64,000 nucleotides of DNA, taken from positions 1 to 64,000 of the forward strand of contig QHPX01000147.1 in the NCBI GenBank assembly GCA_003219195.1, written 5' to 3'. Position numbers and translations under genes: made by a program. Numbering within the stretch: the stretch's first letter is position 1; every line of letters starts with the position of its first letter. This document shows, one piece after another, positions 1 to 64,000 of the stretch. Under the pieces are notes generated by a model. That model searched no databases. It saw nothing but the letters and a program-made list of their open reading frames with translations, and had not been told where the DNA came from. This DNA is from Verrucomicrobiota bacterium (GTDB lineage: Bacteria; Verrucomicrobiota; Verrucomicrobiia; Chthoniobacterales; UBA10450).

Positions 1-92
1 GTTGGGAAAGCGAGGCGCGCAGTCTATATTTCCGCGATCCCGACGGTCACATGATCGAGCTGGCCACTCCCGGAATTTGGGAGTCGGCGTAA
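1..92 (+). CDS. VOC-family (glyoxalase/bleomycin-resistance-like) protein, C-terminal fragment
   Basis: The window opens inside a gene. Frame 3 reads 29 codons to a TAA at 90-92 and contains YFRDPDGHMIEL. That is the last beta strand of vicinal-oxygen-chelate proteins, where the Glu is usually a metal ligand. The N-terminal part lies outside the window, so the substrate cannot be guessed. The family includes lactoylglutathione lyases, dioxygenases and resistance proteins. A second, broken VOC gene lies at 7204-7384 behind a similar upstream segment. Confidence 0.75.
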   Translation, partial: WESEARSLYFRDPDGHMIELATPGIWESA

Positions 93-96
93 TCTG

Positions 97-123
97 AGGA
101 TCGACATTTGCAAGATCGACGTT
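97..123 (+). repeat. Tandem pair of the dispersed AAGATCGACAAT motif
   Basis: Two near copies lie head to tail, AGGATCGACATT at 97-108 and AAGATCGACGTT at 112-123, with a 15-bp period. The same arrangement occurs at 7176-7202. The first copy contains TCGACA, which could act as a -35 hexamer for the TATAAT at 123-128. Confidence 0.7.
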
Positions 124-128
124 ATAAT
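101..128 (+). promoter_or_regulatory. Candidate sigma-70 promoter ahead of the trp operon
   Basis: TCGACA at 101-106 (one mismatch from TTGACA) and a perfect TATAAT at 123-128 are 16 bp apart. Transcription would begin near 135, upstream of aroF-trpGECFBA, giving a leader of about 180 nt. The -35 box lies within a copy of the dispersed repeat. Assigned from sequence match only. Confidence 0.4.
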
Positions 129-136
129 ATTTGGCA

Positions 137-220
137 ATGAGCACTGACATGCTTTGTTGGACGGACGTGACAACTGGTTGGGGGGCTGTCTCTGCGTCAG
201 CCCCGGTAATGTGGCGATAA
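137..220 (+). CDS. Short ORF with three Trp codons; possible trp leader peptide or VOC relic
   Basis: A 27-codon ORF between the candidate promoter and aroF has Trp at codons 8, 15 and 26, plus a second Met at codon 5. A Trp-rich leader upstream of trp genes and hairpins is what attenuation requires. Against this, the first 8-10 codons and about 35 bp upstream resemble the start of the VOC relic at 7204. The ORF may therefore be the stump of a VOC gene, with Trp8 inherited from it. No convincing Shine-Dalgarno is seen. Confidence 0.3.
   Translation: MSTDMLCWTDVTTGWGAVSASAPVMWR
182..204 (+). promoter_or_regulatory. Leader hairpin upstream of aroF-trp
   Basis: GGGGCTG at 182-188 pairs with CAGCCCC at 198-204 around a 9-nt loop. 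It overlaps the 3' half of the Trp-containing short ORF, so ribosome position could affect its folding. No T-run follows it, so it is not an intrinsic terminator by itself. Confidence 0.35.
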
Positions 221-241
221 AAAGCGACCGTTACTCAACGG

Positions 242-286
242 GACGCTGATTTATCTCTTTGGTCGAAGAGATTTAGTCTTTGCGTC
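242..286 (+). promoter_or_regulatory. Second leader hairpin upstream of aroF
   Basis: ATCTCTT at 253-259 pairs with AAGAGAT at 266-272, and an outer GACGC (242-246) pairs with GCGTC (282-286). The inner stem is followed by a weak T-rich stretch. With the hairpin at 182-204 it could form part of an attenuator, but mutually exclusive folds were not demonstrated. Confidence 0.3.
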
Positions 287-315
287 AATCGAAATAATCC
301 AAGGCTTATAACCAT

Positions 316-1267
316 ATGTTGATTGTGATGAAACCCAGCGCCACCGCGCACGAGGTCGATGCGGTGGTGGGCGTTATCCAAGCAATTGGTCTTCGTGCCC
401 ATCCAATGCCTGGGGCGACGCGGACTGCCATCGGCATTACCGGCAACGAAGGTCCCATCGACGGCCAGCGTTTTGAAAACCTGCCCGGCGTCGCGGAAGT
501 GGTTCGCGTCACCAAACCGTACAAGCTCGTCACGCTCGATCTGCGGCCCGAGAAAACAATCGTGCGAATTGGCGACGCTACCATTGGCGGAAGCGAGTTC
601 GCGATTATCGCGGGACCATGCGCAATCGAGAGTCGCGAGCAGGCGCCCTCGAACTTCGCCCTATTCGTTCCGGGGGTTGGGAGAGAAGGCGTGGGAAATA
701 ATGACGGAAATCCGCGAAACGTTCGGACTCAAGATCGTGACCGAGGCCCTCGATGAAGCCGGTATCGGCCTGATCGAACAGTACGGCGATATCATTCAGA
801 TCGGCGCTCGCAACATGCAGAATTTTCCACTCCTGGAGAGGGCTGGTCGCTCGAAGTTGCCCGTGCTGTTGAAACGCGGGATGGCTGCCACACTCGAGGA
901 ATGGCTCCTCGCAGCCGAATACATTATGGCCGAAGGCAATTACAATGTGGTTCTATGCGAACGAGGTGTGCGAACCTTTGCGCAGCACACCCGGAACACG
1001 CTCGATCTCGCCGCGGTGCCGGCGATTCGCAGCATTTCCCATCTGCCAGTGATCGTTGATCCATCTCACGGCAGCGGCAACACCTACATGGTCACGCCGT
1101 TGGCTCGCGCTGGTGTAGCAGTCGGGGCGGACGGGCTCATGGTCGAAGTTCACAATCATCCAGAACTTGCACTTTCCGATGGCGCACAAGCGCTGACTCC
1201 TTCGCAATATGCGCAGCTCGTGAATGAAGTCCGCGCCATTCGCAAACTTACTTCAGCGGAGGACTGA
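316..1267 (+). pseudogene. aroF: 3-deoxy-7-phosphoheptulonate (DAHP) synthase, internal deletion with frameshift
   Basis: DAHP synthase condenses PEP with erythrose-4-phosphate at the entry to the shikimate pathway, so it fits at the head of a trp operon. The N-terminus ([10 protein letters not shown]...) matches the ferredoxin-like regulatory domain of the Thermotoga-type enzyme and runs in frame 1 to [11 protein letters not shown], codon 110. At about 643-646 the homology jumps to frame 2 at [14 protein letters not shown] and continues to the normal C-terminus ([17 protein letters not shown]). About 20 residues that should hold the RGGAxK part of the PEP site are absent. An upstream AAGG at 301-304 favours the ATG at 316. 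As written the gene cannot give an active enzyme. Either it is a real lesion or an assembly deletion. Confidence 0.85.
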
Positions 1268-1294
1268 CGGCACTCCTCGATCACGTGAAAATCC

Positions 1295-1867
1295 ATGCTC
1301 CTGCTTCTCGATAACTACGACTCGTTCACTTACAACCTCGCGCAATATTTCGGGGAGCTCGGGTGTGAACTTCTCGTTAAACGCAACGATGAGATCTCCA
1401 TCGATGAGATTGCCGCCCTAGCGCCGCGACACATTTGTATTTCGCCCGGGCCGTGCACACCGCGGGAGGCGGGCATCAGCAAAGACGTCGTCCTGCGTTT
1501 CGGCGGGCAAATTCCCATCCTGGGCGTGTGTTTGGGCCATCAATGCATCGCGGAAGCGTACGGCGGAAAGATCATTGGTACTCCCCATCTCATGCATGGC
1601 AAATCATCGATGATCAGCCATAACGGCAGCGCACTTTTTGTCGATCTTTCAACGCCGTTTGAGGCCGGCCGCTACCACTCACTCGTCGTGGAGCGAGACT
1701 CCTTTCCGGCGTGCCTCGAAATTACCGCCGAGAGCGACGACGGGGAAATCATGGCGTTAAGTCACCGCGAATTCCCAGTGCAAGGAGTGCAGTTCCACCC
1801 CGAATCAGTTCTGACCCGGGATGGCAAAAAGGTCCTCGCCAATTTCCTTGCGCTCTCGTCAAACTGA
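1295..1867 (+). CDS. trpG: Anthranilate synthase component II (glutamine amidotransferase)
   Basis: Supplies ammonia from glutamine to TrpE for anthranilate formation, the first committed step of tryptophan synthesis. The 190-residue protein is a single class-I (triad) glutamine amidotransferase domain. The nucleophile is Cys79 in GVCLGHQ, with His168 and Glu170 in QFHPES. LLDNYDSFTYNL at the N-terminus and ISPGPCTP are typical TrpG/PabA blocks. It ends with TGA immediately followed by the trpE ATG, so translational coupling is likely. A role in folate synthesis (PabA) cannot be excluded, but the position within the trp operon points to TrpG. Confidence 0.95.
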   Translation: MLLLLDNYDSFTYNLAQYFGELGCELLVKRNDEISIDEIAALAPRHICISPGPCTPREAGISKDVVLRFGGQIPILGVCLGHQCIAEAYGGKIIGTPHLMHGKSSMISHNGSALFVDLSTPFEAGRYHSLVVERDSFPACLEITAESDDGEIMALSHREFPVQGVQFHPESVLTRDGKKVLANFLALSSN

Positions 1868-3376
1868 ATGACAACGCAGCTGACACCGACCCGAAGCGAG
1901 TTCATTCGACTCGCCGAACGCGGCAACGTGATTCCCGTTTTCGCCGAGTTCGTTGCCGACTGCGAAACGCCCGTCTCCGCATTCAAAAAACTTGAGAGCG
2001 GCAGTTACAGTTTTTTGTTTGAGTCGACAGAAAAAAATGACGTCTCGGGACGATTCTCGTTCGTCGGGAGCGACCCCCGCCTGATCATCCGCAGTCACGG
2101 TCGCGAGATCCAGGTTATCGATGGGGACCGCCAGCATCGTTTTGAGACGATGACCAACCCGCTTGATGAAATCCGCAAATTGGTGGCGCGTTATCAATTT
2201 GTCTCGCTTCCGGAATTGGCACACTTCGCCGGCGGCGCCGTCGGTTTTCTCGGCTACGAAGCGATCAGTTTCTTCGAACCGAAAGTTCCCGTCGCGCAAC
2301 GTGACGATCTGGATTTGCCCGAGATGCTCTTCATGATCACGAGCAGCCTGCTCATTTTCGACCATCGCTTGCGCAGCTTAAAAATCGTGGTGAACGCATT
2401 CCTCGAAGAGGGCCCGCCTGAAGAAGTTTATGCGCGAGTGGCTGAATCGGTTGGCGCGCTCATGCGCCAGCTCGCGCAGCCTGCTGATCTCCCGCTCGTT
2501 TTAACTGAAGAGTGCGAAATGCAGCCGGCTCGCAGCACTTTTCACCGCGACGAGTTCGAGCGCGCGGTGCAACAGGCCAAGGAATACATCCGCGCCGGCG
2601 ACATCTTCCAGGTTGTCCTCTCGCAGCGTTTCGAAACTGATTTCGGCGGCGACCCGCTCGATTTTTACCGGTGTCTGCGCTTCATCAATCCTTCGCCGTA
2701 CATGTTTTGCCTCAAGTTGGGCGATGATTTCGCGCTCGTCGGCAGCTCGCCGGAAATGCACGTGCGGCTTGTCGGTGACACGATCGACATTCGTCCGATT
2801 GCAGGAACGCGCGGCCGCGGCGCCACTGTGGCGCAAGACGAACGCAATGCCGCCGAACTCCTGGCCGATCCAAAGGAACGCGCCGAACACATCATGCTTG
2901 TCGATCTTGCGCGCAACGATGTCGGCCGCATCGCGGATTTCGGCAGTGTGCGCGTTACCGAGATGATGGAGATCGAGCGTTACAGCCACGTCATGCACAT
3001 CGTTTCAAATGTCACTGGCCGCCTCCGAACCGGATGCAGCGCGTTCGATTTAGTGAAAGCGACATTTCCCGCCGGCACCGTCTCCGGCGCGCCAAAAATC
3101 CGCGCGATGCAAATTATTAGTGAGCTGGAAAAGACCAGGCGCGGCTGCTACGCGGGCGCGATCGGCTATTTCGGATTCGATGGCAGTGTCGATTCATGCA
3201 TCGCGCTGCGCTGCGCGGTGTTAAAGAACGGCAGGGCACACTTTCAAGCCGGCGCCGGCATCGTTGCCGACTCCAACCCGCGCCTGGAATATGAGGAAAC
3301 AGTGAGCAAGGCGCGCGCGATGTCGAAGGCTCTGGCGATGGCTGCGCGAATGGAACGCGCCCACTCCGCAAAATGA
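1868..3376 (+). CDS. trpE: Anthranilate synthase component I
   Basis: Converts chorismate plus ammonia (from TrpG) to anthranilate and pyruvate. The 502-residue length is normal. An N-terminal LESG motif (residues 42-45) is part of the tryptophan feedback site of this family, which suggests the enzyme is Trp-inhibited. The chorismate-binding domain shows PIAGTRGRG (310-318), LVDLARND (344-351) and PAGTVSGAPK (401-410). The ATG directly abuts the trpG stop. The 3' end overlaps trpC by ATGA. The product is complete and shows no damaged motif. Confidence 0.97.
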   Translation: MTTQLTPTRSEFIRLAERGNVIPVFAEFVADCETPVSAFKKLESGSYSFLFESTEKNDVSGRFSFVGSDPRLIIRSHGREIQVIDGDRQHRFETMTNPLDEIRKLVARYQFVSLPELAHFAGGAVGFLGYEAISFFEPKVPVAQRDDLDLPEMLFMITSSLLIFDHRLRSLKIVVNAFLEEGPPEEVYARVAESVGALMRQLAQPADLPLVLTEECEMQPARSTFHRDEFERAVQQAKEYIRAGDIFQVVLSQRFETDFGGDPLDFYRCLRFINPSPYMFCLKLGDDFALVGSSPEMHVRLVGDTIDIRPIAGTRGRGATVAQDERNAAELLADPKERAEHIMLVDLARNDVGRIADFGSVRVTEMMEIERYSHVMHIVSNVTGRLRTGCSAFDLVKATFPAGTVSGAPKIRAMQIISELEKTRRGCYAGAIGYFGFDGSVDSCIALRCAVLKNGRAHFQAGAGIVADSNPRLEYEETVSKARAMSKALAMAARMERAHSAK

Positions 3377-4245
3377 ATTCCAAGCAAAATAAGGATGGTT
3401 CGAGGCAAATGAGCAGAACGTTTCTTTCTGAAATCGTCGCGCGAAAGCGACGGACCGTGGCCAAGCTTCGCGCCACCTCCACCGTGGGCGCGCTTCGCGC
3501 GCGCGCCGTCGAGATTCGAAAAAATACTGCCCCGCATCGCTTGTGCGAAGCGCTGAACGCGACGTCTCCCGCTCTCAAAATCATCGCCGAATTCAAACGG
3601 TCTTCACCGTCAGTTGGCATGATTCGGGGTGATCTTTCACCCGCCGATGTTGCTGGTTGTTACGAGCGCGGCGGCGCTTGCGCGATTTCCGTCCTGACCG
3701 ATGAAGAATATTTCAGTGGTTCGATCGACGACCTCAGCGCGATCCGCTCCAGCACGCACCTGCCGGTTTTGCGCAAAGATTTTATTGTCGATCCAATCCA
3801 AATCTACGAAGCGGCCATCGCAGGCGCGGACGCAATACTGCTCATTGTGGCGGCGCTGGACGACAACTCGTTAGGCGAACTGCGCAAAGTGGCTGAAGAC
3901 GAGCTCGGGCTCGATGCGCTCATTGAAGTGCATACGTCGGACGAATTGCGTCGCGCGCTGAAAGTGGGCGCGAGAATCGTTGGTGTAAACAATCGCGATC
4001 TTCAGACGTTTGAAGTTTCACTGAGCACGAGCGAACGCCTGATCGCCGAAGCCCCGCGCGACAGATTGATCCTGAGCGAGAGTGGCCTGCGGGATCCCGA
4101 ACACTTACGTCACCTTCACGCGCTCGGATTTCGTGGTTTTCTAATTGGAGAAGCACTGATGCGCGCGAAAGATCCCGAGACCGCTCTGCGCGATCTGTTA
4201 GCTAATGCTGACGATCGGCAAATCGTGGCTCATGAGACGTCGTGA
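3373..4245 (+). CDS. trpC: Indole-3-glycerol-phosphate synthase
   Basis: Closes the indole ring from carboxyphenylamino-deoxyribulose phosphate. The TIM-barrel shows IIAEFKRSSPS (catalytic Lys), VLRKDFIVDP, LIEVHT, GVNNRDL and LSESGL, all standard TrpC blocks. The 5'-most ATG overlaps the trpE stop (ATGA, 3373). A second ATG at 3409 has GAGG just upstream and gives the more usual N-terminus MSRTFLSEIVARKR, so 3409 may be the true start (278 aa). The gene is separate from trpF, unlike the enterobacterial fusion. Confidence 0.96.
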   Translation: MNSKQNKDGSRQMSRTFLSEIVARKRRTVAKLRATSTVGALRARAVEIRKNTAPHRLCEALNATSPALKIIAEFKRSSPSVGMIRGDLSPADVAGCYERGGACAISVLTDEEYFSGSIDDLSAIRSSTHLPVLRKDFIVDPIQIYEAAIAGADAILLIVAALDDNSLGELRKVAEDELGLDALIEVHTSDELRRALKVGARIVGVNNRDLQTFEVSLSTSERLIAEAPRDRLILSESGLRDPEHLRHLHALGFRGFLIGEALMRAKDPETALRDLLANADDRQIVAHETS

Positions 4246-4246
4246 A

Positions 4247-4900
4247 ATGAATCGCGTGCAAATCAAAATTTGCGGTGTCACCAATCTCGCAGATGCGAGA
4301 GCTTGCGTCGATCTTGGTGCCGACATGATCGGGCTAAACTTTTATCCTCGAAGTCCTCGCTACATCGAACCGGACCGAGTAAGAGAGATTGTCGAAGCAA
4401 TACCGCGCAGTGTTCGCGCGGTCGGCGTGTTCGTTGACACGACGGCCCACGAAGTTCGCACCCTGGCAAAGACAGCTGGTATCGAATGTGTGCAACTGCA
4501 CGGAGACGTGTCGTCTGAAACGTGTCGTGACTTGGCGCGTGAATTTCGCGTCATTCGCGCTTTTTGCACCGGCGCCAAATTTCACCCCGAAGATATCGGG
4601 GCATTTTCCGACTGTGATGCGCTTCTTGATGCGCCTCATGGGGAATTGCGCGGTGGGACAGGATTGACCTGCGATTGGTCGGCGGCACGAGCGACGTTAC
4701 CGTTCGCACGCTTCCTTATTCTCTCTGGCGGCTTAAACGCGCAAAACGTTGGCGACGCCATCGCAGCCGTAACGCCACACGCGGTGGATGTTTGCAGCGG
4801 CGTGGAGAGCACACCGGGCGTGAAGGATCATCGCGCAATTGAAAAGTTTATCGCGGACGCGCGAACGGCCGAACGCTTACGGGTTGATCCCGCGGCATAA
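4247..4900 (+). CDS. trpF: Phosphoribosylanthranilate isomerase
   Basis: Amadori rearrangement of phosphoribosylanthranilate between the TrpD and TrpC steps. The 217-aa single-domain TIM barrel begins [12 protein letters not shown] with catalytic Cys9. The catalytic Asp lies in LLDAP, followed by GGTG and LSGGL phosphate-binding turns and DVCSGVE. I chose the ATG at 4247, one base after the trpC stop, rather than the upstream in-frame ATG that would overlap trpC. trpD (anthranilate phosphoribosyltransferase) is absent from the cluster and must be elsewhere. Confidence 0.95.
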
Positions 4901-4910
4901 CAATCGATAC

Positions 4911-6134
4911 ATGCAGAGATCGACAATCACCGCGAGCGAGCCGGACGAGGATGGTCACTGGGGCCAGTTCGGCGGCCGTTACGTTCCCGAAACTTTGGTC
5001 GCGCCGCTGGACGAGCTAACGAAAGAGTTCACGCGCGCGAGACATGATGCGGATTTCTGGTGCGAACTTGACCAGCGACTTCGCGATTACTGCGGCCGGC
5101 CAACGCCGCTGTTTCACGCGCAACGGCTGACTGCGCACGCGGGCGGAGCACAAATCTACCTGAAGCGTGAAGATCTTTCCCACACTGGTTCGCACAAGAT
5201 CAACAATGCGATGGGCCAGGCCTTGCTTGCGCGGCGAATGGGCAAGCGCCGCATCATTGCCGAGACTGGCGCAGGTCAGCACGGAGTCGCCACGGCGACG
5301 GTTTGCGCGATGTTTGGATTGCAATGCATCATCTACATGGGCGCAGAAGATATGCGACGGCAGGCGCTCAATGTTTTCCGAATGCGGTTGCTTGGCGCCG
5401 AAGTCGTTGCCGTGAATGCCGGGGCGCGCACGTTGAAGGATGCAATCAATGAGGCGCTGCGCGATTGGGTAACGAATGTGCACGACACCTACTATTTGCT
5501 GGGCAGCGCACTCGGTCCGCATCCCTACCCGCTGATGGTGCGCGAATTTCAGCGCGTAATTGGCCGCGAAGCGCGCGAACAAATTTTGTCGGCCACGGGA
5601 CATTTGCCGCGTGCGCTGATTGCCTGCGTGGGCGGCGGCTCGAATTCCATTGGATTGTTTCATCCTTTCATTGGCGACCAATCTGTTCGACTCATCGGCG
5701 TGGAAGCCGGTGGACGCGCGGATTCGTTAGGCGAACACGCGGCGAGATTTCACACCAGCGTCGCGAGTGGCGGAGGACGCATCGGAGTTTTGCAGGGCAC
5801 CATGTCGTACGTTCTTCAGAACGACACTGGACAAATCGCAACCACCCATTCGATTTCTGCCGGCCTCGATTACGCAGCAATCGGCCCGGAACATGCATTT
5901 CTTCATGACAGCGGACGGGCCGAATACATCTGCGCCAGCGACGCCGAAGCGCTCGAGGGATTCACACTTTGCGCTGAACTGGAGGGTATCATCCCCGCGC
6001 TCGAATCATCGCACGCGATTATACCCGCCGTTCGTATCGCGTGTGAACTGCCACAAAGCGACGCGATCATCGTGAATCTGTCTGGCCGTGGCGACAAAGA
6101 CGTCCAGCTCGTTGCCGAATTATACGTGACGTGA
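4911..6134 (+). CDS. trpB: Tryptophan synthase beta chain
   Basis: PLP enzyme that joins indole (channelled from TrpA) to serine. The 407-aa protein has [10 protein letters not shown] with the Schiff-base Lys96, AETGAGQHG with Glu118, the phosphate-binding GGGSNSIG and the C-terminal SGRGDKD. It is the TrpB1 type that partners TrpA. I selected the ATG at 4911, 10 nt after trpF, because the family starts shortly before [12 protein letters not shown]. Codons 2-6 contain a copy of the dispersed motif (GAGATCGACAAT, 4916-4927). The 3' end overlaps trpA as GTGA. Confidence 0.97.
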
Positions 6135-6922
6135 GCCGAATCCGCGACACGTTCGCCGAGCTGAAGCGCTCCGGACGCGGCGGTTTCATCCCATTCATCA
6201 CGGCCGGCGATCCCGATCTTGCGACCAGTGAACTCTTGCTCATCGAACTCGCGGCCGCGGGAGCAGACATCATCGAACTCGGCGTTCCTTTCAGCGATCC
6301 GGTCGCCGATGGCGAGGTGATTCAACGCGCATCTGAACGCGCGCTCCGAAACGGCGTGACGCTCCAGGACGCGCTTACATGCGTTGCGCGCGCGAAACAG
6401 CAAATCGATGTGCCCGTTGTCCTCTTCAGCTATTTTAATCCACTGTTGCAATTCGGCCGGGAGCGGCTAGCGAACGAGGCTAAACAAGCCGGAGTGGACG
6501 CAGTGCTGGTCACCGATTTGATTCCTGAGGAAGCTCAGGCTTGGACTGAAACGCTGCAACAGCACGAACTGGATCCAATTTTTCTTGTCGCACCCACAAC
6601 GTCCGGCGAACGGCTCGTGCGGATCGCGCAGCAAGCGCGCGGGTTCATCTACGCTGTTTCACGCGCGGGCGTGACCGGCGCGCGAGATGAAATGACACAC
6701 GACGCCGAGACACTTGTTCGTCGCGTCCGAATGGTCAGCGATTTGCCTGTTGCCGTCGGGTTCGGCGTCTCGACCGCAGAACACTTGCGCGAAGTTTGGC
6801 GCTTTGCCGACGCCGCCGTGGTCGGCAGTGCAATCGTGCGCGAAATCGAAAGATTGAAAACGGCGCCGGACTTGGTGCAGCGTGTTGGCAAATTCGCCAA
6901 GTCGTTACTCGCGACCACTTAG
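6131..6922 (+). CDS. trpA: Tryptophan synthase alpha chain
   Basis: Cleaves indole-3-glycerol phosphate to indole and glyceraldehyde-3-phosphate. The 263-aa TIM barrel has the catalytic pair at canonical positions, Glu49 ([11 protein letters not shown]) and Asp60 (PVADG), plus a C-terminal GFGVS phosphate-binding turn. It starts with GTG overlapping the trpB stop (GTGA), so it is probably translationally coupled for 1:1 stoichiometry. It is the last gene of the trp operon. No clear terminator is visible in the 66 bp after it. Confidence 0.97.
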
Positions 6923-6988
6923 CAGAACGTTCGCAATCCCGCAACGCTCCACTTGCCCTAAACAACTTCAACGCGCTAAGTTCCTCAC

Positions 6989-7177
6989 ATGCGCAGAGTG
7001 GTGAAGTCGGATCAGCGACCTTTGGAAATCAAGCCTCAAGAAGAGTCGGTCTGGATTTGCATGTGCGGCCTTTCCAAAAACCAACCGTTCTGCGATGGAT
7101 CGCACAAAACCACCCGAGACGAGGAAGAAGGCAAGACTTACGAGTACGATGCTGAAGGGCACCGTCACGAAATCTAG
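6989..7177 (+). CDS. CDGSH iron-sulfur domain protein
   Basis: A 62-residue protein with one CDGSH zinc-finger-like motif. Cys24, Cys26, Cys35 and His39 in CMCGLSKNQPFCDGSH are the family's 3Cys-1His ligands for a redox-active 2Fe-2S cluster. No signal peptide or membrane segment is present, so it is probably cytosolic. It stands alone between trpA and a decayed VOC gene, and the context gives no partner. Its precise role (electron transfer or cluster handling) is not known. Confidence 0.88.
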   Translation: MRRVVKSDQRPLEIKPQEESVWICMCGLSKNQPFCDGSHKTTRDEEEGKTYEYDAEGHRHEI

Positions 7178-7202
7178 GATCGACAATTACAAGATCGACA
7201 AT
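7176..7202 (+). repeat. Tandem pair of the dispersed AAGATCGACAAT motif
   Basis: AGGATCGACAAT at 7176-7187 and an exact AAGATCGACAAT at 7191-7202, period 15 bp, directly before the ATG of the VOC relic. Positions 7171-7233 resemble 91-165. Confidence 0.75.
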
Positions 7203-7203
7203 C

Positions 7204-7384
7204 ATGAGCGCTGACACTCTCTGCTGGAGGATATCCCGGTGACCAATCTCGATCGCGCGATTAAATTTTATTCAGCGGTTCGAGGCAACGAAGTCAGGAG
7301 AATGTTGGAGGCCCGCACGGTTTTCGCGCCATCATCGTCGACTCGCAAGGCAATCGGGTCGCGCTCCATTCGTCCGCAGTTTAA
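7204..7384 (+). pseudogene. VOC-family relic, frameshifted and internally deleted
   Basis: An ATG at 7204 gives MSADTLCW. A one-base loss then moves homology into another frame, reading DIPVTNLDRAIKFYSAV, the first strand and helix of glyoxalase-like proteins. Near the end the sequence reads FRAIIVDSQGNRVALHSS, the typical VOC C-terminus, closing with TAA at 7382-7384. About 60-70 middle residues are missing, because the family is about 120 aa. This is a dead copy, probably related to the gene cut off at position 1. Confidence 0.75.
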
Positions 7385-7394
7385 TGTTTGACCT

Positions 7395-7841
7395 ATGGGA
7401 GACCCACGAAACGTCGCGCACGATAAGAAAGTCATCCAAGAGAAGCATCACAAGGGCGAAGATGTGGCAAAAGGCGCCGTTCATGCGCCGCAACCCGGTA
7501 AGAAGACGCACCTGGCCAAGAAAAAACAAGCAGCTGTCGCGCAGGTGAGTTCCGCTGTTAAGAGTGCTGAACCTGCAAAACCGGAGCCGAAACCAGATCC
7601 GACACAGTTGGAAAAGTCGCTGGCTGTTCTCGCCAAGCTCCGGGAATTGGAGTTTCACTCGCGCGGCAATATCGAGAAGCTGGCTGAACTTAGCTTGACG
7701 ATCGAAGACGAGCTCAAGCAGAAGGCTTTCGTTGAACCGATCGGGGCTCTCTACTCTGCACAGGACGCCTTCCACTCCAAGATCGTAGCGCTGATCGCAG
7801 GCTACGAAGCGGAGTGCGAACGTTTGAAGCCGACGGGATAA
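7395..7841 (+). CDS. Lysine-rich hypothetical protein
   Basis: 148 residues with no recognised domain. The first half (about 1-70) is Lys/Ala/Pro-rich and looks disordered (KKTHLAKKKQAA, EPAKPEPKPDP). The second half is predicted helical, with regularly spaced Leu and acidic residues (LAVLAKLRELEF, LTIEDELKQ). No signal peptide or transmembrane segment is seen. It follows the VOC relic by 10 bp and is isolated from other genes by the inverted-repeat element at 7900. Basic low-complexity tails of this type occur in nucleic-acid-binding proteins, but nothing specific supports that here. Confidence 0.55.
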   Translation: MGDPRNVAHDKKVIQEKHHKGEDVAKGAVHAPQPGKKTHLAKKKQAAVAQVSSAVKSAEPAKPEPKPDPTQLEKSLAVLAKLRELEFHSRGNIEKLAELSLTIEDELKQKAFVEPIGALYSAQDAFHSKIVALIAGYEAECERLKPTG

Positions 7842-7899
7842 ATTTCGGCGTCAATCGCAATGCCGTTTTGCGCTAAGCGCAACTCTCTAAGAGGAACGT

Positions 7900-7991
7900 T
7901 TGTAGCCACGCGCTTGTGCGCGTTGTGAACAACCAGCCACGCGCCGATCCGAAAAGTCAAAAATCAACGGCTCGTAGAGCCGTGGCTACAA
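7900..7991. repeat. 92-bp inverted-repeat element (TTGTAGCCACG ends) overlapping the chrA stop
   Basis: Perfect 11-bp terminal inverted repeats TTGTAGCCACG (7900-7910) and CGTGGCTACAA (7981-7991) enclose GC-rich sequence with a smaller hairpin (GGCTCGTAGAGCC). The right end supplies the last Leu and TAG stop of chrA on the minus strand. At least five other small elements with TGTAG/CTACA or GGTAG/CTACC ends lie in this window. Confidence 0.65.
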
Positions 7992-9326
7992 CCAGAATTT
8001 GTAGATCAGTCCGAGCGCTCCGCCACCGAGCACCACAGGAATAATATCCCACTTCCAGCGCAGCATTCCGACAAACGCCACCAGGCTAACGACAACCGCG
8101 AACCAGTCGATGGCGCCGTGGTTTGGGAAGAGCGCGTTGATCGCGAACCATACCGCTAGATTCATCACGACACCAACAACCGCCGCAGTGATCGCGGAAA
8201 GCGCGGCCGTAAGTTTTATGTTGCCACGCAATTGCTCGATGTGCGGTCCGCCAAGAAAAATCCAGAGGAAACAAGGCGTAAAAGTGGCCCACGTGGTGAT
8301 GAGAGCGCCTAAAGTGCCAGCAAGAAGCGGAGATAAGCCTTCCGGGTGTTGCCATGCGCCGATGAACCCAACGAATTGCAAAACCATGATGAGCGGTCCG
8401 GGCGTTGTTTCGGCGAGGCCCAGGCCGTCCATCATCTGGCCGGGTCTCAGCCAGCCGAAATGAAAAAGCGCCTGTTGCGCCACATAAGGCAACACGGCAT
8501 ACGCACCGCCAAAAGTCACCACCGCTGCCTTGCTGAAGAACAATCCCTCCTGAAAGAGCGTGCTTTGCCAGCCCCTCCACAAACCGACCACCACCGTCGG
8601 CGCAGCCCACAAAGTTAGCCAAATTAAAACAAGTTTGATCGCTCGCGCCCACGACGGCCGTGTGTGTTCGGGCGATTCAGCCGCATCGCTCAGCACGGAT
8701 TCGTCAACGACGCCGTTGTGACCGCCCACAACATCAAACTTCTTTTTCCAAAATCCGCCACCGATCAATCCAATTACACCGGCGCTCAAGATGATGACCG
8801 GAAAAGGGACATGAAAAAAGAAAATCGCGACGAACGCGAGAACGGCGAGTGTCCACATGATTTCGTTTCGGAGCGCTTTGCGTCCGATGCGGATGACGGC
8901 GACGGCGACAATCGCCATGACGGCCGGTTTTAATCCGTAAAAGATCGCCGCGATCCACGGGATGTTGCCGAAGGCGGCGTAAACGTAACTGAGCGCCCAA
9001 AGGACAAAGATCGATGGAATGACAAAAAATGATCCGGCAACGATGCCGCCCCAGGTTCTGTGCAGGAGCCAGCCGATATAGATCGCGAGCTGGATCGCTT
9101 CGGGACCAGGCAGGAGCATACAGTAGTTGAGCGCATGAAGAAAACGCGATTGGCTAATCCATTTCTTTTTCTCGACCAGCTCAGTTTGCATGATGGCGAT
9201 CTGGCCGGTCGGTCCACCGAATGAGATGAACCCCAGCTTCAACCAAAAACGAAGCGCTTCGGCGAACGACGGCGCAACATGTCGATCTTGGTTCGCAACT
9301 GTTTGCTCTGCGGAAGTCGCCTTCAT
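7986..9326 (-). CDS. chrA: Chromate transporter ChrA
   Basis: CHR-family membrane protein that exports chromate. The 446-aa two-domain form has duplicated CHR halves. Each half has a family block: FGGPTGQIAIM and LLPGPEAIQLA in the first, FGGAYAVLPYV and ETTPGPLIMVLQF in the second. Roughly ten hydrophobic segments are present. I chose the ATG at 9326, which overlaps the chrB stop as ATGA, over an upstream in-frame start inside chrB. The gene ends in an inverted-repeat element. Coupling to chrB supports a role in chromate resistance. Confidence 0.92.
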   Translation of the reverse strand: MKATSAEQTVANQDRHVAPSFAEALRFWLKLGFISFGGPTGQIAIMQTELVEKKKWISQSRFLHALNYCMLLPGPEAIQLAIYIGWLLHRTWGGIVAGSFFVIPSIFVLWALSYVYAAFGNIPWIAAIFYGLKPAVMAIVAVAVIRIGRKALRNEIMWTLAVLAFVAIFFFHVPFPVIILSAGVIGLIGGGFWKKKFDVVGGHNGVVDESVLSDAAESPEHTRPSWARAIKLVLIWLTLWAAPTVVVGLWRGWQSTLFQEGLFFSKAAVVTFGGAYAVLPYVAQQALFHFGWLRPGQMMDGLGLAETTPGPLIMVLQFVGFIGAWQHPEGLSPLLAGTLGALITTWATFTPCFLWIFLGGPHIEQLRGNIKLTAALSAITAAVVGVVMNLAVWFAINALFPNHGAIDWFAVVVSLVAFVGMLRWKWDIIPVVLGGGALGLIYKFWL

Positions 9327-10246
9327 CGTCGTTGCAAAAATGCGTAGAGCGCATCGAAGCACTCAAAACCGCGACGCAGAATTTCCTCATCGGGCAGTCC
9401 CTCTTTTGCCCAACCTTTGAGCACGCGATCGATTCCCACACATTCGACCCGCTGAAATCTCGCGTCGTCCAAATCGGCATCATGAATCATTTCACCGATC
9501 TTCACGACGGCCTTGTCTGAGACGGCAAAACGCTTGGTCAGCGTCTCAAACGTGCAGTTGTTGCCATGGTGCGAGAATTCCGCGTCCAACATGTCGAATG
9601 GAATCGCCTCCGGGACGGCCTGGGCGGTTGGTGCGAATACAAATTTTGCTTTGGGATCGATGAACTTGGAAATTAACCACGCTGATCCCACGCGATCGAT
9701 CTCCGGCCGAGGACGGGTCAGCCAGGTTTTCTCGTGATATTGCTTCGCGTCGAGGGTTCGGAGCTTCAGTGAGCGCCTCGGTCCCTCGGCACGACGGAGC
9801 AACATAGCTACGTCATGTCCACGGGGACTGTCGAAGAAATCGATCTGCCGAAGTTCGCGGAACTGTTTCGTTAATCGCTCGAGTTCAGCAACTGCGAAGT
9901 CCGCATCCGATTTCCCCCGGCGCCGCGAAATGAAATTTTGGAGCGCTTTTTTTAGATCAACATATTCTTTGTCGCGTGCCGCGTTGAAAAGAGAGACAAC
10001 TTTTTCTCTCGTCAGGCCTTCGATCTCTTGCGCCCGAACCAAAGTCGAATCGCCGCCGTAATCGCGAATCTGCTGCGCCAGCCATTGGAATTGCTCATAT
10101 TGGGCCGGTTCATCTGGCAGTAAATACGTGGAAGTCTTAATCTGGACCGCGCCCATCTTCCTCAATCGACGCCAGACCGCGACGCGCTCGGTGTTGCGAT
10201 TGGTCGGCAGACTAAACAGAAGCAGCAGCCACGAGGTCGCCTTCAT
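9323..10246 (-). CDS. chrB: Chromate resistance regulator/effector ChrB
   Basis: 307-aa ChrB protein. The N-terminal half (about 1-150, SWLLLLFSLPTNRNTERV... WRRLRKMGA) resembles the winged-helix-like ChrB N domain. The C-terminal half has the conserved ChrB block WLTRPRPEIDRVGSAWLI, the acid/His patch FSHHGNNCTFE and DALYAF. In other bacteria ChrB is a chromate-responsive regulator of chrA. The chrBA arrangement with ATGA overlap is canonical. An inverted repeat at 10279-10293, upstream of chrB, is a candidate operator. A stand-alone ChrB C-domain is encoded at 23663. Confidence 0.9.
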   Translation of the reverse strand: MKATSWLLLLFSLPTNRNTERVAVWRRLRKMGAVQIKTSTYLLPDEPAQYEQFQWLAQQIRDYGGDSTLVRAQEIEGLTREKVVSLFNAARDKEYVDLKKALQNFISRRRGKSDADFAVAELERLTKQFRELRQIDFFDSPRGHDVAMLLRRAEGPRRSLKLRTLDAKQYHEKTWLTRPRPEIDRVGSAWLISKFIDPKAKFVFAPTAQAVPEAIPFDMLDAEFSHHGNNCTFETLTKRFAVSDKAVVKIGEMIHDADLDDARFQRVECVGIDRVLKGWAKEGLPDEEILRRGFECFDALYAFLQRR

Positions 10247-10268
10247 CAGATCTCACGCTGTGTAATGA

Positions 10269-10293
10269 AATACGTATTGCAAATAGTATTTGC
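10269..10293. promoter_or_regulatory. Double palindrome in the chrB/PepSY divergent intergenic region
   Basis: AATACGTATT (10269-10278) is a perfect 10-bp palindrome and is followed at once by GCAAATA-G-TATTTGC (10279-10293), a perfect 7-1-7 inverted repeat. They lie in the 126-bp gap between chrB (minus) and the secreted PepSY-like gene (plus). A dimeric regulator could bind here. ChrB itself or a metal-responsive repressor are possible. No protein-DNA evidence exists. Confidence 0.5.
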
Positions 10294-10372
10294 GCTTACA
10301 TCCAACCCACGTTTCGTATGCGAAAGAACTAAACGCAACAATCAACCCCGGGAGGTTTAGAAAGGAACACCA

Positions 10373-10687
10373 ATTAAAAAAATCGCAGCCATATCAATCG
10401 CCGTAATCGGCAGTTTGGCCTGTCCGGTTTTTCTGACGGCCGCAGAAGAGAAAGAGGAAACCGTCAAGATGTTCGATCTGCCGACCGCGGTGCAGACGAC
10501 GATCAAAGATAAAGCTGGCAAAAAGGAGATCGTGAAGATCGAGAAGAAGACGGAAGAGGGCAAAACCGTTTACGAAGCCGTGGTAAACAAAAAGGGCAAG
10601 CAGTGGGCCATCGAAGTTGATGCGAGCGGCAAGTTCCTGAAGAAGTACGAGGAGAGCAAGGAGAAGGAAAAGGGCGAGAAGTATTAA
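10373..10687 (+). CDS. Secreted PepSY-like small protein with apparent ATT start
   Basis: 104 residues. A signal peptide (KKIAAISIAVIGSLACPVF, cleavage near LTAA) is followed by a PepSY-like repeat: DLPTAVQTTIKDKAGKKEI then KTVYEAVVNKKGK and IEVDASGKFL. The reading frame for the Lys-Lys signal peptide has no ATG/GTG upstream. An ATT at 10373 sits 6 nt after AAGGA (10362-10366), an ideal ribosome-binding spacing, so ATT is the likely start unless an ATG was misread. The first common alternative (TTG at 10415) would destroy the signal peptide. Likely periplasmic. Function unknown. Confidence 0.7.
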   Translation: MKKIAAISIAVIGSLACPVFLTAAEEKEETVKMFDLPTAVQTTIKDKAGKKEIVKIEKKTEEGKTVYEAVVNKKGKQWAIEVDASGKFLKKYEESKEKEKGEKY

Positions 10688-10699
10688 TCGAACGCAATG

Positions 10700-10727
10700 G
10701 TTCTGGAGCGTTCAATCGCTCCAGAAC
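10700..10727. terminator. Strong hairpin between the PepSY-like and DUF1259 genes
   Basis: A perfect 11-bp stem (GTTCTGGAGCG / CGCTCCAGAAC) with a TTCAAT loop, 12 bp after the PepSY-like stop and 14 bp before the DUF1259 ATG. There is no T-run, so it may act as an mRNA-processing or stability hairpin rather than a full terminator. Confidence 0.55.
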
Positions 10728-10741
10728 TAACGGCTTCACCA

Positions 10742-11662
10742 ATGAAAAAGCTTTTTATCTTGGCGGCGATTTTTGCCGCGGCGGGCACCAGTGCGCTGGC
10801 GGCGCTCGATACGGCGAAGATCGACAATCTCACCGGCCTCAAAGGCAAGCTGAACGAGAAGGAAGGCGTTTACAAAGTCACTTTCCCGCGCGACGACGTG
10901 AAGGTCGTTGTCGATGGATGGACGATGCCGCCATTCATGGGCCTCGGAACCTGGGCGGCGTTCACTGAAACAAAAAGTGGCGCGATGGTGATGGGCGACA
11001 CCGTTCTTTTCGAAGACGAGGTTAACCCCTTAATGTCGGTCGCACTCGACAATGGCCTCAGCGTGACCGCACTGCATAACCATTTCTTCTTTGATCAGCC
11101 GAAAGTTTTTTTCATGCACATCGAAGGCGAGGGCAGTGTTGATAAGCTGGCCGGAGCAGTCAGGAAAATGTACGACACAATCAAATCCATTCGCGGTCCG
11201 AACGCGAAACCAGCAGAGTCATTCACGGAAGTTGGACAGATCCCGCTACCCGAAAAGAATTCAATCACAGCTGGGCCTCTCAACGAAATCTTCGGTATGC
11301 AAGGCGAAGCGAAGGACGGAATGCTGAAGTTCACAATCGGGAAAAAATCCAAAATGCACAGCGTCGAGATTGGTAAGGAAATGGGCGTGAACACGTGGGC
11401 CGCTTTCGCCGGCAGTGATGACAACGCCGTTGTCGATGGAGACTTTGCGGTAACGGAAGATGAACTGCAACCCGCGCTAAAGGCTCTTGGCGTCGGCAAG
11501 ATCGACATTGTCGCGATTCACTCTCACATGACGCACGAAAATCCACGTATCCTGTTTCTGCATTACTGGGGAAGAGGTTCGGCCAAGAAATTGGCCGAAG
11601 CCGTCAAGGGTGCCCTCCTCGTGACTGGATTGTCGGGCGTTACCACGCCGGCGGTGCATTGA
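10742..11662 (+). CDS. DUF1259 (LppY/LpqO-type) secreted protein
   Basis: 306 residues. The signal peptide MKKLFILAAIFAAAGTSALA is followed by two DUF1259 repeats. Each repeat has the pattern GLGTWAAF/GVNTWAAF, a gene-specific DGDxxxxEDE-like stretch and a His-rich block: TALHNHFFFDQPKVFFMH in the first, AIHSHMTHENPRILFLH in the second. The paired His clusters suggest metal binding but this is not established for the family. The Met at 10742 is chosen over the upstream in-frame start because it begins the signal peptide. It lies next to the chrBA locus. Two motif-like words (10817, 11498) occur in the coding sequence. Confidence 0.8.
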   Translation: MKKLFILAAIFAAAGTSALAALDTAKIDNLTGLKGKLNEKEGVYKVTFPRDDVKVVVDGWTMPPFMGLGTWAAFTETKSGAMVMGDTVLFEDEVNPLMSVALDNGLSVTALHNHFFFDQPKVFFMHIEGEGSVDKLAGAVRKMYDTIKSIRGPNAKPAESFTEVGQIPLPEKNSITAGPLNEIFGMQGEAKDGMLKFTIGKKSKMHSVEIGKEMGVNTWAAFAGSDDNAVVDGDFAVTEDELQPALKALGVGKIDIVAIHSHMTHENPRILFLHYWGRGSAKKLAEAVKGALLVTGLSGVTTPAVH

Positions 11663-11690
11663 AAGTCGCCGGACAAACTGAAAGCATCAA

Positions 11691-12311
11691 ATGAAAACTC
11701 TACTCTTTGCATCGCTGGCCGTCACCGCGGTTACAGTATTGTCATCGGCCGACACGGTGACCTTTGATAATTTCAAAACCGGAGCAGCGCCTCCCGGATG
11801 GATGGCGACGCAAACCGGCAGCGGCTCAGCGAAATGGTCCATCGAGAAAGACGACTCCGCGCCAAGCAAACCGAACGTGTTAAAACAATCAGGGGAGGCG
11901 ACATTTCCCGTCTGCATCAAGAATGACACCAACCTCAAAGACGGCTTCGTTGAAGTGAAATTCAAGCCGGTTGCGGGAAAGGAAGATCAGGCCGGCGGCG
12001 TCATCTGGCGCGTGCAGGATGCGAACAACTACTACATCGCACGCGCCAACGCGCTCGAAGACAACGTCACTATCTATCATACGATCAACGGCAAGCGCGT
12101 AGCGTTCAAAAGCATCGACATCAAAGTGACTTCCGGCGTCTGGCACGCGTTGCGCGTGGGATTCCACGGCAATCAATTCGCCGTCATCTTCGACGGCAAT
12201 AAAGTGATCGATGCAACTGATGAAAGCTTTGCCAACGCTGGAAAAGTAGGCGTGTGGACGAAAGCCGACAGCGTGACGGAGTTCGACAATTTTACTTACG
12301 GAGCCAAGTGA
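11691..12311 (+). CDS. Secreted concanavalin/LamG-fold protein
   Basis: 206 residues with a signal peptide (MKTLLFASLAVTAVTVLSSA) and then a jelly-roll-like domain. Recognisable strands are VTFDNFKTGAAPPGWM, QAGGVIWRVQDANNYYIARANA and WHALRVGFHGNQFAVIFDG, ending VTEFDNFTYG. This matches the DUF1080/LamG-like family that binds or processes carbohydrates in Verrucomicrobiota and Planctomycetota. No catalytic residues can be assigned. It overlaps the following beta-propeller gene by GTGA, so the two are probably co-translated. Confidence 0.7.
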   Translation: MKTLLFASLAVTAVTVLSSADTVTFDNFKTGAAPPGWMATQTGSGSAKWSIEKDDSAPSKPNVLKQSGEATFPVCIKNDTNLKDGFVEVKFKPVAGKEDQAGGVIWRVQDANNYYIARANALEDNVTIYHTINGKRVAFKSIDIKVTSGVWHALRVGFHGNQFAVIFDGNKVIDATDESFANAGKVGVWTKADSVTEFDNFTYGAK

Positions 12312-13297
12312 AACATTTAGCTCTCGCCATCGTCCTCGCAGTAGTCAGCAACTATCTCGCCGCCGCTGAATCTGCTGACACGGGGCTTCAACTGACGCAG
12401 AAAATTCCGCTGCCTGGAGTAGAAGGACGGATAGATCATCTCGATCTCGACTCGGCAGGCGAAAGATTGTTCGTCTGCGCGCTTGGCAATAATACGGCAG
12501 AAGTGCTCGACTTGCGCAAAGGCGGGCGCGTCCACTCGATCAGCGGCCTCGGAGCGCCACAGGGTGTCGTGTATGTTCCCGAACTGAATCGGCTATTCAT
12601 AGCGAACGATAAAGCCGGGCTATGCAACATCTATGATGCCAAATCCTTGCAGCAAATCGGCAAAGTGGACTTCCAGGATGACGCGGACAATGTGCGTTAC
12701 GACAGCGCCACGAAACAAATCTACGTCGGCTTTGGTAGCGGCGGAATCGGGATAATCAACGCGGCCGACGGCAAGCGCGTCGGCTCGATCAAACTCGCAG
12801 CGCATCCAGAATCTTTCGAATTGGAGAAACACGGCCGGCGAATTTTTGTAAATGTCCCGAACGCTGGCCATGTAGCCGTGATTGACCGCGACAAAGGCGA
12901 AGTCACTGCGACGTGGAAGACTGACGCCGAATCTGCAAACTTTCCGATGGCGTTTGATGAAGCTAACCACCGATTATTTATCGGATGCCGCATGCCATCG
13001 AAGCTCGTGGTCCTTAACACGGAATCAGGCGACGTCGTTGCGAGCGTCGACATCTCCGGTGACCCCGATGACGTTTTCTACGACAGCAGGCGCCATCGAA
13101 TCTACGCGATATGTGGCGCCGGCAAGATCGACATCATCGAGCAAACTGACGCAAACATCTATAAAGCCTTGACTAAGGTTGACACGGCGAATGGCGCTCG
13201 CACCGGGCTTTTCGTGCCGGAACGAGACGCCTTATTCATCGCGGTGCCGCACCGCGGCGCGCAGGCAGCGGAGATTCGCCGCTATCAGGTCCGGTGA
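12308..13297 (+). CDS. Secreted YncE-like beta-propeller protein
   Basis: 329 residues starting at a GTG that overlaps the previous stop (GTGA). A signal peptide (VKHLALAIVLAVVSNYLAAA) precedes repeated blades of about 40 residues with the pattern RLFVCALGNNTAEVLD, RLFIANDKAGLCNIYDAKS, QIYVGFGSGGIGIINAADG, RIFVNVPNAGHVAVIDRD and RLFIGCRMPSKLVVLNTESG. This is a seven-bladed, 40-residue YVTN/YncE propeller. No catalytic site is seen; ligand or partner binding in the periplasm is likely. The propeller repeat with GKIDIIEQ carries a copy of the dispersed word at 13124. Confidence 0.78.
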   Translation: MKHLALAIVLAVVSNYLAAAESADTGLQLTQKIPLPGVEGRIDHLDLDSAGERLFVCALGNNTAEVLDLRKGGRVHSISGLGAPQGVVYVPELNRLFIANDKAGLCNIYDAKSLQQIGKVDFQDDADNVRYDSATKQIYVGFGSGGIGIINAADGKRVGSIKLAAHPESFELEKHGRRIFVNVPNAGHVAVIDRDKGEVTATWKTDAESANFPMAFDEANHRLFIGCRMPSKLVVLNTESGDVVASVDISGDPDDVFYDSRRHRIYAICGAGKIDIIEQTDANIYKALTKVDTANGARTGLFVPERDALFIAVPHRGAQAAEIRRYQVR

Positions 13298-13415
13298 GTG
13301 GAAAAGCGGCTAGCTCTTCGTCACGTTGGCTTTGCTTCAGCAGTTCAGCTTCACTCGGTTCTGCTCGCACCAAGCCCATTGTGCAAATGGTTCGACCATG
13401 TCGCTCTTGAACCCT

Positions 13416-16400
13416 TCAGATTTTTCCGCTCACTCCTCCGTGTTTGCGGCGAGCGATGGAGGGAATGGCATTTACCTGGAACATCGCGAGTAATGCCGGC
13501 AACACGATGAGCACAAGCGGCAGCGAAAAAATCAGTCCCGCAATAATCGCAATCGCCAGCGGTTGCTGCATGGCCGAACCGTGACCGATCCCGAGTGCCA
13601 GAGGCGATAGCGCCAGGATCGCCGCGAAGGCGGTCATCGAAATTGCGCGCATGCGATTGATCCCGGCGAGAACAAAGCGGTCGTCGCTGGCTGGTAGCGC
13701 GCGAAATTCGGAGTAATAGAAAATCGCGATCTCGGTGACAATGCCGACGATCATGGTCATGCCCATGCGCGAGGTGATGTTGAACTCGGTGCCGGTGACC
13801 CATAAGCCGATGAAAACGCCGGCTACGGCAAACAGCGGGACCAGCAACATCGCGATGGCGACCCGGAAACTTTCGTAGAGAAAGAGCAGGAGCAGAAACA
13901 CGAGGAGGATAGCGGCCAGTAAAATGATCGTTAGGCCGCGGAAGGCGATTTGTTGTTGTTCGTAAAGCCCGCCAAAAGTGTAAAGAACGTTGTTTGGAAT
14001 GACGCCGGATTTGGCGAGCGCCCGTTTCACATCGCTCACTGTCGAGCCGAGATCGCGGCCGCTGATGCGCGCGGTCACCGCGACCATGCGCTTCAGATCT
14101 TCCCGCGTGATTTCGGGCTGGCCGCTAAGCGGCACGAGGGTGGCGACGCGTTTGAGTGGAAACAAATGGCCGTCCGGCGCGCGCAATAGGAGATTGTCAA
14201 TGTTGCGCATGGTTTCGCGCACGTCGCGCGGGATCCAAACGCGCACCCCGATCAGTTTTGGTCCCTCTTGAATGCGGGTGGTAACGTTGCCGGCGAGGAA
14301 ATCATTGAGCGCTTTGGTGACCACCTCCGGGTCCATGCCTTCGAGGGCTACCTTGACTCGGTCCACCTCAACGTTGAGAGCATCGCCTGCCGGGACGATG
14401 CCGTTTTTCACTTCGACCACACCGCGAACTTTGGAAATCGTGTCGGCTACTCGCGGCGCCAGCGCGCGCAAAACCGCTTCGTCATCGGAAAAAAGCTTGA
14501 TCTCGATCGGTTGCGGCACGCTCGTGAGATCGCCGATCAAATCTTCCATCAGCTGTAAAAGTTCGATTTGAAGACCCGGCACGTGTTTCTCGACTTCCAT
14601 GCGCACGTCGTCCATCACCTCTTCAATCCCCCGCCGCGGAAACGGCTTCAGACGAATGAAAAAGTCGCCGAAGTTTGCCTCGGTGATCCCGCCACCGAGT
14701 TGCAATCCAGTCCGGCGCGAATAGGTTTGGACTTCAGGCACCTTCTGCAGAATTGACTCCGCCTGTCGCAGCAGACGATCGGTTTCGGCCAGCGAAGTTC
14801 CCGGTGGGGCAATGTAATCGAAAGTGAAGCCGCCCTCATCGATCGTCGGCATAAATCCCGAGCCGATGCTCTTAAATGCAACGAAACCGAGCAGCAACAG
14901 TGGAACTAAAAACACAATTATGAAACGCGGCTGACGAAGAAGCCGCTGCATCTTCTGCCGATAAACTTCGTGCACGCGACGCGTGAAAGCACCGCCCTCT
15001 TCCAGGTCAGCGTCTTTTCTTTTCAACGAGGTCGCGCACAGGATTGGCACGGCCAGCCACGCCACGATGAAGGAGATGATGAGACTCGCCGCCATTGTCA
15101 GGGAAAGAGATTTGAAAAATGCGCCGGTGACACCGGTTAGGAATGCGAGCGGCGTGAAAATAATGATCGTCGCCGCAGAAGAACCAACCAGCGGGTTAGT
15201 GAATTCTCGGGCGGCGCTCAGCACGCGCGAATGCGGATCGCCTTCGCGCCCGCCACGGACTCGCCGGACGATATGTTCCACCATCACAATCGCGTCATCA
15301 ATAATCAGGCCCACGGCCGCGGCCATGCCGCCGAGCGTCATGATGTTGAAACTCATTTTCAGGACATAGAGCAGCAGGATCGTAGCGGCGAGCACGGCCG
15401 GCACCGTCAAGATCGCGATCAATGTGACTTTCCAGTCGCGGAGAAAAATGAGCAGAACGAATGCGGCCAGAACCATGCCGATCAGGATTGCGTCGCGCGT
15501 GCTATGTTCCGACGCGATGATGAGATCGCTTTGGTCATACCAGTCGGCGAGCTTCACTCCGTCGGGAATCTGTTTTTTTATCTCGCGCAATTTCGCCTTG
15601 ATGCCGTGGGCGATTTCCACTGTATTTCCAGACGGCTGCTGGTAAACTTGAAAAAGGACCGCGTCGTGGCCGTCGGCCGTAACACGAATCCATTGTGGCT
15701 CGGATGAATGCTCCACCGTGGCCACATCATCCAGCAAAACCACGCCATCGGGTGTCGAGCGCAGGACCGTGTGCTCGATTTGCTCGAACTTTTTGAAACG
15801 TGTGTCCGAAACAACGAGGTAAAGTTTGTCGTACTGTTCAAGCCGCCCGACTGCGACCAGAACGTTCGAGGCTGAAAGCGCGCTGGCCACTTCGGCTAGC
15901 GTCATCTTGAACGATTGCAATTTGTCTGGATCGACGGTGACCCGGTACTCTTCGACGCGCCCGCCTTGAACGCCGACGCGCGCGACTCCGGAAACCGTGG
16001 AAAGCGCCGGACGCAGAGTGTAGAGGGCGAGATCACGCAGCTCGACGAGCGAATGCGAATCGGAGGTGAGGCTGTAGGCGATCACCGGAAAGACCGTGGG
16101 ATCCATGCGCTCGACTTCGAACGAAGTGCCGGACGGCAGGCTCGGCAGAATCTTGTTCACCTGCGATTGGCATTGGAGCATGTCCGACACCATGTCTTCG
16201 CCCCAGGTGAAGTTGATGGAAATTTCCGCCGTCCCGCGACTAGTTGTCGATCTTACGTTTCGCACACCCGGAATGGCACGCACCGCTTCCTCCACCGGCG
16301 TGGTGACTTCGACTGCCATTTGCTCGGCTGGACGATCACCAGCATCGAGAGTGACGCGGACGCGCGGGAAACTTACCTGCGGGAAAAGTGCGACCGGTAA

Positions 16401-16493
16401 TGAAAAACTGGCGACCGCCCCGGCCAGAGCGAGCGCGCCGAGCAGAAACAAAATGGAACGCGCATGGCTGTGCGCCCACCCGGTGAAGCTCAT
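13416..16493 (-). CDS. RND-family efflux transporter, inner-membrane permease
   Basis: Proton-driven pump component of 1025 aa, normal for AcrB/CusA-like RND proteins, with twelve predicted membrane segments and two large periplasmic loops. The TM4 block AAAVGLIIDDAIVMVEHI contains the paired Asp residues of the proton relay. The N-terminal FPQVSFPRVRVTLDAGDRPAEQM and GSGFMPTIDEGGFTFD are RND signatures. It is the third gene of a minus-strand set (TolC homologue, adaptor, pump), with a 4-bp overlap with the adaptor. Substrate cannot be inferred. It lacks the Met-rich triad I would look for in Cu/Ag pumps. Confidence 0.93.
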   Translation of the reverse strand: MSFTGWAHSHARSILFLLGALALAGAVASFSLPVALFPQVSFPRVRVTLDAGDRPAEQMAVEVTTPVEEAVRAIPGVRNVRSTTSRGTAEISINFTWGEDMVSDMLQCQSQVNKILPSLPSGTSFEVERMDPTVFPVIAYSLTSDSHSLVELRDLALYTLRPALSTVSGVARVGVQGGRVEEYRVTVDPDKLQSFKMTLAEVASALSASNVLVAVGRLEQYDKLYLVVSDTRFKKFEQIEHTVLRSTPDGVVLLDDVATVEHSSEPQWIRVTADGHDAVLFQVYQQPSGNTVEIAHGIKAKLREIKKQIPDGVKLADWYDQSDLIIASEHSTRDAILIGMVLAAFVLLIFLRDWKVTLIAILTVPAVLAATILLLYVLKMSFNIMTLGGMAAAVGLIIDDAIVMVEHIVRRVRGGREGDPHSRVLSAAREFTNPLVGSSAATIIIFTPLAFLTGVTGAFFKSLSLTMAASLIISFIVAWLAVPILCATSLKRKDADLEEGGAFTRRVHEVYRQKMQRLLRQPRFIIVFLVPLLLLGFVAFKSIGSGFMPTIDEGGFTFDYIAPPGTSLAETDRLLRQAESILQKVPEVQTYSRRTGLQLGGGITEANFGDFFIRLKPFPRRGIEEVMDDVRMEVEKHVPGLQIELLQLMEDLIGDLTSVPQPIEIKLFSDDEAVLRALAPRVADTISKVRGVVEVKNGIVPAGDALNVEVDRVKVALEGMDPEVVTKALNDFLAGNVTTRIQEGPKLIGVRVWIPRDVRETMRNIDNLLLRAPDGHLFPLKRVATLVPLSGQPEITREDLKRMVAVTARISGRDLGSTVSDVKRALAKSGVIPNNVLYTFGGLYEQQQIAFRGLTIILLAAILLVFLLLLFLYESFRVAIAMLLVPLFAVAGVFIGLWVTGTEFNITSRMGMTMIVGIVTEIAIFYYSEFRALPASDDRFVLAGINRMRAISMTAFAAILALSPLALGIGHGSAMQQPLAIAIIAGLIFSLPLVLIVLPALLAMFQVNAIPSIARRKHGGVSGKI

Positions 16494-17551
16494 TTTTTTA
16501 TTGTTACCGCCATGCCCTCCTCCAGCTCGTAATTGCCTATGGTCACGACCGGATCACCTTCGTGCAGATCTTCCGCGATCAGCTGCACTTCTCTTGGATT
16601 TTCCGCGCCGATTTTAACGGTGTGCCTGATCGCGCGATTATTTGCCACCGTGAACACTTCGTATTCGCGGGACTCGTTAGGCAAAATGGCCGAGCGTGGC
16701 ACAACCAGCGCGTCTTTTTCGGTACGCTGGATCTCGCCGCGCACATAGCCATCCAGTAACAGCTTCGTTCCTTCCGGCAGCGCTACGTAAACATCGACAA
16801 GTCGCGTGGCCGGATCGACGCGCTGCGTCACCAGGCGGATGGAGCCTTCGACTTTGGCAGCGGTTGGATCATTCACCGGGAAGATCGTAATGGCCGCTCC
16901 ATTCTGCGCGGCCGAAAGATCTTCCGGTTCCATGCCGAGTTTTACTTCAATTTCATTTTCGGCGACAATTTCAACAAGCGGACTTCCGGCAACAACGATC
17001 TGCCCGTCTTGCACATTCACTTTGGCAACCACGCCCGCCATGTCGGATCGAATGCGGTTATCACCTCCGGCGCCGGCGCGTTGCAAAGTGGTGAGCTGCG
17101 CTTCCGCGTCGCGCGCCGTTTTTTCCGCCGCGCTCAAGTCCTGATTTGTGGCGAGCTTCAAATTGAAACGCTCTTGCGTTTGTTTGAGTTCTTTCCGGGC
17201 GGCTTCCTCGGCGTTCTTCGCCTGTTGAAATTGAAGTTGCGCCGCCGGGCTCAGCTCGATTTCGGTTAAAGGATCGTTCTCTTGCACGAACTGACCAGGC
17301 GCGACGAGAATGTGTTGCACACGCGTTTCGAAGGCCACTGAGATGGAATGTGTCTTACCAGGCTGCGCGATCACGCTCCCGTAAACAATCACTTTTTCGC
17401 TGATCGTTTTCCGTTCCACTTTCGCCACCTGCACTTGCGCAACCGGTCCGCTCGTTTTCTCCTCGCCGCCGGTGCGGAATCGTTGCACGAGATAAGCAAG
17501 CCCGGCGACGATGAGGATGACGATCGCAGTGATGAAGATTCGCTTTTTCAT
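16490..17551 (-). CDS. RND efflux periplasmic adaptor (membrane fusion protein)
   Basis: 353 aa. An N-terminal anchor (KKRIFITAIVILIVAGLAYLV) is followed by the HlyD-like barrel-sandwich hybrid (IAQPGKTHSISVAFETRV, LVAPGQFVQENDPL), an alpha-hairpin (about 105-165, with a coiled-coil pattern) and beta-barrel/MP domains ending VVTIGNYELEEGM. It links the inner-membrane pump to the outer-membrane factor. It overlaps the pump (ATGA) and the TolC homologue by 4 bp each, so the three are one operon. Confidence 0.92.
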   Translation of the reverse strand: MKKRIFITAIVILIVAGLAYLVQRFRTGGEEKTSGPVAQVQVAKVERKTISEKVIVYGSVIAQPGKTHSISVAFETRVQHILVAPGQFVQENDPLTEIELSPAAQLQFQQAKNAEEAARKELKQTQERFNLKLATNQDLSAAEKTARDAEAQLTTLQRAGAGGDNRIRSDMAGVVAKVNVQDGQIVVAGSPLVEIVAENEIEVKLGMEPEDLSAAQNGAAITIFPVNDPTAAKVEGSIRLVTQRVDPATRLVDVYVALPEGTKLLLDGYVRGEIQRTEKDALVVPRSAILPNESREYEVFTVANNRAIRHTVKIGAENPREVQLIAEDLHEGDPVVTIGNYELEEGMAVTIKK

Positions 17552-18850
17552 CGCAAGTTCATCGCGGCATTGGACGGCAAGAAACGGCCGGAAGCAATCT
17601 CAAGCGCGGTGTGCGCTTCGAGCAATTGTTCCTGGAGTTTGATCAACTGGATTCTTTTCTGGAGCAAACTATTTCGCGCAATGTAATAACTGAGCACGTC
17701 GGCATTGCCTTGCTCGCGCGCCTTCTGCGCGGAATCGACGAGTCGCTCGAGAACGGGCAGCGCTTCCTGTGCGGCTGCTACTTGTCGATCTAACGAGCGA
17801 ATGTCGGCGATGGCCATCGCAATGTCGGCACGCGCTTCAAACACGCGCTGGTTGTATTCGTCGAGCAAACGCTGCCGGGTTGCGCGCTCGGTCGCAATCG
17901 CGCCTTGGTTGCGATCGAAAATTGGGACGTCAATGGCGACACTGAATCCGCTACTCTGCACGTTGGTATTGTCTTTCGCCCGCACAAAGCCGGCCGACAT
18001 TCTCGGAAACTGCGCGAGAATGGCGGCGCGCACGGTTGCATCCTGGCTTTCATAACCTTTGCGCAGTCCAAGCAGATCGACCCGCCGCGATTCGATATTG
18101 GAAAGCAAATCGCGTTCGTCGGGAAGATCGAGATGCATCGGCAACGTGAGACCATCGCGCAGGCGCACGTTTGTTCGCGGTTCGATTCGAATCCTGACTG
18201 GAAGCTTCCACTGCCGCTAAGTCGAGCACGGTTTTCTCATGCGCCTCCACCGCTTTCCGCATCGCATCCGCACTTTCCTGCAAACCCCGATTGGCCTCGC
18301 GCGCCTGGCCGCTTTGCGCATCCAATGCGACGACGCGATAAACTGCTACGCGCGCGTTCTCGGCGATCTGCCATTCCTGCCAGGCGATGTCAAGATCGAC
18401 CGCGGCGAGATTTTTCCGCGCCGCAGTTTGTTTGGGCAAGAACGGAATAAGCGCGCTGAACTCCCAGCCGGCAGTGAAAGTATTGGCTGTAGTTGTCCCG
18501 GCGGTGTTGCCGCCGGTGACGTAATCGCGCGAGTAGGACACGGCAACGTTCGGAAGAATCCCGGCTTGAACCACCTGCGCGATGGCGAGGCCACGGCGAT
18601 CGCGAATGGCGCGCAATGCCGGATTTGAATAAAGCGCAATCATCGCCGCTTCATCCGGGCCGATTCCAATGCGCGGATCCAACGACAGTGTGCCGAGCGG
18701 CAGATGTTCAAAGCGCGTTGCCGGGATCCTCACTGGCGCGTCGAGGCCGGCACCCAGTCGCGTTTCCGACTGACCCAGCACCGTGATCGCCAGTGCCAAA
18801 TTTAGCGAGCAACCTAAAAAGGTATGGAATCTAATCGGAAGGAATCGCAT
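17548..18850 (-). pseudogene. TolC-like outer-membrane efflux protein, split by internal deletion/frameshift
   Basis: The first open segment (18850 to about 18190) has a signal peptide and the first OEP half (IALYSNPALRAIRDRRGLAIAQ, GILPNVAVSYSRDY). It runs to EKTVLDLAAVEASS, where the homology leaves the frame. The second segment, in another frame from about 18174, resumes at RLRDGLTLPMHLDLPD and gives the second OEP half (SGFSVAIDVPIFDRNQGAI) to the end. About 35 residues of the helical repeat are missing at the join (18165-18205). Total coding is about 430 aa against a usual 450-480. Either a real lesion or an assembly gap. The pump operon is otherwise intact. Confidence 0.82.
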
Positions 18851-18920
18851 CGCCGATGACGAGTATGCGTTGAAAAAACCTTACACGCGACCTCGCGTTA
18901 GTTAATTCTGTCCCTCATTG

Positions 18921-19204
18921 AACTACGGTAACGTCGGTTTTTGGTGGCAAACCGGTGCCGAAACGCGCGATTACGTTTATGCTGGCGCGGTTCTCGAGCG
19001 GGAAACGAACGAGGGCTGACGCTGGGTGTGGAGTTGTTCGGCAATTCACCGAAAGAACGCGGTAGCGGTTCCGACGTGGCGTTCAGCCTCGGCGGCGCAT
19101 GGAAATTGAGCAAGCACGTTAACTTGCTCTTCGCAGGTGGACGCGACATCGTCGGCGATACAAGCGCGATCCCCTACATCGGATTGCAACTTCTGACAAG
19201 GTGA
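18921..19204 (+). pseudogene. Remnant of an outer-membrane beta-barrel/transporter gene
   Basis: One frame reads NYGNVGFWWQTGAETRDY then VLERETNEG-stop. The neighbouring frame continues GLTLGVELFGNSPKERGSG and GGAWKLSKHVNLLFAGGRDI to a normal-looking end at IPYIGLQLLT. A single-base loss near 19015 explains the break. The pieces are the last strands of a porin-like transporter (about 95 aa). The first two-thirds of the gene are gone. It lies between the TolC homologue and the DedA-PAP2 gene. Confidence 0.6.
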
Positions 19205-19322
19205 ACACGAAACAGCACGCCGATTTCCGCCTCCCGGAAAATCGCGGAGCTAAAACTTACCGTCGATCACGAATCGCGCAAAGTTTTCGCGTTTGCGATG
19301 GACTCGGGCACTAAATAGACAC

Positions 19323-20708
19323 CTAGGATCTCCTACTCGGTGCCAGCGCACGCTGCCACCGCCGCAGTGTCTCGACGGCAGAGAGCGAAAGTGCCAGCCA
19401 AGCCAGCCCGGCCGCCATCCCCGCGAGAACATCGCTCAAATAATGGACGCCCAAATAAATTCGGCTGAAACCGACGAGCAAAAGAATCAGCACCAGCCCG
19501 ATGACGGCCAGCGCGCGCCAACGCCATGGCCATAAGCCGCGCACAGCAAGCACGACCAGCGCTCCGCAGCAAAGCGTGATCGCAACAGTGTGACCGCTTG
19601 GAAAACTGTAGCCGTGAGCGGCTGCGAGTGCATTCATTAAACTGGGTCTCTGTCGATGAAAGATAGCTTTTAACAAATAGTTAAATAAAGCGCCGCACGG
19701 TACCGCAAGCAGCAGCGCCAGCAGCCGATACCAATACTTACGCCACAGCAGCCATAGCGCTGCCATCGTCACAACCGCGCTCAAAAAAGGGGGCGAACCA
19801 AGCTTGCTGATAAGGCTCATAGTGGCGGTTAGCCCAGGGGTGCTGTGTTCGTGGAGCCAAGCGGTCAACTGAAAGTCGATACGGACGAGCGGATCACCGG
19901 TGAGAATGTCTTCGACAATTCCGCCAAACCACCAGGCCGCCCCGATGAACACGAGAGATCCGATTGTAAGATGCAGTCCAAGATAGCCCGTTGGCGAAAA
20001 ACGCTCCTGCAAGAAGCGAATCTGCGGAGCAAAGCGACGACGCAATGCAACGACGCGCGGGCCTTCCATAAAATTGCGCCAGCGATTTTTGATATCCGCT
20101 TCGTGACAAACAAGCCAACGCCAAAGCCACGCCGCTGCCAACAAAAGTAATAGTACGCCGCCGATGATGGCGCTCGCGCGGCCAATCCATTTTTCGACCA
20201 CATGCCAGCTCGCGCCGAAAAAGTAGCCAAGCAGCACAAACGTCGCCGCCCAGAGTATGCAGCCAAGTGCATTGAAAAAGAAAAAGCGCAGATAGGGCAT
20301 GCGCGATGAACCGGCCATGAACGGCATAAGCGCTCGACCTAAGTGTATGAAGTGGCTTACGAAAACACTCTTCCGGCCGTGGCGTGCAAAGAAGGTGTCG
20401 ATGCGATCAAGACGCTCACGTCGGATGCCGAATCGTGAACCATATCGCTCTAGCCAACCTGTGCCTAGCTGCCTGCCTAATTCATAGCCGATGCTGTCTC
20501 CCACAATCGCCGCGGCCGCGATGATGAAAATGAGATCATCGAGATCGAACAATCCCTGCGCCGCGAGGAACCCACTCACCAGCACCACGCCTTCAGCAGG
20601 CATGAACAGGCCGAAGAGCGCGAAACCTTCGAGCATCACAATCAGAAAAATGACGAGGTATCCCCAATGACCGAGCCGCTCTACAAAATGAATGAGATGA
20701 TGGAGCAC
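19323..20708 (-). CDS. DedA (SNARE-associated) domain fused to PAP2 phosphatase
   Basis: 461 aa from a GTG at 20708. The N-terminal DedA domain (about 1-190) has the family blocks EGFALFGLFMPAEGVVLVSG, GDSIGYELGRQLG, FFARHGRKSVFVSHFIHLGR and AGSSRMPYLRFFFFNALGC. The C-terminal membrane PAP2 domain has all three phosphatase motifs: KAIFHRQRP, PSGH and SRIYLGVHYLSD. The fusion suggests lipid-carrier handling, for example undecaprenyl or phosphatidic-acid dephosphorylation. GTG 20708 is preferred over the distal start at 20756 because it lies 7 bp after the restored MFS stop. Confidence 0.85.
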   Translation of the reverse strand: MLHHLIHFVERLGHWGYLVIFLIVMLEGFALFGLFMPAEGVVLVSGFLAAQGLFDLDDLIFIIAAAAIVGDSIGYELGRQLGTGWLERYGSRFGIRRERLDRIDTFFARHGRKSVFVSHFIHLGRALMPFMAGSSRMPYLRFFFFNALGCILWAATFVLLGYFFGASWHVVEKWIGRASAIIGGVLLLLLAAAWLWRWLVCHEADIKNRWRNFMEGPRVVALRRRFAPQIRFLQERFSPTGYLGLHLTIGSLVFIGAAWWFGGIVEDILTGDPLVRIDFQLTAWLHEHSTPGLTATMSLISKLGSPPFLSAVVTMAALWLLWRKYWYRLLALLLAVPCGALFNYLLKAIFHRQRPSLMNALAAAHGYSFPSGHTVAITLCCGALVVLAVRGLWPWRWRALAVIGLVLILLLVGFSRIYLGVHYLSDVLAGMAAGLAWLALSLSAVETLRRWQRALAPSRRS

Positions 20709-20715
20709 GGCCGGT

Positions 20716-21878
20716 TTATGCTTTTTCTGCGGAACCAAAACCGCGGGAGCGCACAAGAATGAACAAGAACAAAAACGCGAGCGTGCCGCAGGTTACAAAG
20801 GCAAGCGTACTCCGAAGAATTGAGTCAGCAAACCCACGAGCAGCGGGCCAACCATATCGCCGAATTCTTTAAATGACTGCGCCGCGCCGATGCTCGCGCC
20901 CAGCTGGTTTTTCCTCGCGAGCGCGCTCACGAGTGCATCGCTATTTGTCCAGACTGTGCCGATGCCGATTCCCGCGGCGATGGCAATCGCGATGAGGGTC
21001 GCGCCGGAGGTAAAGGTGATCGCGATGATGGCCAGCGCGGCGAGCAGCAGGCCGATGACAACGGTCGTCTGCATGTCAATCTTGTCGCCAAGATGTCCGG
21101 CGAACGGTTGAATGAATAGGTAACTGAAAGTCGCCATGCTAATCACTGAGCCGGATTCGAACGGCGTGTATCCGACGCCGTGCAAATAGACCGGCAGAAA
21201 GCCAAACAAAATTCCGACCAGAAACATGTTAATGACAGTGATCGCGTAGACCGGCAAGAGGCGCGACTCTTTGAAGATGAGGAAAAACTGCCGCAGGCTA
21301 ATCTCGTTATCGTCATCGTCCAGCGGCCCGCTCTTATTTCGATCGGCCGGCAACAAGAGGCTTAGCAGCAAAGCGACGGCCCCGATGCCTGCGGAAACAA
21401 TGAAGATCAGCGCGAAGCCGTAGCCGCGAATGAGGAGCCCGCCGAGCGCAGGCGCGATCACGTAACCCGCGCCTTTGATCGCGTTGTAAATGCCGAACGC
21501 TCTGCCGCGGGCTTGCGCAAAATATCTTGCGACGAGTGTAATCGAAACAGTCGAAAGCGCGGCCGCCCCGAGACCTTGCGCAAAGCGTATGAGCAACAAA
21601 AGCTTGGCTGGGATCACGAGAAACAGCAGCGAACCAAAAATGAAAATCACGAGACCAACTAGCAACGTGAGCTTCATCCCGCGGCGATCGGCAATGAAGC
21701 CAGCCAGCGGTTTGGCAAAAAGTTCCGCAAAATCATAGACAGCGATCAGCAGTCCGATGATGAACGTGCCCGCGCCGACCGATTCGGCATACCACAGCAG
21801 ATTCGTCGCGACGATGTGCGCGCCAAACGAGGTAACAAAACCGCAGAGCGCAAGAATCAACAGGTTCCGCCAGCGCAT
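20716..21878 (-). CDS. MFS transporter, frameshifted near the C-terminus
   Basis: The ATG at 21878 opens MRWRNLLILALCGFVTSFG and runs through about eleven membrane segments (GFIADRRGMKLTLLVG between TM2 and TM3 is the MFS loop). In frame the protein stops at 20793 after FFGVRLPL. A shift restores TLAFVTCGTLAFLFLFILVR, a good twelfth segment, then a stop at 20716 just before the DedA-PAP2 GTG. So one base was gained or lost near 20800. Substrate unknown. The carrier may still insert but would lack its last helix. Confidence 0.8.
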
Positions 21879-21891
21879 CAAATGACAGCTC

Positions 21892-22090
21892 TTAACGGTT
21901 GCGCGTCGATGCCGGTGTTTCGGTTTCGCCCGTCTCCGATTTCCCGAATGACCACGAGAATACGACGAACATTTGAATCCGTAGCGATTCACCGGTGCAT
22001 CCAAGAAGCGGTGATGGGCAACCCATCCATGCCGGCGCCGACGAGTTTCTTTTTTCCTCCCGCGCGTCGCGGCATGAGACGTATGGCGGG
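21892..22090 (-). pseudogene. Inverted fragment of an outer-membrane beta-barrel gene
   Basis: On the minus strand the sequence ends SPLLGCTGESL, MFVVFSWSFGKSE and ETETPASTRNR-stop. This parallels the end of the + strand protein at 22122-23003 (SPLIGCSDHTP, VFAVFSLSFGG, DAETPASARGH). Upstream of that, homology shifts frame and fades. It is the tail of a related gene in opposite orientation, and the two tails are 0.9 kb apart. Too short and frame-broken to encode a protein. Confidence 0.55.
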
Positions 22091-22121
22091 TATCGTGTAG
22101 CGTAAGTGCTCACGGACACCG

Positions 22122-23003
22122 GTGATGAGAACATTCTGCACCTTTCCACACACTGCACTTGCAATTCTGCTGCTTGCCGGCACCACCGTGACCAATGCGC
22201 AGGAGATCGAGAATCGGCAGGTTGTCGTGCAGGCTGAAGCCGAAGAGCTGCCCACGGCCTACGGTGCTCCGCCTGACATGTCGCACGGTCGCATCTCTAC
22301 GCTGACAAAGTCGTATGTGCTTTCGCCTTTCAGTTTCGAACTCGAAGCCGGATATGGGGGTGCCGTGTTTCGTCACGGACTGCCGAGTCAGCTTTTCCGG
22401 CAGGAGGTCGAAATGGGGCTGCCTGCGCGCTTCACTGTTGGCGTGGAAAACCAGGTTGAGCACTTCGCTGGAGAGACTCGCGACCGCAGTTTCACTCTCG
22501 AAGCGCGTTACGCGCTTGCTGATTGGAACAAGCTTCCGCTCAATCCCGCTATCTCCGCCGAATATCGATTTGGCCTCAGCAACGCATTGCCCGATTCGGG
22601 AGAGCTTGCGCTCCTGATCTCGCACGACTTTCCGCATCTGATCGAATGGGCGATGAACATTTTTGTCGATCAGGACTTTGGCGGCCGACAATCAACCAGC
22701 GCGGGTTTCGCGCAGAGTGTCGAAGTCCCCGTCCTTCTACCGGAAGAAAAACTCGAGGTCGGACTTGAAATGCAATACCGCAGCGGCGGCGAGACAGCAG
22801 GCCCTGAGGGCACAACCAAAGGTTTGGCGATCGGTCCCACATTAGCATGGCGCCCGACGAAGAAGGCGCGTTTTGATCTCTCGCCGCTTATCGGATGTAG
22901 TGATCACACGCCCGCGGTGCAAGTGTTCGCGGTCTTTTCGCTTTCTTTTGGCGGGCCTGCCGCAGGGGACGCAGAAACCCCCGCGTCCGCACGAGGCCAC
23001 TGA
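22122..23003 (+). CDS. Outer-membrane beta-barrel protein, unknown substrate
   Basis: 293 aa from GTG 22122 or 292 aa from ATG 22125. A signal peptide (MRTFCTFPHTALAILLLAGTTVTNAQ) precedes alternating beta strands typical of a small outer-membrane barrel: FSFELEAGYGGAVFR, RFTVGVENQVEHF, SFTLEARYALADW, ISAEYRFGLS, EVGLEMQYRSG and VQVFAVFSLSFGG. The C-terminal strand ends SFGG rather than Phe, and a short Ala/Pro-rich tail follows. No family name can be assigned with confidence. An inverted tail fragment of a relative lies upstream. Confidence 0.68.
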   Translation: MMRTFCTFPHTALAILLLAGTTVTNAQEIENRQVVVQAEAEELPTAYGAPPDMSHGRISTLTKSYVLSPFSFELEAGYGGAVFRHGLPSQLFRQEVEMGLPARFTVGVENQVEHFAGETRDRSFTLEARYALADWNKLPLNPAISAEYRFGLSNALPDSGELALLISHDFPHLIEWAMNIFVDQDFGGRQSTSAGFAQSVEVPVLLPEEKLEVGLEMQYRSGGETAGPEGTTKGLAIGPTLAWRPTKKARFDLSPLIGCSDHTPAVQVFAVFSLSFGGPAAGDAETPASARGH

Positions 23004-23071
23004 CCCATGCCTTCCAGCGCGTGACTCGGTGTTGAACGGAAAACTCGTGTCGCGTTTTGACTTCATTTGTC

Positions 23072-23158
23072 TCAGTGACTGATTGCCTTGTAGATCAAAC
23101 CGAGAATTCTACCGGCTATCACTACGGGAATGATGGCCACGTAACTCATGACCAAAAC
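23072..23158 (-). pseudogene. C-terminal remnant of a second chromate transporter
   Basis: About 28 codons read MSYVAIIPVVIAGRILGLIYK and stop. The intact ChrA ends MLRWKWDIIPVVLGGGALGL then IYK, sharing IIPVV..G..LGLIYK. Nothing else of ChrA is visible upstream. Close by at 23663 lies a stand-alone ChrB C-domain, so this looks like a decayed chrA from a second chromate locus. Confidence 0.45.
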
Positions 23159-23220
23159 CGAAACAGACTTGCTCGCGTCATGAGTCTGCCGGATTCGCGA
23201 CGTGCATCGGTCCCGTTCAA

Positions 23221-23646
23221 TCAACGGCGCAACAAGAAGAGTCCGACGATTGCCAGGGTTACGCCGAGCAGGCGTTGCCATGAAGCCGGTTCGCGGAAAA
23301 ACAAAATCCCGGCGATCGCCATGATGGCGGCGCCGCCCGCGAGAATCGCGGGAACGGAAGAGAGTGGTCCGCCTTTTTGAAAGAGGAGGAAAAACGCGAT
23401 CGTGCCCGCGCCGACGCAAATTCCGGTGACCACCGAGTAATTGAAACCAGGCATGCTGAATTTTTGGTTCCAGCGCCCGCTTAGCCAGAGAAACGCGAGA
23501 TAAAGCAAGATCGACAATGCCGCGCTGGCTTCGACGACGAAGCCGCCGAGTCCGTCGCTTATTCGTTCTGCGGCGAGGCGGGTAAAAATTTGGTGCGCTC
23601 CATAGAGGACTGCTGCTACAACTGCATACCAAAACCACGGAGCCAC
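23221..23646 (-). CDS. EamA/DMT-family transporter, half-size (four-helix) form
   Basis: 141 aa with four hydrophobic helices: WFWYAVVAAVLYGAHQIFT, ALSILLYLAFLWLSG, VVTGICVGAGTIAFFLLFQ and AILAGGAAIMAIAGILFF, ending LGVTLAIVGLFLLRR. It is one EamA domain, the usual size of small multidrug-resistance-like DMT proteins, which act as dimers. The start is 16 bp from the divergent ChrB-C gene. The coding sequence contains an exact copy of the dispersed motif (23507-23518) translated as part of LSIL. Substrate unknown. Confidence 0.8.
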   Translation of the reverse strand: MAPWFWYAVVAAVLYGAHQIFTRLAAERISDGLGGFVVEASAALSILLYLAFLWLSGRWNQKFSMPGFNYSVVTGICVGAGTIAFFLLFQKGGPLSSVPAILAGGAAIMAIAGILFFREPASWQRLLGVTLAIVGLFLLRR

Positions 23647-23662
23647 GGAGGAAACTTAATTC

Positions 23663-24088
23663 ATGAAATGGATCACTCGCGAGAAAATTAAGGTCGACCG
23701 CGTGGCCTGCCCGTGGTTGATCAAAAATTTTATCGATCCGGAGGCGGAGTTTATGTTTCTGCCCCGCGACACCGGCTGGGCGAAGATCGATAATGGAACT
23801 GTGTTCGACGTGCCGAATTGCGAGCTCGGCCATCACGGCGAAGATGTTTCGTTCAATTCGATCTTAAAGAAATACAAGCTCACCGATCCCGCGCTCATTC
23901 TACTGGGCGAAATTGTGCGCGCGGCCGATTCGCATCCGGGCAATCCGCACGCAGCCGGTGAAGGGCTGCGTTGGATTGCCGGCGGCTTCGGAGAGCTCGG
24001 ACTGAGCGACCACGAAATTCTCGAGCGCGAATTCGTCGTTTACGACGCGCTTTACGCCGAATGCAAACGCCAGGCCGGCCAATCCTAA
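23663..24088 (+). CDS. Stand-alone ChrB C-terminal domain protein
   Basis: 141 aa aligned to the C-terminal half of ChrB (9323-10246). MKWITREKIKVDRVACPWLIKN corresponds to TRPRPEIDRVGSAWLISKF. CELGHHGEDVSFNSIL corresponds to FSHHGNNCTFE, and the end VVYDALYA to CFDALYA. The winged-helix N domain is absent, so it is probably not a DNA-binding regulator. It may perform the chromate-related chemistry or sensing of this domain. The downstream MFS carrier overlaps its 3' end by 28 bp. A ChrA tail sits at 23072. Confidence 0.8.
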   Translation: MKWITREKIKVDRVACPWLIKNFIDPEAEFMFLPRDTGWAKIDNGTVFDVPNCELGHHGEDVSFNSILKKYKLTDPALILLGEIVRAADSHPGNPHAAGEGLRWIAGGFGELGLSDHEILEREFVVYDALYAECKRQAGQS

Positions 24089-25326
24089 GCTCCGCGCGCA
24101 AGCTCGCGGAGTTCTTCGGGCTCAAACGCAATCTCGTCGTCCTGCTCGTCGCCATTTTCGTGATTGGCGCTGGCGAGGAACTCTGGATGCGGTTCGTGCC
24201 GAAGTATCTGCAAGCGCTTGGCGCGAGCGTTTTCCTCATCGGTCTTTACGACGCGCTGCGCACGCTGCTCGGCGCAGTTTACGCTTATCCGGGCGGCGTA
24301 CTTGTCGATCTTTGGGGACATCGGCGCGCGTTTCTCGTTTTCAACCTGGTTTCAATTCTCGGATACACGCTCGTGCTGCTCATCCCGCATTGGGGCGCGG
24401 TGATCGCGGGAATGTTTCTCTTTCTTTCCTGGACCTGCTTTTCCCTGCCCGCGACATTTTCACTGGTCGGCGCAACCCTGGCCGCGAATCGCTACTCGAT
24501 GGGCGTGGGCATCCAATCGGTGATCAAACGGCTGCCGATTATGATCGCGCCAATTTTCGGCGGAATCTTGATCGATCGCTTCGGGATCATCCCCGGAGTG
24601 CGCCTCGCGCTCATCATGTCAATCCTTCTTTCAGGCGCGACGATTTTTGTGCAGCGACAGTTGCGCGAAGAGCCAAAGGAAAAAGTTGAGAAAAATGAGC
24701 GCTGGAGCTTTTGGCGGAGCTTACTCGAATTCAACGCGCCGATGCGCCGGTTGCTGTTGAGCGACATCCTGATTCGCTTCTGCGAACGGATTCCCTTTGC
24801 CTGGGTCGTGATCTTCGCGATGGATTACATCGGGGCGAGCGGAAAGCAGGTCGGCATACTCACGACGGTGGAGATGGTCGCCGCAACCTTGTGCATCATT
24901 CCGGCGTCGCATTTCGCCGATAAATATAGCCGTGAACCTTTTGTGATCGTGACCTTCATCATGTTCACGCTTTTCCCGATCAGTTTGCTCATGTCGCGAA
25001 GTTTTTCCGCGCTCGTCATAGCGTTCGCGATTCGCGGTTTCAAAGAATTTGGCGACACTTCGCGCAAGGCGCTCATCATCGGATACAGCGAATCGGAGCG
25101 GCGCGGACAAATGGTCGGGACGTATTATCTGGTGCGCGATTTGATCGTTAGCCCCGGCGCGCTCGTTGGTGCATATCTTTGGAAACTGGGAGCGGCGCTG
25201 AATTTTCTCGGCGCGGCCGCGTTTGGAGTGATTGGAACGATTTTTTATATAAGGACAATTCGTCAGGAGCGACGAATAGCATTAGACAACTTAAAAGAAG
25301 AGATTTCTCGACTGCGCTCGACATGA
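24061..25326 (+). CDS. MFS transporter
   Basis: 421 aa from ATG 24061, which overlaps the ChrB-C gene by 28 nt. The next start choices are rare codons after the stop of that gene. Twelve membrane segments are visible, with the MFS loop GGVLVDLWGHRRAFLVFN after TM2 and a long central loop (EEPKEKVEKNERWSFWR). The C-terminus is charged (RRIALDNLKEEISR). Position behind ChrB-C suggests it may export an oxyanion in place of the lost ChrA, which is inference. It overlaps the DUF423 start (ATGA). Confidence 0.82.
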   Translation: MQTPGRPILSSARKLAEFFGLKRNLVVLLVAIFVIGAGEELWMRFVPKYLQALGASVFLIGLYDALRTLLGAVYAYPGGVLVDLWGHRRAFLVFNLVSILGYTLVLLIPHWGAVIAGMFLFLSWTCFSLPATFSLVGATLAANRYSMGVGIQSVIKRLPIMIAPIFGGILIDRFGIIPGVRLALIMSILLSGATIFVQRQLREEPKEKVEKNERWSFWRSLLEFNAPMRRLLLSDILIRFCERIPFAWVVIFAMDYIGASGKQVGILTTVEMVAATLCIIPASHFADKYSREPFVIVTFIMFTLFPISLLMSRSFSALVIAFAIRGFKEFGDTSRKALIIGYSESERRGQMVGTYYLVRDLIVSPGALVGAYLWKLGAALNFLGAAAFGVIGTIFYIRTIRQERRIALDNLKEEISRLRST

Positions 25327-25670
25327 CAATGACTCGCATCGCAGCTGCCCTTTGCTTTCTCGCGGTTGCGCTTGGAGCATTTGGCGCGCACGCGCTAAGA
25401 TCGACAATCGAAAGTCACGGCATGGCCGATGCCTGGGACAAGGCAGTGCTCTATCATTTCGTTCACGCCATCGCACTCTTGGTGCTGGCGTTGTACGCCG
25501 GCGCAAATCGCGGCGCGTGGTGGTTGCTTTTCGCCGGCATTTTTCTTTTCAGCGGAAGTTTGTACACGATGGCGCTGACAAATTTGCGCTGGCTCGGCGC
25601 AATCACACCGCTCGGCGGTCTTTGTTTCCTTGCCGGCTGGGCGTGGCTGATGATCGCGCACGCAAAGTAA
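25323..25670 (+). CDS. DUF423 (YgdD-type) small membrane protein
   Basis: 115 aa with four hydrophobic segments and the family opening FLAVALGAFGAHAL, then YHFVHAIALLVLAL, GIFLFSGSLYTMAL and ITPLGGLCFLAGWAWL. The ATG at 25323 overlaps the MFS stop (ATGA); a second ATG lies at 25329. Function unknown. An exact copy of the dispersed motif (25397-25408) encodes RSTI within the first loop, where relatives vary. Location is presumed inner membrane. Confidence 0.85.
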   Translation: MTMTRIAAALCFLAVALGAFGAHALRSTIESHGMADAWDKAVLYHFVHAIALLVLALYAGANRGAWWLLFAGIFLFSGSLYTMALTNLRWLGAITPLGGLCFLAGWAWLMIAHAK

Positions 25671-25676
25671 AATTAA

Positions 25677-25741
25677 CTGTAGAGGCAGCCGTGCCGGCTG
25701 CGTTCTTTCTAATTTTGCAGGCGACACGCCTGCCACTACAG
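25677..25741. repeat. 65-bp inverted-repeat element (CTGTAGAGGCAG ends)
   Basis: CTGTAGAGGCAG at 25677-25688 is matched by CTGCCACTACAG at 25730-25741 (one mismatch in the 12-bp ends). The interior holds smaller GC-rich hairpins. It lies in the 160-bp gap between DUF423 and the CNB-DUF1003 gene. Confidence 0.65.
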
Positions 25742-25830
25742 CCGCTACTAACACTGGCCTCCACAACCGCGTGCTTGCCGTGTATAATCGGCCATCTCTC
25801 GATGATTCGATGATTGCAGATTAACTTGCT

Positions 25831-26631
25831 ATGGACGTTGAAGAATTACGCTCGGTTCCACTATTCGCGTCACTCGATCACGACGCCGCGATGAAGTTGT
25901 GCAAGTTCTTGTCGATCCACGATTGCCAGCACTCCGCCGTCGTTTTTCGGGCCAATGATCCGGGCGACGCCATGTATTGGATCGAGTTGGGAAAGGTGCG
26001 CATCAGCATCACCGATGCCGATGGTCACACCGTCACGCTCGCTGAGCTCGGCGCCGGGGATTTTTTCGGGGAGATGGCGATGCTCGATGGCCACGGGCGC
26101 TCGGCCGACGCGACGGTGATTGGGGATGCGCGGCTGGCTAAGCTGACGCGCGAGGATTTTCTCTCCTTCATCAACAGCGACCCGCGCATCACGCTCGAAA
26201 TGCTGACGGCGTTGACGCGCCGATTGCGACGCACGGACGATCTTTTGCGCCACCGCGTTTCGCGGAACGTGAATGAAGAGGAAGCCGCGCGACTTACGCT
26301 CGCGGATCGCGCGGCCGACAAAATCGCTGAGTTCGGCGGAAGTTGGAAGTTCATCGCATTCTCGGTTGGATTTTTCCTATCCTGGATGGCGTTGAACACT
26401 TGGCTGCTCTTCGACAAGGGATTCGATCCTTACCCTTACGTGTTCTTGAACCTTGTCCTGGGAATAATCGTCAGCCTCCAGGCGCCAATCATCATCATGT
26501 CGCAGAACCGGCAGGCGGAGAAGGACCGCCTGCGCTCGAACCTCGATTATCAGCTCAACCTCAAGAATGAGCTTTTGCTCAGCGACATCATTCATCGGCT
26601 GGACGAGCTTGCGAAGAAGATGCGCGAATAG
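25831..26631 (+). CDS. Cyclic-nucleotide-binding domain plus DUF1003 membrane protein
   Basis: 266 aa. Residues about 10-125 form a Crp-like cNMP-binding domain, with the phosphate-binding cassette GAGDFFGEMAMLDGHGRSADATV (Glu and Arg of the cassette present). Residues about 145-265 match DUF1003, with two membrane helices (WKFIAFSVGFFLSWMALNTW and VFLNLVLGIIVSLQAP) and the family tail QNRQAEKDRLRSNLDYQLN. A soluble sensor is thus attached to a two-helix membrane module. The next gene also carries a cNMP domain, and an adenylate cyclase is encoded 6 kb away. Confidence 0.85.
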   Translation: MDVEELRSVPLFASLDHDAAMKLCKFLSIHDCQHSAVVFRANDPGDAMYWIELGKVRISITDADGHTVTLAELGAGDFFGEMAMLDGHGRSADATVIGDARLAKLTREDFLSFINSDPRITLEMLTALTRRLRRTDDLLRHRVSRNVNEEEAARLTLADRAADKIAEFGGSWKFIAFSVGFFLSWMALNTWLLFDKGFDPYPYVFLNLVLGIIVSLQAPIIIMSQNRQAEKDRLRSNLDYQLNLKNELLLSDIIHRLDELAKKMRE

Positions 26632-26648
26632 CGGTGACTGCGGCCGGT

Positions 26649-26660
26649 AAGATCGACATG
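26649..26660 (+). repeat. Dispersed motif copy AAGATCGACATG
   Basis: One mismatch from AAGATCGACAAT. It directly abuts the left end of the inverted-repeat element at 26661. Confidence 0.6.
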
Positions 26661-26741
26661 TTGTAGCTGCCCCGTCCCGGGCGGCAGAAATGTCTTGGAA
26701 GGTCTGAGAAAATCTGCCGCCGAGGACAGCGGCAGCTACAA
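26661..26741. repeat. 81-bp inverted-repeat element (TTGTAGCTGCC ends)
   Basis: Perfect 11-bp terminal inverted repeat TTGTAGCTGCC / GGCAGCTACAA, with an inner GC-rich hairpin (CGGGCGGCAG / CTGCCGCCG). It lies between the CNB-DUF1003 gene and the MscS-CNB gene. Confidence 0.7.
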
Positions 26742-26788
26742 CGCTTGTCGCTACGCCGCCCTCTTGGTAAACTCATCGCGTCACGCCG

Positions 26789-28209
26789 ATGTTCACTACT
26801 TTGTTGGAGACACAAAAAGCGGCCCTCACGGTGGTCGCGTTCATCGCGACATTTTTTGTATCGATGCGGCCATCGCGGCCTACGGACTCCACACAGACTG
26901 GCGGAATCACATCGGCGCGGCCGTCGTGCTTCTCAGCACCGCGTTCGTCGTCGCATTGGTCAATCGCTACGTTTGGGACTTTTACTTCGAGCAGCGAAAG
27001 CAGACGCCGATTCCTCATTTTCTGCGTGAAGTGGTGGGTGGCATCATTTTCTTGATCGCGCTTCTTTTTGTCCTGAGTGCCGGATATCACGCCGAAGCGC
27101 AATTGAAAGGACTGCTCGTGGGCTCCGGGGCCATCGCGCTCATTCTCGGATTCGCCGGGCAAAATCTCTTCGGCGGAATCATTGCCGGGATATCGATCCA
27201 GATTAACCGGCCTTATAAGGTCGGCGATTGGTTACAGGTCGGCGACCGCTTCGCCGAAGTGATGGAGATCAACTGGCGTTCCACCCGGCTCTGCACCAAC
27301 GACAACATCTATCTCGACATCCCGAACAACGAGATCGTTCGCACCACCATCGTCAATCTCCATTACCCGAGCGAAGTGCATGCGATGCGCATCCGCGTGG
27401 GTGTGGATTACAACGTCCCGCCCAACCGCGTGAAGGATGCTCTCGCGCGGGCCGCCTCCAGCGCCAATGGCGTTCTGGCCAACCCGTCGGTCAAAGTTTT
27501 CCTGGTCGATTTCGCCGATCACGCCGTGACCTATGAGATCAAATTCTACATGGGCAATCACGCCCGGATCAACGAGATCAACGACGCCGTGCGCACGAAT
27601 GTTTGGTACGAACTCAAACGCCAGCGCATCACCATCCCCTTTCCCATTCGCACCCTCCAACTGGAGCGCCGCAAGCTGCCGGCCGGCGAAGAAGATCATC
27701 AGGAAGCGCGCGCGATTTTGCGTGGCGAACCGCTCTTCCAATGTCTTTCCGCTGCGCAGATTAACAATCTCGTCGAACAATCCGACCTCAATCATTTCGG
27801 CCGCGGCGAGCGCGTGATCGAAGAAGGCGCCGAAGGCGATTCCATGTTTGTTCTCATGCGCGGCGCGGCGCAAGTTTCGGTCTCGAAAAATGGCAAGGTC
27901 ATTCCGGTGGCCACTCTGAGCTCGGGCGATTGTTTCGGTGAGATGTCGTTGCTGACCGGCGAGAAACGCACCGCAACCGTACGCGCCGAGGGCGATTGCT
28001 ACGTCATGGAGATCAGCAAAGACGTAATGGCGCAAATCGTCCGCGAATCACCCGATTGCCTGCGGCAACTGAGCGAGATTCTCGCCCGGCGAAAAATGGA
28101 AACCGAAGGAATCGTCAAAGACGTGGCACTGCCCGCCGATCAAGCGGCCAAGGAAAACGAATATCGCGCCACCTTTTTGCGGCGGCTGAAAACATTTTTC
28201 GAATTATGA
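26789..28209 (+). CDS. MscS-type mechanosensitive channel with C-terminal cNMP-binding domain; N-terminus probably frameshifted
   Basis: The main frame gives an MscS core: LLVGSGAIALILGFAGQNLF (pore helix), INRPYKVGDWLQV, then the beta domain with DNIYLDIPNNEIV. From about residue 300 there is a Crp-like domain with cassette LSSGDCFGEMSLLTGEKRTATV. Gating by cyclic nucleotide is the known logic of this fusion (bCNG channels). The first 26 residues are sensible only in another frame (MFTTLLETQKAALTVVAFIA from ATG 26789, a membrane helix). Homology crosses to the main frame near 26866 (AAIAAYGLHTDWRNHIGAA). So a frameshift, or an unrecognised start in the main frame, must be invoked. Confidence 0.82.
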
Positions 28210-28404
28210 CTTATTGCCCGTCTCGTTCGCGGAATAATCGGCAGCTTAGGAGCGCTTTTTGCGAGGCGAGTTTCGGATGGCCGGCGAGCGCTAAAAGAAT
28301 CGCCAGCTTCGACGACAAGATCGACAATCGCGCTTTGGCCGCGTTGCGAAGTTAGCCTTTGCCAGCGGGCCAATTCTTCATAAAGTCGTGCGCTTTATTG
28401 CGCA
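28210..28404 (+). other. 195-bp intergenic region with one exact dispersed motif
   Basis: No supportable gene. It contains AAGATCGACAAT at 28317-28328. One frame reads KRIASFDDKIDNRALAALRS to a stop near 28355, which could be a gene tail, but no family is recognised. Confidence 0.4.
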
Positions 28405-30486
28405 ATGATCACGATAGTTCTTGCCTTCTCTCTTCTCGATTCCGGCGTGCACTTGTCGATGTTGTGCGCGGCCATCGGACTGGCCTTCGCATTTTTCCTA
28501 ATCACGGCAGTCATTCGAAAGTCGGCCGGCAATGAGCGCATGCAGCAAATTTCGGCGGCGGTGCAGGAAGGCGCGAAAGCATACCTGAACCGGCAGGTCG
28601 TCACGATCAGCGCAATCGCGGTTGTCATTTTCATTCTCCTCTTCATTTTCAAAGATCATCCGACGGCGATTGGGTTTGTAATCGGCGCGTTCTGCTCCCT
28701 TTCGGCCGGTTTCATTGGCATGCGTATCGCCGTGATCGCAAATGTGCGCACGACGCAGGCCGCCAGTCAGTCCCGCACGGCGGCGTTGCGCATCGCGTTC
28801 AACGGCGGGGCGGTGACCGGCTTGCTGGTGGTTGGTCTTGCGCTGCTCGCGGTCTCGATCTTTTACACAATCGCGGGAAAGCTGGTCGGGCATGACATGG
28901 CGGTACGAAGCCTGGTTGGATTGGCGTTGGGCGCAAGTTTGATCAGCGTGTTCGCGCGACTCGGCGGCGGCATTTATACGAAGGCGGCGGATGTCGGCGC
29001 CGATCTGGTGGGAAAGATCGAGAAGGGCCTGGAGGAAGACGATCCGCGCAATCCGGCAACGATCGCGGACAACGTGGGCGATAACGTGGGCGATTGCGCG
29101 GGCATGGCGGCGGATGTTTTTGAAACGTACGCAGTCAGCCTGATTGGCGCGATCCTGGTGGGCGCGCTCACGCTCGCGGCGGAGCCCGCCGCGATCATTT
29201 ATCCATTTGTCCTCGGCGGCATTTCCGTGCTGGGCGCGATCTTGGGAGTTCTGTTTGTCAACGTCGCCAACGGCAAACCGGCCAGCATGCTGATGGGTGC
29301 GGTGGGAGCAAGCGCACTGGTGTCCGCCATTTTGTTTTGGCCGGCGACGCACCGTCTTTTTCCAAACGGAATCACAGTCGGTGGACTGTTGCGAACACCC
29401 ACTCAACTTTACTTCGCTTCGGTGATTGGTCTGGTCATGACCGCGGTCGTGGTGGTGATCACAAACTACTACACCTCGATGCGCTATCGGCCGGTGCAGA
29501 AAATTGCGCGCGCATCCGAAACCGGCCACGCCACAAACATCATCGCTGGGCTCGCGGTCGGACAACATGCGACGGCGTTGCCAGTCGGATTCATCGGAAT
29601 CGCCATTCTACTCAGCTTTCATTTCGCCGGGCTCTATGGAATCGCCATCGCAGTGATGTCGATGTTATCCATGGCCGGAATCATCATCTCGCTCGATTCA
29701 TTCGGTCCGATCACGGACAACGCGGGCGGCATCGCGGTGATGAGCAACCTGCCGAAAGAAATTCGCGCGGTCACCGACGAGCTGGACGCGGTCGGCAACA
29801 CGATGAAAGCGGTGACGAAAGGCTACGCGATCGCTTCGGCCGGGTTGGCGGCGCTCGTTTTGTTTGGATCGTATGTCGAAGAACTGCGCGATCACGTGAC
29901 CGCGCGGGGCGACGTGTTTACGTTTCAATTCTCGCTCACGGAACCGAAGGTGATCATCGGACTTTTTATCGGCGGACTGCTGCCGTTTATCTTCACAGCG
30001 TTTAGCATGGATGCGGTGGGAAAAGCGGCCGGCGCGGTCGTGCTTGAGGTGCGCCGCCAATTGCAGGCCAAGCCGGGAATTTTGACCGGGCAAGACACAC
30101 CCGAGTACGGCACTTGCGTTGATATCGTGACGAAAGCGGCGCTGCGCGAGATGATCATTCCGGCGCTGTTGCCGTTGGTCTTTGTCGTCGCGGTTGCGAT
30201 CATCCCACAGCTCGGCCCGGTCGTGCTCGGCGGCTTGCTCGTCGGCACGATCGTGACCGGATTATTTGTCGCGATCGCCATGACGTCCGGAGGCGGCGCC
30301 TGGGACAACGCGAAAAAATTTATCGAGGAAGGAAATCTTGGCGGTAAAGGTTCCTTCGCGCACGCTGCCGCAGTGACCGGCGATACGGTGGGCGACCCTT
30401 ACAAGGACACCGCCGGTCCCGCGATCAATCCGATGATCAAGGTGGCAAATATCGTCGCGATCCTGATCATTCCGATTTTCTTTTAA
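28405..30486 (+). CDS. hppA: Membrane-bound proton-translocating pyrophosphatase
   Basis: 693-aa, about 16-helix integral membrane enzyme coupling PPi hydrolysis to ion pumping. The substrate site is intact: [40 protein letters not shown] and, near the end, [17 protein letters not shown]-type residues ([20 protein letters not shown]). In the subfamily-defining stretch it reads [10 protein letters not shown]. Lys after GNT(T/M) is the mark of K+-independent H+-pumping forms. No neighbour suggests a special role. PPi from biosynthesis would energise the membrane under low-energy conditions. Confidence 0.95.
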
Positions 30487-30488
30487 CA

Positions 30489-30532
30489 AAGATCGATATC
30501 TGTTAAGATCGACAATCGGCAAGATCGACATG
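30489..30532 (+). repeat. Triple array of the dispersed motif
   Basis: AAGATCGATATC (30489), exact AAGATCGACAAT (30505-30516) and AAGATCGACATG (30521-30532), each 16 bp apart, fill the hppA-to-next-gene spacer. The last copy provides the ATG (30530) of the following gene. Confidence 0.8.
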
Positions 30533-30922
30533 GCGGAGAATCGTGATTTCCAGATCGTCGCAACCGAGCAAACCGGCGCGAGAAAGCAAAGTCTCGCCAA
30601 GGCCGACCCGGCCGCGACGCCATTTAAAGTCGTGATCGATCCGAAATTGCGGCTCGATTTGCGGCGTGCGCTGATCGATCTGATCGATTATCACGACGAC
30701 GCGCTGGCGGAACATTTCGCCGAAGGCAAGCTCGCACTGGAATCTTACAAGGAATATATCGAGCTGTTTGCACGCAGCCTGAAGGAAACGATGGAAAGCC
30801 GCGAAGGCGTTTCTTATTTACTGCGTTCGGTTGGCTTCGACGTCTCTCCGGCGGAAATCAATTTGCAACCGGAACTGCGCTGGAGAAAAGGCCCTGGTGC
30901 CTTTGGTTCGAGCTTGCTTTAA
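30530..30922 (+). CDS. Hypothetical protein, helical
   Basis: 130 aa with no recognised domain. The middle is helical and charged (KLRLDLRRALIDLIDYHDDALAEHF, LALESYKEYIELFARSLKE). The end is Trp/Arg-Lys-containing (LQPELRWRKGPGAFGS). No signal peptide or membrane segment. The ATG lies at the end of the triple motif array and no Shine-Dalgarno is seen apart from it. It precedes the REC-MBL gene by 26 bp, so co-transcription is plausible. Function unknown. Confidence 0.6.
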   Translation: MAENRDFQIVATEQTGARKQSLAKADPAATPFKVVIDPKLRLDLRRALIDLIDYHDDALAEHFAEGKLALESYKEYIELFARSLKETMESREGVSYLLRSVGFDVSPAEINLQPELRWRKGPGAFGSSLL

Positions 30923-30948
30923 ATAAAGGCGCCAATCAGCCTGCACGC

Positions 30949-32274
30949 ATGCCTCGCGTCTTAATCATCGAAGACGATGCCGAAAGCCGGCGCGCGATCG
31001 CCGGTCTTTTCGTACGCGAAGATTGGAAGGTCCTGGAAGCGAATGACGGCGACGCCGGACTCGAGCTGGCGTTGCGCAATCGGCCGGAGCTTATCCTGTG
31101 TGATTTGTTGATGCCAAAATCGAATGGTTTTCAGGTTTGCCGCACTATCCGGGAGCAGCTTCAACCAACGAAGATCATCGTCGTGTCGGGCCGCGATTAT
31201 GGAGTCGATCGAACCAGTGCGCTCCAAGCCGGCGCCGACGAATATTTGCTTAAGCCGATAACGTGGGAACTGCTCTCCAGCACGATCGACCGACTTCTGC
31301 CCGAGATGCCGCGCCGTCCCAAACCAAAATCTGCGGCCGAAGGTGAGTCGATGCCTGCGCGAATAAGACTGTGGGGCGTTCGCGGTTCAATTCCGGTTCC
31401 CGGAAAGAACACAGTCCGTTATGGCGGAAACACTAGCTGCGTGGAGGTGCGCGCCGATGGCGAGATCATTATTCTCGATGCCGGCAGCGGCATTCGCCTG
31501 CTCGGTCTCGCTTTGGACAAAGAATTTGGACCTCGCTCGATGAAGTTGACTCTTTTGATTACACACACTCACTGGGACCATATCCAGGGCCTGCCTTTTT
31601 TTTCTCCCGCTTACAATCAGAAAAACCTCATCCGCGTTTTGGGTTATGAAGGAGCTCGCGCTGGTTTGGCAAAGATCCTGGCCAGCCAAATGGAGACCCC
31701 GTTTTTCCCGGTGAGCTTACGCGAACTCCCGAGCCACCTGGCAATTGAGGAACTGAAGGAGATGGAGTTTCAAATCGGAAACGTCGAGGTGCGCTCCAAG
31801 TTCGCTAATCATCCGGGCATTTGCGCGGGTTACCGTCTTTTCACAAGCTCGGGGTCAATCGCCTACTTTCCCGACAATGAACCTTATGAGCAGCTCAAGC
31901 TGCAATTGGCCTCGCGCGATGGAATCGGCGAGGACGAAGCGCGCGATTTCGCTACTGCCGAGCGCACAAAGATGGTCGAGTTTATTCAAGGCAGCGACCT
32001 GGCGATCCTGGATACACAATATACGGACGAGGAGTACACGCAGCATATCGGTTGGGGCCATAGCTCACTCAGCAGCGTTGTTTCGTTGGCGCTTGATGCA
32101 GATGTTCGCAAGCTCCTGCTTTTCCATCACGATCCGAATCATGACGACCAGATGATCGATAAAATGGTGGAACACGCGCGCGCGCTGGTGGCGAAGAGCG
32201 GGAAGCCATTGGAAGTCGAAGGCGCTCGCGAAGGCGCTGAGATCTTGCTCGGCGCGAAAACTCCAGCCGCGTAA
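30949..32274 (+). CDS. Response-regulator receiver domain fused to a metallo-beta-lactamase-fold hydrolase
   Basis: 441 aa. Residues 1-125 are a receiver domain with acidic pocket (IIEDD), phospho-acceptor Asp52 (ELILCDLLMP) and Lys102 (LLKPI). A linker (PRRPKPKSAAEGE) leads to an MBL-fold domain (about 135-430). It has LWGVRGSIPVPG, GGNTSCVEV, the metal motif THTHWDHIQG, FANHPGICAGYRL, DTQYTDEEY and FHHDPNHDD. This class of MBL proteins includes cAMP phosphodiesterase-like and RNase-Z-like enzymes. Phosphorylation could control the hydrolase. With two cNMP-binding proteins and a cyclase nearby, cNMP hydrolysis is an attractive but untested role. No partner kinase is adjacent. Confidence 0.88.
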   Translation: MPRVLIIEDDAESRRAIAGLFVREDWKVLEANDGDAGLELALRNRPELILCDLLMPKSNGFQVCRTIREQLQPTKIIVVSGRDYGVDRTSALQAGADEYLLKPITWELLSSTIDRLLPEMPRRPKPKSAAEGESMPARIRLWGVRGSIPVPGKNTVRYGGNTSCVEVRADGEIIILDAGSGIRLLGLALDKEFGPRSMKLTLLITHTHWDHIQGLPFFSPAYNQKNLIRVLGYEGARAGLAKILASQMETPFFPVSLRELPSHLAIEELKEMEFQIGNVEVRSKFANHPGICAGYRLFTSSGSIAYFPDNEPYEQLKLQLASRDGIGEDEARDFATAERTKMVEFIQGSDLAILDTQYTDEEYTQHIGWGHSSLSSVVSLALDADVRKLLLFHHDPNHDDQMIDKMVEHARALVAKSGKPLEVEGAREGAEILLGAKTPAA

Positions 32275-32341
32275 ATCGCGCCGCGAACGGAATTAGGCTA
32301 ACTTGTCGGCAGCGCAAATCGGTCTTAATTTTTTCGCTCAT

Positions 32342-32415
32342 TGCCTCGTGGTGTAATGGTAGCACCAGAGATTCTGGATCTCTTTGTCTAGGTTCGAGTC
32401 CTAGCGAGGCAGCCA
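32342..32415 (+). tRNA. tRNA-Gln (anticodon CTG)
   Basis: Complete 74-nt cloverleaf. The acceptor TGCCTCG pairs with CGAGGCA, and the anticodon stem AGAGA/TCTCT encloses loop TTCTGGA with anticodon CTG. The T-loop is TTCGAGT and the encoded end is GCCA. Its last 23 bases recur at 34870-34892, marking it as an integration site. Confidence 0.95.
32393..32415 (+). repeat. Attachment-site-like direct repeat (tRNA copy)
   Basis: The 3' 23 bp of tRNA-Gln (T arm to CCA), identical to 34870-34892. Recombination within tRNA 3' ends is the usual signature of tyrosine-integrase elements. This would be the attL-like copy, which restores the functional tRNA. Confidence 0.7.
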
Positions 32416-32538
32416 TACGTCGCGGATGAGCAGAAGTCCACTGCGTTCTCCAAGGATCTCCCGCGCCAGCGCGCTGTAGCCGACCATGCCGGTGAACATG
32501 ATCGCAGCGAGCTTGCGATGTTCGGTGTTGGCGCTCAT
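32412..32538 (-). pseudogene. Truncated N-terminus of a second adenylate/guanylate cyclase gene
   Basis: On the minus strand, ATG 32538 opens MSANTEHRKLAAIMFTGMVG then YSALA. This matches the full cyclase next door (TEHRKLAAIMFTDMVGYSALA), and a stretch of about 50 bp is almost identical. The essential metal-binding Asp of FTD is Gly here. Homology ends after about 25 residues, just before the tRNA repeat. The ATG overlaps the stop of the intact cyclase (ATGA), so two cyclase-TPR genes were once in tandem and the downstream one was cut off at the attachment site. Confidence 0.8.
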
Positions 32539-34511
32539 GGTTCGATCCCGATTTTTTTAAGCAACGCCGGGAATCGTGGGTCGGCACGCAAGCGGTCCAA
32601 ACCGGCAAAGATGCAGTATTCCCGGATCCACGCTACGCTAGCGTTTTCGTGTTCCAAGCCTTGCTCAAAACAAGCAAAGGCTTCATCGTGATTGCCTAAA
32701 CTTGCATGAACGAAGCCCAGATAAGCGGGCTGGACATACGTCCGCTTTCCGAGTTCGGCCAAATCTTCGAGAGCCCGTTGAGCTTCGGCCTTCCGATCCA
32801 ACCGACCCAGCAGGCATCCAAGATCGGCTAACTGAACAGGACCTCCTCCCAGCATGACTGCTTTGCGCAAGTCTGCGATGGCAGCTTCGCGCATTTCCTG
32901 ACCCCAATGAGCCAATCCCGAGATCCAATAGGTCCCAAAGAAGTTTGAGTCCAGATCAAATAATGTTTGGGCCTGTGCGAGCATCAGATCATAGCGGTGA
33001 ATGAACAAATAGGCCAATCCTGTGTGCATAACAATCATGGGGGATAAGGGATCGAGCTGTTGCGCCAAGCGCGCATGGGTTATGGCTTCGTCGGTCCGCC
33101 TCATGCATGCTAAGAAACCAGCGTAATGCTCGTGAGCGGTGACGTAGTTCGGGTTAAGCTTGATGGCTTGTTTGAAGCAGTCTTCAGCCCTTGACCAGTC
33201 CCTCACGTTCCAACATGTTACAATAGCTAAAGCAGTCTGAGTTTCAGCCAGGTTCGGATTGAGTTCTACCGCCTTTTCTGCGGCCTGATCGTGAGGACCG
33301 ATGGCAGCGAGCTTTTCTTCAAACGAGAGATAGCCATAGAACCAGGCGGTTTGATAACAGAGTGATAAAGCAGCATAAGCCAGCGCATAGCTGGGTTCGA
33401 TTTGGAGAGCTTTTTTGCAACATTCGATGCAGCGCTTGAAGCCCTCCCCGGTAAACTTATAAAAGTGATACTTGCCCTGGAGGTAAAGCTGGTAGGCGTC
33501 AGTGTTGTAAGTGCCGTGTTTCGGCAACGGTTGATCGCCTGCGCCAATCAGTTGCATCTCAAGGGCCTGCACAATTGCGCGCGTAATCTCATCCTGAATG
33601 GCAAAGACCTCCTGCATTTCGCGATCGAACGTTTGGGACCACAGATGATCGCCTTCAGCCACATTAATCAGTTGGGCCGTTATGCGCAGCCGGCTGCCAA
33701 CTTTGCGCACACTGCCCTCCAAAATCGTGTTCACATTCAGTTGCTGGCCGATCCGGCGGATATCCTCATTCCTCCCCTTGAACGCAAAGCTTGAAGTCCG
33801 GGCAGGCACGCGTAACCCCTTCAATCGTGAAAACGCCATTATCAGGTCTTCTGTCAGACCGTCGCTCAGATACTCGTTCTCCGGGTCTGAGCTCATACTT
33901 AGGAAAGGCAAGACGGCAATCGATTTCTGAGTCTCAGAAGATTTGTTGGCTCGCACGAGATCCGGTGGACCGGACGCTGCGCCCTCGTATCCAACCCAAT
34001 AAACCTCCAGAGGCCGCATCATATTCTTGAGTTTCACCTGCCCCATCCTTTTCGGCGAGTTGGCAAGGCGATTCTCCACCTGGTCGAAGACCTGCTGGGA
34101 AATACAAATGCCGCCCGCTCCGGCCAATGGTTCGATGCGAGCAGCAATGTTGACGCCATCGCCAATCACGTCGTCATCACGACGGACAACATCGCCCGCA
34201 TGAATTCCGATACGAACCTCGAATATCCCTTGCGGTGGATTGGCGGAATTTCTCTTTGCAATCATCTCTTGAATCTCAATCCCGCATTGCACTGCCGCCA
34301 AGGCGCTGGAAAATTCGACCAAGAAACCATCTCCAATTGTCTTGATTTCAGAGCCGTGATGTTTTGGAAAAACTGAGCGCAGGAGTCGGCGGTGTTCCTC
34401 GAGCAACTCAAGTGCGAACGCCTCGTTCCGTTGCGCGAGAGCGCTGTAGCCGACCATGTCCGTGAACATGATCGCGGCGAGCTTGCGATGTTCGGTGCCG
34501 TCTTGAGGCAT
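32535..34511 (-). CDS. Class III adenylate/guanylate cyclase with TPR sensor domain
   Basis: 658 aa. The N-terminal cyclase domain (about 8-180) has both metal-binding Asp residues, Asp18 (MFTDMVGYS) and Asp61 (TIGDGFLVEF), and GDGVNIAARIE near the active site. Residues about 195-330 match the TolB-N/FlgO-like module (IAVLPFLSMSSDPENEYLSDGL, ILEGSVRKVG). At least six TPR-like repeats follow (ALAYAALSLCYQ, AETQTALAIVTCW, YVTAHEHYAGFL). Such proteins make cAMP in response to unknown cues. It fills the tRNA-Gln island, contains none of the dispersed motif, and has lower GC than its neighbours by eye. Confidence 0.88.
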   Translation of the reverse strand: MPQDGTEHRKLAAIMFTDMVGYSALAQRNEAFALELLEEHRRLLRSVFPKHHGSEIKTIGDGFLVEFSSALAAVQCGIEIQEMIAKRNSANPPQGIFEVRIGIHAGDVVRRDDDVIGDGVNIAARIEPLAGAGGICISQQVFDQVENRLANSPKRMGQVKLKNMMRPLEVYWVGYEGAASGPPDLVRANKSSETQKSIAVLPFLSMSSDPENEYLSDGLTEDLIMAFSRLKGLRVPARTSSFAFKGRNEDIRRIGQQLNVNTILEGSVRKVGSRLRITAQLINVAEGDHLWSQTFDREMQEVFAIQDEITRAIVQALEMQLIGAGDQPLPKHGTYNTDAYQLYLQGKYHFYKFTGEGFKRCIECCKKALQIEPSYALAYAALSLCYQTAWFYGYLSFEEKLAAIGPHDQAAEKAVELNPNLAETQTALAIVTCWNVRDWSRAEDCFKQAIKLNPNYVTAHEHYAGFLACMRRTDEAITHARLAQQLDPLSPMIVMHTGLAYLFIHRYDLMLAQAQTLFDLDSNFFGTYWISGLAHWGQEMREAAIADLRKAVMLGGGPVQLADLGCLLGRLDRKAEAQRALEDLAELGKRTYVQPAYLGFVHASLGNHDEAFACFEQGLEHENASVAWIREYCIFAGLDRLRADPRFPALLKKIGIEP

Positions 34512-34904
34512 ATTGCAGAATGAACAGCCCAGGGGAATTCAGGGGCGACCTTGTCTACGAGCCTACCAGAAGGGAGTTTGCAAGGCAAAAGATTCTGAGG
34601 CAACGGGTTCGTTCTCGCTTGCTAACCGCGAGCCAAGATCCTAGCACCTTCATCTCATCTCGGCAGCCTATTAGAATGAGAGGCAAAACCCGGGCGACGG
34701 TTTAGTCGAGACAATTCACTCGAATCAATTCCGCGCTCTCTCGATGCTAATTGAAGCGCGTACTGCGGGCCGCAGAAGGTGAGCGCGCAGGACAAGGTGA
34801 GCAAACTTGCTCCGCGAATAGTCTTTAGCAATCAGTAAAGTTGCCGAACCCAACAAGCAGCCAGCTGTATTCGAGTCCTAGCGAGGCAGCCACTCAATCA
34901 GAGA
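34512..34904. other. 393-bp non-coding end of the tRNA-Gln island
   Basis: No gene is supportable on either strand. Short ORFs here lack family features. The stretch upstream of the cyclase must hold its promoter, but no consensus pair stands out. It ends with the 23-bp tRNA repeat (34870-34892). No integrase, transposase or dispersed motif was found. Confidence 0.6.
34870..34892 (+). repeat. Attachment-site-like direct repeat (distal copy)
   Basis: 23-bp copy identical to the 3' end of tRNA-Gln (32393-32415). It is not a tRNA by itself, because the D and anticodon arms are missing. It bounds a 2.48-kb insert. Confidence 0.75.
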
Positions 34905-35390
34905 TCAAAAGTCAGATTTCAGATTTCGCTTTTTTTGAAAAAAACTCTGCAGGATGGCCGCGCATTCATTTTGCAGAACACCCGGAGTGATCTCGCAGCG
35001 GTGGTTAAGCACTTGCGTTTGCAATAAATTCATCGTGCTGCCGGCTGCGCCGGCCTTGGGATCGGGACAGCCGAAGATGACACGCCGTATTCGCACGTGC
35101 ACAAGTGCTCCGGCGCACATGACGCACGGCTCCTTCGTAACGTAGAGATCACAGTCCACGAGCCGCCAGTCTCCGACGGCGGCTTCGGCTTGCGTTAACG
35201 CCAGCATCTCCGCGTGGGCCGTCGCGTCCTTTAACAGCTCAACCTGGTTGTAAGCGCGGGCGATTATTTTCCCCGCGCGCACAACTACAGCGCCAACCGG
35301 TACCTCATCGGCGCCGTATGCTTTCCAGGCCAGTCGCAAGGCTTCGCGCATGAAAGCCACGTCATCCTCGTTGTCGATGAAAGAATGCAT
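34905..35390 (-). CDS. tadA: tRNA-specific adenosine-34 deaminase
   Basis: Deaminates A34 of tRNA-Arg(ACG) to inosine. 161 aa from the ATG at 35390, chosen over an upstream in-frame start because the family begins with a short lead into FMREALRLA. Zinc and catalytic residues are intact: TAHAEMLAL (His, Glu) and KEPCVMCAGALVH (two Cys). VPVGAVVV and the GSTMNLLQTQVLNHRCE tail distinguish TadA from other CDA-fold deaminases. The 3' end is only 12 bp from the island's distal repeat. Confidence 0.93.
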   Translation of the reverse strand: MHSFIDNEDDVAFMREALRLAWKAYGADEVPVGAVVVRAGKIIARAYNQVELLKDATAHAEMLALTQAEAAVGDWRLVDCDLYVTKEPCVMCAGALVHVRIRRVIFGCPDPKAGAAGSTMNLLQTQVLNHRCEITPGVLQNECAAILQSFFQKKRNLKSDF

Positions 35391-35525
35391 TTTGATAATC
35401 GCAGCCGGCCGCCTTTTTTCTGCGTGATCGCCCAAGTTTTACGCAAATCTTAGTGAATGAGAAGTCTAGCAAACTCTTTCGCCCACACGTCCGTTCAGCG
35501 CAGGAAGAGCGAACGTAGTTGTACT

Positions 35526-36170
35526 ATGATGAAAAAATTATTTGCAATTCTCGCCATCGTTCCCCTTGCGCTCGCATCAGTTCGTGCCGCGACGGAACAG
35601 GAAATTGTCGATCATTCCGCCTCAATCATCCGTGAATTCAGAGCGCTGCCGGAGCATCAGATTCCGCGGAGCGTTCTACGTCACGCGCGCGGCCTTGCGG
35701 TGATGTCGGTCGTGAAAGCAGGCTTCATTTTTAGCGCCAAAGGTGGACACGGCGTGGTCGTGGCAAGAACAGGTCACGGCTGGTCTGGCCCGTCATTCGT
35801 CGGCACGGGCGGCGCTGGCTGGGGCTTGCAGATCGGCGCTGAGATGACCGATTTTGTCATCGTCCTCAATAACTGGGATGCGGTGCGTGCGTTCTCGCGC
35901 GGAGGGAATGTCACCATCGGCGCCGATGTAAGCGCAGCGGCTGGCCCGGTGGGTCGCGCCGCGGAGGCAGACGTCACTCCAACCGCGGCTATTTACACAT
36001 ACAGCCGGAGCAAAGGTCTGTTCGCCGGCATATCGCTGGAAGGCGCAGTCATTGGAACGCGAAAAGAGGCCAACGCGCGCTACTACGGCCGAGTTGTCAG
36101 TGCGAGCGATATTCTCCATGGTCGCGCCGCGCCGCCGGCAGGTGCAGGGCGATTGCGTTCCGCGCTCTGA
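35526..36170 (+). CDS. Secreted Ysc84/SYLF-domain lipid-binding protein
   Basis: 214 aa. A signal peptide (MMKKLFAILAIVPLALASVRA) is followed by one Ysc84/SYLF domain: IPRSVLRHARGLAVMSVVKAG, GWGLQIGAEMTDFVIVLN, NVTIGADVSAAAGPVGR and IYTYSRSKGLFAGISLEG. SYLF domains bind phosphoinositide or other anionic lipids; bacterial forms are periplasmic or outer-membrane-associated and their role is unclear. The start at 35526 begins the signal peptide; an upstream in-frame start is rejected. A hairpin at 36188-36208 follows. Confidence 0.85.
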   Translation: MMKKLFAILAIVPLALASVRAATEQEIVDHSASIIREFRALPEHQIPRSVLRHARGLAVMSVVKAGFIFSAKGGHGVVVARTGHGWSGPSFVGTGGAGWGLQIGAEMTDFVIVLNNWDAVRAFSRGGNVTIGADVSAAAGPVGRAAEADVTPTAAIYTYSRSKGLFAGISLEGAVIGTRKEANARYYGRVVSASDILHGRAAPPAGAGRLRSAL

Positions 36171-36187
36171 GAGAGACAACTGAATCA

Positions 36188-36208
36188 AAGGCGCGCGTGG
36201 TGCGCCTT
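36188..36208 (+). terminator. Hairpin after the SYLF gene
   Basis: AAGGCGC / GCGCCTT (7 bp) with a 7-nt loop, 18 bp after the stop. A short TT follows but no long T-run, so termination efficiency is uncertain. Confidence 0.5.
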
Positions 36209-36791
36209 GCTCTCGTCAGTATTTGTCACATCGACAATTTCCTTTACAAGCACACCATCGCTTCGGCAGCTTATTAGCGTGCGAAGCCTTGCGTTACTTT
36301 TGGGTTTAGTGCTTTGGCTACCTGCCGCCCGTGCGCAAGATCAGGAAAGCAAGCTGGTCGACCGGCTCCTCAAGCCCGATATGACTTTGCAGAACACAGC
36401 TCAAAAGAAAAAATTCGCTGCCGACGGCGTATCGGTTGATAAACGAGCGACCGTTGGCGCATTTTACGTTCAGAGAAAATCGAACGCGAAGGATTTTGCC
36501 GGGACACGGGATTTTTCAGCCTGGCAATTCAATTCCCAATCTTTCCGCGGGGCGAATGCGGCGAACATTTCTTCGCAACGACAGATTACGAATTCAAACC
36601 GCAGGGTTCCGGCTCCCACCTCGCGCGGGGTTCGCGATGCCTACGAAGAAGGCAGAAAGGCCAACGGTCGCCGCACTTTTGCCGGGGAACGCCCGTTCCT
36701 TGATCGAGGCAAAAGTCAAAAGTCGCTCGACCGGCAGAACCCGCCCATGACCATCGAGCAGGTGCGCGAGCTGCTGAATAAAAATAAATAG
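36207..36791 (+). CDS. Secreted hypothetical protein
   Basis: 194 aa in the longest form. A GTG at 36279 gives a cleaner signal peptide (VRSLALLLGLVLWLPAARAQ) and may be the true start. The mature part is polar and Asn/Arg/Ser-rich, without a recognised domain (KLVDRLLKPDMTLQNTAQKK, FYVQRKSNAKDF, FSAWQFNSQSFRG). The C-terminal PPMTIEQVRELLNKNK is a likely amphipathic helix. Probably periplasmic. Function unknown. A stem overlapping its stop separates it from tyrS. Confidence 0.6.
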   Translation: MLSSVFVTSTISFTSTPSLRQLISVRSLALLLGLVLWLPAARAQDQESKLVDRLLKPDMTLQNTAQKKKFAADGVSVDKRATVGAFYVQRKSNAKDFAGTRDFSAWQFNSQSFRGANAANISSQRQITNSNRRVPAPTSRGVRDAYEEGRKANGRRTFAGERPFLDRGKSQKSLDRQNPPMTIEQVRELLNKNK

Positions 36792-36813
36792 CGCGCCGGG
36801 CCGGTGCGCTATT
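36787..36813 (+). terminator. Hairpin between the secreted protein and tyrS
   Basis: AATAGCGC (36787-36794) pairs with GCGCTATT (36806-36813), overlapping the TAG stop and ending 5 nt before the tyrS ATG. It may terminate upstream transcription or mask the tyrS start region. No T-run is present. Confidence 0.4.
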
Positions 36814-36818
36814 CCGTA

Positions 36819-37991
36819 ATGGATATGCAACCGGATGAAGCGCTCGCACTGTTAAAATCGGGCGCTGCGCAAATCATCAGCGAGGTCGAGTTGCGCGAAA
36901 AACTGGCGCTCGGCCGACCTCTGCGCGTGAAACTCGGTGTCGATCCAACGAGTCCGGATATTCATCTCGGCCACTCGATCGTTTTGCGAAAGCTGCGCCA
37001 ATTCCAAGATCTCGGCCACCAGGCGGTACTTATTATCGGCGATTTTACCGGAATGATCGGCGATCCGAGCGGCCGATCGACAACGCGGCCGCACTTGACG
37101 CACAAGGAAGTGCTGACCAATGCGGAAAGTTACCGCGAGCAAGCCTTCAAGATTCTCGATCCTGTCCGCACCGAAACGGTTTGCAATGGCGATTGGTTTC
37201 GAACGATGTCGTTTGAAGAGGTCATCCGGTTGAACAGCCGCGTCACCCTGCAACAAATTCTCCAGCGCGAGGATTTCCGCGAAAGGATCGACAATCGGCA
37301 AGCGGTCCGCGCCCACGAGATTCAATATCCGATTATGCAAGGCTGGGACTCAGTCATGGTAAAAGCCGATGTCGAACTGGGTGGGACCGATCAACTCTTC
37401 AATATTTTGGTCGGCCGCGATTTTCAAAAGGAAGAAGGGCAGGCGCAGCAGGTCGTATTTCTTCTTCCCCTTCTCGAGGGTTTGGACGGCTCTAGGAAAA
37501 TGAGCAAAAGCTTCGGCAACTTCGTCGGCGTGAACGAGCCGGCCGCGGAGATCTTTGGAAAGTTAATGAGCATCTCCGATGAGTTGATGGAGCGCTATTA
37601 CCCGCTGCTCCTAGGCCGTCCCGTTGTAGCCGGCGCAAATCCGCTCGAAGCGAAGAAGCAGCTTGCCTTTGAAATTGTAGAAACTTATCACTCCGCCGCG
37701 ATTGCGGAGAAAACATTGGGTGAATGGAACGCGCGTTTCAGCAAAAGGCGGCTGGCCGACGCCGAACTTCCGGAATTTGCGGCGCGCGATGAAAACGTTG
37801 TAACAATCGTGATCGCTGCCTATGGGCACGCCTTCGCCACCGCAAAATCACGCACAGAAGCGAGCCGTTTAATTAAGCAAGGCAGCGTCCAGCTCGACGG
37901 AAAAAAAATCGTCGATCCCAAAACCGTGCTCTCACTGCGCGCCGGCCAGATCTTGCGACTCGACAAGACACGCGCGGTGCAAATCAAATAA
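36819..37991 (+). CDS. tyrS: Tyrosyl-tRNA synthetase
   Basis: Class Ic aminoacyl-tRNA synthetase that charges tRNA-Tyr. 390 aa from ATG 36819. The Rossmann core has the HIGH-type motif HLGHSIVL, GDFTGMIGDPSG, the tyrosine pocket (QGWDSVMVKADVELGGTDQ) and the KMSKS motif (SRKMSKSFGN). The C-terminal S4 RNA-binding domain is EASRLIKQGSVQLDGKK. Codons around ERIDNRQAV carry a motif copy (AGGATCGACAAT, 37284-37295) without changing the protein length relative to the family pattern. A strong terminator follows at 38013. Confidence 0.95.
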   Translation: MDMQPDEALALLKSGAAQIISEVELREKLALGRPLRVKLGVDPTSPDIHLGHSIVLRKLRQFQDLGHQAVLIIGDFTGMIGDPSGRSTTRPHLTHKEVLTNAESYREQAFKILDPVRTETVCNGDWFRTMSFEEVIRLNSRVTLQQILQREDFRERIDNRQAVRAHEIQYPIMQGWDSVMVKADVELGGTDQLFNILVGRDFQKEEGQAQQVVFLLPLLEGLDGSRKMSKSFGNFVGVNEPAAEIFGKLMSISDELMERYYPLLLGRPVVAGANPLEAKKQLAFEIVETYHSAAIAEKTLGEWNARFSKRRLADAELPEFAARDENVVTIVIAAYGHAFATAKSRTEASRLIKQGSVQLDGKKIVDPKTVLSLRAGQILRLDKTRAVQIK

Positions 37992-38012
37992 AGCTCGATC
38001 CAGATAAAACAA

Positions 38013-38043
38013 AAGAGCACGAAGCTGGGAGCTTCGTGCTCTT
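38013..38043. terminator. Strong bidirectional terminator between tyrS and the convergent gene
   Basis: A perfect 14-bp stem (AAGAGCACGAAGCT / AGCTTCGTGCTCTT) with a GGG loop and A/T runs outside the stem on both sides. It lies between tyrS (plus, stop 37991) and the minus-strand gene ending at 38064, so it can serve both. Confidence 0.88.
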
Positions 38044-38063
38044 CGCGCAATAGACCGTTAAAC

Positions 38064-38516
38064 TTAGGCGGCCGCCGGTTCGAACATTGGCGTCATTGAC
38101 GCAGGCTCGAGATACGGCGCCGCAATACCTTCGAAGTGTGCACGAATGCTGCGCAGCTCCGAAGTCATGAACGCGTCTATAAAATGGAAACGCCGGTCGA
38201 GCCATGCGAAAAGCTTGCTCTTGATCTCGTAATGCATAGCCAACGTTATCTCGGTGCAGCTTGGTCGAATCTCCGTAAAATCGACCAATCCCATCAGATC
38301 AATGTTGCCGCCCACCGATTCAAATGCGTATTGATCGGGCGACTCGCTGTCGACTGCCAGGAGCACCGTATGCGCCTCGAAACCAATGGGACCGCGAAAG
38401 CTAAAATCCACCGTCTTCGATGAGGTTACGGTGGCCTTCGTCACCATGACAAACTGCCGCTTATAGGATTGGATGCTGGCCAAACGCGCTTTGCATTCCG
38501 CCAGCGACTGACTCAT
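38064..38516 (-). CDS. SRPBCC/START-like hypothetical protein
   Basis: 150 aa from the ATG at 38516 (an ATG at 38540 would add 8 residues). The pattern of long strands and a C-terminal helix (SYKRQFVMVTKATVTSSKTVDF, GLVDFTEIRPSCTEITLAMHYEI, LRSIRAHFEGIAAPYLEP) resembles polyketide-cyclase/START-like proteins, but no defining motif is present. Probably a cytosolic ligand-binding protein. Confidence in the family is low. The gene is bounded by the strong terminator at 38013. Confidence 0.5.
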   Translation of the reverse strand: MSQSLAECKARLASIQSYKRQFVMVTKATVTSSKTVDFSFRGPIGFEAHTVLLAVDSESPDQYAFESVGGNIDLMGLVDFTEIRPSCTEITLAMHYEIKSKLFAWLDRRFHFIDAFMTSELRSIRAHFEGIAAPYLEPASMTPMFEPAAA

Positions 38517-38639
38517 ATGCAGGGTTTTTTGTATGAGCATAATAATAAGGGTTTATCGTCAGCAGACTTAAGCAACGGCGATGCCACGGGCATTTCCGAG
38601 GGAGGGGCGGAAACTAGTCCACTTTTATGTCAATTTTAT

Positions 38640-39317
38640 TTACACTTGTGTCTGTGTCGAAGACATGCGGGGTGTCCCGCTAAGACCCATTGTTTCCCAC
38701 CAGCCGAGCGGCAGTTGATCCATATTTTCCGTTAATCGAGAGAGAAGAGGCACGTCAATAATCTCGCGCAAAATGTCAGCGTTGGTTGCGCTCGCGACGC
38801 TGGTCGCGCCCGGCAGCTCATTCAAAACGACTCCGGCACAGAAAAGACCGTGGTCGGCGATGCTGCGTATGGTTAGCGCCGTGTGATTTAGACAACCGAG
38901 CCGGTTCTGCGCGACCACCAGCACTGGCAATTTCATCTCCACTGCCAGATCACTCACAAAGTAATCGGCACCGATTGGCACGAGCCAGCCGCCAACTCCT
39001 TCCACGACGACATGCTCCACCCGATCCTGAAGAGTGCGAAGAGCGGCCATGATATGTTCGATGTCGATCTTGACGTGTTCGATATGCGCCGCGGCAAGTG
39101 GCGCGACCGGAGTTTTTAGCCAGACGGGATTAATCTCGTCGATTGTTAGTCCCCCGCTGCCGGCCGCCAATAAAAGCTCAGCGTCGCGACGGTCTCCGCA
39201 GCAAATTGGTTTCATACCGACGCAGCGCGCTCCCGAGGCGCGCAGCAAACGCAAAAGCTGGATGACCGTGTGAGTCTTGCCCACTCCGGTATCGGTTCCA
39301 GTAACGAAAAGGCTCAA
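38640..39317 (-). CDS. bioD: Dethiobiotin synthetase
   Basis: ATP-dependent ring closure of 7,8-diaminopelargonate to dethiobiotin, the penultimate step of biotin synthesis. 225 aa with TTG start overlapping the purQ stop (TTGA). The P-loop is GTDTGVGKT, with GMKPICCGDRRDAE (carbamate/diamine site) and VVEGVGGWLVPIG as the typical BioD region. The other bio genes are not in the window. Pairing with purQ by overlap suggests co-transcription with the purine genes, an unusual neighbour set. A motif-like word lies at 39060. Confidence 0.92.
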   Translation of the reverse strand: MSLFVTGTDTGVGKTHTVIQLLRLLRASGARCVGMKPICCGDRRDAELLLAAGSGGLTIDEINPVWLKTPVAPLAAAHIEHVKIDIEHIMAALRTLQDRVEHVVVEGVGGWLVPIGADYFVSDLAVEMKLPVLVVAQNRLGCLNHTALTIRSIADHGLFCAGVVLNELPGATSVASATNADILREIIDVPLLSRLTENMDQLPLGWWETMGLSGTPRMSSTQTQV

Positions 39318-40048
39318 GCGACTTGTTTCGCCGGGCCAGAGCCAGCCTCTGCGCGATTCGCGTTTATCGTCTCCATCATCGAGCGGAAGATTTTCGCGCC
39401 GTCCGCGCTGCCCAGGCGGGCATCGCTTGCGCGATCCGGGTGCGGCATTAATCCGAAGACGTTCCGCTCGTGATTACAAATCCCGGCGATGTTTTCAATC
39501 GAACCATTTGGATTTGCTTCGGGAACGATGCGGCCCTGCCGGTCCGAGTAGCGCAGGATCACTTGTCGATCTCTGTTGAGTTGTCGCAGCGTTTCCGGGT
39601 CCGCGAAGAAACAACCTTCGCCGTGCGCGATGGGAAGTCGTAAGAGTGTCCCTTCTGAACAGCCATGCATGAACGGTGAATTAGCGACTTCAACTCGCGT
39701 GGTCACCATTTCGCAAACGAACCGCAGTGAGCGGTTGCGCACGAGCGCGCCGGGAAGCAAACCCGCTTCGCACAGGATCTGGAAACCATTGCAGGTGCCA
39801 AGCACGAGTTTGCCGGCGCGCGCGTCGCTCACCACTGCCCGCATGATCGGCGAGAAGCGCGCGATGGCGCCGCAGCGCAGATAGTCGCCATAGGCAAATC
39901 CGCCCGGCAGTACAATCGCGTCAAAATCGCGCAGCGAGGTTTCCTTGTGCCAAACATATTCGGCATGCAAGCCCGCAATGCCGTTGATGGCAGCGATGCA
40001 GTCCTGATCGCAATTCGAACCAGGAAATTGGATGACGGCGAACTTCAT
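39314..40048 (-). CDS. purQ: Phosphoribosylformylglycinamidine synthase, glutaminase subunit
   Basis: Supplies ammonia to PurL in purine synthesis. 244 aa class-I amidotransferase. MKFAVIQFPGSNCDQDC at the N-terminus is PurQ-specific. The nucleophile Cys is in LGTCNGFQIL, and the His/Glu pair lies near the end in FGLMPHPDRASD. Its ATG (40048) lies inside a copy of the dispersed motif (40046-40057), which also contains the stop of the upstream Pmp3-like gene. PurS follows the same strand upstream. purL is not present here. Confidence 0.94.
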   Translation of the reverse strand: MKFAVIQFPGSNCDQDCIAAINGIAGLHAEYVWHKETSLRDFDAIVLPGGFAYGDYLRCGAIARFSPIMRAVVSDARAGKLVLGTCNGFQILCEAGLLPGALVRNRSLRFVCEMVTTRVEVANSPFMHGCSEGTLLRLPIAHGEGCFFADPETLRQLNRDRQVILRYSDRQGRIVPEANPNGSIENIAGICNHERNVFGLMPHPDRASDARLGSADGAKIFRSMMETINANRAEAGSGPAKQVA

Positions 40049-40054
40049 GTCGAT

Positions 40055-40249
40055 CTAACGAGCGATGGCGTAGCGGGCGGCGCGCTGCTCCTCATGATAA
40101 TCGTTCACCACCAGGCAGGCGTGAATAATTCCCGGAATCCACCCGAGCAAGGTTAAGATGATGCTGAGCAGGAAGCTGCCGAGCCGGCCTGTCATCAGCA
40201 CCGCCACCGGTGGAAGCACGACGCAGAAAAAATATCGCAACGCTTTCAT
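40055..40249 (-). CDS. YqaE/Pmp3-family small membrane protein
   Basis: 64 aa with two hydrophobic helices (CVVLPPVAVLM and SFLLSIILTLLGWIPGIIHACLVV), the proteolipid-membrane-potential-modulator (UPF0057) pattern. The gene sits between purS and purQ on the same strand. Its TAG stop lies in a motif copy that leads into the purQ start. These proteins are linked to salt or cold tolerance in some organisms. Here the role is unknown. Confidence 0.85.
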   Translation of the reverse strand: MKALRYFFCVVLPPVAVLMTGRLGSFLLSIILTLLGWIPGIIHACLVVNDYHEEQRAARYAIAR

Positions 40250-40289
40250 CGAGTTATTTAGCGATTCAACAATTCAACAGTTGATTCAT

Positions 40290-40532
40290 TCACTCGCTCA
40301 ATCTCTCAATGGAATACTCTTCGATCACCGGATTCGACAGCAGATCGCGGCAGAGATCATCTAAACGCTTTTCAAGATCGACATTTTTTCCATCCAGATC
40401 GATCTCGAGATATTTCCCGATCCGCACATTGCGCACCTCCGGCATTCCGAGGTGCCGCATTGCATCCCGCACCGCATTGCCCTGCGGATCGAGCACGGTT
40501 TTTTTCGGCGTCACAATCACTTTCGCTTTCAT
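40290..40532 (-). CDS. purS: Phosphoribosylformylglycinamidine synthase, PurS subunit
   Basis: 80-aa small subunit of the PurSQL complex, forming the bridge between PurL and PurQ. The start at 40532 (MKAKVIVTPKKTVLDPQG) is chosen over the upstream in-frame ATG because PurS begins with this strand. NAVRDAMRHLGMPEVRNVRIGK and LCRDLLSNPVIEEYSIE are standard PurS blocks. A motif-like word (40374-40385) lies within KNVDLEK. It is separated from purQ only by the Pmp3-like gene. Confidence 0.9.
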   Translation of the reverse strand: MKAKVIVTPKKTVLDPQGNAVRDAMRHLGMPEVRNVRIGKYLEIDLDGKNVDLEKRLDDLCRDLLSNPVIEEYSIERLSE

Positions 40533-40663
40533 CTGCGACCACGGTAACGCAACTCGCCTTTGGAACAAGACGCAATCAGCAGTGGCGACGTCTCGCGTCT
40601 CGCGCTAGTTGTTCTTTCGAAACACTGGGTTGCAATATCGACCCACTGGTGCGCTGGTAAGCG

Positions 40664-41608
40664 ATGCCGGGTCAGCGAAAGCTCGCCATCGTCGCCGCCT
40701 ACGCCGTCCTGTGCGTCGTCTGGAGTTCCACCTGGCTGGCCATCAAAGTCGGACTACGCGATCTGCCACCGATTTCTTTCGTCGCAATCCGGTTTGTCAT
40801 CGCCGTCGCGGTGCTCATGGCCGTCTCGATCGGTCGCGTGCGCCTGCTGCCGGCCCGCCGGTCGGACTACTGCCTGCTCGGCTTTACTGGACTGCTTATG
40901 TTCGCCTTAAATTATCCCCTGCTCTTTTGGGGCGAAAAGTATGTGTCATCCGGTTTGGCGGCGGTGTTGCAGGCCACCATCCCGATCTTCGGAATGCTCT
41001 TCGCCCATCTGCTTCTGCCGGAGGAGCCGATGCGCTGGCAACGCTTGGCTGGCGCATTGCTCGCCCTCGGCGGCGTCGCGCTTATCTGCGGCCGCTTGCT
41101 CAACCGCAGCGGCATGCTGGCGTTCTGGGGCGGCCTGGGCATTGTGTTAGGGGCGGCTGGCGCGGCATACTCAAATGTGCTTTTGAAACGGCGCGCCCTC
41201 GAGCTTGCCCCGGCCATGATTGCGGCGTGGCAAATGTTCTTCGGCATCATTCCGTTGATCGCGCTCGGGTTCGCCGTCGATGGCAACCCGGTCCGGTTCC
41301 ACTGGAGCGCAACAGCGTGGTTCTGCCTGCTTTATCTGGCGGTGATCGGATCGGCGCTGACCTTTCTCCTTCTCTACTGGCTCTTGCCGCGCATGACCGT
41401 AACAAATCTACAAACCATCTCCCTCATCACGCCGCCCGGCGCGGTCGCCTTTGGATGGTTTCTTGGCGGTGAAACCTTCTCCCTTTGGTCGCTGCTCGGC
41501 GCCGGCTTCGTCCTCGCCGGCGTCTGGATCATCTTCAGCAAAATCAAACCGCCGCCGCGGGCTGAAAAGTTACGCGAAGAACCGAGCGCCGCTCTGCCGC
41601 GAGCATAG
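40664..41608 (+). CDS. EamA/DMT-family transporter (full size, ten helices)
   Basis: 314 aa with ten predicted membrane helices in two EamA halves: WSSTWLAIKVGLRDLPPISF in the first, and AYSNVLLKRRALELAPAMIA plus TVTNLQTISLITPPGAVAFGW in the second. Typical drug/metabolite exporter. The short C-terminal tail is basic (KPPPRAEKLREEPSA). It is divergent from purS by 130 bp and followed by the convergent ligD gene. Substrate unknown. Confidence 0.85.
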   Translation: MPGQRKLAIVAAYAVLCVVWSSTWLAIKVGLRDLPPISFVAIRFVIAVAVLMAVSIGRVRLLPARRSDYCLLGFTGLLMFALNYPLLFWGEKYVSSGLAAVLQATIPIFGMLFAHLLLPEEPMRWQRLAGALLALGGVALICGRLLNRSGMLAFWGGLGIVLGAAGAAYSNVLLKRRALELAPAMIAAWQMFFGIIPLIALGFAVDGNPVRFHWSATAWFCLLYLAVIGSALTFLLLYWLLPRMTVTNLQTISLITPPGAVAFGWFLGGETFSLWSLLGAGFVLAGVWIIFSKIKPPPRAEKLREEPSAALPRA

Positions 41609-41647
41609 TTTTACTCAAAGCCGGAGGGAGCTGATGCGATTCCAAGG

Positions 41648-43387
41648 TCACGCTTCCCAAATAACCTCCTTGGGATTTTTGTCTTCCCGCAGTCCGAGAA
41701 AAACCGGCTGACGCAGTTTTCCGTCGCGGGTCCACTCGGCGAACTTGATTTGCGCGACGAAGACGGGGTTTATCCAATGCATTTTGCGCATCATCGATGG
41801 CGTGATGCCTTGCACCCATTGACCTCCTTCCTTTGACGGCAGATCGGCAAAGGGACAATCGTCACGCGATTGGCTCTGAAATTTTTTATGCAAGATCGAC
41901 AATGACTTTCCGGTAAATCCTGAGCCGACTTTGCCGGCGAAAAGAAGACGCTGATCTTTGTAATAGCCGACGAGGATCGCGCCGAAATATTTGCGCGAGC
42001 CGCCGGGCGGGGTGAATCCGCCGATGACGAATTCCTGTTCGTTCACGCATTTGAGTTTGATCCATGCGCCGCTGCGGCGTCCCGGTTCGTAAAACGAGTC
42101 GCGTTGTTTGCCGATCAAACCCTCGAGCCCGCGATGTTTTACTTCGGCCAGCAATGATTTCGCGTCGCTGCCGATCTCGCCGGAAAAGCGGATCGGGTCA
42201 CCGATGCCTTCGCAAAGTTTTGCGAGCAGTTCCTTGCGCTGCGCGAGCGGCAGTTTGATCAAGCTCTTTCCGTCGAGCTGGAGCAAATCGAAAACGTAAA
42301 AACGGACCGGCGCTTTTCTTCCTTCCGGGTCGAGCGCCTGCAAAAGTTGAAACGATGAACGGCCTTTTCCGTCAAGCGCGACAACTTCACCGTCGATCAC
42401 GCATTCCTGGGTCGACAATTTCTTCACTGCATCGGCGATTTCGGGAAAACGCGTGCGCAGTTCATTCTCGTTTCGCGAAATCAAATTCACTTTGCTGCCG
42501 TCTTTCACCGCGATCGCGCGGATGCCGTCGAATTTGAGTTCGTAAATCCAATCTCCGTTAGGAGGCGGTTCTTCCATGCGCCGCGGTTTCATCGGCTCGA
42601 TGAAGCGCGGCTTCGCGGATGGTAATTCTGGTAGAGACATCGCGCTGCGATGTCCTGGACGCCGTAGCGCGGCGTCCCTACCTTCGCGACGCGTTCGGGT
42701 TCGAGCTGGACGGGCGTTATCGCGCCCTACGTTTTCTTTTTTTTTAAGCGTCGCCTTGATGCGTGCTTTCAAAGTCGATCTTGCGCTGGCGTCCTTTTCC
42801 TCACGATTCGATTCCCACTCGGCGTCGTGTTCGTCGGCAATCTCTTTCATGGTGCGGCTGGTTTTGACCGATTCATCTTCGCGCTTTTTCGAAAGCGGCT
42901 TCGCGCTCGCTCCGGTCTTCAAGATCAACCACTGGTTTTTACCTTCCTCGCTGCGGATGCGGACAAGCGTCCATTCGCCCTTTGCTTTCTCGCCTTCCAG
43001 CACGAGATGCAGTTTGCCTTCGCGCAGCGATTTCACCGGCTGCTCGCCGTAGACATAATAGTTGCCGCGGTCCCACACCATTACCGTGCCGCCGCCGTAC
43101 TCCCCCTCCGGGATAATCCCTTCGAAAGTCGCGTACTCGAGTGGATGATCCTCCACTTCGACGGCGAGATGTTTCTCGCCCTGCGCCCAAGGCAAACCTT
43201 TCGGAACGGCCCACGATTTCAGCACGCCGTCCATCTCCAGCCGAAAATCGTAATGCAACCGGCTGGCATCATGTTTCTGAATGACGAATCGCGATGCGCC
43301 TTTCACTTTTTTTGGCAACGGCTTGCCGCCTTTTGGCTCAGCTGTTTTCGAAAAATCGCGTTTCGCTATGTAAGTCTTCAGTCCCAT
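41648..43387 (-). CDS. ligD: ATP-dependent DNA ligase LigD (phosphoesterase plus ligase, no polymerase domain)
   Basis: 579 aa from ATG 43387. The N-terminal 3'-phosphoesterase domain (about 30-150) has HYDFRLEMDGVLKSWAVPKG and HPLEYATFEGIIPEGEYGGG. The ligase domain begins with the adenylation motif YELKFDGIRA (Lys) and has LISRNENELRTRFPE, IDGEVVALDGKG, ILVGYYKDQRLLFAGKVGSG and, near the end, TSM-like residues. No Ku partner or polymerase domain lies nearby. The linker contains an in-frame inverted-repeat element (42630-42682). An exact dispersed motif (41892-41903) is in the ligase domain. Likely role is end-joining repair. Confidence 0.9.
   Translation of the reverse strand: MGLKTYIAKRDFSKTAEPKGGKPLPKKVKGASRFVIQKHDASRLHYDFRLEMDGVLKSWAVPKGLPWAQGEKHLAVEVEDHPLEYATFEGIIPEGEYGGGTVMVWDRGNYYVYGEQPVKSLREGKLHLVLEGEKAKGEWTLVRIRSEEGKNQWLILKTGASAKPLSKKREDESVKTSRTMKEIADEHDAEWESNREEKDASARSTLKARIKATLKKKENVGRDNARPARTRTRREGRDAALRRPGHRSAMSLPELPSAKPRFIEPMKPRRMEEPPPNGDWIYELKFDGIRAIAVKDGSKVNLISRNENELRTRFPEIADAVKKLSTQECVIDGEVVALDGKGRSSFQLLQALDPEGRKAPVRFYVFDLLQLDGKSLIKLPLAQRKELLAKLCEGIGDPIRFSGEIGSDAKSLLAEVKHRGLEGLIGKQRDSFYEPGRRSGAWIKLKCVNEQEFVIGGFTPPGGSRKYFGAILVGYYKDQRLLFAGKVGSGFTGKSLSILHKKFQSQSRDDCPFADLPSKEGGQWVQGITPSMMRKMHWINPVFVAQIKFAEWTRDGKLRQPVFLGLREDKNPKEVIWEA
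42630..42682. repeat. 53-bp inverted-repeat element inserted in frame in ligD
   Basis: GGTAGAGAC (42630) and GTCCCTACC (to 42682) are inverted ends (one mismatch) around two hairpins (GACATCGC/GCGATGTC and GACGCC/GGCGTC). It is translated on the minus strand as GRDAALRRPGHRSAMSLP in the phosphoesterase-ligase linker. Ends resemble the element at 45450. Confidence 0.7.
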
Positions 43388-43393
43388 CAAATT

Positions 43394-43485
43394 CTGTAGC
43401 GGCGCTCTATGAGTGTCGATTGTCGATCTACCGAGCGACGGTTCCATTCGACCTCGCTCAGGGCAAGCGCCGACTGCTGCTACAG
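43394..43485. repeat. 92-bp inverted-repeat element (CTGTAGC ends)
   Basis: CTGTAGC at 43394-43400 and GCTACAG at 43479-43485 are perfect 7-bp inverted ends, extended imperfectly by GGCG/CGCC. It lies between ligD and tsf. A motif copy in reverse (43419-43430) lies inside. Confidence 0.6.
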
Positions 43486-43496
43486 GGCGAACTCTT

Positions 43497-44008
43497 CTAC
43501 GCTTCCGCAGGGAGCGGCTCGCCCACGAGATAGCGCGTAAAACGCCGGATCACGATGTTTTCGCCCAACTCGGCGATCTTTGATTTTACCAGGTCGCTGA
43601 TCGTCTGATCCGGATTTTTGATAAAACCCTGCTCGACCAGGCAAACGGTGCTGTAGAATTTGTCCAGTTTTCCATCGACAATTTTATTCACGACGCTGGC
43701 CGGTTTGTCTTTCACCTGCGCCTGGTAAATCATGCGTTCAGTGCCACGAAATCCGTCTCGCAGTTTACTTCGACGAGCACGCCCACTTTCCCTTGTAAAT
43801 GAATGTAGGACGCGACGATCCCTTCCCTAGTTGCGCGTGATGCTTTCTTGCCCGCGCCCGCAATCCCTTTGGTGCGCAAAATCGTCTCCGCTTTTTCCAA
43901 ATCGCCGCCCGCTTCGGCCAGCGCGCGCTTGCAATCCATCATGCCCGCGTTAGTTTTTTCGCGCAGTTTTTTTACCAGTTGTGGATCAACATCTACCATT
44001 GCTTTCAT
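43497..44008 (-). pseudogene. tsf: Translation elongation factor EF-Ts, interrupted by an internal deletion
   Basis: EF-Ts recycles EF-Tu-GDP and is normally essential. ORF 1 (44008 to 43730) has the N domain [20 protein letters not shown] and [16 protein letters not shown]-stop. ORF 2 (43733 to 43497) resumes at [20 protein letters not shown] and [16 protein letters not shown] to the normal end, [12 protein letters not shown]. About 36 residues (LF...KERQ in relatives) are absent and the frame changes, with stop and start overlapping as ATGA. Because the gene should be essential, an assembly deletion is as likely as a real lesion. rpsB lies upstream, the standard order. Confidence 0.85.
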
Positions 44009-44041
44009 TGGAACCGAAATTTCAAAAACGAACGAAACGCT

Positions 44042-44053
44042 AAGATCGAGAAT
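44042..44053 (+). repeat. Dispersed motif copy AAGATCGAGAAT in the rpsB-tsf spacer
   Basis: One mismatch from AAGATCGACAAT, opposite to the gene direction, in the short gap between tsf and rpsB. Confidence 0.55.
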
Positions 44054-44065
44054 CTTCCCCGCCGA

Positions 44066-44797
44066 TCACGCGGAAACGCCCGCCATCTCGACTCGCTCGC
44101 GAATTCGCGCTTCGCCGCTGGCCGAAACAATGGCGTCGACCAGTTTTTGAAGTATCACGCGAATGGCACGGATCGCGTCGTCGTTTCCCGCGATGGGGTA
44201 ATCGACCATTTCAGGATCCGAATTGGTGTCGACAATGGCAACGACCGGAATCCCGAGGCGGCGCGCTTCATTGACCGCATTTTGTTCGCGAGTCGTGTCG
44301 ATCACGATCATCGCGTCGGGTAACTGCGACATCTCGAGTATGCCATCGAGATTGCGCCGGAGTTTCGCGGCCTCGCGATTGAGCGCGGCCAGCTCCTGTT
44401 TGCCCATCTTTTTGTAATCAGGCGAATGCTCGATCTCCTCGATGAACTTCAATCGTCCAATGCTCTTGCGGATCGTCGACAGGTTGGTCAAAGTGCCGCC
44501 GAGCCAGCGTTGGTTCACATAAAATTGTCCGCAAGCCACCGCCGCTTCCTTCACCGCTTCCTGCGCCTGCTTTTTACAACCAACGAACAAAATTTTGCCG
44601 CCGCGGCGCGTCACTTCCTGGAGAAACTCTGTCGCGCGATGCAATTGTTGGACGGTCTCATCCAGGTTGATGATGTAGATCTGGTTTCGTTTTTCGAAAA
44701 TGTAAGGCTTCATCTTCGGGTTCCAGCGCTTCGTCTGGTGACCGAAATGCACGCCCGCCTCGAGAAGCTCAGGTACTAGTTCTGTCGTATTCCCCAT
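44066..44797 (-). CDS. rpsB: 30S ribosomal protein S2
   Basis: 243-aa complete S2. It has LLEAGVHFGHQTKRWNPKMK, IIINLDETVQQL-type residues (IYIINLDETVQQLHRA), FVGCKKQAQEAV, NQRWLGGTLTNLSTIRKSI, PDAMIVIDTTREQNAVNEA and GIPVVAIVDTNSDPEMVDYP. It binds near the 16S central and 3' domains. tsf follows on the same strand after 57 bp, the conserved rpsB-tsf operon. Confidence 0.97.
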   Translation of the reverse strand: MGNTTELVPELLEAGVHFGHQTKRWNPKMKPYIFEKRNQIYIINLDETVQQLHRATEFLQEVTRRGGKILFVGCKKQAQEAVKEAAVACGQFYVNQRWLGGTLTNLSTIRKSIGRLKFIEEIEHSPDYKKMGKQELAALNREAAKLRRNLDGILEMSQLPDAMIVIDTTREQNAVNEARRLGIPVVAIVDTNSDPEMVDYPIAGNDDAIRAIRVILQKLVDAIVSASGEARIRERVEMAGVSA

Positions 44798-44876
44798 AAA
44801 AGAAAAACGCGCCGGCGAAGGTGCCGCCGCGGGACAGGAAAGATGCTATACGCCCAGAATAAAGGCAAACAGAATG

Positions 44877-45440
44877 TTAGGCATTCGGTGTCCCCGATTT
44901 ACGGTTCCCGGACGATTTCTCGGCATAGCGCGCAAGGATCCAGCAAAGGTCGGAAAGGCGATTGAGATAGCGCAAAATCTCTGGGTTGAAATCTTTTTCA
45001 TCGACAATCAACATCGCGACACGTCGCTCAGCCCGCCGGCAAGTTGTCCGAGCGAAATCAAGCGCAGCGGAAACGGGGACTGCGCCGGGAATCACCCAGT
45101 CTTTCGGATAAAGCGATTTATCTTTTTCAAGATCGACAATTATCGCTGTGACTCGATCAACCATCTCCCCGCTGGTTAGCTGAAATCCTTCTTTGACGTA
45201 ACGTTGTCGATCTTGCGGTGCAGTGGCGAGTTCACCCATCAGGATGATTAATTCTTTTTGCACAGCGAAAATGCGCTCCGAAACAAATTTTTCACTGCAA
45301 ATCGACCGCGCGAAACCAAGCGCGGCATTCAGCTCATCGACGCAGCCATAAGCGTCGACGCGCGGATTGGCCTTCGAAAGCCGGCGCCCGTACATAAGCG
45401 AGGTTTCGCCTTTGTCGCCGGTTTTCGTCACGATCGACAT
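44877..45440 (-). CDS. Cob(I)alamin adenosyltransferase (PduO/ATR type)
   Basis: Adenosylates cob(I)alamin to coenzyme B12. 187 aa. The N-terminal ATP-binding block is TKTGDKGETSLMYGRRLSK, with VDAYGCVDELNAALGFAR. The C-terminal catalytic helix RRAERRVAML and LRYLNRLSDLCWILAR are signatures of the PduO-type enzymes. No B12 riboswitch was recognised upstream. Two motif copies are in the coding sequence (45129-45140 exact; 45203-45214), translated in different frames as IVDL and DRQR. The substrate pathway it feeds is not in the window. Confidence 0.9.
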   Translation of the reverse strand: MSIVTKTGDKGETSLMYGRRLSKANPRVDAYGCVDELNAALGFARSICSEKFVSERIFAVQKELIILMGELATAPQDRQRYVKEGFQLTSGEMVDRVTAIIVDLEKDKSLYPKDWVIPGAVPVSAALDFARTTCRRAERRVAMLIVDEKDFNPEILRYLNRLSDLCWILARYAEKSSGNRKSGTPNA

Positions 45441-45449
45441 CAGTCTATC

Positions 45450-45548
45450 GGTAGGGCGCCGCTTTGCGGAGCCAAAGAATTGTCACAGGTTAAATTTGTC
45501 GGCTCGACTCATTCGACTTCACTCAGAGCAGGCTTGTCTCGCCCTACC
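45450..45548. repeat. 99-bp inverted-repeat element (GGTAGGGCG ends)
   Basis: GGTAGGGCG (45450-45458) and CGCCCTACC (45540-45548) are perfect 9-bp inverted ends. It lies between the ATR gene and rpoC. The interior (TCATTCGACTTCACTCAGAG) resembles part of the element at 43394. Confidence 0.7.
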
Positions 45549-45557
45549 AAGCAATAT

Positions 45558-49682
<4,125 letters not shown>

Positions 49683-49698
49683 TTATTCTCCAAATATG

Positions 49699-49710
49699 AT
49701 TGTCGATCTT
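49699..49710 (-). repeat. Exact dispersed motif in the rpoB-rpoC spacer
   Basis: AAGATCGACAAT on the minus strand, inside the 32-bp gap between rpoB and rpoC and upstream of the rpoC GGAG. This is the only exact copy in minus orientation. Confidence 0.75.
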
Positions 49711-49714
49711 AAAT

Positions 49715-52700
49715 TTAAGCCACGTTTTCGAGGAAACTGCTCGGGGCCTGACCGCCGACTTTGACGTCGAGACCGAGGCTTTGCATTTCCTTAATCAGCA
49801 CGTTGAAAGATTCAGGCGTGCCCGCTTCGAGCGAGTTGTCGCCTTTGACGATGGATTCGTAGATGCGCGTGCGGCCCTGCACGTCGTCAGACTTCACGGT
49901 GAGCAATTCCTGCAATGTGTAAGCCGCGCCGTAGGCTTCCAGCGCCCACACTTCCATCTCTCCGAAACGCTGCCCGCCATATTGCGCCTTGCCACCGAGC
50001 GGCTGCTGCGTCACGAGCGAGTACGGACCAACCGCGCGCGCGTGGATTTTGTCTGCGACCAGATGGCCGAGCTTCATCATGTAGATGTAGCCAACCACAA
50101 CTTCCTGATCGAAAGCATCGCCAGTGCGGCCGTCGAACAGGCGCGCTTTGCCATTTTCCTGGATCCAACTGAAGCCTTCCTTTTTGCGCGCTTCTTTCAG
50201 GTAATCGCGGATTTTACTTTCCTTAATGCCATCGAAAACCGGCGTCGCGACTTTGAATCCGAGCGCTTTCGCCGCAACGCCAAGATGCGTCTCGAGGACC
50301 TGGCCGACATTCATTCGGCTCGGCACGCCAAGCGGATTGAGCACAATCTCCACCGGTGTTCCGTCGGCGAGGAATGGCATGTCTTCTTCGGGTACAATGC
50401 GCGCGACAACCCCCTTGTTTCCGTGGCGTCCGGCCATCTTGTCGCCGACGCTCAACTTGCGCTTGCTTGCGATGTAAACTTTGACCTGCTTGATAATGCC
50501 GGGATCGATGTCGTCTCCGCTTTCGACGCGATCCATCGAGCGCTCGCGTTCGAGTTCAAGCTCGGCGAACTTATGTTCGTAGGAAGCGATGATCTCCCGG
50601 ATCTTGTTGCGGATCGGGCTCGGGTCGATCTCGATATGGCCGTAAACGTTGGCCAGTTTGCGCAGCAGCGTCTTGGTGATTTTGCGATTGGCCGGAATGA
50701 TGATCTCGCCCGTCACAGCATTGACAACATCGAGCGGAATTTTTTCGCCCAGCAAAATATTCGAGAGCGAATCAGTCAGTTGCTCGGTCAATTCTTCTTT
50801 CTTTCTGCGATGATCTTCGGTGATCGCTTTGAGCTGCTTTTTCGTTTCCGTCGGTGTGAGTTTCTCGCGCGAAACTTCGCGGCGTGATGAAACTTTCACA
50901 TCCATGACAATTCCATAAGTGCCCGACGGCACAGTGAGCGACGTGTCTTTCACATCGGCAGCTTTTTCGCCAAAAATCGCGCGCAGCAGGCGTTCTTCCG
51001 GGGCAAGCTCGGTCTCGCTCTTGGGCGTGATTTTACCGACGAGGATATCGCCCGGCTTCACTTCCGCGCCGACACGCACGACGCCATCAGAGCCGAGGTT
51101 GCGCAGCGCTTCTTCACTGACATTCGGAATGTCGCGGGTGATCTCTTCCGGGCCGAGCTTCGTATCGCGCGCGCCAATTTCAAATTCGTCGATGTGAATG
51201 GACGTGTAGATGTCCTCTTTCACGACCTTCTCCGAGATCATGATCGCGTCTTCGAAGTTGTAACCGTTCCACGGCATGAACGCGACGAGCACATTGCGCC
51301 CGAGGGCGAGCTCGCCCTGATCGGTATTCGGACCGTCGGCGATGATCTGTCCCTTTTTCACATGCTGACCTTTGTGGACAATCGGCTTCTGATTGACGCA
51401 CGTGCCGGCGTTTGAACGCATGAATTTTCGCAGTTCGTAAACGTGAACCCCGGCTTCCGCATCCGTCTTTAACTTTCTTTTTCCTTCCGGCAGATGCCCG
51501 TCTTTGGTGACAATAATGTGGTCCGCCGTGACCGAAGCGACCTTGCCACTTTCGGTGGCGAGAACGACGGCATGTGAGTCGCGCGCCACTTTTGCTTCCA
51601 GGCCGGTTCCCACCAGCGGCGTCTCCGAAACAATGAGCGGAACACCCTGCCGTTGCATGTTGGAACCCATCAGCGCCCGGTTCGCGTCGTCATGTTCCAG
51701 AAAAGGAATGAGCCCGGCCGCGACTGAGACAAGTTGTTTCGGCGACACATCCATGTAGTGCACCTTGGCCGGGTCGACTTCGAGAAAGTCGCCTCGATAG
51801 CGCACCGAAACTTTCTCGCCCGTAAAATGTCCTCGACCATCAATCGGCGCATTCGCCTGCGCGACAAGAAAATTTTCCTCGCGATCGCCCGTGAGGTAAT
51901 CAACCTGGTCCGTTACGCGGCCCTTCTCGACCTTTCGATACGGCGTCTCGATGAAACCAAACTCATTGATGCGCGCGAACGTGCTCATCGAGCTGATCAG
52001 GCCAATGTTCGGACCTTCCGGCGTTTCGATCGGACAAATCCGCCCGTAATGCGACGGATGAACATCGCGCACTTCGAATCCGGCGCGATCACGCGAAAGG
52101 CCACCCGGCCCGAGTGCTGACAAACGACGTTTGTGTGTCAACTCGGCAAGCGGATTTGTTTGATCCATGAACTGCGAAAGCTGGGAACGACCGAAGAAAT
52201 CGCGGATGACCGCGCTCAGCGCCTTCGGGTTGATCAGCTTTTGCGGCGTCATCCCATCGACGTTGATGTCAAACAGCGTCATGCGTTCCTTAACAAGACG
52301 CTCGGTGCGCGCGAGACCGACGCGGCATTGGTTGGCGAGCAATTCGCCGACCGTGCGCACGCGACGGCTCCCGAGATGATCGATGTCGTCGAGCGTGCCT
52401 TCGCCGCGGCGCAGGTTGATCAAATACTTGATCGCGGCAATGAAATCCTTGTCCGTTAAAATGCGCTCGCCAAGATCGACATCGAGACCAAGTTTCTGGT
52501 TGATCTTGTAACGGCCAACGCGACCGAGATCCTCCTGATCGTGCGCCGGATCTTTTCGGAGCGCTTTCACCACCGTGTCGTCGTGTGAAATATCGATGAC
52601 TTTAACCTCGCGAATTTTCAGACCCATGATCTGACGAACTGTCGCCAGAGTGAGCGGTTCGAAGGCGCGCGCGACCGTGACTTCGCCGTCGCGGATTTCC

Positions 52701-53425
52701 ACCGTCAGCACCTTGGCAGCGAGCTTTTCCTCGTCGAGTTTCTCGCTCAGCTTGAGATTCTCGATGTTGTAAAAAAGCTTGATGACTTCTTCGTCCGAGC
52801 CATAACCGAGCGCGCGCAGAAACGTCGTCGCGAGAAACTTCCGGCGGCGCTTGCGACGATCGAGATAAATGTAAAGCAGATCGGCCGTATCAAATTGCAC
52901 TTCAATCCAGGAGCCGCGATCCGGTATGATGCGGAAGCTGTAGAGCACTTTGCCGTTGAGGTGCACGCTTGATTCGAAAGCGATGCCGGGAGAACGGTGT
53001 AACTGGCTCACAACCACACGTTCGGCGCCGTTGATCACAAAAGTCCCCTGCGGCGTCATAAGCGGGATCTCGCCCATGTAAACTTTCTCTTCCTTCGTGC
53101 CTCTTTCCTCGCGTAGTTGAAACGTGACGTGCAGCGGCGCGCTGTAAGTCTGGCCTTCGCGCTGCGCTTCTAGCGCCGCCAACTTCGGCTCGCCAATTTC
53201 ATAACGACCGAAATCGAGGACAGCTTTCTCGTCGTAGCTCTCGATCGGGAAAACCTCCCTGAAAACCGCCTGCAATCCGTAATTCTTCCGCTTGGAAAAC
53301 GGCACATCCTTCTGGAGAAAATCGACATACGAATTGAGCTGGACCTCAATCAGGTTTGGCGGCTCAATACCTTCTTTGATGGTTCCGAAGTGGATGCGTT
53401 CCGAATTGCGTTCTGACATAATCAC
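49715..53425 (-). CDS. rpoB: DNA-directed RNA polymerase subunit beta
   Basis: 1236 aa. Core regions include the rifampicin-pocket stretch ([39 protein letters not shown]), [21 protein letters not shown] and [11 protein letters not shown]-like loops. The C-terminal active-site part is [19 protein letters not shown] and [20 protein letters not shown]. Rifampicin-cluster residues look wild-type: Gln-Phe-Met-Asp-Gln and THKRR are intact. Paired with rpoC downstream. The rplL gene upstream ends in a terminator-like hairpin. One motif copy (52472-52483) is within VDLGER. Confidence 0.98.
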
Positions 53426-53698
53426 TAGACCAAGGGTTCAACCTCGCGCCGACCACAATAAATAGCGGCCGCCGCAGGCAAGATTTTTACGCGACCGGCG
53501 GCGAGCGAGGGGCGCGAAAATGACAGCAAAACAGCGGTCTGTCAAATTGACCTCACACCGTTTTGTTGCCAGTTCCTTCTTTTGCCGTCGAGCGCCGGGT
53601 TAAAAATAAGTCTGCCTACTTCTAACAGACAACCACCTTAACAAAAAACGGCCGCCGCGCAAGTGGTTTTGTGCGCAGCGCTGGCCGCGAAAAGCCAG
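53426..53698 (-). promoter_or_regulatory. 273-bp rplL-rpoB intergenic region
   Basis: No gene. On the minus strand a TTTGACA-type -35 lies near 53545, followed about 17 bp later by a weak CATTTT, a possible rpoBC promoter. The rplL hairpin (53643-53687) lies upstream. The stretch is AT-richer than its flanks. In E. coli an attenuator lies here, and the arrangement would allow the same. Confidence 0.4.
53643..53687 (-). terminator. Terminator/attenuator after rplL
   Basis: On the minus strand CGGCC (53687-53683) pairs with GGCCG (53653-53649), with further GC pairing inside, and is followed by six T residues (53648-53643). It sits 12-55 bp after the rplL stop and could attenuate read-through into rpoB. 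Confidence 0.65.
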
Positions 53699-54094
53699 CT
53701 ACTTGATCTCGACCTTTGCACCGGCCGCTTCGATCTTTTTCTTGATCTCTTCGGCCTCCTGCTTGGTCACGCCTTCCTTGATTGTTTTAGGAGCTCCTTC
53801 GACCAGCGCTTTCGCTTCAGCCAAACCAAGTCCAGGCACAGCGCTACGGACTTCCTTGATCACGCCAATCTTATTCGACCCCATTTCTTTAAGGACGACT
53901 TCGAAAGTGCTCTTTTCTTCAGCTGGAGCCGCCGCCGCACTCCCGCTGGGTGCGCCGGTCGCTGGACCAGCCGCCACCGCCACCGGTGCCGCCGCGCTCA
54001 CTCCCCATTTCTCTTCAAGCTGCTTTACCAAACCGGCAATCTCGAGCACGGACAAGCCGCTGAGTTGCTCCACCAATTTATCTGTGTCTGCCAT
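53699..54094 (-). CDS. rplL: 50S ribosomal protein L7/L12
   Basis: 131 aa from ATG 54094 ([18 protein letters not shown]); a longer in-frame start is less likely. N-terminal dimerisation helices are followed by an Ala/Pro-rich hinge ([20 protein letters not shown]). The C-terminal domain [19 protein letters not shown] and [20 protein letters not shown] is the factor-binding site. Follows rplJ by about 115 bp. Confidence 0.97.
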
Positions 54095-54210
54095 TTTTGT
54101 TTCCTCCAATTGCCGCCTCCGAAAGCTCTCGGAAATTTAAGGCCGATAGCCATCGGCCCGGACAGTTTTTGCTTTGTTGTTCGTGCGGCATTGGCCGGAC
54201 GAAAATTCTC

Positions 54211-54741
54211 TTATGTCGCTGCCTCCGCTGGTTTTTCTTTCTGCGCCTTGGCGTTTAACAATCTCGCCAATGCAGAGCCCGGCTCGTTCATCAAACGCAC
54301 CAGTTTCGTTGCCGGCGACAAAAGCAGGCCGAGCAATTGCGACTGCAAAACCTCACGTGATGGCAAATCCGCCAGCGCTTCCAAATCCACGCTCGAAAGA
54401 ATCGCGCGGTCCACCAGACCAATCTTCAATGCGGCGATTTTAAACTCCTTCGCGAACGTCTTTAAAATCTTCGCCACCGGCGCCACATCTTTCTCGCCGG
54501 TTACAACCGCTGTCTGACCGACCAATTTGTCACCCACGTCCGGCAATCCGGAATCAACCATCGCGCGCTTGAGAAAATTGTTTTTCACGACGTGCACTTC
54601 CGCGCCAACCGGAGCGAGCCGCATCCGCAATTCGCCAAAATTATCCACCTTCATGCGCTGGTAATCGGCCACGAGCATGAATGGCGAGCGTTTCAACTTC
54701 TCGGAAAGATCTGAAACGATGCTGGCTTTTTCCGGTCTCAT
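54211..54741 (-). CDS. rplJ: 50S ribosomal protein L10
   Basis: 176 aa. MRPEKASIVSDLSEKLKRSP and LMVADYQRMKVDNFGELR are the rRNA-binding part. The C-terminal helix that carries L12 dimers is LMNEPGSALARLLNAKAQKE. There is no room for a classic L10 leader, since rplA ends 16 bp upstream. The spacer is occupied by a motif copy 1 bp from the ATG, in the place where a Shine-Dalgarno would be expected. Confidence 0.96.
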   Translation of the reverse strand: MRPEKASIVSDLSEKLKRSPFMLVADYQRMKVDNFGELRMRLAPVGAEVHVVKNNFLKRAMVDSGLPDVGDKLVGQTAVVTGEKDVAPVAKILKTFAKEFKIAALKIGLVDRAILSSVDLEALADLPSREVLQSQLLGLLLSPATKLVRLMNEPGSALARLLNAKAQKEKPAEAAT

Positions 54742-54753
54742 ATTGTCGATCTA
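54742..54753 (-). repeat. Dispersed motif copy TAGATCGACAAT between rplA and rplJ
   Basis: One mismatch from consensus, in the same direction as the genes. It directly precedes the rplJ ATG and fills most of the 16-bp spacer. Confidence 0.7.
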
Positions 54754-54757
54754 ATCA

Positions 54758-55459
54758 TTAGGTACTCAGATACGGCGCTGGATCGACATGCACTCCCGGC
54801 GACATTGTCGCACTGAGAGTTACGCCTTCGAGATAGCGCCCCTTGGCTGTGGCTGGCCGCGCCCGCACCACCGCTTCGATCACAGCATTTCCATTCTCCA
54901 CCAGCTCTTTTTCTTCAAACGAAAATTTCCCCATTGGAACTGCCACGTTACCGTTCTTGTCGAGTTTAAATTCCACGCGGCCAGCTTTCACTTCCTGCAC
55001 CGCCTTCGCCGTGTCCTCCGTCACCGTGCCCGTTTTTGGGTTCGGCATCAATCCGCGCGGTCCGAGGACTTTTCCGAGCTTGCGTACTTCCGCCATGGCC
55101 GCTGGCGTGGCAACTGCGACGTCGAAGTCTTGAAAACCTTCCTGACATTTTTGAATCATGTCTTTGAATCCGACGAATTCCGCTCCGGCCTCGAGCGCTG
55201 CCTTCGCTGCCGCGCCTTCAGCAAAAACAAGCACCCGCACTGTCTTGCCGCTGCCATGCGGAAGAGGACACGTCCCGCGCACCATCTGGTCCGACTGTTT
55301 TGGATCGACACCGAGCCGGAATGAAACGGTCACGGTCTGATCAAACTTCGTCGCCGGCATTTTCTTCAACGCCGAGATCGCCTCGGGAAGATTGTAAACT
55401 TTGCTCCGGTCGACCTGCTCAGCGGCGGCGCGATAACGTTTGCTACGATTTTGTTGCAT
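54758..55459 (-). CDS. rplA: 50S ribosomal protein L1
   Basis: 233 aa from ATG 55459 ([17 protein letters not shown]); the longer in-frame start adds an atypical leader. L1 blocks: [58 protein letters not shown] and [11 protein letters not shown]. It normally follows rplK directly. Here rplK is 6.5 kb away, and an amidohydrolase gene lies immediately upstream. Confidence 0.96.
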
Positions 55460-55713
55460 GATCTCGTGCAGTCCAAGCGCCCCTCCCACTTGTTTTCAAG
55501 TCGCGAGGCTCCTGCTTAAAATTTTGGCCACTCGGCTGAGCGGCGGGACGTGGAAACTAGCGGCATTCTTGGCATTGTCAAAGCCAACTTCATCCCGATA
55601 AAACGAGCTGTTATGAAACATCGTTCTATGCGCACGCTGCTTAAATCGGTGGCACGAATTCTCGCGCGGCTAAGATCGACAATTACCGCTGCGCGGATTG
55701 TCAACTCGTCTTG
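55460..55713. other. 254-bp gap between rplA and an amidohydrolase gene
   Basis: No gene. It must contain a promoter for the rplA block, since the upstream gene is 250 bp away, but no clear consensus was found. An exact dispersed motif lies at 55672-55683. Confidence 0.5.
55672..55683 (+). repeat. Exact dispersed motif between rplA and the amidohydrolase gene
   Basis: AAGATCGACAAT, plus orientation, 31 bp from the amidohydrolase stop. Confidence 0.75.
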
Positions 55714-57111
55714 TTAATCGGCGGGCAGGTCTACGTCGTCATCCTGCGCGGCGGCTGTTCGCGGAGTGGCCGGGCCGTTGCGAATGATCTTGCCGTCCTT
55801 CATGACGAATGAAACGCGCTCCGTCGCGGTAATGTCAGCTGTGGGATCGCCCGGCATCGCGACGATGTCGGCACGTTTTCCTTTTTCAAGCGTGCCAACG
55901 GCTTGCGCGATGCCTAACAAATCCGCGTCATTCGAAGTTCCACTTCTTAACGCATCGATCGGTTGCATGCCCAGGCCCACCATCAAGGCAAATTCCTTCG
56001 CGTTGTCGCCGTGCGGAAAAACTCCCGCGTCCGTCCCGAGCGCGATCTTCACGCCCATCTTCACCGCATTACGAAACATTTCCGAGCGCGCCGCGCCTGC
56101 GGCCTTTGCTTTTGCCTGCAACGCCAGCGGATAACTGTCGATCTTGCTCATGATGTATTCCGTCGCCATCAACGTGGGCACGAGATAAGTGCCTTTCCTT
56201 TTCATTAATTGCAGCGTCTCCGGTTTCATAAACGAACCGTGCTCGATGGAGTCCACACCTGCTTCGATCGCTTCCCGCGCCGCTTGGTCGCCGTGACAAT
56301 GCACCGCCACTTTTTTGCGCAGACGATGCGACTCATCGACCAGCGCCGCCATTTCCGCCGGCGTCAACTGCGGAGTGTCCACTTCATCGGCGAGGGAGAG
56401 CACGCCGCCCGAGACCGCGGCTTTAATCACATTCGCACCGTTCTTGACTTCGAATCGAACCGCTTTGCGAATTTCGTCGGGACCATCGGCGATGCCTTCA
56501 CTCGGGTCCGGTTCGCGTCCGAAAAGTTTGTCACGATAACCGCCGGTCGAATCAAAATGGCCGCCGGTCGCGCCGATGCCTTTGGTCGCCACGAGCATGT
56601 GCGGGCCGGGAGTGATTCCGTGATTGATCGCATTGCGCAGCGCAACATCGACAAATTCCGGACTGCCGGCGAAACGGCTGCCGAGATCGCGCACCGTCGT
56701 GAAACCCGCCTCGAGCGTCGCGCGCGCATAGGCAATCGCCATCAACGCCATCTCTGAAACATTGGTTTGAAATTCTTTCAGGCGCTTCTCGTTGAAATTG
56801 CCGGTGAAATCGAGGGTGAGATGGGTATGCGCGTCCATGAATCCTGGCGAAAGCGTCATGTCGCCAAGATCGATCACCTGCGCGCCGGCAGGAATCGCAA
56901 CGTTGCTGCCTGAATCGACAATCTTATCGCCCTGCACGATCACGACGCCGTTTTGCACAAGCGCTTTCGATTTTCCATCGAACATCCGCGCCGCTTTCAG
57001 CACGACGGTTTGATCGGCCGCGCTGATAGAAATTGCGCAGACCAGAAAAACAAACGCTGCAAGAACAAATCGAACGCAAGATCGACAATGAACCCTTTGG
57101 GAGATCTTCAT
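55714..57111 (-). CDS. Secreted metal-dependent amidohydrolase
   Basis: 465 aa from ATG 57111. A basic N-terminus and hydrophobic signal (RFVLAAFVFLVCAISISAAD) are followed by an amidohydrolase-superfamily TIM barrel. Metal and catalytic elements: MDAHTHLTL (HxH), VIKAAVSGG (candidate carbamylated Lys), KVAVHCHGDQ, SIEHGSF and LGTDAGVFPHGDN. It matches imidazolonepropionase-like or Xaa-Pro dipeptidase-like secreted hydrolases of environmental bacteria. The exact motif (57078-57089) is inside the signal peptide coding region. Substrate may be a cyclic or peptide amide. It is divergent from the DUF885 gene. Confidence 0.83.
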   Translation of the reverse strand: MKISQRVHCRSCVRFVLAAFVFLVCAISISAADQTVVLKAARMFDGKSKALVQNGVVIVQGDKIVDSGSNVAIPAGAQVIDLGDMTLSPGFMDAHTHLTLDFTGNFNEKRLKEFQTNVSEMALMAIAYARATLEAGFTTVRDLGSRFAGSPEFVDVALRNAINHGITPGPHMLVATKGIGATGGHFDSTGGYRDKLFGREPDPSEGIADGPDEIRKAVRFEVKNGANVIKAAVSGGVLSLADEVDTPQLTPAEMAALVDESHRLRKKVAVHCHGDQAAREAIEAGVDSIEHGSFMKPETLQLMKRKGTYLVPTLMATEYIMSKIDSYPLALQAKAKAAGAARSEMFRNAVKMGVKIALGTDAGVFPHGDNAKEFALMVGLGMQPIDALRSGTSNDADLLGIAQAVGTLEKGKRADIVAMPGDPTADITATERVSFVMKDGKIIRNGPATPRTAAAQDDDVDLPAD

Positions 57112-57158
57112 TGCAACGGTATAAAAATTTTCTCGAGACAAAGCAAGGCTGACTGCGA

Positions 57159-58904
57159 TTGACAAGAAGAGCGCTTTTCGGCAAACCGGCACAGATGCCA
57201 CGGATGCTTTCCCTAAAGACCGCATCGGCTGCGCTGTTTCTGTTTTTGTTCACAGCAGCGCCGGATGCGCACGGGCAAAAGCAGACGGCTGGCCCAGATA
57301 TTAGTTCTCTCGACAAGCTCGCCGACGACTTTTGGGCTTGGCGTGTGAAGTATGCGCCGTTCAATGGCGATGACGTGCCGCGAATGGAGCGGCCGGCCGG
57401 GACGCGCGATTGGTCGCTAGCTAAGATCGACAATCGGCGAAAAGATCTCAATGCGTTCGAGGCGCGCTGGAAAAAGCTCGATGTCAGTGAATGGCCAGCT
57501 CCGAAGCAGGTCGATTACCGGCTGATCGGTTCTGCCTTGTCGCGGGTGCGCTGGGAATTGGAAATCAATTCGCGTTGGAAGCGCGATCCCAACTTTTACA
57601 TCGAGCAAACGCTTACGCCTATCGTCGAAGCGCTCACCGTGCCGGGCCCGTACAACGCAGCTCAATCTCGCGAGATTCTGACGCGCGTCGAAAACATTCC
57701 GTCGATCGTGCAGCAGAGCGAAGAGAATCTCTCGAATCCACCGGCGCCTTTCGCGACTGTGGCGATTGAAGCACTGGACGGCGTGCGAGAGCGCCTGCAA
57801 AAAATGGCGGCCGCACTGCTAGGATCGACAACTCTCAAAGAGCAGGAGTTGAACAGCGCAGTCCAACGCTCGGCCGACGCGCTCGAAAAGTTTCGACAGC
57901 AGCTTGAGGAAAAATTGCCGTCGCTTCCAAAAGAAACGGCGCTTGGTCGCGACGCTTATGTCTTCTTTCTCAAAAACGTGGCGCTGCTTCCCTACTCGCC
58001 GGAGGAACTTCTCGCGATGGGTCAGCAGGAGTGGAATCGCGCAGTCGCGTTTGAGGCATACGAAACGCAACGAAACAACGACGTACCGCCTCTCAAGCTG
58101 GCGACGAACATCGACAGTTGGATCAAGGATATCGCGATAAAAGAATTGTCGATCCGCGAATTTCTCGACAAGCATGGCATTCTCACCGTCCCCGATTGGC
58201 TTCAGCATTACACGCTGCGTCCAATGCCGGAATATTTGCGCGCGTTGCAAGGCTTCGGCGAAATGGATGACTTCACTTCACCGTCGCGATTGAAAGAGAA
58301 CTGCATCCGCTATGCGACCGAACCTTCAGCGAACCTCGGTTACTTCTGGCGCGCGACTGCGCAGGATCCGCGGCCGATCACTGTTCACGAAGGAATTCCC
58401 GGCCATTATTTTCAGCTTTGTCTCTCGTGGAAACACGAAGACCCGATCCGGCGGCATTATTACGACTCGGGCGCGAACGAAGGGATCGGCTTTTACGCGG
58501 AGGAAATGATGTTGCAGGCCGGTCTGTTCGACGACAGCCCGCACACACGCGAGATCATTTACAATTTCATGCGTCTGCGCGCACTCCGCGTGGAAGTGGA
58601 CGTGAAACTCGCGCTCGGCCAGTTCACGCTTGAGCAAGCCGCAAAATATTTGCAGGAAAAAGTGCCGATGGACGTAAACACCGCGCGCCAGGAAGCGATC
58701 GCTTTCTCAACCGGCCCCGGTCAGGCCATCACCTATCAGATCGGCAAACTCCAGATCATGAAATTCCTGGCCGAAGCGCGCTTGCAGCAGGGCGAAAAAT
58801 TTAACCTCCGCGCCTTCCACGATTTCGTCTGGAAAAACGGCAACGTCCCAATCGCGTTGCAGCGCTGGGAATATCTCGGCGCAGGTGATGAAGCTCAAAA
58901 ATAA
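57159..58904 (+). CDS. DUF885 secreted zinc-metallohydrolase-like protein
   Basis: 581 aa in the longest form (TTG). An ATG at 57195 or 57204 gives a proper signal peptide (MLSLKTASAALFLFLFTAAP). The C-terminal DUF885 domain has the HExxGH-type metal motif HEGIPGHYFQ and the distal Glu block NEGIGFYAEEM. Family members act as carboxypeptidase-like or peptide hydrolases. Divergent from the amidohydrolase across 83 bp, so both may be expressed together for amide or peptide turnover. Motif copies lie at 57423 (exact, KIDN) and 57821. Confidence 0.83.
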   Translation: MTRRALFGKPAQMPRMLSLKTASAALFLFLFTAAPDAHGQKQTAGPDISSLDKLADDFWAWRVKYAPFNGDDVPRMERPAGTRDWSLAKIDNRRKDLNAFEARWKKLDVSEWPAPKQVDYRLIGSALSRVRWELEINSRWKRDPNFYIEQTLTPIVEALTVPGPYNAAQSREILTRVENIPSIVQQSEENLSNPPAPFATVAIEALDGVRERLQKMAAALLGSTTLKEQELNSAVQRSADALEKFRQQLEEKLPSLPKETALGRDAYVFFLKNVALLPYSPEELLAMGQQEWNRAVAFEAYETQRNNDVPPLKLATNIDSWIKDIAIKELSIREFLDKHGILTVPDWLQHYTLRPMPEYLRALQGFGEMDDFTSPSRLKENCIRYATEPSANLGYFWRATAQDPRPITVHEGIPGHYFQLCLSWKHEDPIRRHYYDSGANEGIGFYAEEMMLQAGLFDDSPHTREIIYNFMRLRALRVEVDVKLALGQFTLEQAAKYLQEKVPMDVNTARQEAIAFSTGPGQAITYQIGKLQIMKFLAEARLQQGEKFNLRAFHDFVWKNGNVPIALQRWEYLGAGDEAQK

Positions 58905-58982
58905 GGAGCATAGATGAGGTCAATCGAGCTCACCGCACATTTAATCTTGCAGCATTTCTGTCGGTAATGTGTCCTTTTCGGC

Positions 58983-59591
58983 ATGGCCACGAGACGCAAT
59001 CGGCCGAAGCGCAGCAACTTCAACTCGCAGGCTCGTCTGCCTTTTCAATTGCGCTTGGAGGACTTCGAGATCGCAATGCAGGACGTTTACGACCTGTTCT
59101 ACGACGTGAATACCGGCCTGCTGGAAAAAGGTCTCGAACGTCTCGACGATTTTCTGCGCCCGGCAATTATGTCAGGCCTTTTATCGGATTTGCTGACGGC
59201 GAGCATGGCGAAACATTCGCGGGCGCTCACTCAGAATAATTACTTCAACGGTCATCCTGATCTTATCGTGAAAGGCGTTTATCCGAACGATTCAGTGAAA
59301 GCTGGAATGGAAGGCGTCGAAATCAAAACGACGCGGAAAAGCGGTGGCGCAGTGGACACGCACAGCGCGCGCAATCAATGGATGGCAGTATTCGTCTACA
59401 ACATCGACAACGTCACGCAGCCCGCGCGCAATCGAGAGCCCATGGCCTTTACGGAAATTTATCTTGCCCAAGTCTCGATCGACGATTTCCGGAAGAATCC
59501 ACGCGGCGAATTGGGAACACGAACGGCCACGCTGCACCGCGAAGGCGTTCTCAAGCTGCGCCAAAACTGGATTTACAAAGAGAAGCTTTAG
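58983..59591 (+). CDS. Putative type II restriction endonuclease (PD-(D/E)XK-like)
   Basis: 202 aa. HPDLIVKGVYPND, a spacer and GVEIKTTRK give the PD...ExK pattern of the restriction-nuclease superfamily. The N-terminal part is basic (MATRRNRPKRSNF) and contains a helical region. It lies tail to tail with a DNA methyltransferase, and their stop codons overlap by 4 bp (59588-59591). The endonuclease role is inferred from that pairing and the motif. Recognition site unknown. No dispersed motif occurs in it. Confidence 0.72.
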   Translation: MATRRNRPKRSNFNSQARLPFQLRLEDFEIAMQDVYDLFYDVNTGLLEKGLERLDDFLRPAIMSGLLSDLLTASMAKHSRALTQNNYFNGHPDLIVKGVYPNDSVKAGMEGVEIKTTRKSGGAVDTHSARNQWMAVFVYNIDNVTQPARNREPMAFTEIYLAQVSIDDFRKNPRGELGTRTATLHREGVLKLRQNWIYKEKL

Positions 59592-60760
59592 CTCGGTTTC
59601 AGCGCGCGGAGTTTTGGAATCGCTAGTCGCGCGACATCGAAGTACCGCGAGTCTTTCTCGATACCAATGCTGTTGTAACCCAGAGCTTCCGCAGCAGCGA
59701 GTGTCGATCCAGCGCCGGCAAAGGGATCGAGAATTGTGCCTTCGCCGAGCGGCAAAACTGCGCGAACAATTTTTCGCAGGAACGCTTGCGGTTTTAAGCT
59801 CGGATGCGGCGCGAGAACGCGCTCCACTTTGCGAGTCGGTGCGGAGGCAATCACGTCGCCGAATGGCTGATCTTTCGATGGACGCCGAAAGCCACCCGTT
59901 TTCCAACGACGCAAATTATCCTGCACACGACCTTCGATCGGTTTGCGAAAGATCAGCCATGGCTCCCACATCGATCGTGGCATCACACTCACTTCCGCAA
60001 ATTCAGTGTGCGCCGCTTTCGGGCGGTCGCCGCCACGCATCGTCATGGTCAGCCGGATGATTTCGCCGCGCCTTTCGAATCCTGCGCGTGTTACTGCGTT
60101 CGCAACCACGAACGAAAGCAGAGGATTCGAAGCAATGAGAACGTGCGCACCCGGAACAACAACCGGAAAGAGCAAGCGCGTCCACGAGAAAAAGAACCGC
60201 TCCAAGTCACCGATGTCATCGCGCGAAAGAACAGTGAAACGCGGGAGCGGAGAGCGTTTATTGCCATCGAATGACGGAGGAATCCGCCACACGCCGCCGC
60301 GTCCAGCCCGAAGTTTGGCTTGTTCCTCTTCGCTGTACTCAACGAGGCCATATGGCGGATCGGTTACGACTGCTTCGATGCTGTTTGTTTGCGCGTTCGC
60401 GAGCCACTCGAAGCAATCACCATGGATCAATGTCGCGTTACCGAATCGGAATGCTTCGCGCGGCGGCGTGACGACTAAACGATAGTCGTTTTGCCGATCG
60501 GTAAACGGGAGCGTCACCTGCGCTTCTTCGCGCACGACGTAATGTCCGCGATCGATTTTCGTGAACAGCTTCGGCGTATTCAGCCGTAGATATGACCGAA
60601 TCGAAGATGGAGGTGTCGGACCGATTCGCTCGCTAACTCCCTGCGCAATTTCCGCGACCGTCGCGCCGCGTGGCCGGTATGCGAGTGTTTCTATGATCGC
60701 GTCGCGCACCGCTCCCGGCTTTCGTTTGGTCTTGGACTCTGAATACTTCAACTCCGACAA
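59588..60760 (-). CDS. DNA methyltransferase (beta-type motif order) with N-terminal winged helix
   Basis: 390 aa. The N-terminal about 85 residues look like a winged helix (VAEIAQGVSERIG, YLRLNTPKLFTKIDRGHYVV). The catalytic motif IV is TDPPYGL. Near the C-terminus the SAM-binding motif I DPFAGAGSTLAAAEAL and FDVARLAI follow, so the order is IV then I (beta class). DPPY is compatible with N6-adenine modification. The start is TTG at 60760; GTG at 60709 is an alternative. Convergent with the REase gene. A dyad at 60764-60779 sits at the start. Confidence 0.88.
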   Translation of the reverse strand: MSELKYSESKTKRKPGAVRDAIIETLAYRPRGATVAEIAQGVSERIGPTPPSSIRSYLRLNTPKLFTKIDRGHYVVREEAQVTLPFTDRQNDYRLVVTPPREAFRFGNATLIHGDCFEWLANAQTNSIEAVVTDPPYGLVEYSEEEQAKLRAGRGGVWRIPPSFDGNKRSPLPRFTVLSRDDIGDLERFFFSWTRLLFPVVVPGAHVLIASNPLLSFVVANAVTRAGFERRGEIIRLTMTMRGGDRPKAAHTEFAEVSVMPRSMWEPWLIFRKPIEGRVQDNLRRWKTGGFRRPSKDQPFGDVIASAPTRKVERVLAPHPSLKPQAFLRKIVRAVLPLGEGTILDPFAGAGSTLAAAEALGYNSIGIEKDSRYFDVARLAIPKLRALKPS

Positions 60761-60763
60761 AAT

Positions 60764-60779
60764 AGACGTCTTGACGTCT
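60764..60779. promoter_or_regulatory. Inverted repeat at the methyltransferase start (possible RM operator)
   Basis: AGACGT-CTTG-ACGTCT, a perfect 6-4-6 dyad 3 bp upstream of the TTG start codon. It also contains two GACGTC words. Operators with such dyads control methyltransferase genes in some RM systems. The position favours an autoregulatory site, perhaps for the enzyme's own winged helix. Inferred only. Confidence 0.4.
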
Positions 60780-60799
60780 TTGATGCAATAGAGAAGTTG

Positions 60800-60914
60800 C
60801 GGCTAATGTCTTGTAGCTTCGATTTTACGGCAACGCATCTTTCGAGATCCGCCGCTTCCGCCGCACAACCGGCTGCGAAATCAAACCGCTCACCGTCCGC
60901 GAAATTTTAGACGA
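60800..60914 (+). other. Possible coding tail, unidentified
   Basis: In the MTase-to-next-gene gap one frame reads FEIRRFRRTTGCEIKPLTVR then EILDEEIAHH and a stop (about 37 codons after an upstream stop). It has protein-like composition but no start and no recognised family. It may be the last part of a lost gene. Confidence 0.25.
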
Positions 60915-60919
60915 AGAAA

Positions 60920-61900
60920 TTGCACACCATTGATTCACACGATCTAATCTCAGCTCAGCTATTTGAGAATTTTCACCGGACCGATGGAGGAATAGCCGGT
61001 GAATACGAGGATACTTTTTCTTTCCTGAACAGATCGGCGTGGCCGGAGTGTCAACAAGTCCGTACGCTTATAGAAGAATTCTACAGTCGCTATCCTTCAC
61101 ACGAACGCGCCGAGTTAAGATGTAAACTGCAGAACCAGTTCGATTCGGCATTCTTTGAGCTTTTTCTGCACGAACTCCTTTTCCGACTTGGTTGTGAAAT
61201 CGTCGTACATCCGTCTCTTCCACAAACAAAATTAAAGCCAGATTTTGTAGGTCGCTTCGCGTGTGGCGAAAAAGTGATTCTTGAAGCGGTGGTTGTAACT
61301 GACCTGTCGAATGCGGAACGAGCGCGGAAAGCTCGCCTAAACGGTTTGTATCGTGAAATAAACGCTAAGGTAAATTCTCCGAATTTCTTCGTGTGTTTAC
61401 GCAAGGTAACAAATGCGCACCTAGTTCCTCCGTCAAAAGACATCGTTAGCTTTATTCAGGCAAGAGTTGCCGAACTCGACTGGGAACGGATGTCGGCAGA
61501 ATCGCAAGATGGGAACCCTTACGCTCTGCCACAATGGACTTACGTCGGCAAAGAGGGTTTTGAAATAGAAATATGCGCAGTTCCGAGGTCAGCGGAAACA
61601 CGAGGTGATCCTGAGATTCGAACGCTTGGTGCGTTTCCGGGAACAGCGAGGTGGGGCGGCAGCAGTCCGGCGTTGAAGAAATCAATAAGAGATAAATCCA
61701 CGAAATATGGAGCAATGACCGTCCCATTTGTGATCGCTGTCAATGGGATCAGCAGGTGGGGCGTTGGTCGCGATGACGTTTTAGAAGCGTTGTTCGATCC
61801 AAACCATGAAGACGGGAAACGCGATGGCGTTTGGTTTGGTCCGAAGGGACCGCGGAATAGAAGAGTGAGTGCCGTACTCCTATGTAAAATCCCGAGATAA
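60920..61900 (+). CDS. Putative PD-(D/E)XK-superfamily nuclease, unknown family
   Basis: 326 aa. The central block FELFLHELLFRLGCEIVVHP, KLKPDFVGRF and VILEAVVVTD fits a PD-(D/E)XK-like core, although the third position reads E-A-V rather than E-x-K. The N-terminus is helical (LIEEFYSRYPSHERAELRC) and the C-terminal half has several aromatic and basic runs. It is divergent from the methyltransferase and closes the cargo before rplK. GC is lower than around it by eye, and no dispersed motif occurs, so horizontal transfer is plausible. A second nuclease or RM-associated role is inference. Confidence 0.6.
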   Translation: MHTIDSHDLISAQLFENFHRTDGGIAGEYEDTFSFLNRSAWPECQQVRTLIEEFYSRYPSHERAELRCKLQNQFDSAFFELFLHELLFRLGCEIVVHPSLPQTKLKPDFVGRFACGEKVILEAVVVTDLSNAERARKARLNGLYREINAKVNSPNFFVCLRKVTNAHLVPPSKDIVSFIQARVAELDWERMSAESQDGNPYALPQWTYVGKEGFEIEICAVPRSAETRGDPEIRTLGAFPGTARWGGSSPALKKSIRDKSTKYGAMTVPFVIAVNGISRWGVGRDDVLEALFDPNHEDGKRDGVWFGPKGPRNRRVSAVLLCKIPR

Positions 61901-61975
61901 AGTTGGTCGAGGGGATTACGCTTAACGAATTATTCGAATTGCGCTGACAGATAATCCGCTCGACGAAGGAGAATC

Positions 61976-62401
61976 TTAATCGACGATTTCGAGGCCCATT
62001 TGGCGGGCGGTGCCGGCGATGATGCGGAAGGCGGCTTCGTCATCGCGCGCATTCAGGTCTTTGGCTTTCGTTTTCACGATGTCCATGACTTGTTTGCGCG
62101 TGACTTTGCCGACTTTCTCTTTGTTCGGCTCTTTTGACCCAGCGGCGATGTTGGCGGCCTTCTTCAACAGGACGGCGGCGGGCGGACTTTTGGTGATGAA
62201 GGTAAACGACTTGTCTTTGAAGACGGTGATTACGACCGGCAAAATGTCGCCGGCTTGTTTCTGAGTGGCGGCATTAAATTCTTTGCAAAACGCCATGATG
62301 TTGACGCCACGCGGTCCGAGCGCGGTGCCGACAGGCGGCGCCGGATTCGCCTGACCGGCAGGAATCTGCAACTTGATTTGAGCAACTACTTCTTTGGCCA
62401 T
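61976..62401 (-). CDS. rplK: 50S ribosomal protein L11
   Basis: 141 aa. [59 protein letters not shown] and [13 protein letters not shown] define L11, which binds the GTPase-associated rRNA. nusG precedes it on the same strand. rplA, normally next, is missing here: 6.5 kb of other genes follow. Confidence 0.97.
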
Positions 62402-62505
62402 GTTCTTAATTTAAGATTTCAAATCTCAAATTGCAGGATTGAAAGAAAGCGCACTCCAAGACCGACATCTTCAATTTGCAATCTGAAATCTGCAATTTGC
62501 AATTC
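62402..62505. repeat. AT-rich direct-repeat stretch between rplK and nusG
   Basis: Repeated variants of AATTTGCAATCTGAAATC and TTTCAAATCTCAAATTGC occupy about 100 bp. The region is AT-rich, unlike its surroundings. A short similar string (GTCAGATTTCAGATTTCGC) is at 34911. It may be a small repeat family or a spacer with structural role. Confidence 0.5.
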
Positions 62506-63075
62506 CTACCCTCTTTCCACCTGCCAGTATTCGAGTTCGACCGGTGTGGCGCGCCCGAAGATGGTGACGGAGACGCGGAGTTTGCCGCGCTCGGGATCGA
62601 TTTCCTCGACGATGCCGTTCTGATTTTGAAATGGGCCATCGGCGACCTTGACGGTTTCGCCCACTTCGAAGCTGACTTTCGGTTTCACCTTTTCTTCGCG
62701 CTCTTTCATTTGCGCGAGCATGTTGTCCACTTCGGATTGGCGCATCGGGATCGGTTTGTCCTTCGTGCCGGCAAAACCGATCACGCCGGGTGTGTCGCGA
62801 ATGAAATACCAGGTGCGCCCGACGAGCTGATTGTTTTCATCGAGCAAATGCATGTTCACGATCAGGTAACCGGGGAAAAATTTGCGCGTCGTCTCGCTTT
62901 TCTTGCCCTTTTTGATTTCCGAGACGCGCTCCGTCGGGACGAGCACTTCGTAAATCAAATCGCTCATCTCCTCGGTCTTGATGCGTTTCTCGATGTTCTC
63001 CTTCACTTTGTTTTCCTGGCCGGAGAGCACGTGCACGACGAACCATTGATCTTTTGCTGCGAGCGCTTGTCCCAT
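62506..63075 (-). CDS. nusG: Transcription termination/antitermination factor NusG
   Basis: 189 aa. NGN domain (WFVVHVLSGQENKVKENIEK, LVPTERVSEIKKGKKSETTR, FPGYLIVNM) and a C-terminal KOW domain (FEVGETVKVADGPFQNQNG). It binds RNA polymerase and couples it to the ribosome or Rho. Placed after secE in the standard order. Confidence 0.97.
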   Translation of the reverse strand: MGQALAAKDQWFVVHVLSGQENKVKENIEKRIKTEEMSDLIYEVLVPTERVSEIKKGKKSETTRKFFPGYLIVNMHLLDENNQLVGRTWYFIRDTPGVIGFAGTKDKPIPMRQSEVDNMLAQMKEREEKVKPKVSFEVGETVKVADGPFQNQNGIVEEIDPERGKLRVSVTIFGRATPVELEYWQVERG

Positions 63076-63077
63076 AA

Positions 63078-63296
63078 TCAGTGCAACCGGGTAAAGAAGT
63101 GGACGAAATTGACGAGAACGAAATCGAAGAGCGCAACGTAACCGCCGAGCAGCAGCATCGCGATGATGACAACCAGCGTTGAGTCAGTCAGTTCCTTGTA
63201 GCGGCGGACTCCTTTTTCCTTCGATTCCCATGGCCAGGAAGCTTTTTGGAGCTCGATCTTCACTTCGTTAAAAAAGTTTTTCGTCTTTGTGATCAC
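63078..63296 (-). CDS. secE: Preprotein translocase subunit SecE
   Basis: 72-aa single-helix form. VKIELQKASWPWESK is the cytosolic amphipathic helix and STLVVIIAMLLLGGYVALFDF the membrane helix. It completes SecYEG. tRNA-Trp and tuf lie upstream and nusG follows 2 bp after its stop. Confidence 0.95.
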   Translation of the reverse strand: MITKTKNFFNEVKIELQKASWPWESKEKGVRRYKELTDSTLVVIIAMLLLGGYVALFDFVLVNFVHFFTRLH

Positions 63297-63301
63297 GGTG
63301 A

Positions 63302-63326
63302 GATGTCGATCTTGTAATTGTCGGTC
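63302..63326 (-). repeat. Dispersed motif copy plus degenerate second copy, secE-tRNA-Trp spacer
   Basis: Minus-strand AAGATCGACATC (63313-63302) preceded by a degenerate CGACCGACAAT (63326-63316). The pair occupies the spacer between tRNA-Trp and secE. Confidence 0.6.
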
Positions 63327-63337
63327 GTACGGTCAAA

Positions 63338-63410
63338 CACGCCAGGAGGGACTCGAACCCCCAACCGACGGTTTTGGAGACCGCTACTCTACCAATTGAG
63401 CTACTGGCGT
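63338..63410 (-). tRNA. tRNA-Trp (anticodon CCA)
   Basis: Full cloverleaf on the minus strand. Acceptor ACGCCAG pairs with CTGGCGT, the anticodon loop is CTCCAAA with CCA, and the T-loop is TTCGAGT. CCA is not encoded (discriminator G at 63338). The tuf-tRNA-Trp-secE-nusG order is typical of many bacteria. Confidence 0.96.
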
Positions 63411-63424
63411 AATCGGGTGGAAAC

Positions 63425-64000
63425 TTAATCCAAAATTTCGCTGACGCGACCCGCGCCGACCGTTTTTCCGCCTTCGCGAATAGCGAAAAGAATGGTCTTC
63501 TCCATCGCGATGGGCGTGATCAGCTCAACTTCAATGGCGATGTTGTCGCCGGGCATGACCATTTCCACGCCCTCGGGCAACTTAACCGTGCCAGTCACGT
63601 CGGTGGTGCGGAAATAAAACTGCGGCCGGTAATTGGTAAAGAACGGCGTGTGACGACCGCCTTCCTCCTTGCTCAGCACATAGACTTCCGCCTTGAATTT
63701 CTTGTGCGGGGTAATCGACCCCGGCTTGGCGATGACCTGGCCGCGCTCGACGTCTTCTTTCTTCGTGCCGCGCAGCAAAACGCCGACATTATCGCCGGCG
63801 CGCGCTTCGTCGAGCAGTTTGCGGAACATTTCGATGTCGGTCGCGGTCGTCTTGGCGGTTGGCCGAATTCCGACAAGCTCGACTTCCTCCATTTTCTTGA
63901 GAACACCGCGCTCGACACGACCGGTCGCGACCGTGCCGCGGCCTTCAATGTTGAAGACGTCCTCGATCGGCATGAGAAACGGCTGATCGATCGGTCGCTC
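63425..64000 (-). CDS. tuf: Translation elongation factor EF-Tu, C-terminal part
   Basis: The gene runs off the window end. The visible 191 residues are domains 2 and 3: [78 protein letters not shown] and [17 protein letters not shown]. The C-terminus is GRVSEILD. The GTPase domain lies beyond 64000. Confidence 0.97.

Follow-up and report, generated by a model that had tools for sequence, protein, structure and literature searches.

Two unrelated dispersed words as candidate uptake sequences in one family of Chthoniobacterales

Dispersed words in the window and the genome

The window (i.e., the whole stretch of 64,000 nucleotides analysed here) carries two short, dispersed and mutually unrelated DNA words, henceforth word A and word B, which lie both in spacers and inside genes, with one copy of word A in rpoC (Table 1). 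It comes from a genome of 2.82 Mb in 183 contigs that is 87% complete (G000); the bacteria concerned are uncultured and were read from metagenome assemblies (Spartobacteria MAGs).

The original prediction described word A as a 12-mer, AAGATCGACAAT, with about 38 copies in the window. We found 12 exact copies, all at the positions predicted, and a total of 30 when up to one mismatch is allowed, versus 0.44 ± 0.67 in shuffled sequences; several of the remaining copies listed carry two mismatches, and the one placed in the TyrRS gene (37284) is present with one mismatch. The whole genome holds 441 exact copies of AAGATCGACAAT, 220 forward and 221 reverse, and the plus-strand bias that had been read from the window (11:1 among its exact copies) is thus a local fluctuation.

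The word is better described as a unit of 10–11 bases, AAGATCGACA followed by A or T, than as a 12-mer. Exact copies of the 10-mer core number 28 in the window, versus 0.24 expected. Specifically, under a third-order Markov model we observed 258 copies versus 3.4 expected in 422 kb of the own genome and 576 versus 4.2 in 361 kb of a related genome, G142 (about 1.6 per kb), with both counts taken from stretches (~420 kb and ~360 kb, respectively) in which word density is a little above that of the genome as a whole. The ratio of observed to expected copies was 77–138, with the 138-fold excess in G142, and density ranged from 0.6 to 1.6 per kb. As the original prediction implied, the word is therefore far above the Markov background; its copies are spread over many contigs, and dozens of related genomes have it too. 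In a logo of all GATCGACA sites in 422 kb of the own genome, information was nearly confined to positions -2 to +8, which read AAGATCGACA and then A or T. Within the word, copies mismatched in the inner ATCGA were scarce (at or slightly above expectation), and the outer bases were tolerant, as seen in copies with one mismatch.

Word B (GCCTAACGA) had escaped the original prediction. By k-mer count, CCTAACGA occurred 290 versus 15 times in G142 and 45 versus 1.5 times in 60 kb of G144, while GCCTAACGA reached 4605 copies in G147, 2754 in G146, 2147 in G141, 1980 in G144 and 1802 in G142, so that words A and B co-occur at high density in the last of these genomes. The inner bases TAAC of word B are strict. 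We considered an origin of word B as an integron attC site, given the similar core GTTAGGC, and ruled it out since its copies are single and not paired.

Table 1. Positions of word A and word B sites in the window.
Feature	Position	Strand	Context
Word A direct pair, 15 bp apart	97..123	+	One mismatch each
Word A direct pair, 15 bp apart	7176..7202	+	Spacer 3' of a gene; second copy exact
Word A exact 12-mer	10817..10828	+	Within DUF1259 protein gene
Word A exact 12-mer	23507..23518	+	
Word A exact 12-mer	25397..25408	+	Lost in G149 through one synonymous change
Word A exact 12-mer	28317..28328	+	Spacer before H+-pyrophosphatase gene
Word A, three direct copies, 16 and 16 bp apart	30489..30530	+	Spacer; first with one mismatch, others exact 10-mers
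Word A exact 12-mer	41892..41903	+	
Word A exact 12-mer	45129..45140	+	
Word A 10-mer	47196..47205	+	Within rpoC
Word A exact 12-mer	49699..49710	-	Spacer directly upstream of rpoC
Word A 10-mer	52472..52481	+	Within 1236-aa gene adjoining rpoC (probably rpoB, judged by position)
Word A exact 12-mer	55672..55683	+	
Word A exact 12-mer	57078..57089	+	
Word A exact 12-mer	57423..57434	+	Within DUF885 protein gene
Word A direct pair, 15 bp apart	63302..63328	-	One exact 10-mer, one degenerate
Word B GCCTAACGA	3868..3876	-	
Word B GCCTAACGA	5724..5732	-	
Word B GCCTAACGA	13928..13936	-	Within AcrB-type gene
Word B GCCTAACGA	16674..16682	-	

Placement, pairing and turnover of word sites

Both words were found mostly inside genes (80–90% of copies) and in either orientation. 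Genic copies of word A were divided between sense and antisense as 105:114 in the own genome and 219:239 in G142, and those of word B as 150:112 in G142. Word A uses all six reading frames, one of them rarely, which agrees with the earlier observation of several frames; word B occurs in all four frames in which it reads through without a stop, and in no others. There was also no strand skew in contiguous stretches (167:152 for word A over 200 kb of G142).

Copies of word A also form same-strand pairs. We found 31 pairs with starts 15 bp apart and 13 with starts 16 bp apart in 361 kb of G142, where the density of the word gives an estimated chance of about 0.5 per spacing, and 7 and 5 such pairs, respectively, in the stretches of the own genome. 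These direct pairs occur in genes and spacers alike, some of them near gene ends, and inverted pairs of word A showed no enrichment. Membership of the direct pairs in a longer element was rejected, as their flanks show no conservation. In one stretch of G142, a predicted protein (6641–8737) starts with MKIDNDKIDNH, an N-terminus that appears to be a translated direct pair.

To follow the fate of individual sites, we used alignments of about 158 kb between the own genome and three genomes of the same genus (83–95% identical). The core of word A was shared at 119 sites, found in the own genome only at 35 and in the relative only at 34, meaning that 63% of sites (119/188) were shared, compared with 33% (197/603) for permuted words of equal composition (Fisher p ~2e-13; the sites are not fully independent, since the own genome is common to all three comparisons). 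Sites are thus kept at about twice the rate of permuted words, which, together with the near-equal use of sense and antisense, upholds the claim that selection (or drive) acts on DNA and not on protein. Among the 69 differences in the core, 46 were single substitutions, so that the word is gained and lost mainly by point changes, and one-step changes of the 10-mer were synonymous in 17 cases, non-synonymous in 9 and intergenic in 4. For word B, an 8-mer was common to 6 of 15 aligned sites within the window's genus, near background in this small sample, which would suit a word that is fading there.

DNA that congeners also possess had a word density of 1.02 per kb, versus 0.50 in unshared DNA, of which there was only 6 kb. 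Identity rose marginally near words (89.5% versus 88.6% elsewhere), an effect too small to be used as a sign of recombination. As a separate observation, when positions 1–60000 of the window were compared with G149 and G150, identity jumped between about 66–75% and 90–98% in adjacent stretches, which suggests mosaic recombination or gene replacement.

Spread across the family and the transformation machinery

A search of named genomes with the pair pattern led mainly to Spartobacteria/Chthoniobacterales metagenome assemblies (e.g., JAJPGZ01, Centralia_MAG_126; UBA10877; AV isolates), with matches elsewhere being scattered, single and at about the chance rate; viral contigs gave six word hits, which is compatible with chance. 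Across 213 genomes of the order, word A was enriched only in the window's family (which, as a guess, may be that of Candidatus Udaeobacter); its counts in the remaining families of Chthoniobacterales were those expected by chance. It was present in genera g1, g2, g3, g4, g11, g12, g14 and, weakly, g5, with the number of exact 12-mers per genome reaching 1285 in G142.

By comparison, an excess of GCCTAACGA extended to almost all of the family, and every other family of the order had few copies. Genus g1 had 82–134 copies, versus 37–60 for the reversed word, and no excess of word B was seen in G143 (g12). Genus g5 holds few copies of either word, with its 2–20 exact word A 12-mers being nevertheless above chance, and favours a related form, CTAACGAG (18 versus 1.4), along with an excess of GCTAACGA; these two forms may possibly represent a dialect of word B.

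Samples of 20–60 kb from eight genomes that belong to the order but not to this family contained no comparable dispersed word. Repeats of other kinds were seen among the relatives: G190, from another family, has a local repeat family, ACTCCGGCAC/GTGCCGGAGT, with 8 copies in 20 kb (C1:1–20000), and in G126 CGGGATGAC/GTCATCCCG is over-represented at two loci only and is probably a local repeat.

In a ComEC tree of 27 family members and five outgroups, all sampled genera bearing word A (g1, g2, g3, g4, g11, g12 and g14) formed one clade (support 100/99), and word B ran through the family. The simplest reading would be that word B is older, that word A arose once and that G142 retains both; we infer this order of origin from the tree of a single gene with several weak inner forks.

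The competence and pilus genes expected of a transformable organism were found, i.e., ComEC, DprA, pilus-type ATPases and pilins. ComEC was detected in 76 of 83 family genomes (in a three-domain form in G142), and each of six genomes examined had DprA, 8–11 T2SSE-type ATPases and 8–17 pilin-like proteins. ComEC was also found in word-free families, and ComEC, DprA and pilus genes were equally present in the A-free genera of the family. Considering this, we dropped ComEC presence as a discriminator of word-bearing genomes, being uninformative when found almost everywhere: the machinery permits transformation and does not explain which genomes carry words. Among 83 pilin-like proteins from the six genomes (the own genome being incomplete), none was restricted to word-A genomes as a group.

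Uptake words and alternative explanations

We consider it likely that word A (AAGATCGACA with a final A or T) and word B (GCCTAACGA) serve natural transformation as uptake words in this one family of Chthoniobacterales. A pilus-borne DNA receptor would prefer word-bearing DNA, fragments with the word would be taken up and recombined more often, and the words would accumulate and be renewed by molecular drive, with the result that the cell would mainly acquire DNA from its own kind. Word B would then be the older preference of the family and word A one that arose at the base of a single sub-clade; most species of that sub-clade have few B words, and G142 is dense in both. In our judgement, a non-polar, dispersed, substitution-driven, strict-core and clade-limited pattern, in combination with the machinery, fits uptake words better than other known classes. 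The original reading of an uptake-like word is thus supported, with its function being one that we infer from sequence.

The main rival takes the words to be sites bound by a protein that organises, repairs or segregates the chromosome (Chi-, KOPS- or matS-like, or bound by a nucleoid protein), so that selection would act on the chromosome itself. Selection or drive clearly acting on DNA rather than protein would be expected in this case too, as would an even genome-wide spread (copies of word A in G142 are spaced a little more evenly than at random, CV 0.78–0.84), and the direct pairs at 15–16 bp could fit a protein that binds DNA cooperatively. Chi and KOPS are likewise short, over-represented genic words, but they are strand-polar along the replichore, whereas words A and B are strand-symmetric, as seen for word A genome-wide and also over stretches of 200 kb. 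Such sites are also far sparser than the 0.6–1.6 copies per kb of word A, and a conserved chromosome protein would not usually show a clade-specific turnover of unrelated words. This turnover and the balance between strands thus speak against this rival, which we regard as unlikely.

Transcription-factor sites, terminators or epigenetic (methylation) marks are a more doubtful proposition still. Word A contains GATC and is about twofold enriched in the spacers of G142 (which make up 8% of the DNA and contain 16% of the copies), and some pairs lie near gene ends, but the great majority of copies are genic and stand in either orientation. Terminators would need inverted pairs, which show no excess, and methylation targets are not normally multiplied to thousands of copies. 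HIP1 of cyanobacteria is a very abundant dispersed octamer with GATC that is kept in genes; it is palindromic (GCGATCGC), while words A and B are not, and we know of no link between HIP1 and uptake.

A mobile or self-copying short repeat (e.g., REP/MITE-like or similar to the RPE of Rickettsia) is very improbable. Although the direct tandem pairs suggest some local duplication, conservation stops at the edges of the word, where flanking information falls to near background and no longer repeat is present, as the original prediction required of a true word. Orthologous sites differ mainly by single substitutions, with an indel involved in only 6 of 69 differences, and the copy within rpoC leaves the frame undisturbed.

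Finally, base composition, codon bias or a protein motif (KIDN) can be excluded as the cause: the commonest frames of word A do read Lys-Ile-Asp (sense 0) and Val-Asp-Leu (antisense 2), but the reversed word has 0 copies in the genome versus 441, the excess persists under a third-order Markov model, sense and antisense are used equally, and related genera and families lack the word.

If the words do act in uptake, as we prefer, they belong to a class so far known only from Neisseriaceae and Pasteurellaceae (PMC12616744). Word A resembles the DUS of Neisseriaceae in its continuous form, its length of about 10–12 bp and its copy number, which runs from hundreds to thousands, spread over genes and spacers alike. 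Further shared traits are a strict inner core, clade-specific forms and the presence of ComEC, DprA and type IV pilus parts in the genomes. By contrast, the words themselves are unrelated and come from another phylum, and two of them occur in one family and even in one genome. DUS come in eight dialects with the inner core CTG (PMC12616744), which is the core of GCCGTCTGAA-type words and is absent from both strands of AAGATCGACA and GCCTAACGA. DUS-type dialects keep a common core, and the two dense, unrelated words of G142 depart from that. Known uptake words frequently form inverted repeats with a terminator role (PMC12616744), unlike the direct pairs found here. Both departures count against the uptake reading, as do the competence genes shared with word-free genera, the pilin comparison that gave no candidate specific to the word-A clade, and the marginal rise in identity near words. 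Similarly to the USS of Pasteurellaceae, the words are dispersed at similar density on both strands and inside genes (in part from PMC12616744). The USS, however, has AT-rich flanks over about 32 bp, whereas nearly all information in word A lies within 11 bases, and its inner core is GCGG, as opposed to ATCGA in word A and TAAC in word B.

The open-access literature (subscription papers and preprints lay outside the search) contained nothing on word A or B among the matches listed, and nothing linking uptake words with Verrucomicrobiota beyond one passing co-mention. As far as this literature shows, uptake-type words would thus be new outside the two known families. On balance, we lean towards the view that uptake words arose here independently for a third time, and for the first time outside Pseudomonadota. 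The family would have switched from GCCTAACGA to the unrelated AAGATCGACA, with G142 surviving as a two-word genome and with direct double words 15–16 bp apart.

If this is correct, DNA self-labelling for transformation would have evolved at least three times, frequent natural transformation would be indicated in soil Verrucomicrobiota, and G142 would need either two receptors or one receptor with two specificities. The family offers two unrelated words, many species with differing amounts of each and one genome rich in both, which would make it directly testable how a receptor comes to prefer another word.

Follow-up and report, generated by a model that had tools for sequence, protein, structure and literature searches.

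The window, the whole 64,000-nucleotide stretch of DNA that was analysed, belongs to a Chthoniobacterales metagenome-assembled genome (MAG) near Candidatus Udaeobacter, represented by an 87%-complete draft in 183 contigs. The gene to the left of the locus described here has its closest named relative in the Chthoniobacterales MAG COA_Bin_6_3 (97% protein identity), and a Candidatus Udaeobacter MAG matches it at 76%. Next to it stands a tRNA-Gln(CTG) gene which encodes its own CCA (ARAGORN) and is the only one found in the host's draft genome, followed by about 2.5 kb enclosed by two copies of the tRNA end and carrying one intact gene, for a signalling enzyme (Table 1). The initial annotation had placed an adenylate cyclase-TPR gene, a cyclase stump and non-coding DNA between the two copies, and ORFs, Pfam matches and repeats bear this out. 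It had also reported no integrase there, and we agree: there is none among the ORFs, and integrase queries drawn from relatives at the tRNA-Gln site found neither an integrase nor a remnant of one in the interval.

Table 1. Features of the tRNA-Gln(CTG) locus, with positions in the window.
Feature	Position	Strand	Basis
Left flank, response-regulator/metallo-beta-lactamase-fold gene	30949-32274	+	Conserved left neighbour of tRNA-Gln in most relatives
tRNA-Gln(CTG), intact, target gene; 3' end forms attL	32342-32415	+	ARAGORN; Rfam tRNA, 60.3 bits
attL core, 23 bp, T-loop to CCA end	32393-32415	+	Exact repeat
Second cyclase gene, truncated (stump)	32416-32538	-	Translation; 65-nt direct repeat with cyclase 5' end
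Direct repeat copy 1 (stump)	32463-32527		92% identity, repeat D1
Class III adenylate cyclase-TPR protein, 658 aa, intact	32535-34511	-	ORF; Pfam; dN/dS 0.18-0.24
Direct repeat copy 2 (cyclase 5' end)	34433-34497		92% identity, repeat D1
Non-coding 5' region of cyclase, mostly common to G021	34512-34745		blastn 85% over window 32473-34731; alignment
Decayed 3' tail of Peptidase_S74-type coiled-coil gene, pseudogene remnant, ends ...VFSNQ*	34746-34838	+	Alignment to 20 dispersed copies plus L228
Inner flank of attR	34839-34869		Resembles DNA 3' of intact S74-type genes (L369, L377); also in G021
attR core, 23-bp copy of tRNA-Gln 3' end	34870-34892	+	Exact repeat; same core bounds homologous G021 unit
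Right flank, tadA (tRNA adenosine deaminase)	34905-35435	-	Adjoins tRNA-Gln in empty-site relatives

The product of the intact gene matches Guanylate_cyc (1.8e-17) and TPR in Pfam. The start of the stump overlaps the stop codon of this gene (ATGA), and its reading frame, when translated, continues into the tRNA end. By inspection of the translation, the first metal-binding Asp of the FTDMVGYS motif is also replaced by Gly, and the truncated cyclase appears to be dead. At the other end, the S74-like tail before attR aligns with the 3' ends of dispersed genes; Pfam was run on three relatives of this tail and gave Peptidase_S74 for two, both intact, and only a weak SlyX match for the third. Both inner ends of the island consist of gene debris abutting the att core, with no conserved arm sequences.

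Two other roles for this DNA were considered and rejected. The dispersed 90-bp repeat beside attR is neither an att arm nor an RNA; it is the Peptidase_S74-related gene remnant described above, and Rfam returns only the tRNA when the island is searched for structured RNA. The cyclase is not accepted as a Pycsar defence gene, as its PycC match is weak (2.3e-6), no effector ORF lies between the att sites and its architecture is that of a cyclase-TPR protein.

The repeat that bounds the interval is the 23-mer TTCGAGTCCTAGCGAGGCAGCCA, exact at 32393-32415 and, as first reported for the tRNA 3' end, at 34870-34892. No further copy is present elsewhere in the window with three mismatches allowed, and shuffled sequences gave none. 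Between the tRNA and the 4 kb that follow it, the longest shared word measures 23 nucleotides, compared with a maximum of 13 in 300 Markov shuffles, and a chance repeat, which had been named as the finding that would undo the island, is excluded. Misassembly at a short repeat would be the other kind of artefact. The locus does come from a MAG assembly, its left junction, where the tRNA meets the stump, is known from this one assembly and from no second genome, and the contigs of several relatives break near tRNA-Gln, but the right junction is independently present up to the core in a genome of another genus (G021) and the flanks agree with synteny in relatives. With chance excluded as well, we regard an artefact of either kind as very improbable.

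Comparison of the locus in relatives, proposed in the initial annotation as a check for an empty site, found several. The congener G001 has the left neighbour gene (95%), tRNA-Gln and tadA (91%) side by side, with 131 bp separating tRNA from tadA and no cyclase, and nine other family genomes have gaps of 14-127 bp. The opposite outcome, the same cyclase here in all relatives and no empty site, is thus ruled out. In the window, the attR end lies 12 bp from tadA, close to the empty-site spacing. The empty site of G001 does not, however, align with the window base for base, as some 112 bp of its tRNA-tadA spacer are absent from the window. In the near relative G003/COA_Bin_6_3 the contig stops inside tRNA-Gln.

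Across the family, tRNA-Gln is followed by tadA on one stretch at 32 loci. Ten are empty (14-131 bp), 13 have larger gaps with no second tRNA end, and nine, from eight genomes (the window included and G073 counted twice), have at least one extra tRNA end between tRNA-Gln and tadA, the number rising to six in G063. Further copies of the tRNA-Gln end lie on contigs without the tRNA or tadA. As a control, tRNA-Trp gave no 3'-end-only copies among the matches listed, down to E ~1e-6 (some of the Gln copies are weaker). Taken together, the empty sites, the extra tRNA ends and the tRNA-Trp control identify tRNA-Gln(CTG) as a recurrent integration site, and the tRNA-Gln(CTG)-tadA interval is a family-wide hotspot. 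Defence-like genes stand at the hotspot in L160 (G044), L188 (G078), L153 (G073) and L172 (G080), the set consisting of REase-ARP, HNH, an SMC-like protein matching mads_3, Hypoth_ymh and PLD proteins. The idea that the cyclase is itself a recurrent cargo of the hotspot is unsupported: the sole cyclase among the clustered island genes is that of G013, which is 28% identical, and two of these genes encode TPR proteins for which no cyclase domain match is shown.

Orthologues of the cyclase (83-87%) occur in five other genomes, so that with its own genome six of the 83 family genomes have the gene; the frame is broken in G055 and split in G020. A dN/dS of 0.18-0.24 shows that the cyclase is under purifying selection. 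The homologous stretch in G021 (about 85%) spans stump, cyclase and cyclase 5' region, apart from an internal deletion, and ends at the att core; the cyclase, the S74 tail and the att core have the same order as in the window. The tRNA-Gln gene was not found in the G021 assembly. For the cyclase, dS is 0.45 against G021 and 0.28 against G056, whereas tadA and ysc84 are saturated against G021 and ysc84 reaches 2.3 against G056 (the tadA value for G056 was excluded as an aligned-frame artefact); against the congener both genes give 0.32-0.38. A cyclase dS of 0.28-0.45 beside saturated or near-saturated neighbour genes shows that the cyclase was transferred horizontally between genera. No tRNA-Gln core was detected near the other four orthologues, so this gene has other routes of spread as well.

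These four orthologues bear on whether the interval ever moved as a unit. The second tRNA end might be an old att scar, of a sort common at this site as the copies in G063 illustrate, and the cyclase segment might have arrived separately, by recombination involving the numerous genes of the cyclase and S74 types, since cyclase-like and S74-like sequences are both multicopy. We think this combined account quite unlikely, because the order of cyclase, S74 tail and att core in G021, with homology ending at the core, is better explained by one unit.

Integrases are found at the site in several relatives. Tyrosine integrases (Pfam, PF00589) lie about 100 bp inside an attR copy in G043 (L167:4339-5538) and G032 (L169:2748-3902), and 78 bp after tRNA-Gln in G049 (L231:4688-5863). 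Integrase remnants occur near tRNA-Gln or an att copy in G073, G044, G043, G006 and G082, and in G011 an ORF beside tRNA-Gln (L233:4256-5716) combines a trypsin-like domain with an integrase C-terminal portion. The island shares its core with the integrase-bearing elements of relatives and differs from them in the arms; the boundary sequences suggest that several types of element use the site with a common att core. No integrase or arm sequence ties the att sites of the window to a particular integrase family. A search of the host genome for a tyrosine integrase of matching specificity had been proposed as a further check, and the 87%-complete draft yielded none: its eight PF00589 matches are only distantly similar to the tRNA-Gln-site integrases. 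Five of the eight (L309-L313) share their stretch with a gene for another tRNA, namely tRNA-Arg, -Met, -Thr, -Gly and -Ala, as found by ARAGORN on the fetched stretches only, and these stretches contain no second copies of those tRNA ends. Carriage by phage was considered and rejected; the tRNA-end word is present in three viral contigs, but inside a tRNA-Gln(TTG) gene, and no viral relative of the cyclase was found.

The interval 32393-34892 is probably what decay has left of a genomic island at the tRNA-Gln(CTG) 3' end, in the family hotspot: a CIME-like residue that lacks an integrase. That an island is integrated at tRNA-Gln, the central claim of the initial annotation, is upheld by the empty sites, the recurrent tRNA-end islands, the integrases in relatives and the cross-genus unit ending at the core. 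In the mechanism we propose, the tyrosine integrase of a larger element would have recombined the 3' end of the tRNA with an attP in which the 23-bp core was present, rebuilding the tRNA as attL and leaving the displaced end as attR beside tadA. Deletions would have removed the integrase and most of the other genes, leaving one selected cargo gene (cyclase-TPR) and the ends of two others. The repeat would then have originated by tyrosine recombination and a larger island would have preceded the present residue, although no larger ancestral island was seen. Either the enzyme for its movement has disappeared from the island or it was never encoded there, and the island might still be mobilised by an incoming element of the same specificity.

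The initial annotation had offered two readings, the residue of a larger island or an element that moves in trans, and the first fits better. A non-autonomous mobile cassette, with the cyclase as cargo, functional attL and attR and an integrase supplied in trans by an element elsewhere in the cell or the population, would agree with the exact 23-bp cores, the matching unit of G021 with its identical right end, the purifying selection on the cargo and the circulation of tRNA-Gln-site integrases in the family; the end of the G003/COA_Bin_6_3 contig inside the tRNA could even reflect population polymorphism. It is nevertheless unlikely in our judgement, as the draft genome has no close homologue of the site's integrases among its eight distant tyrosine recombinases, five of them with other tRNAs, and as gene debris, not conserved arms, meets the core at both inner ends, which favours decay over a streamlined cassette. 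We are equally doubtful of the broader proposal that tRNA-Gln(CTG)-tadA is a shared docking site where cassettes with a single cargo gene and no integrase pass between genera through integrases acting in trans, with the cyclase island as one such cassette.

A decayed island of this sort belongs to an already known kind of element, the tRNA-associated, integrase-less island. CIMEs (cis-mobilizable elements) are remnants of ICEs or IMEs that keep attL and attR without mobility genes (PMC5704250). The window island likewise keeps a predicted attL and attR, with exact 23-bp cores, and has no integration or transfer genes, but no cognate ICE or IME with matching arms is known in the host and one intact gene is left. 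The ssrA islands of Dehalococcoides, which include integrase-less ones (PMC3146451), are similarly bounded by short copies of an RNA gene 3' end, have an integration module in some cases and not in others, and lie in a strain-variable region; here, in contrast, the target is tRNA-Gln(CTG), the integrases at the site are of the tyrosine (PF00589) and not the serine type, and the host is a member of the Chthoniobacterales. As in tRNA islands with tyrosine integrases, the tRNA 3' end serves as attB, the tRNA is rebuilt at attL and a partial copy stands at attR, and the more complete relatives have an integrase beside att. The window copy thus shows a 3'-end repeat bounding the insert, an empty site in relatives and horizontally acquired content, but, unlike such islands, encodes no integrase.

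The locus illustrates site-specific gene exchange among uncultured soil Chthoniobacterales close to Candidatus Udaeobacter, in a case for which both an empty site and a homologue in another genus are available. It also marks tRNA-Gln(CTG)-tadA as a hotspot across the family, and restriction-like genes and further genes of a defence-like kind are among its other occupants. A paper search on Udaeobacter and genomic islands turned up nothing on this subject, judging by title and abstract.

Composition contributed little to these conclusions. The word AAGATCGACAAT, described in the initial annotation as dispersed and missing from the island, is indeed both, with 30 matches at up to one mismatch across the window against 0.44 expected, 12 of them exact (occurrences include 7191, 23507, 28317 and 57078). 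Its absence was rejected as a marker of foreign DNA, since the word-free gap, from 30517 to 35603, extends well beyond the island and 31% of the 2.45-kb intervals in the window lack the word. The G+C content of the island is slightly below that of the flanks, and this slight AT-richness is not decisive as evidence of acquisition.

Units of about 90-112 bp were observed at tRNA-Gln in relatives and are absent from the window. Each has two hairpins (CCACGTAAAAG..CACGTGG and ACCGCGT..TTTTACGCGG) and terminates in a copy of the tRNA-Gln 3' end, and the units are sometimes in tandem, directly after tRNA-Gln or an att copy. They occur at L152 (G063:C69, 1387-3204), L153, L155, L161, L163, L166, L177, L178, L183 and L188. 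RNAalifold found no compensatory pairs in their outer stems, and the hairpin model R1 has matches in 46 of the 83 family genomes. Palindromes like CCGCGTGAGGCGAAGCCTTTTACGCGG lie near small GIY-YIG genes at L330, L332, L342 and L152:2657-2938 (PF01541 in Pfam for the genes at L152, L330 and L332), and model matches also lie near tRNA-Gln(TTG) in L329, L332 and L342.
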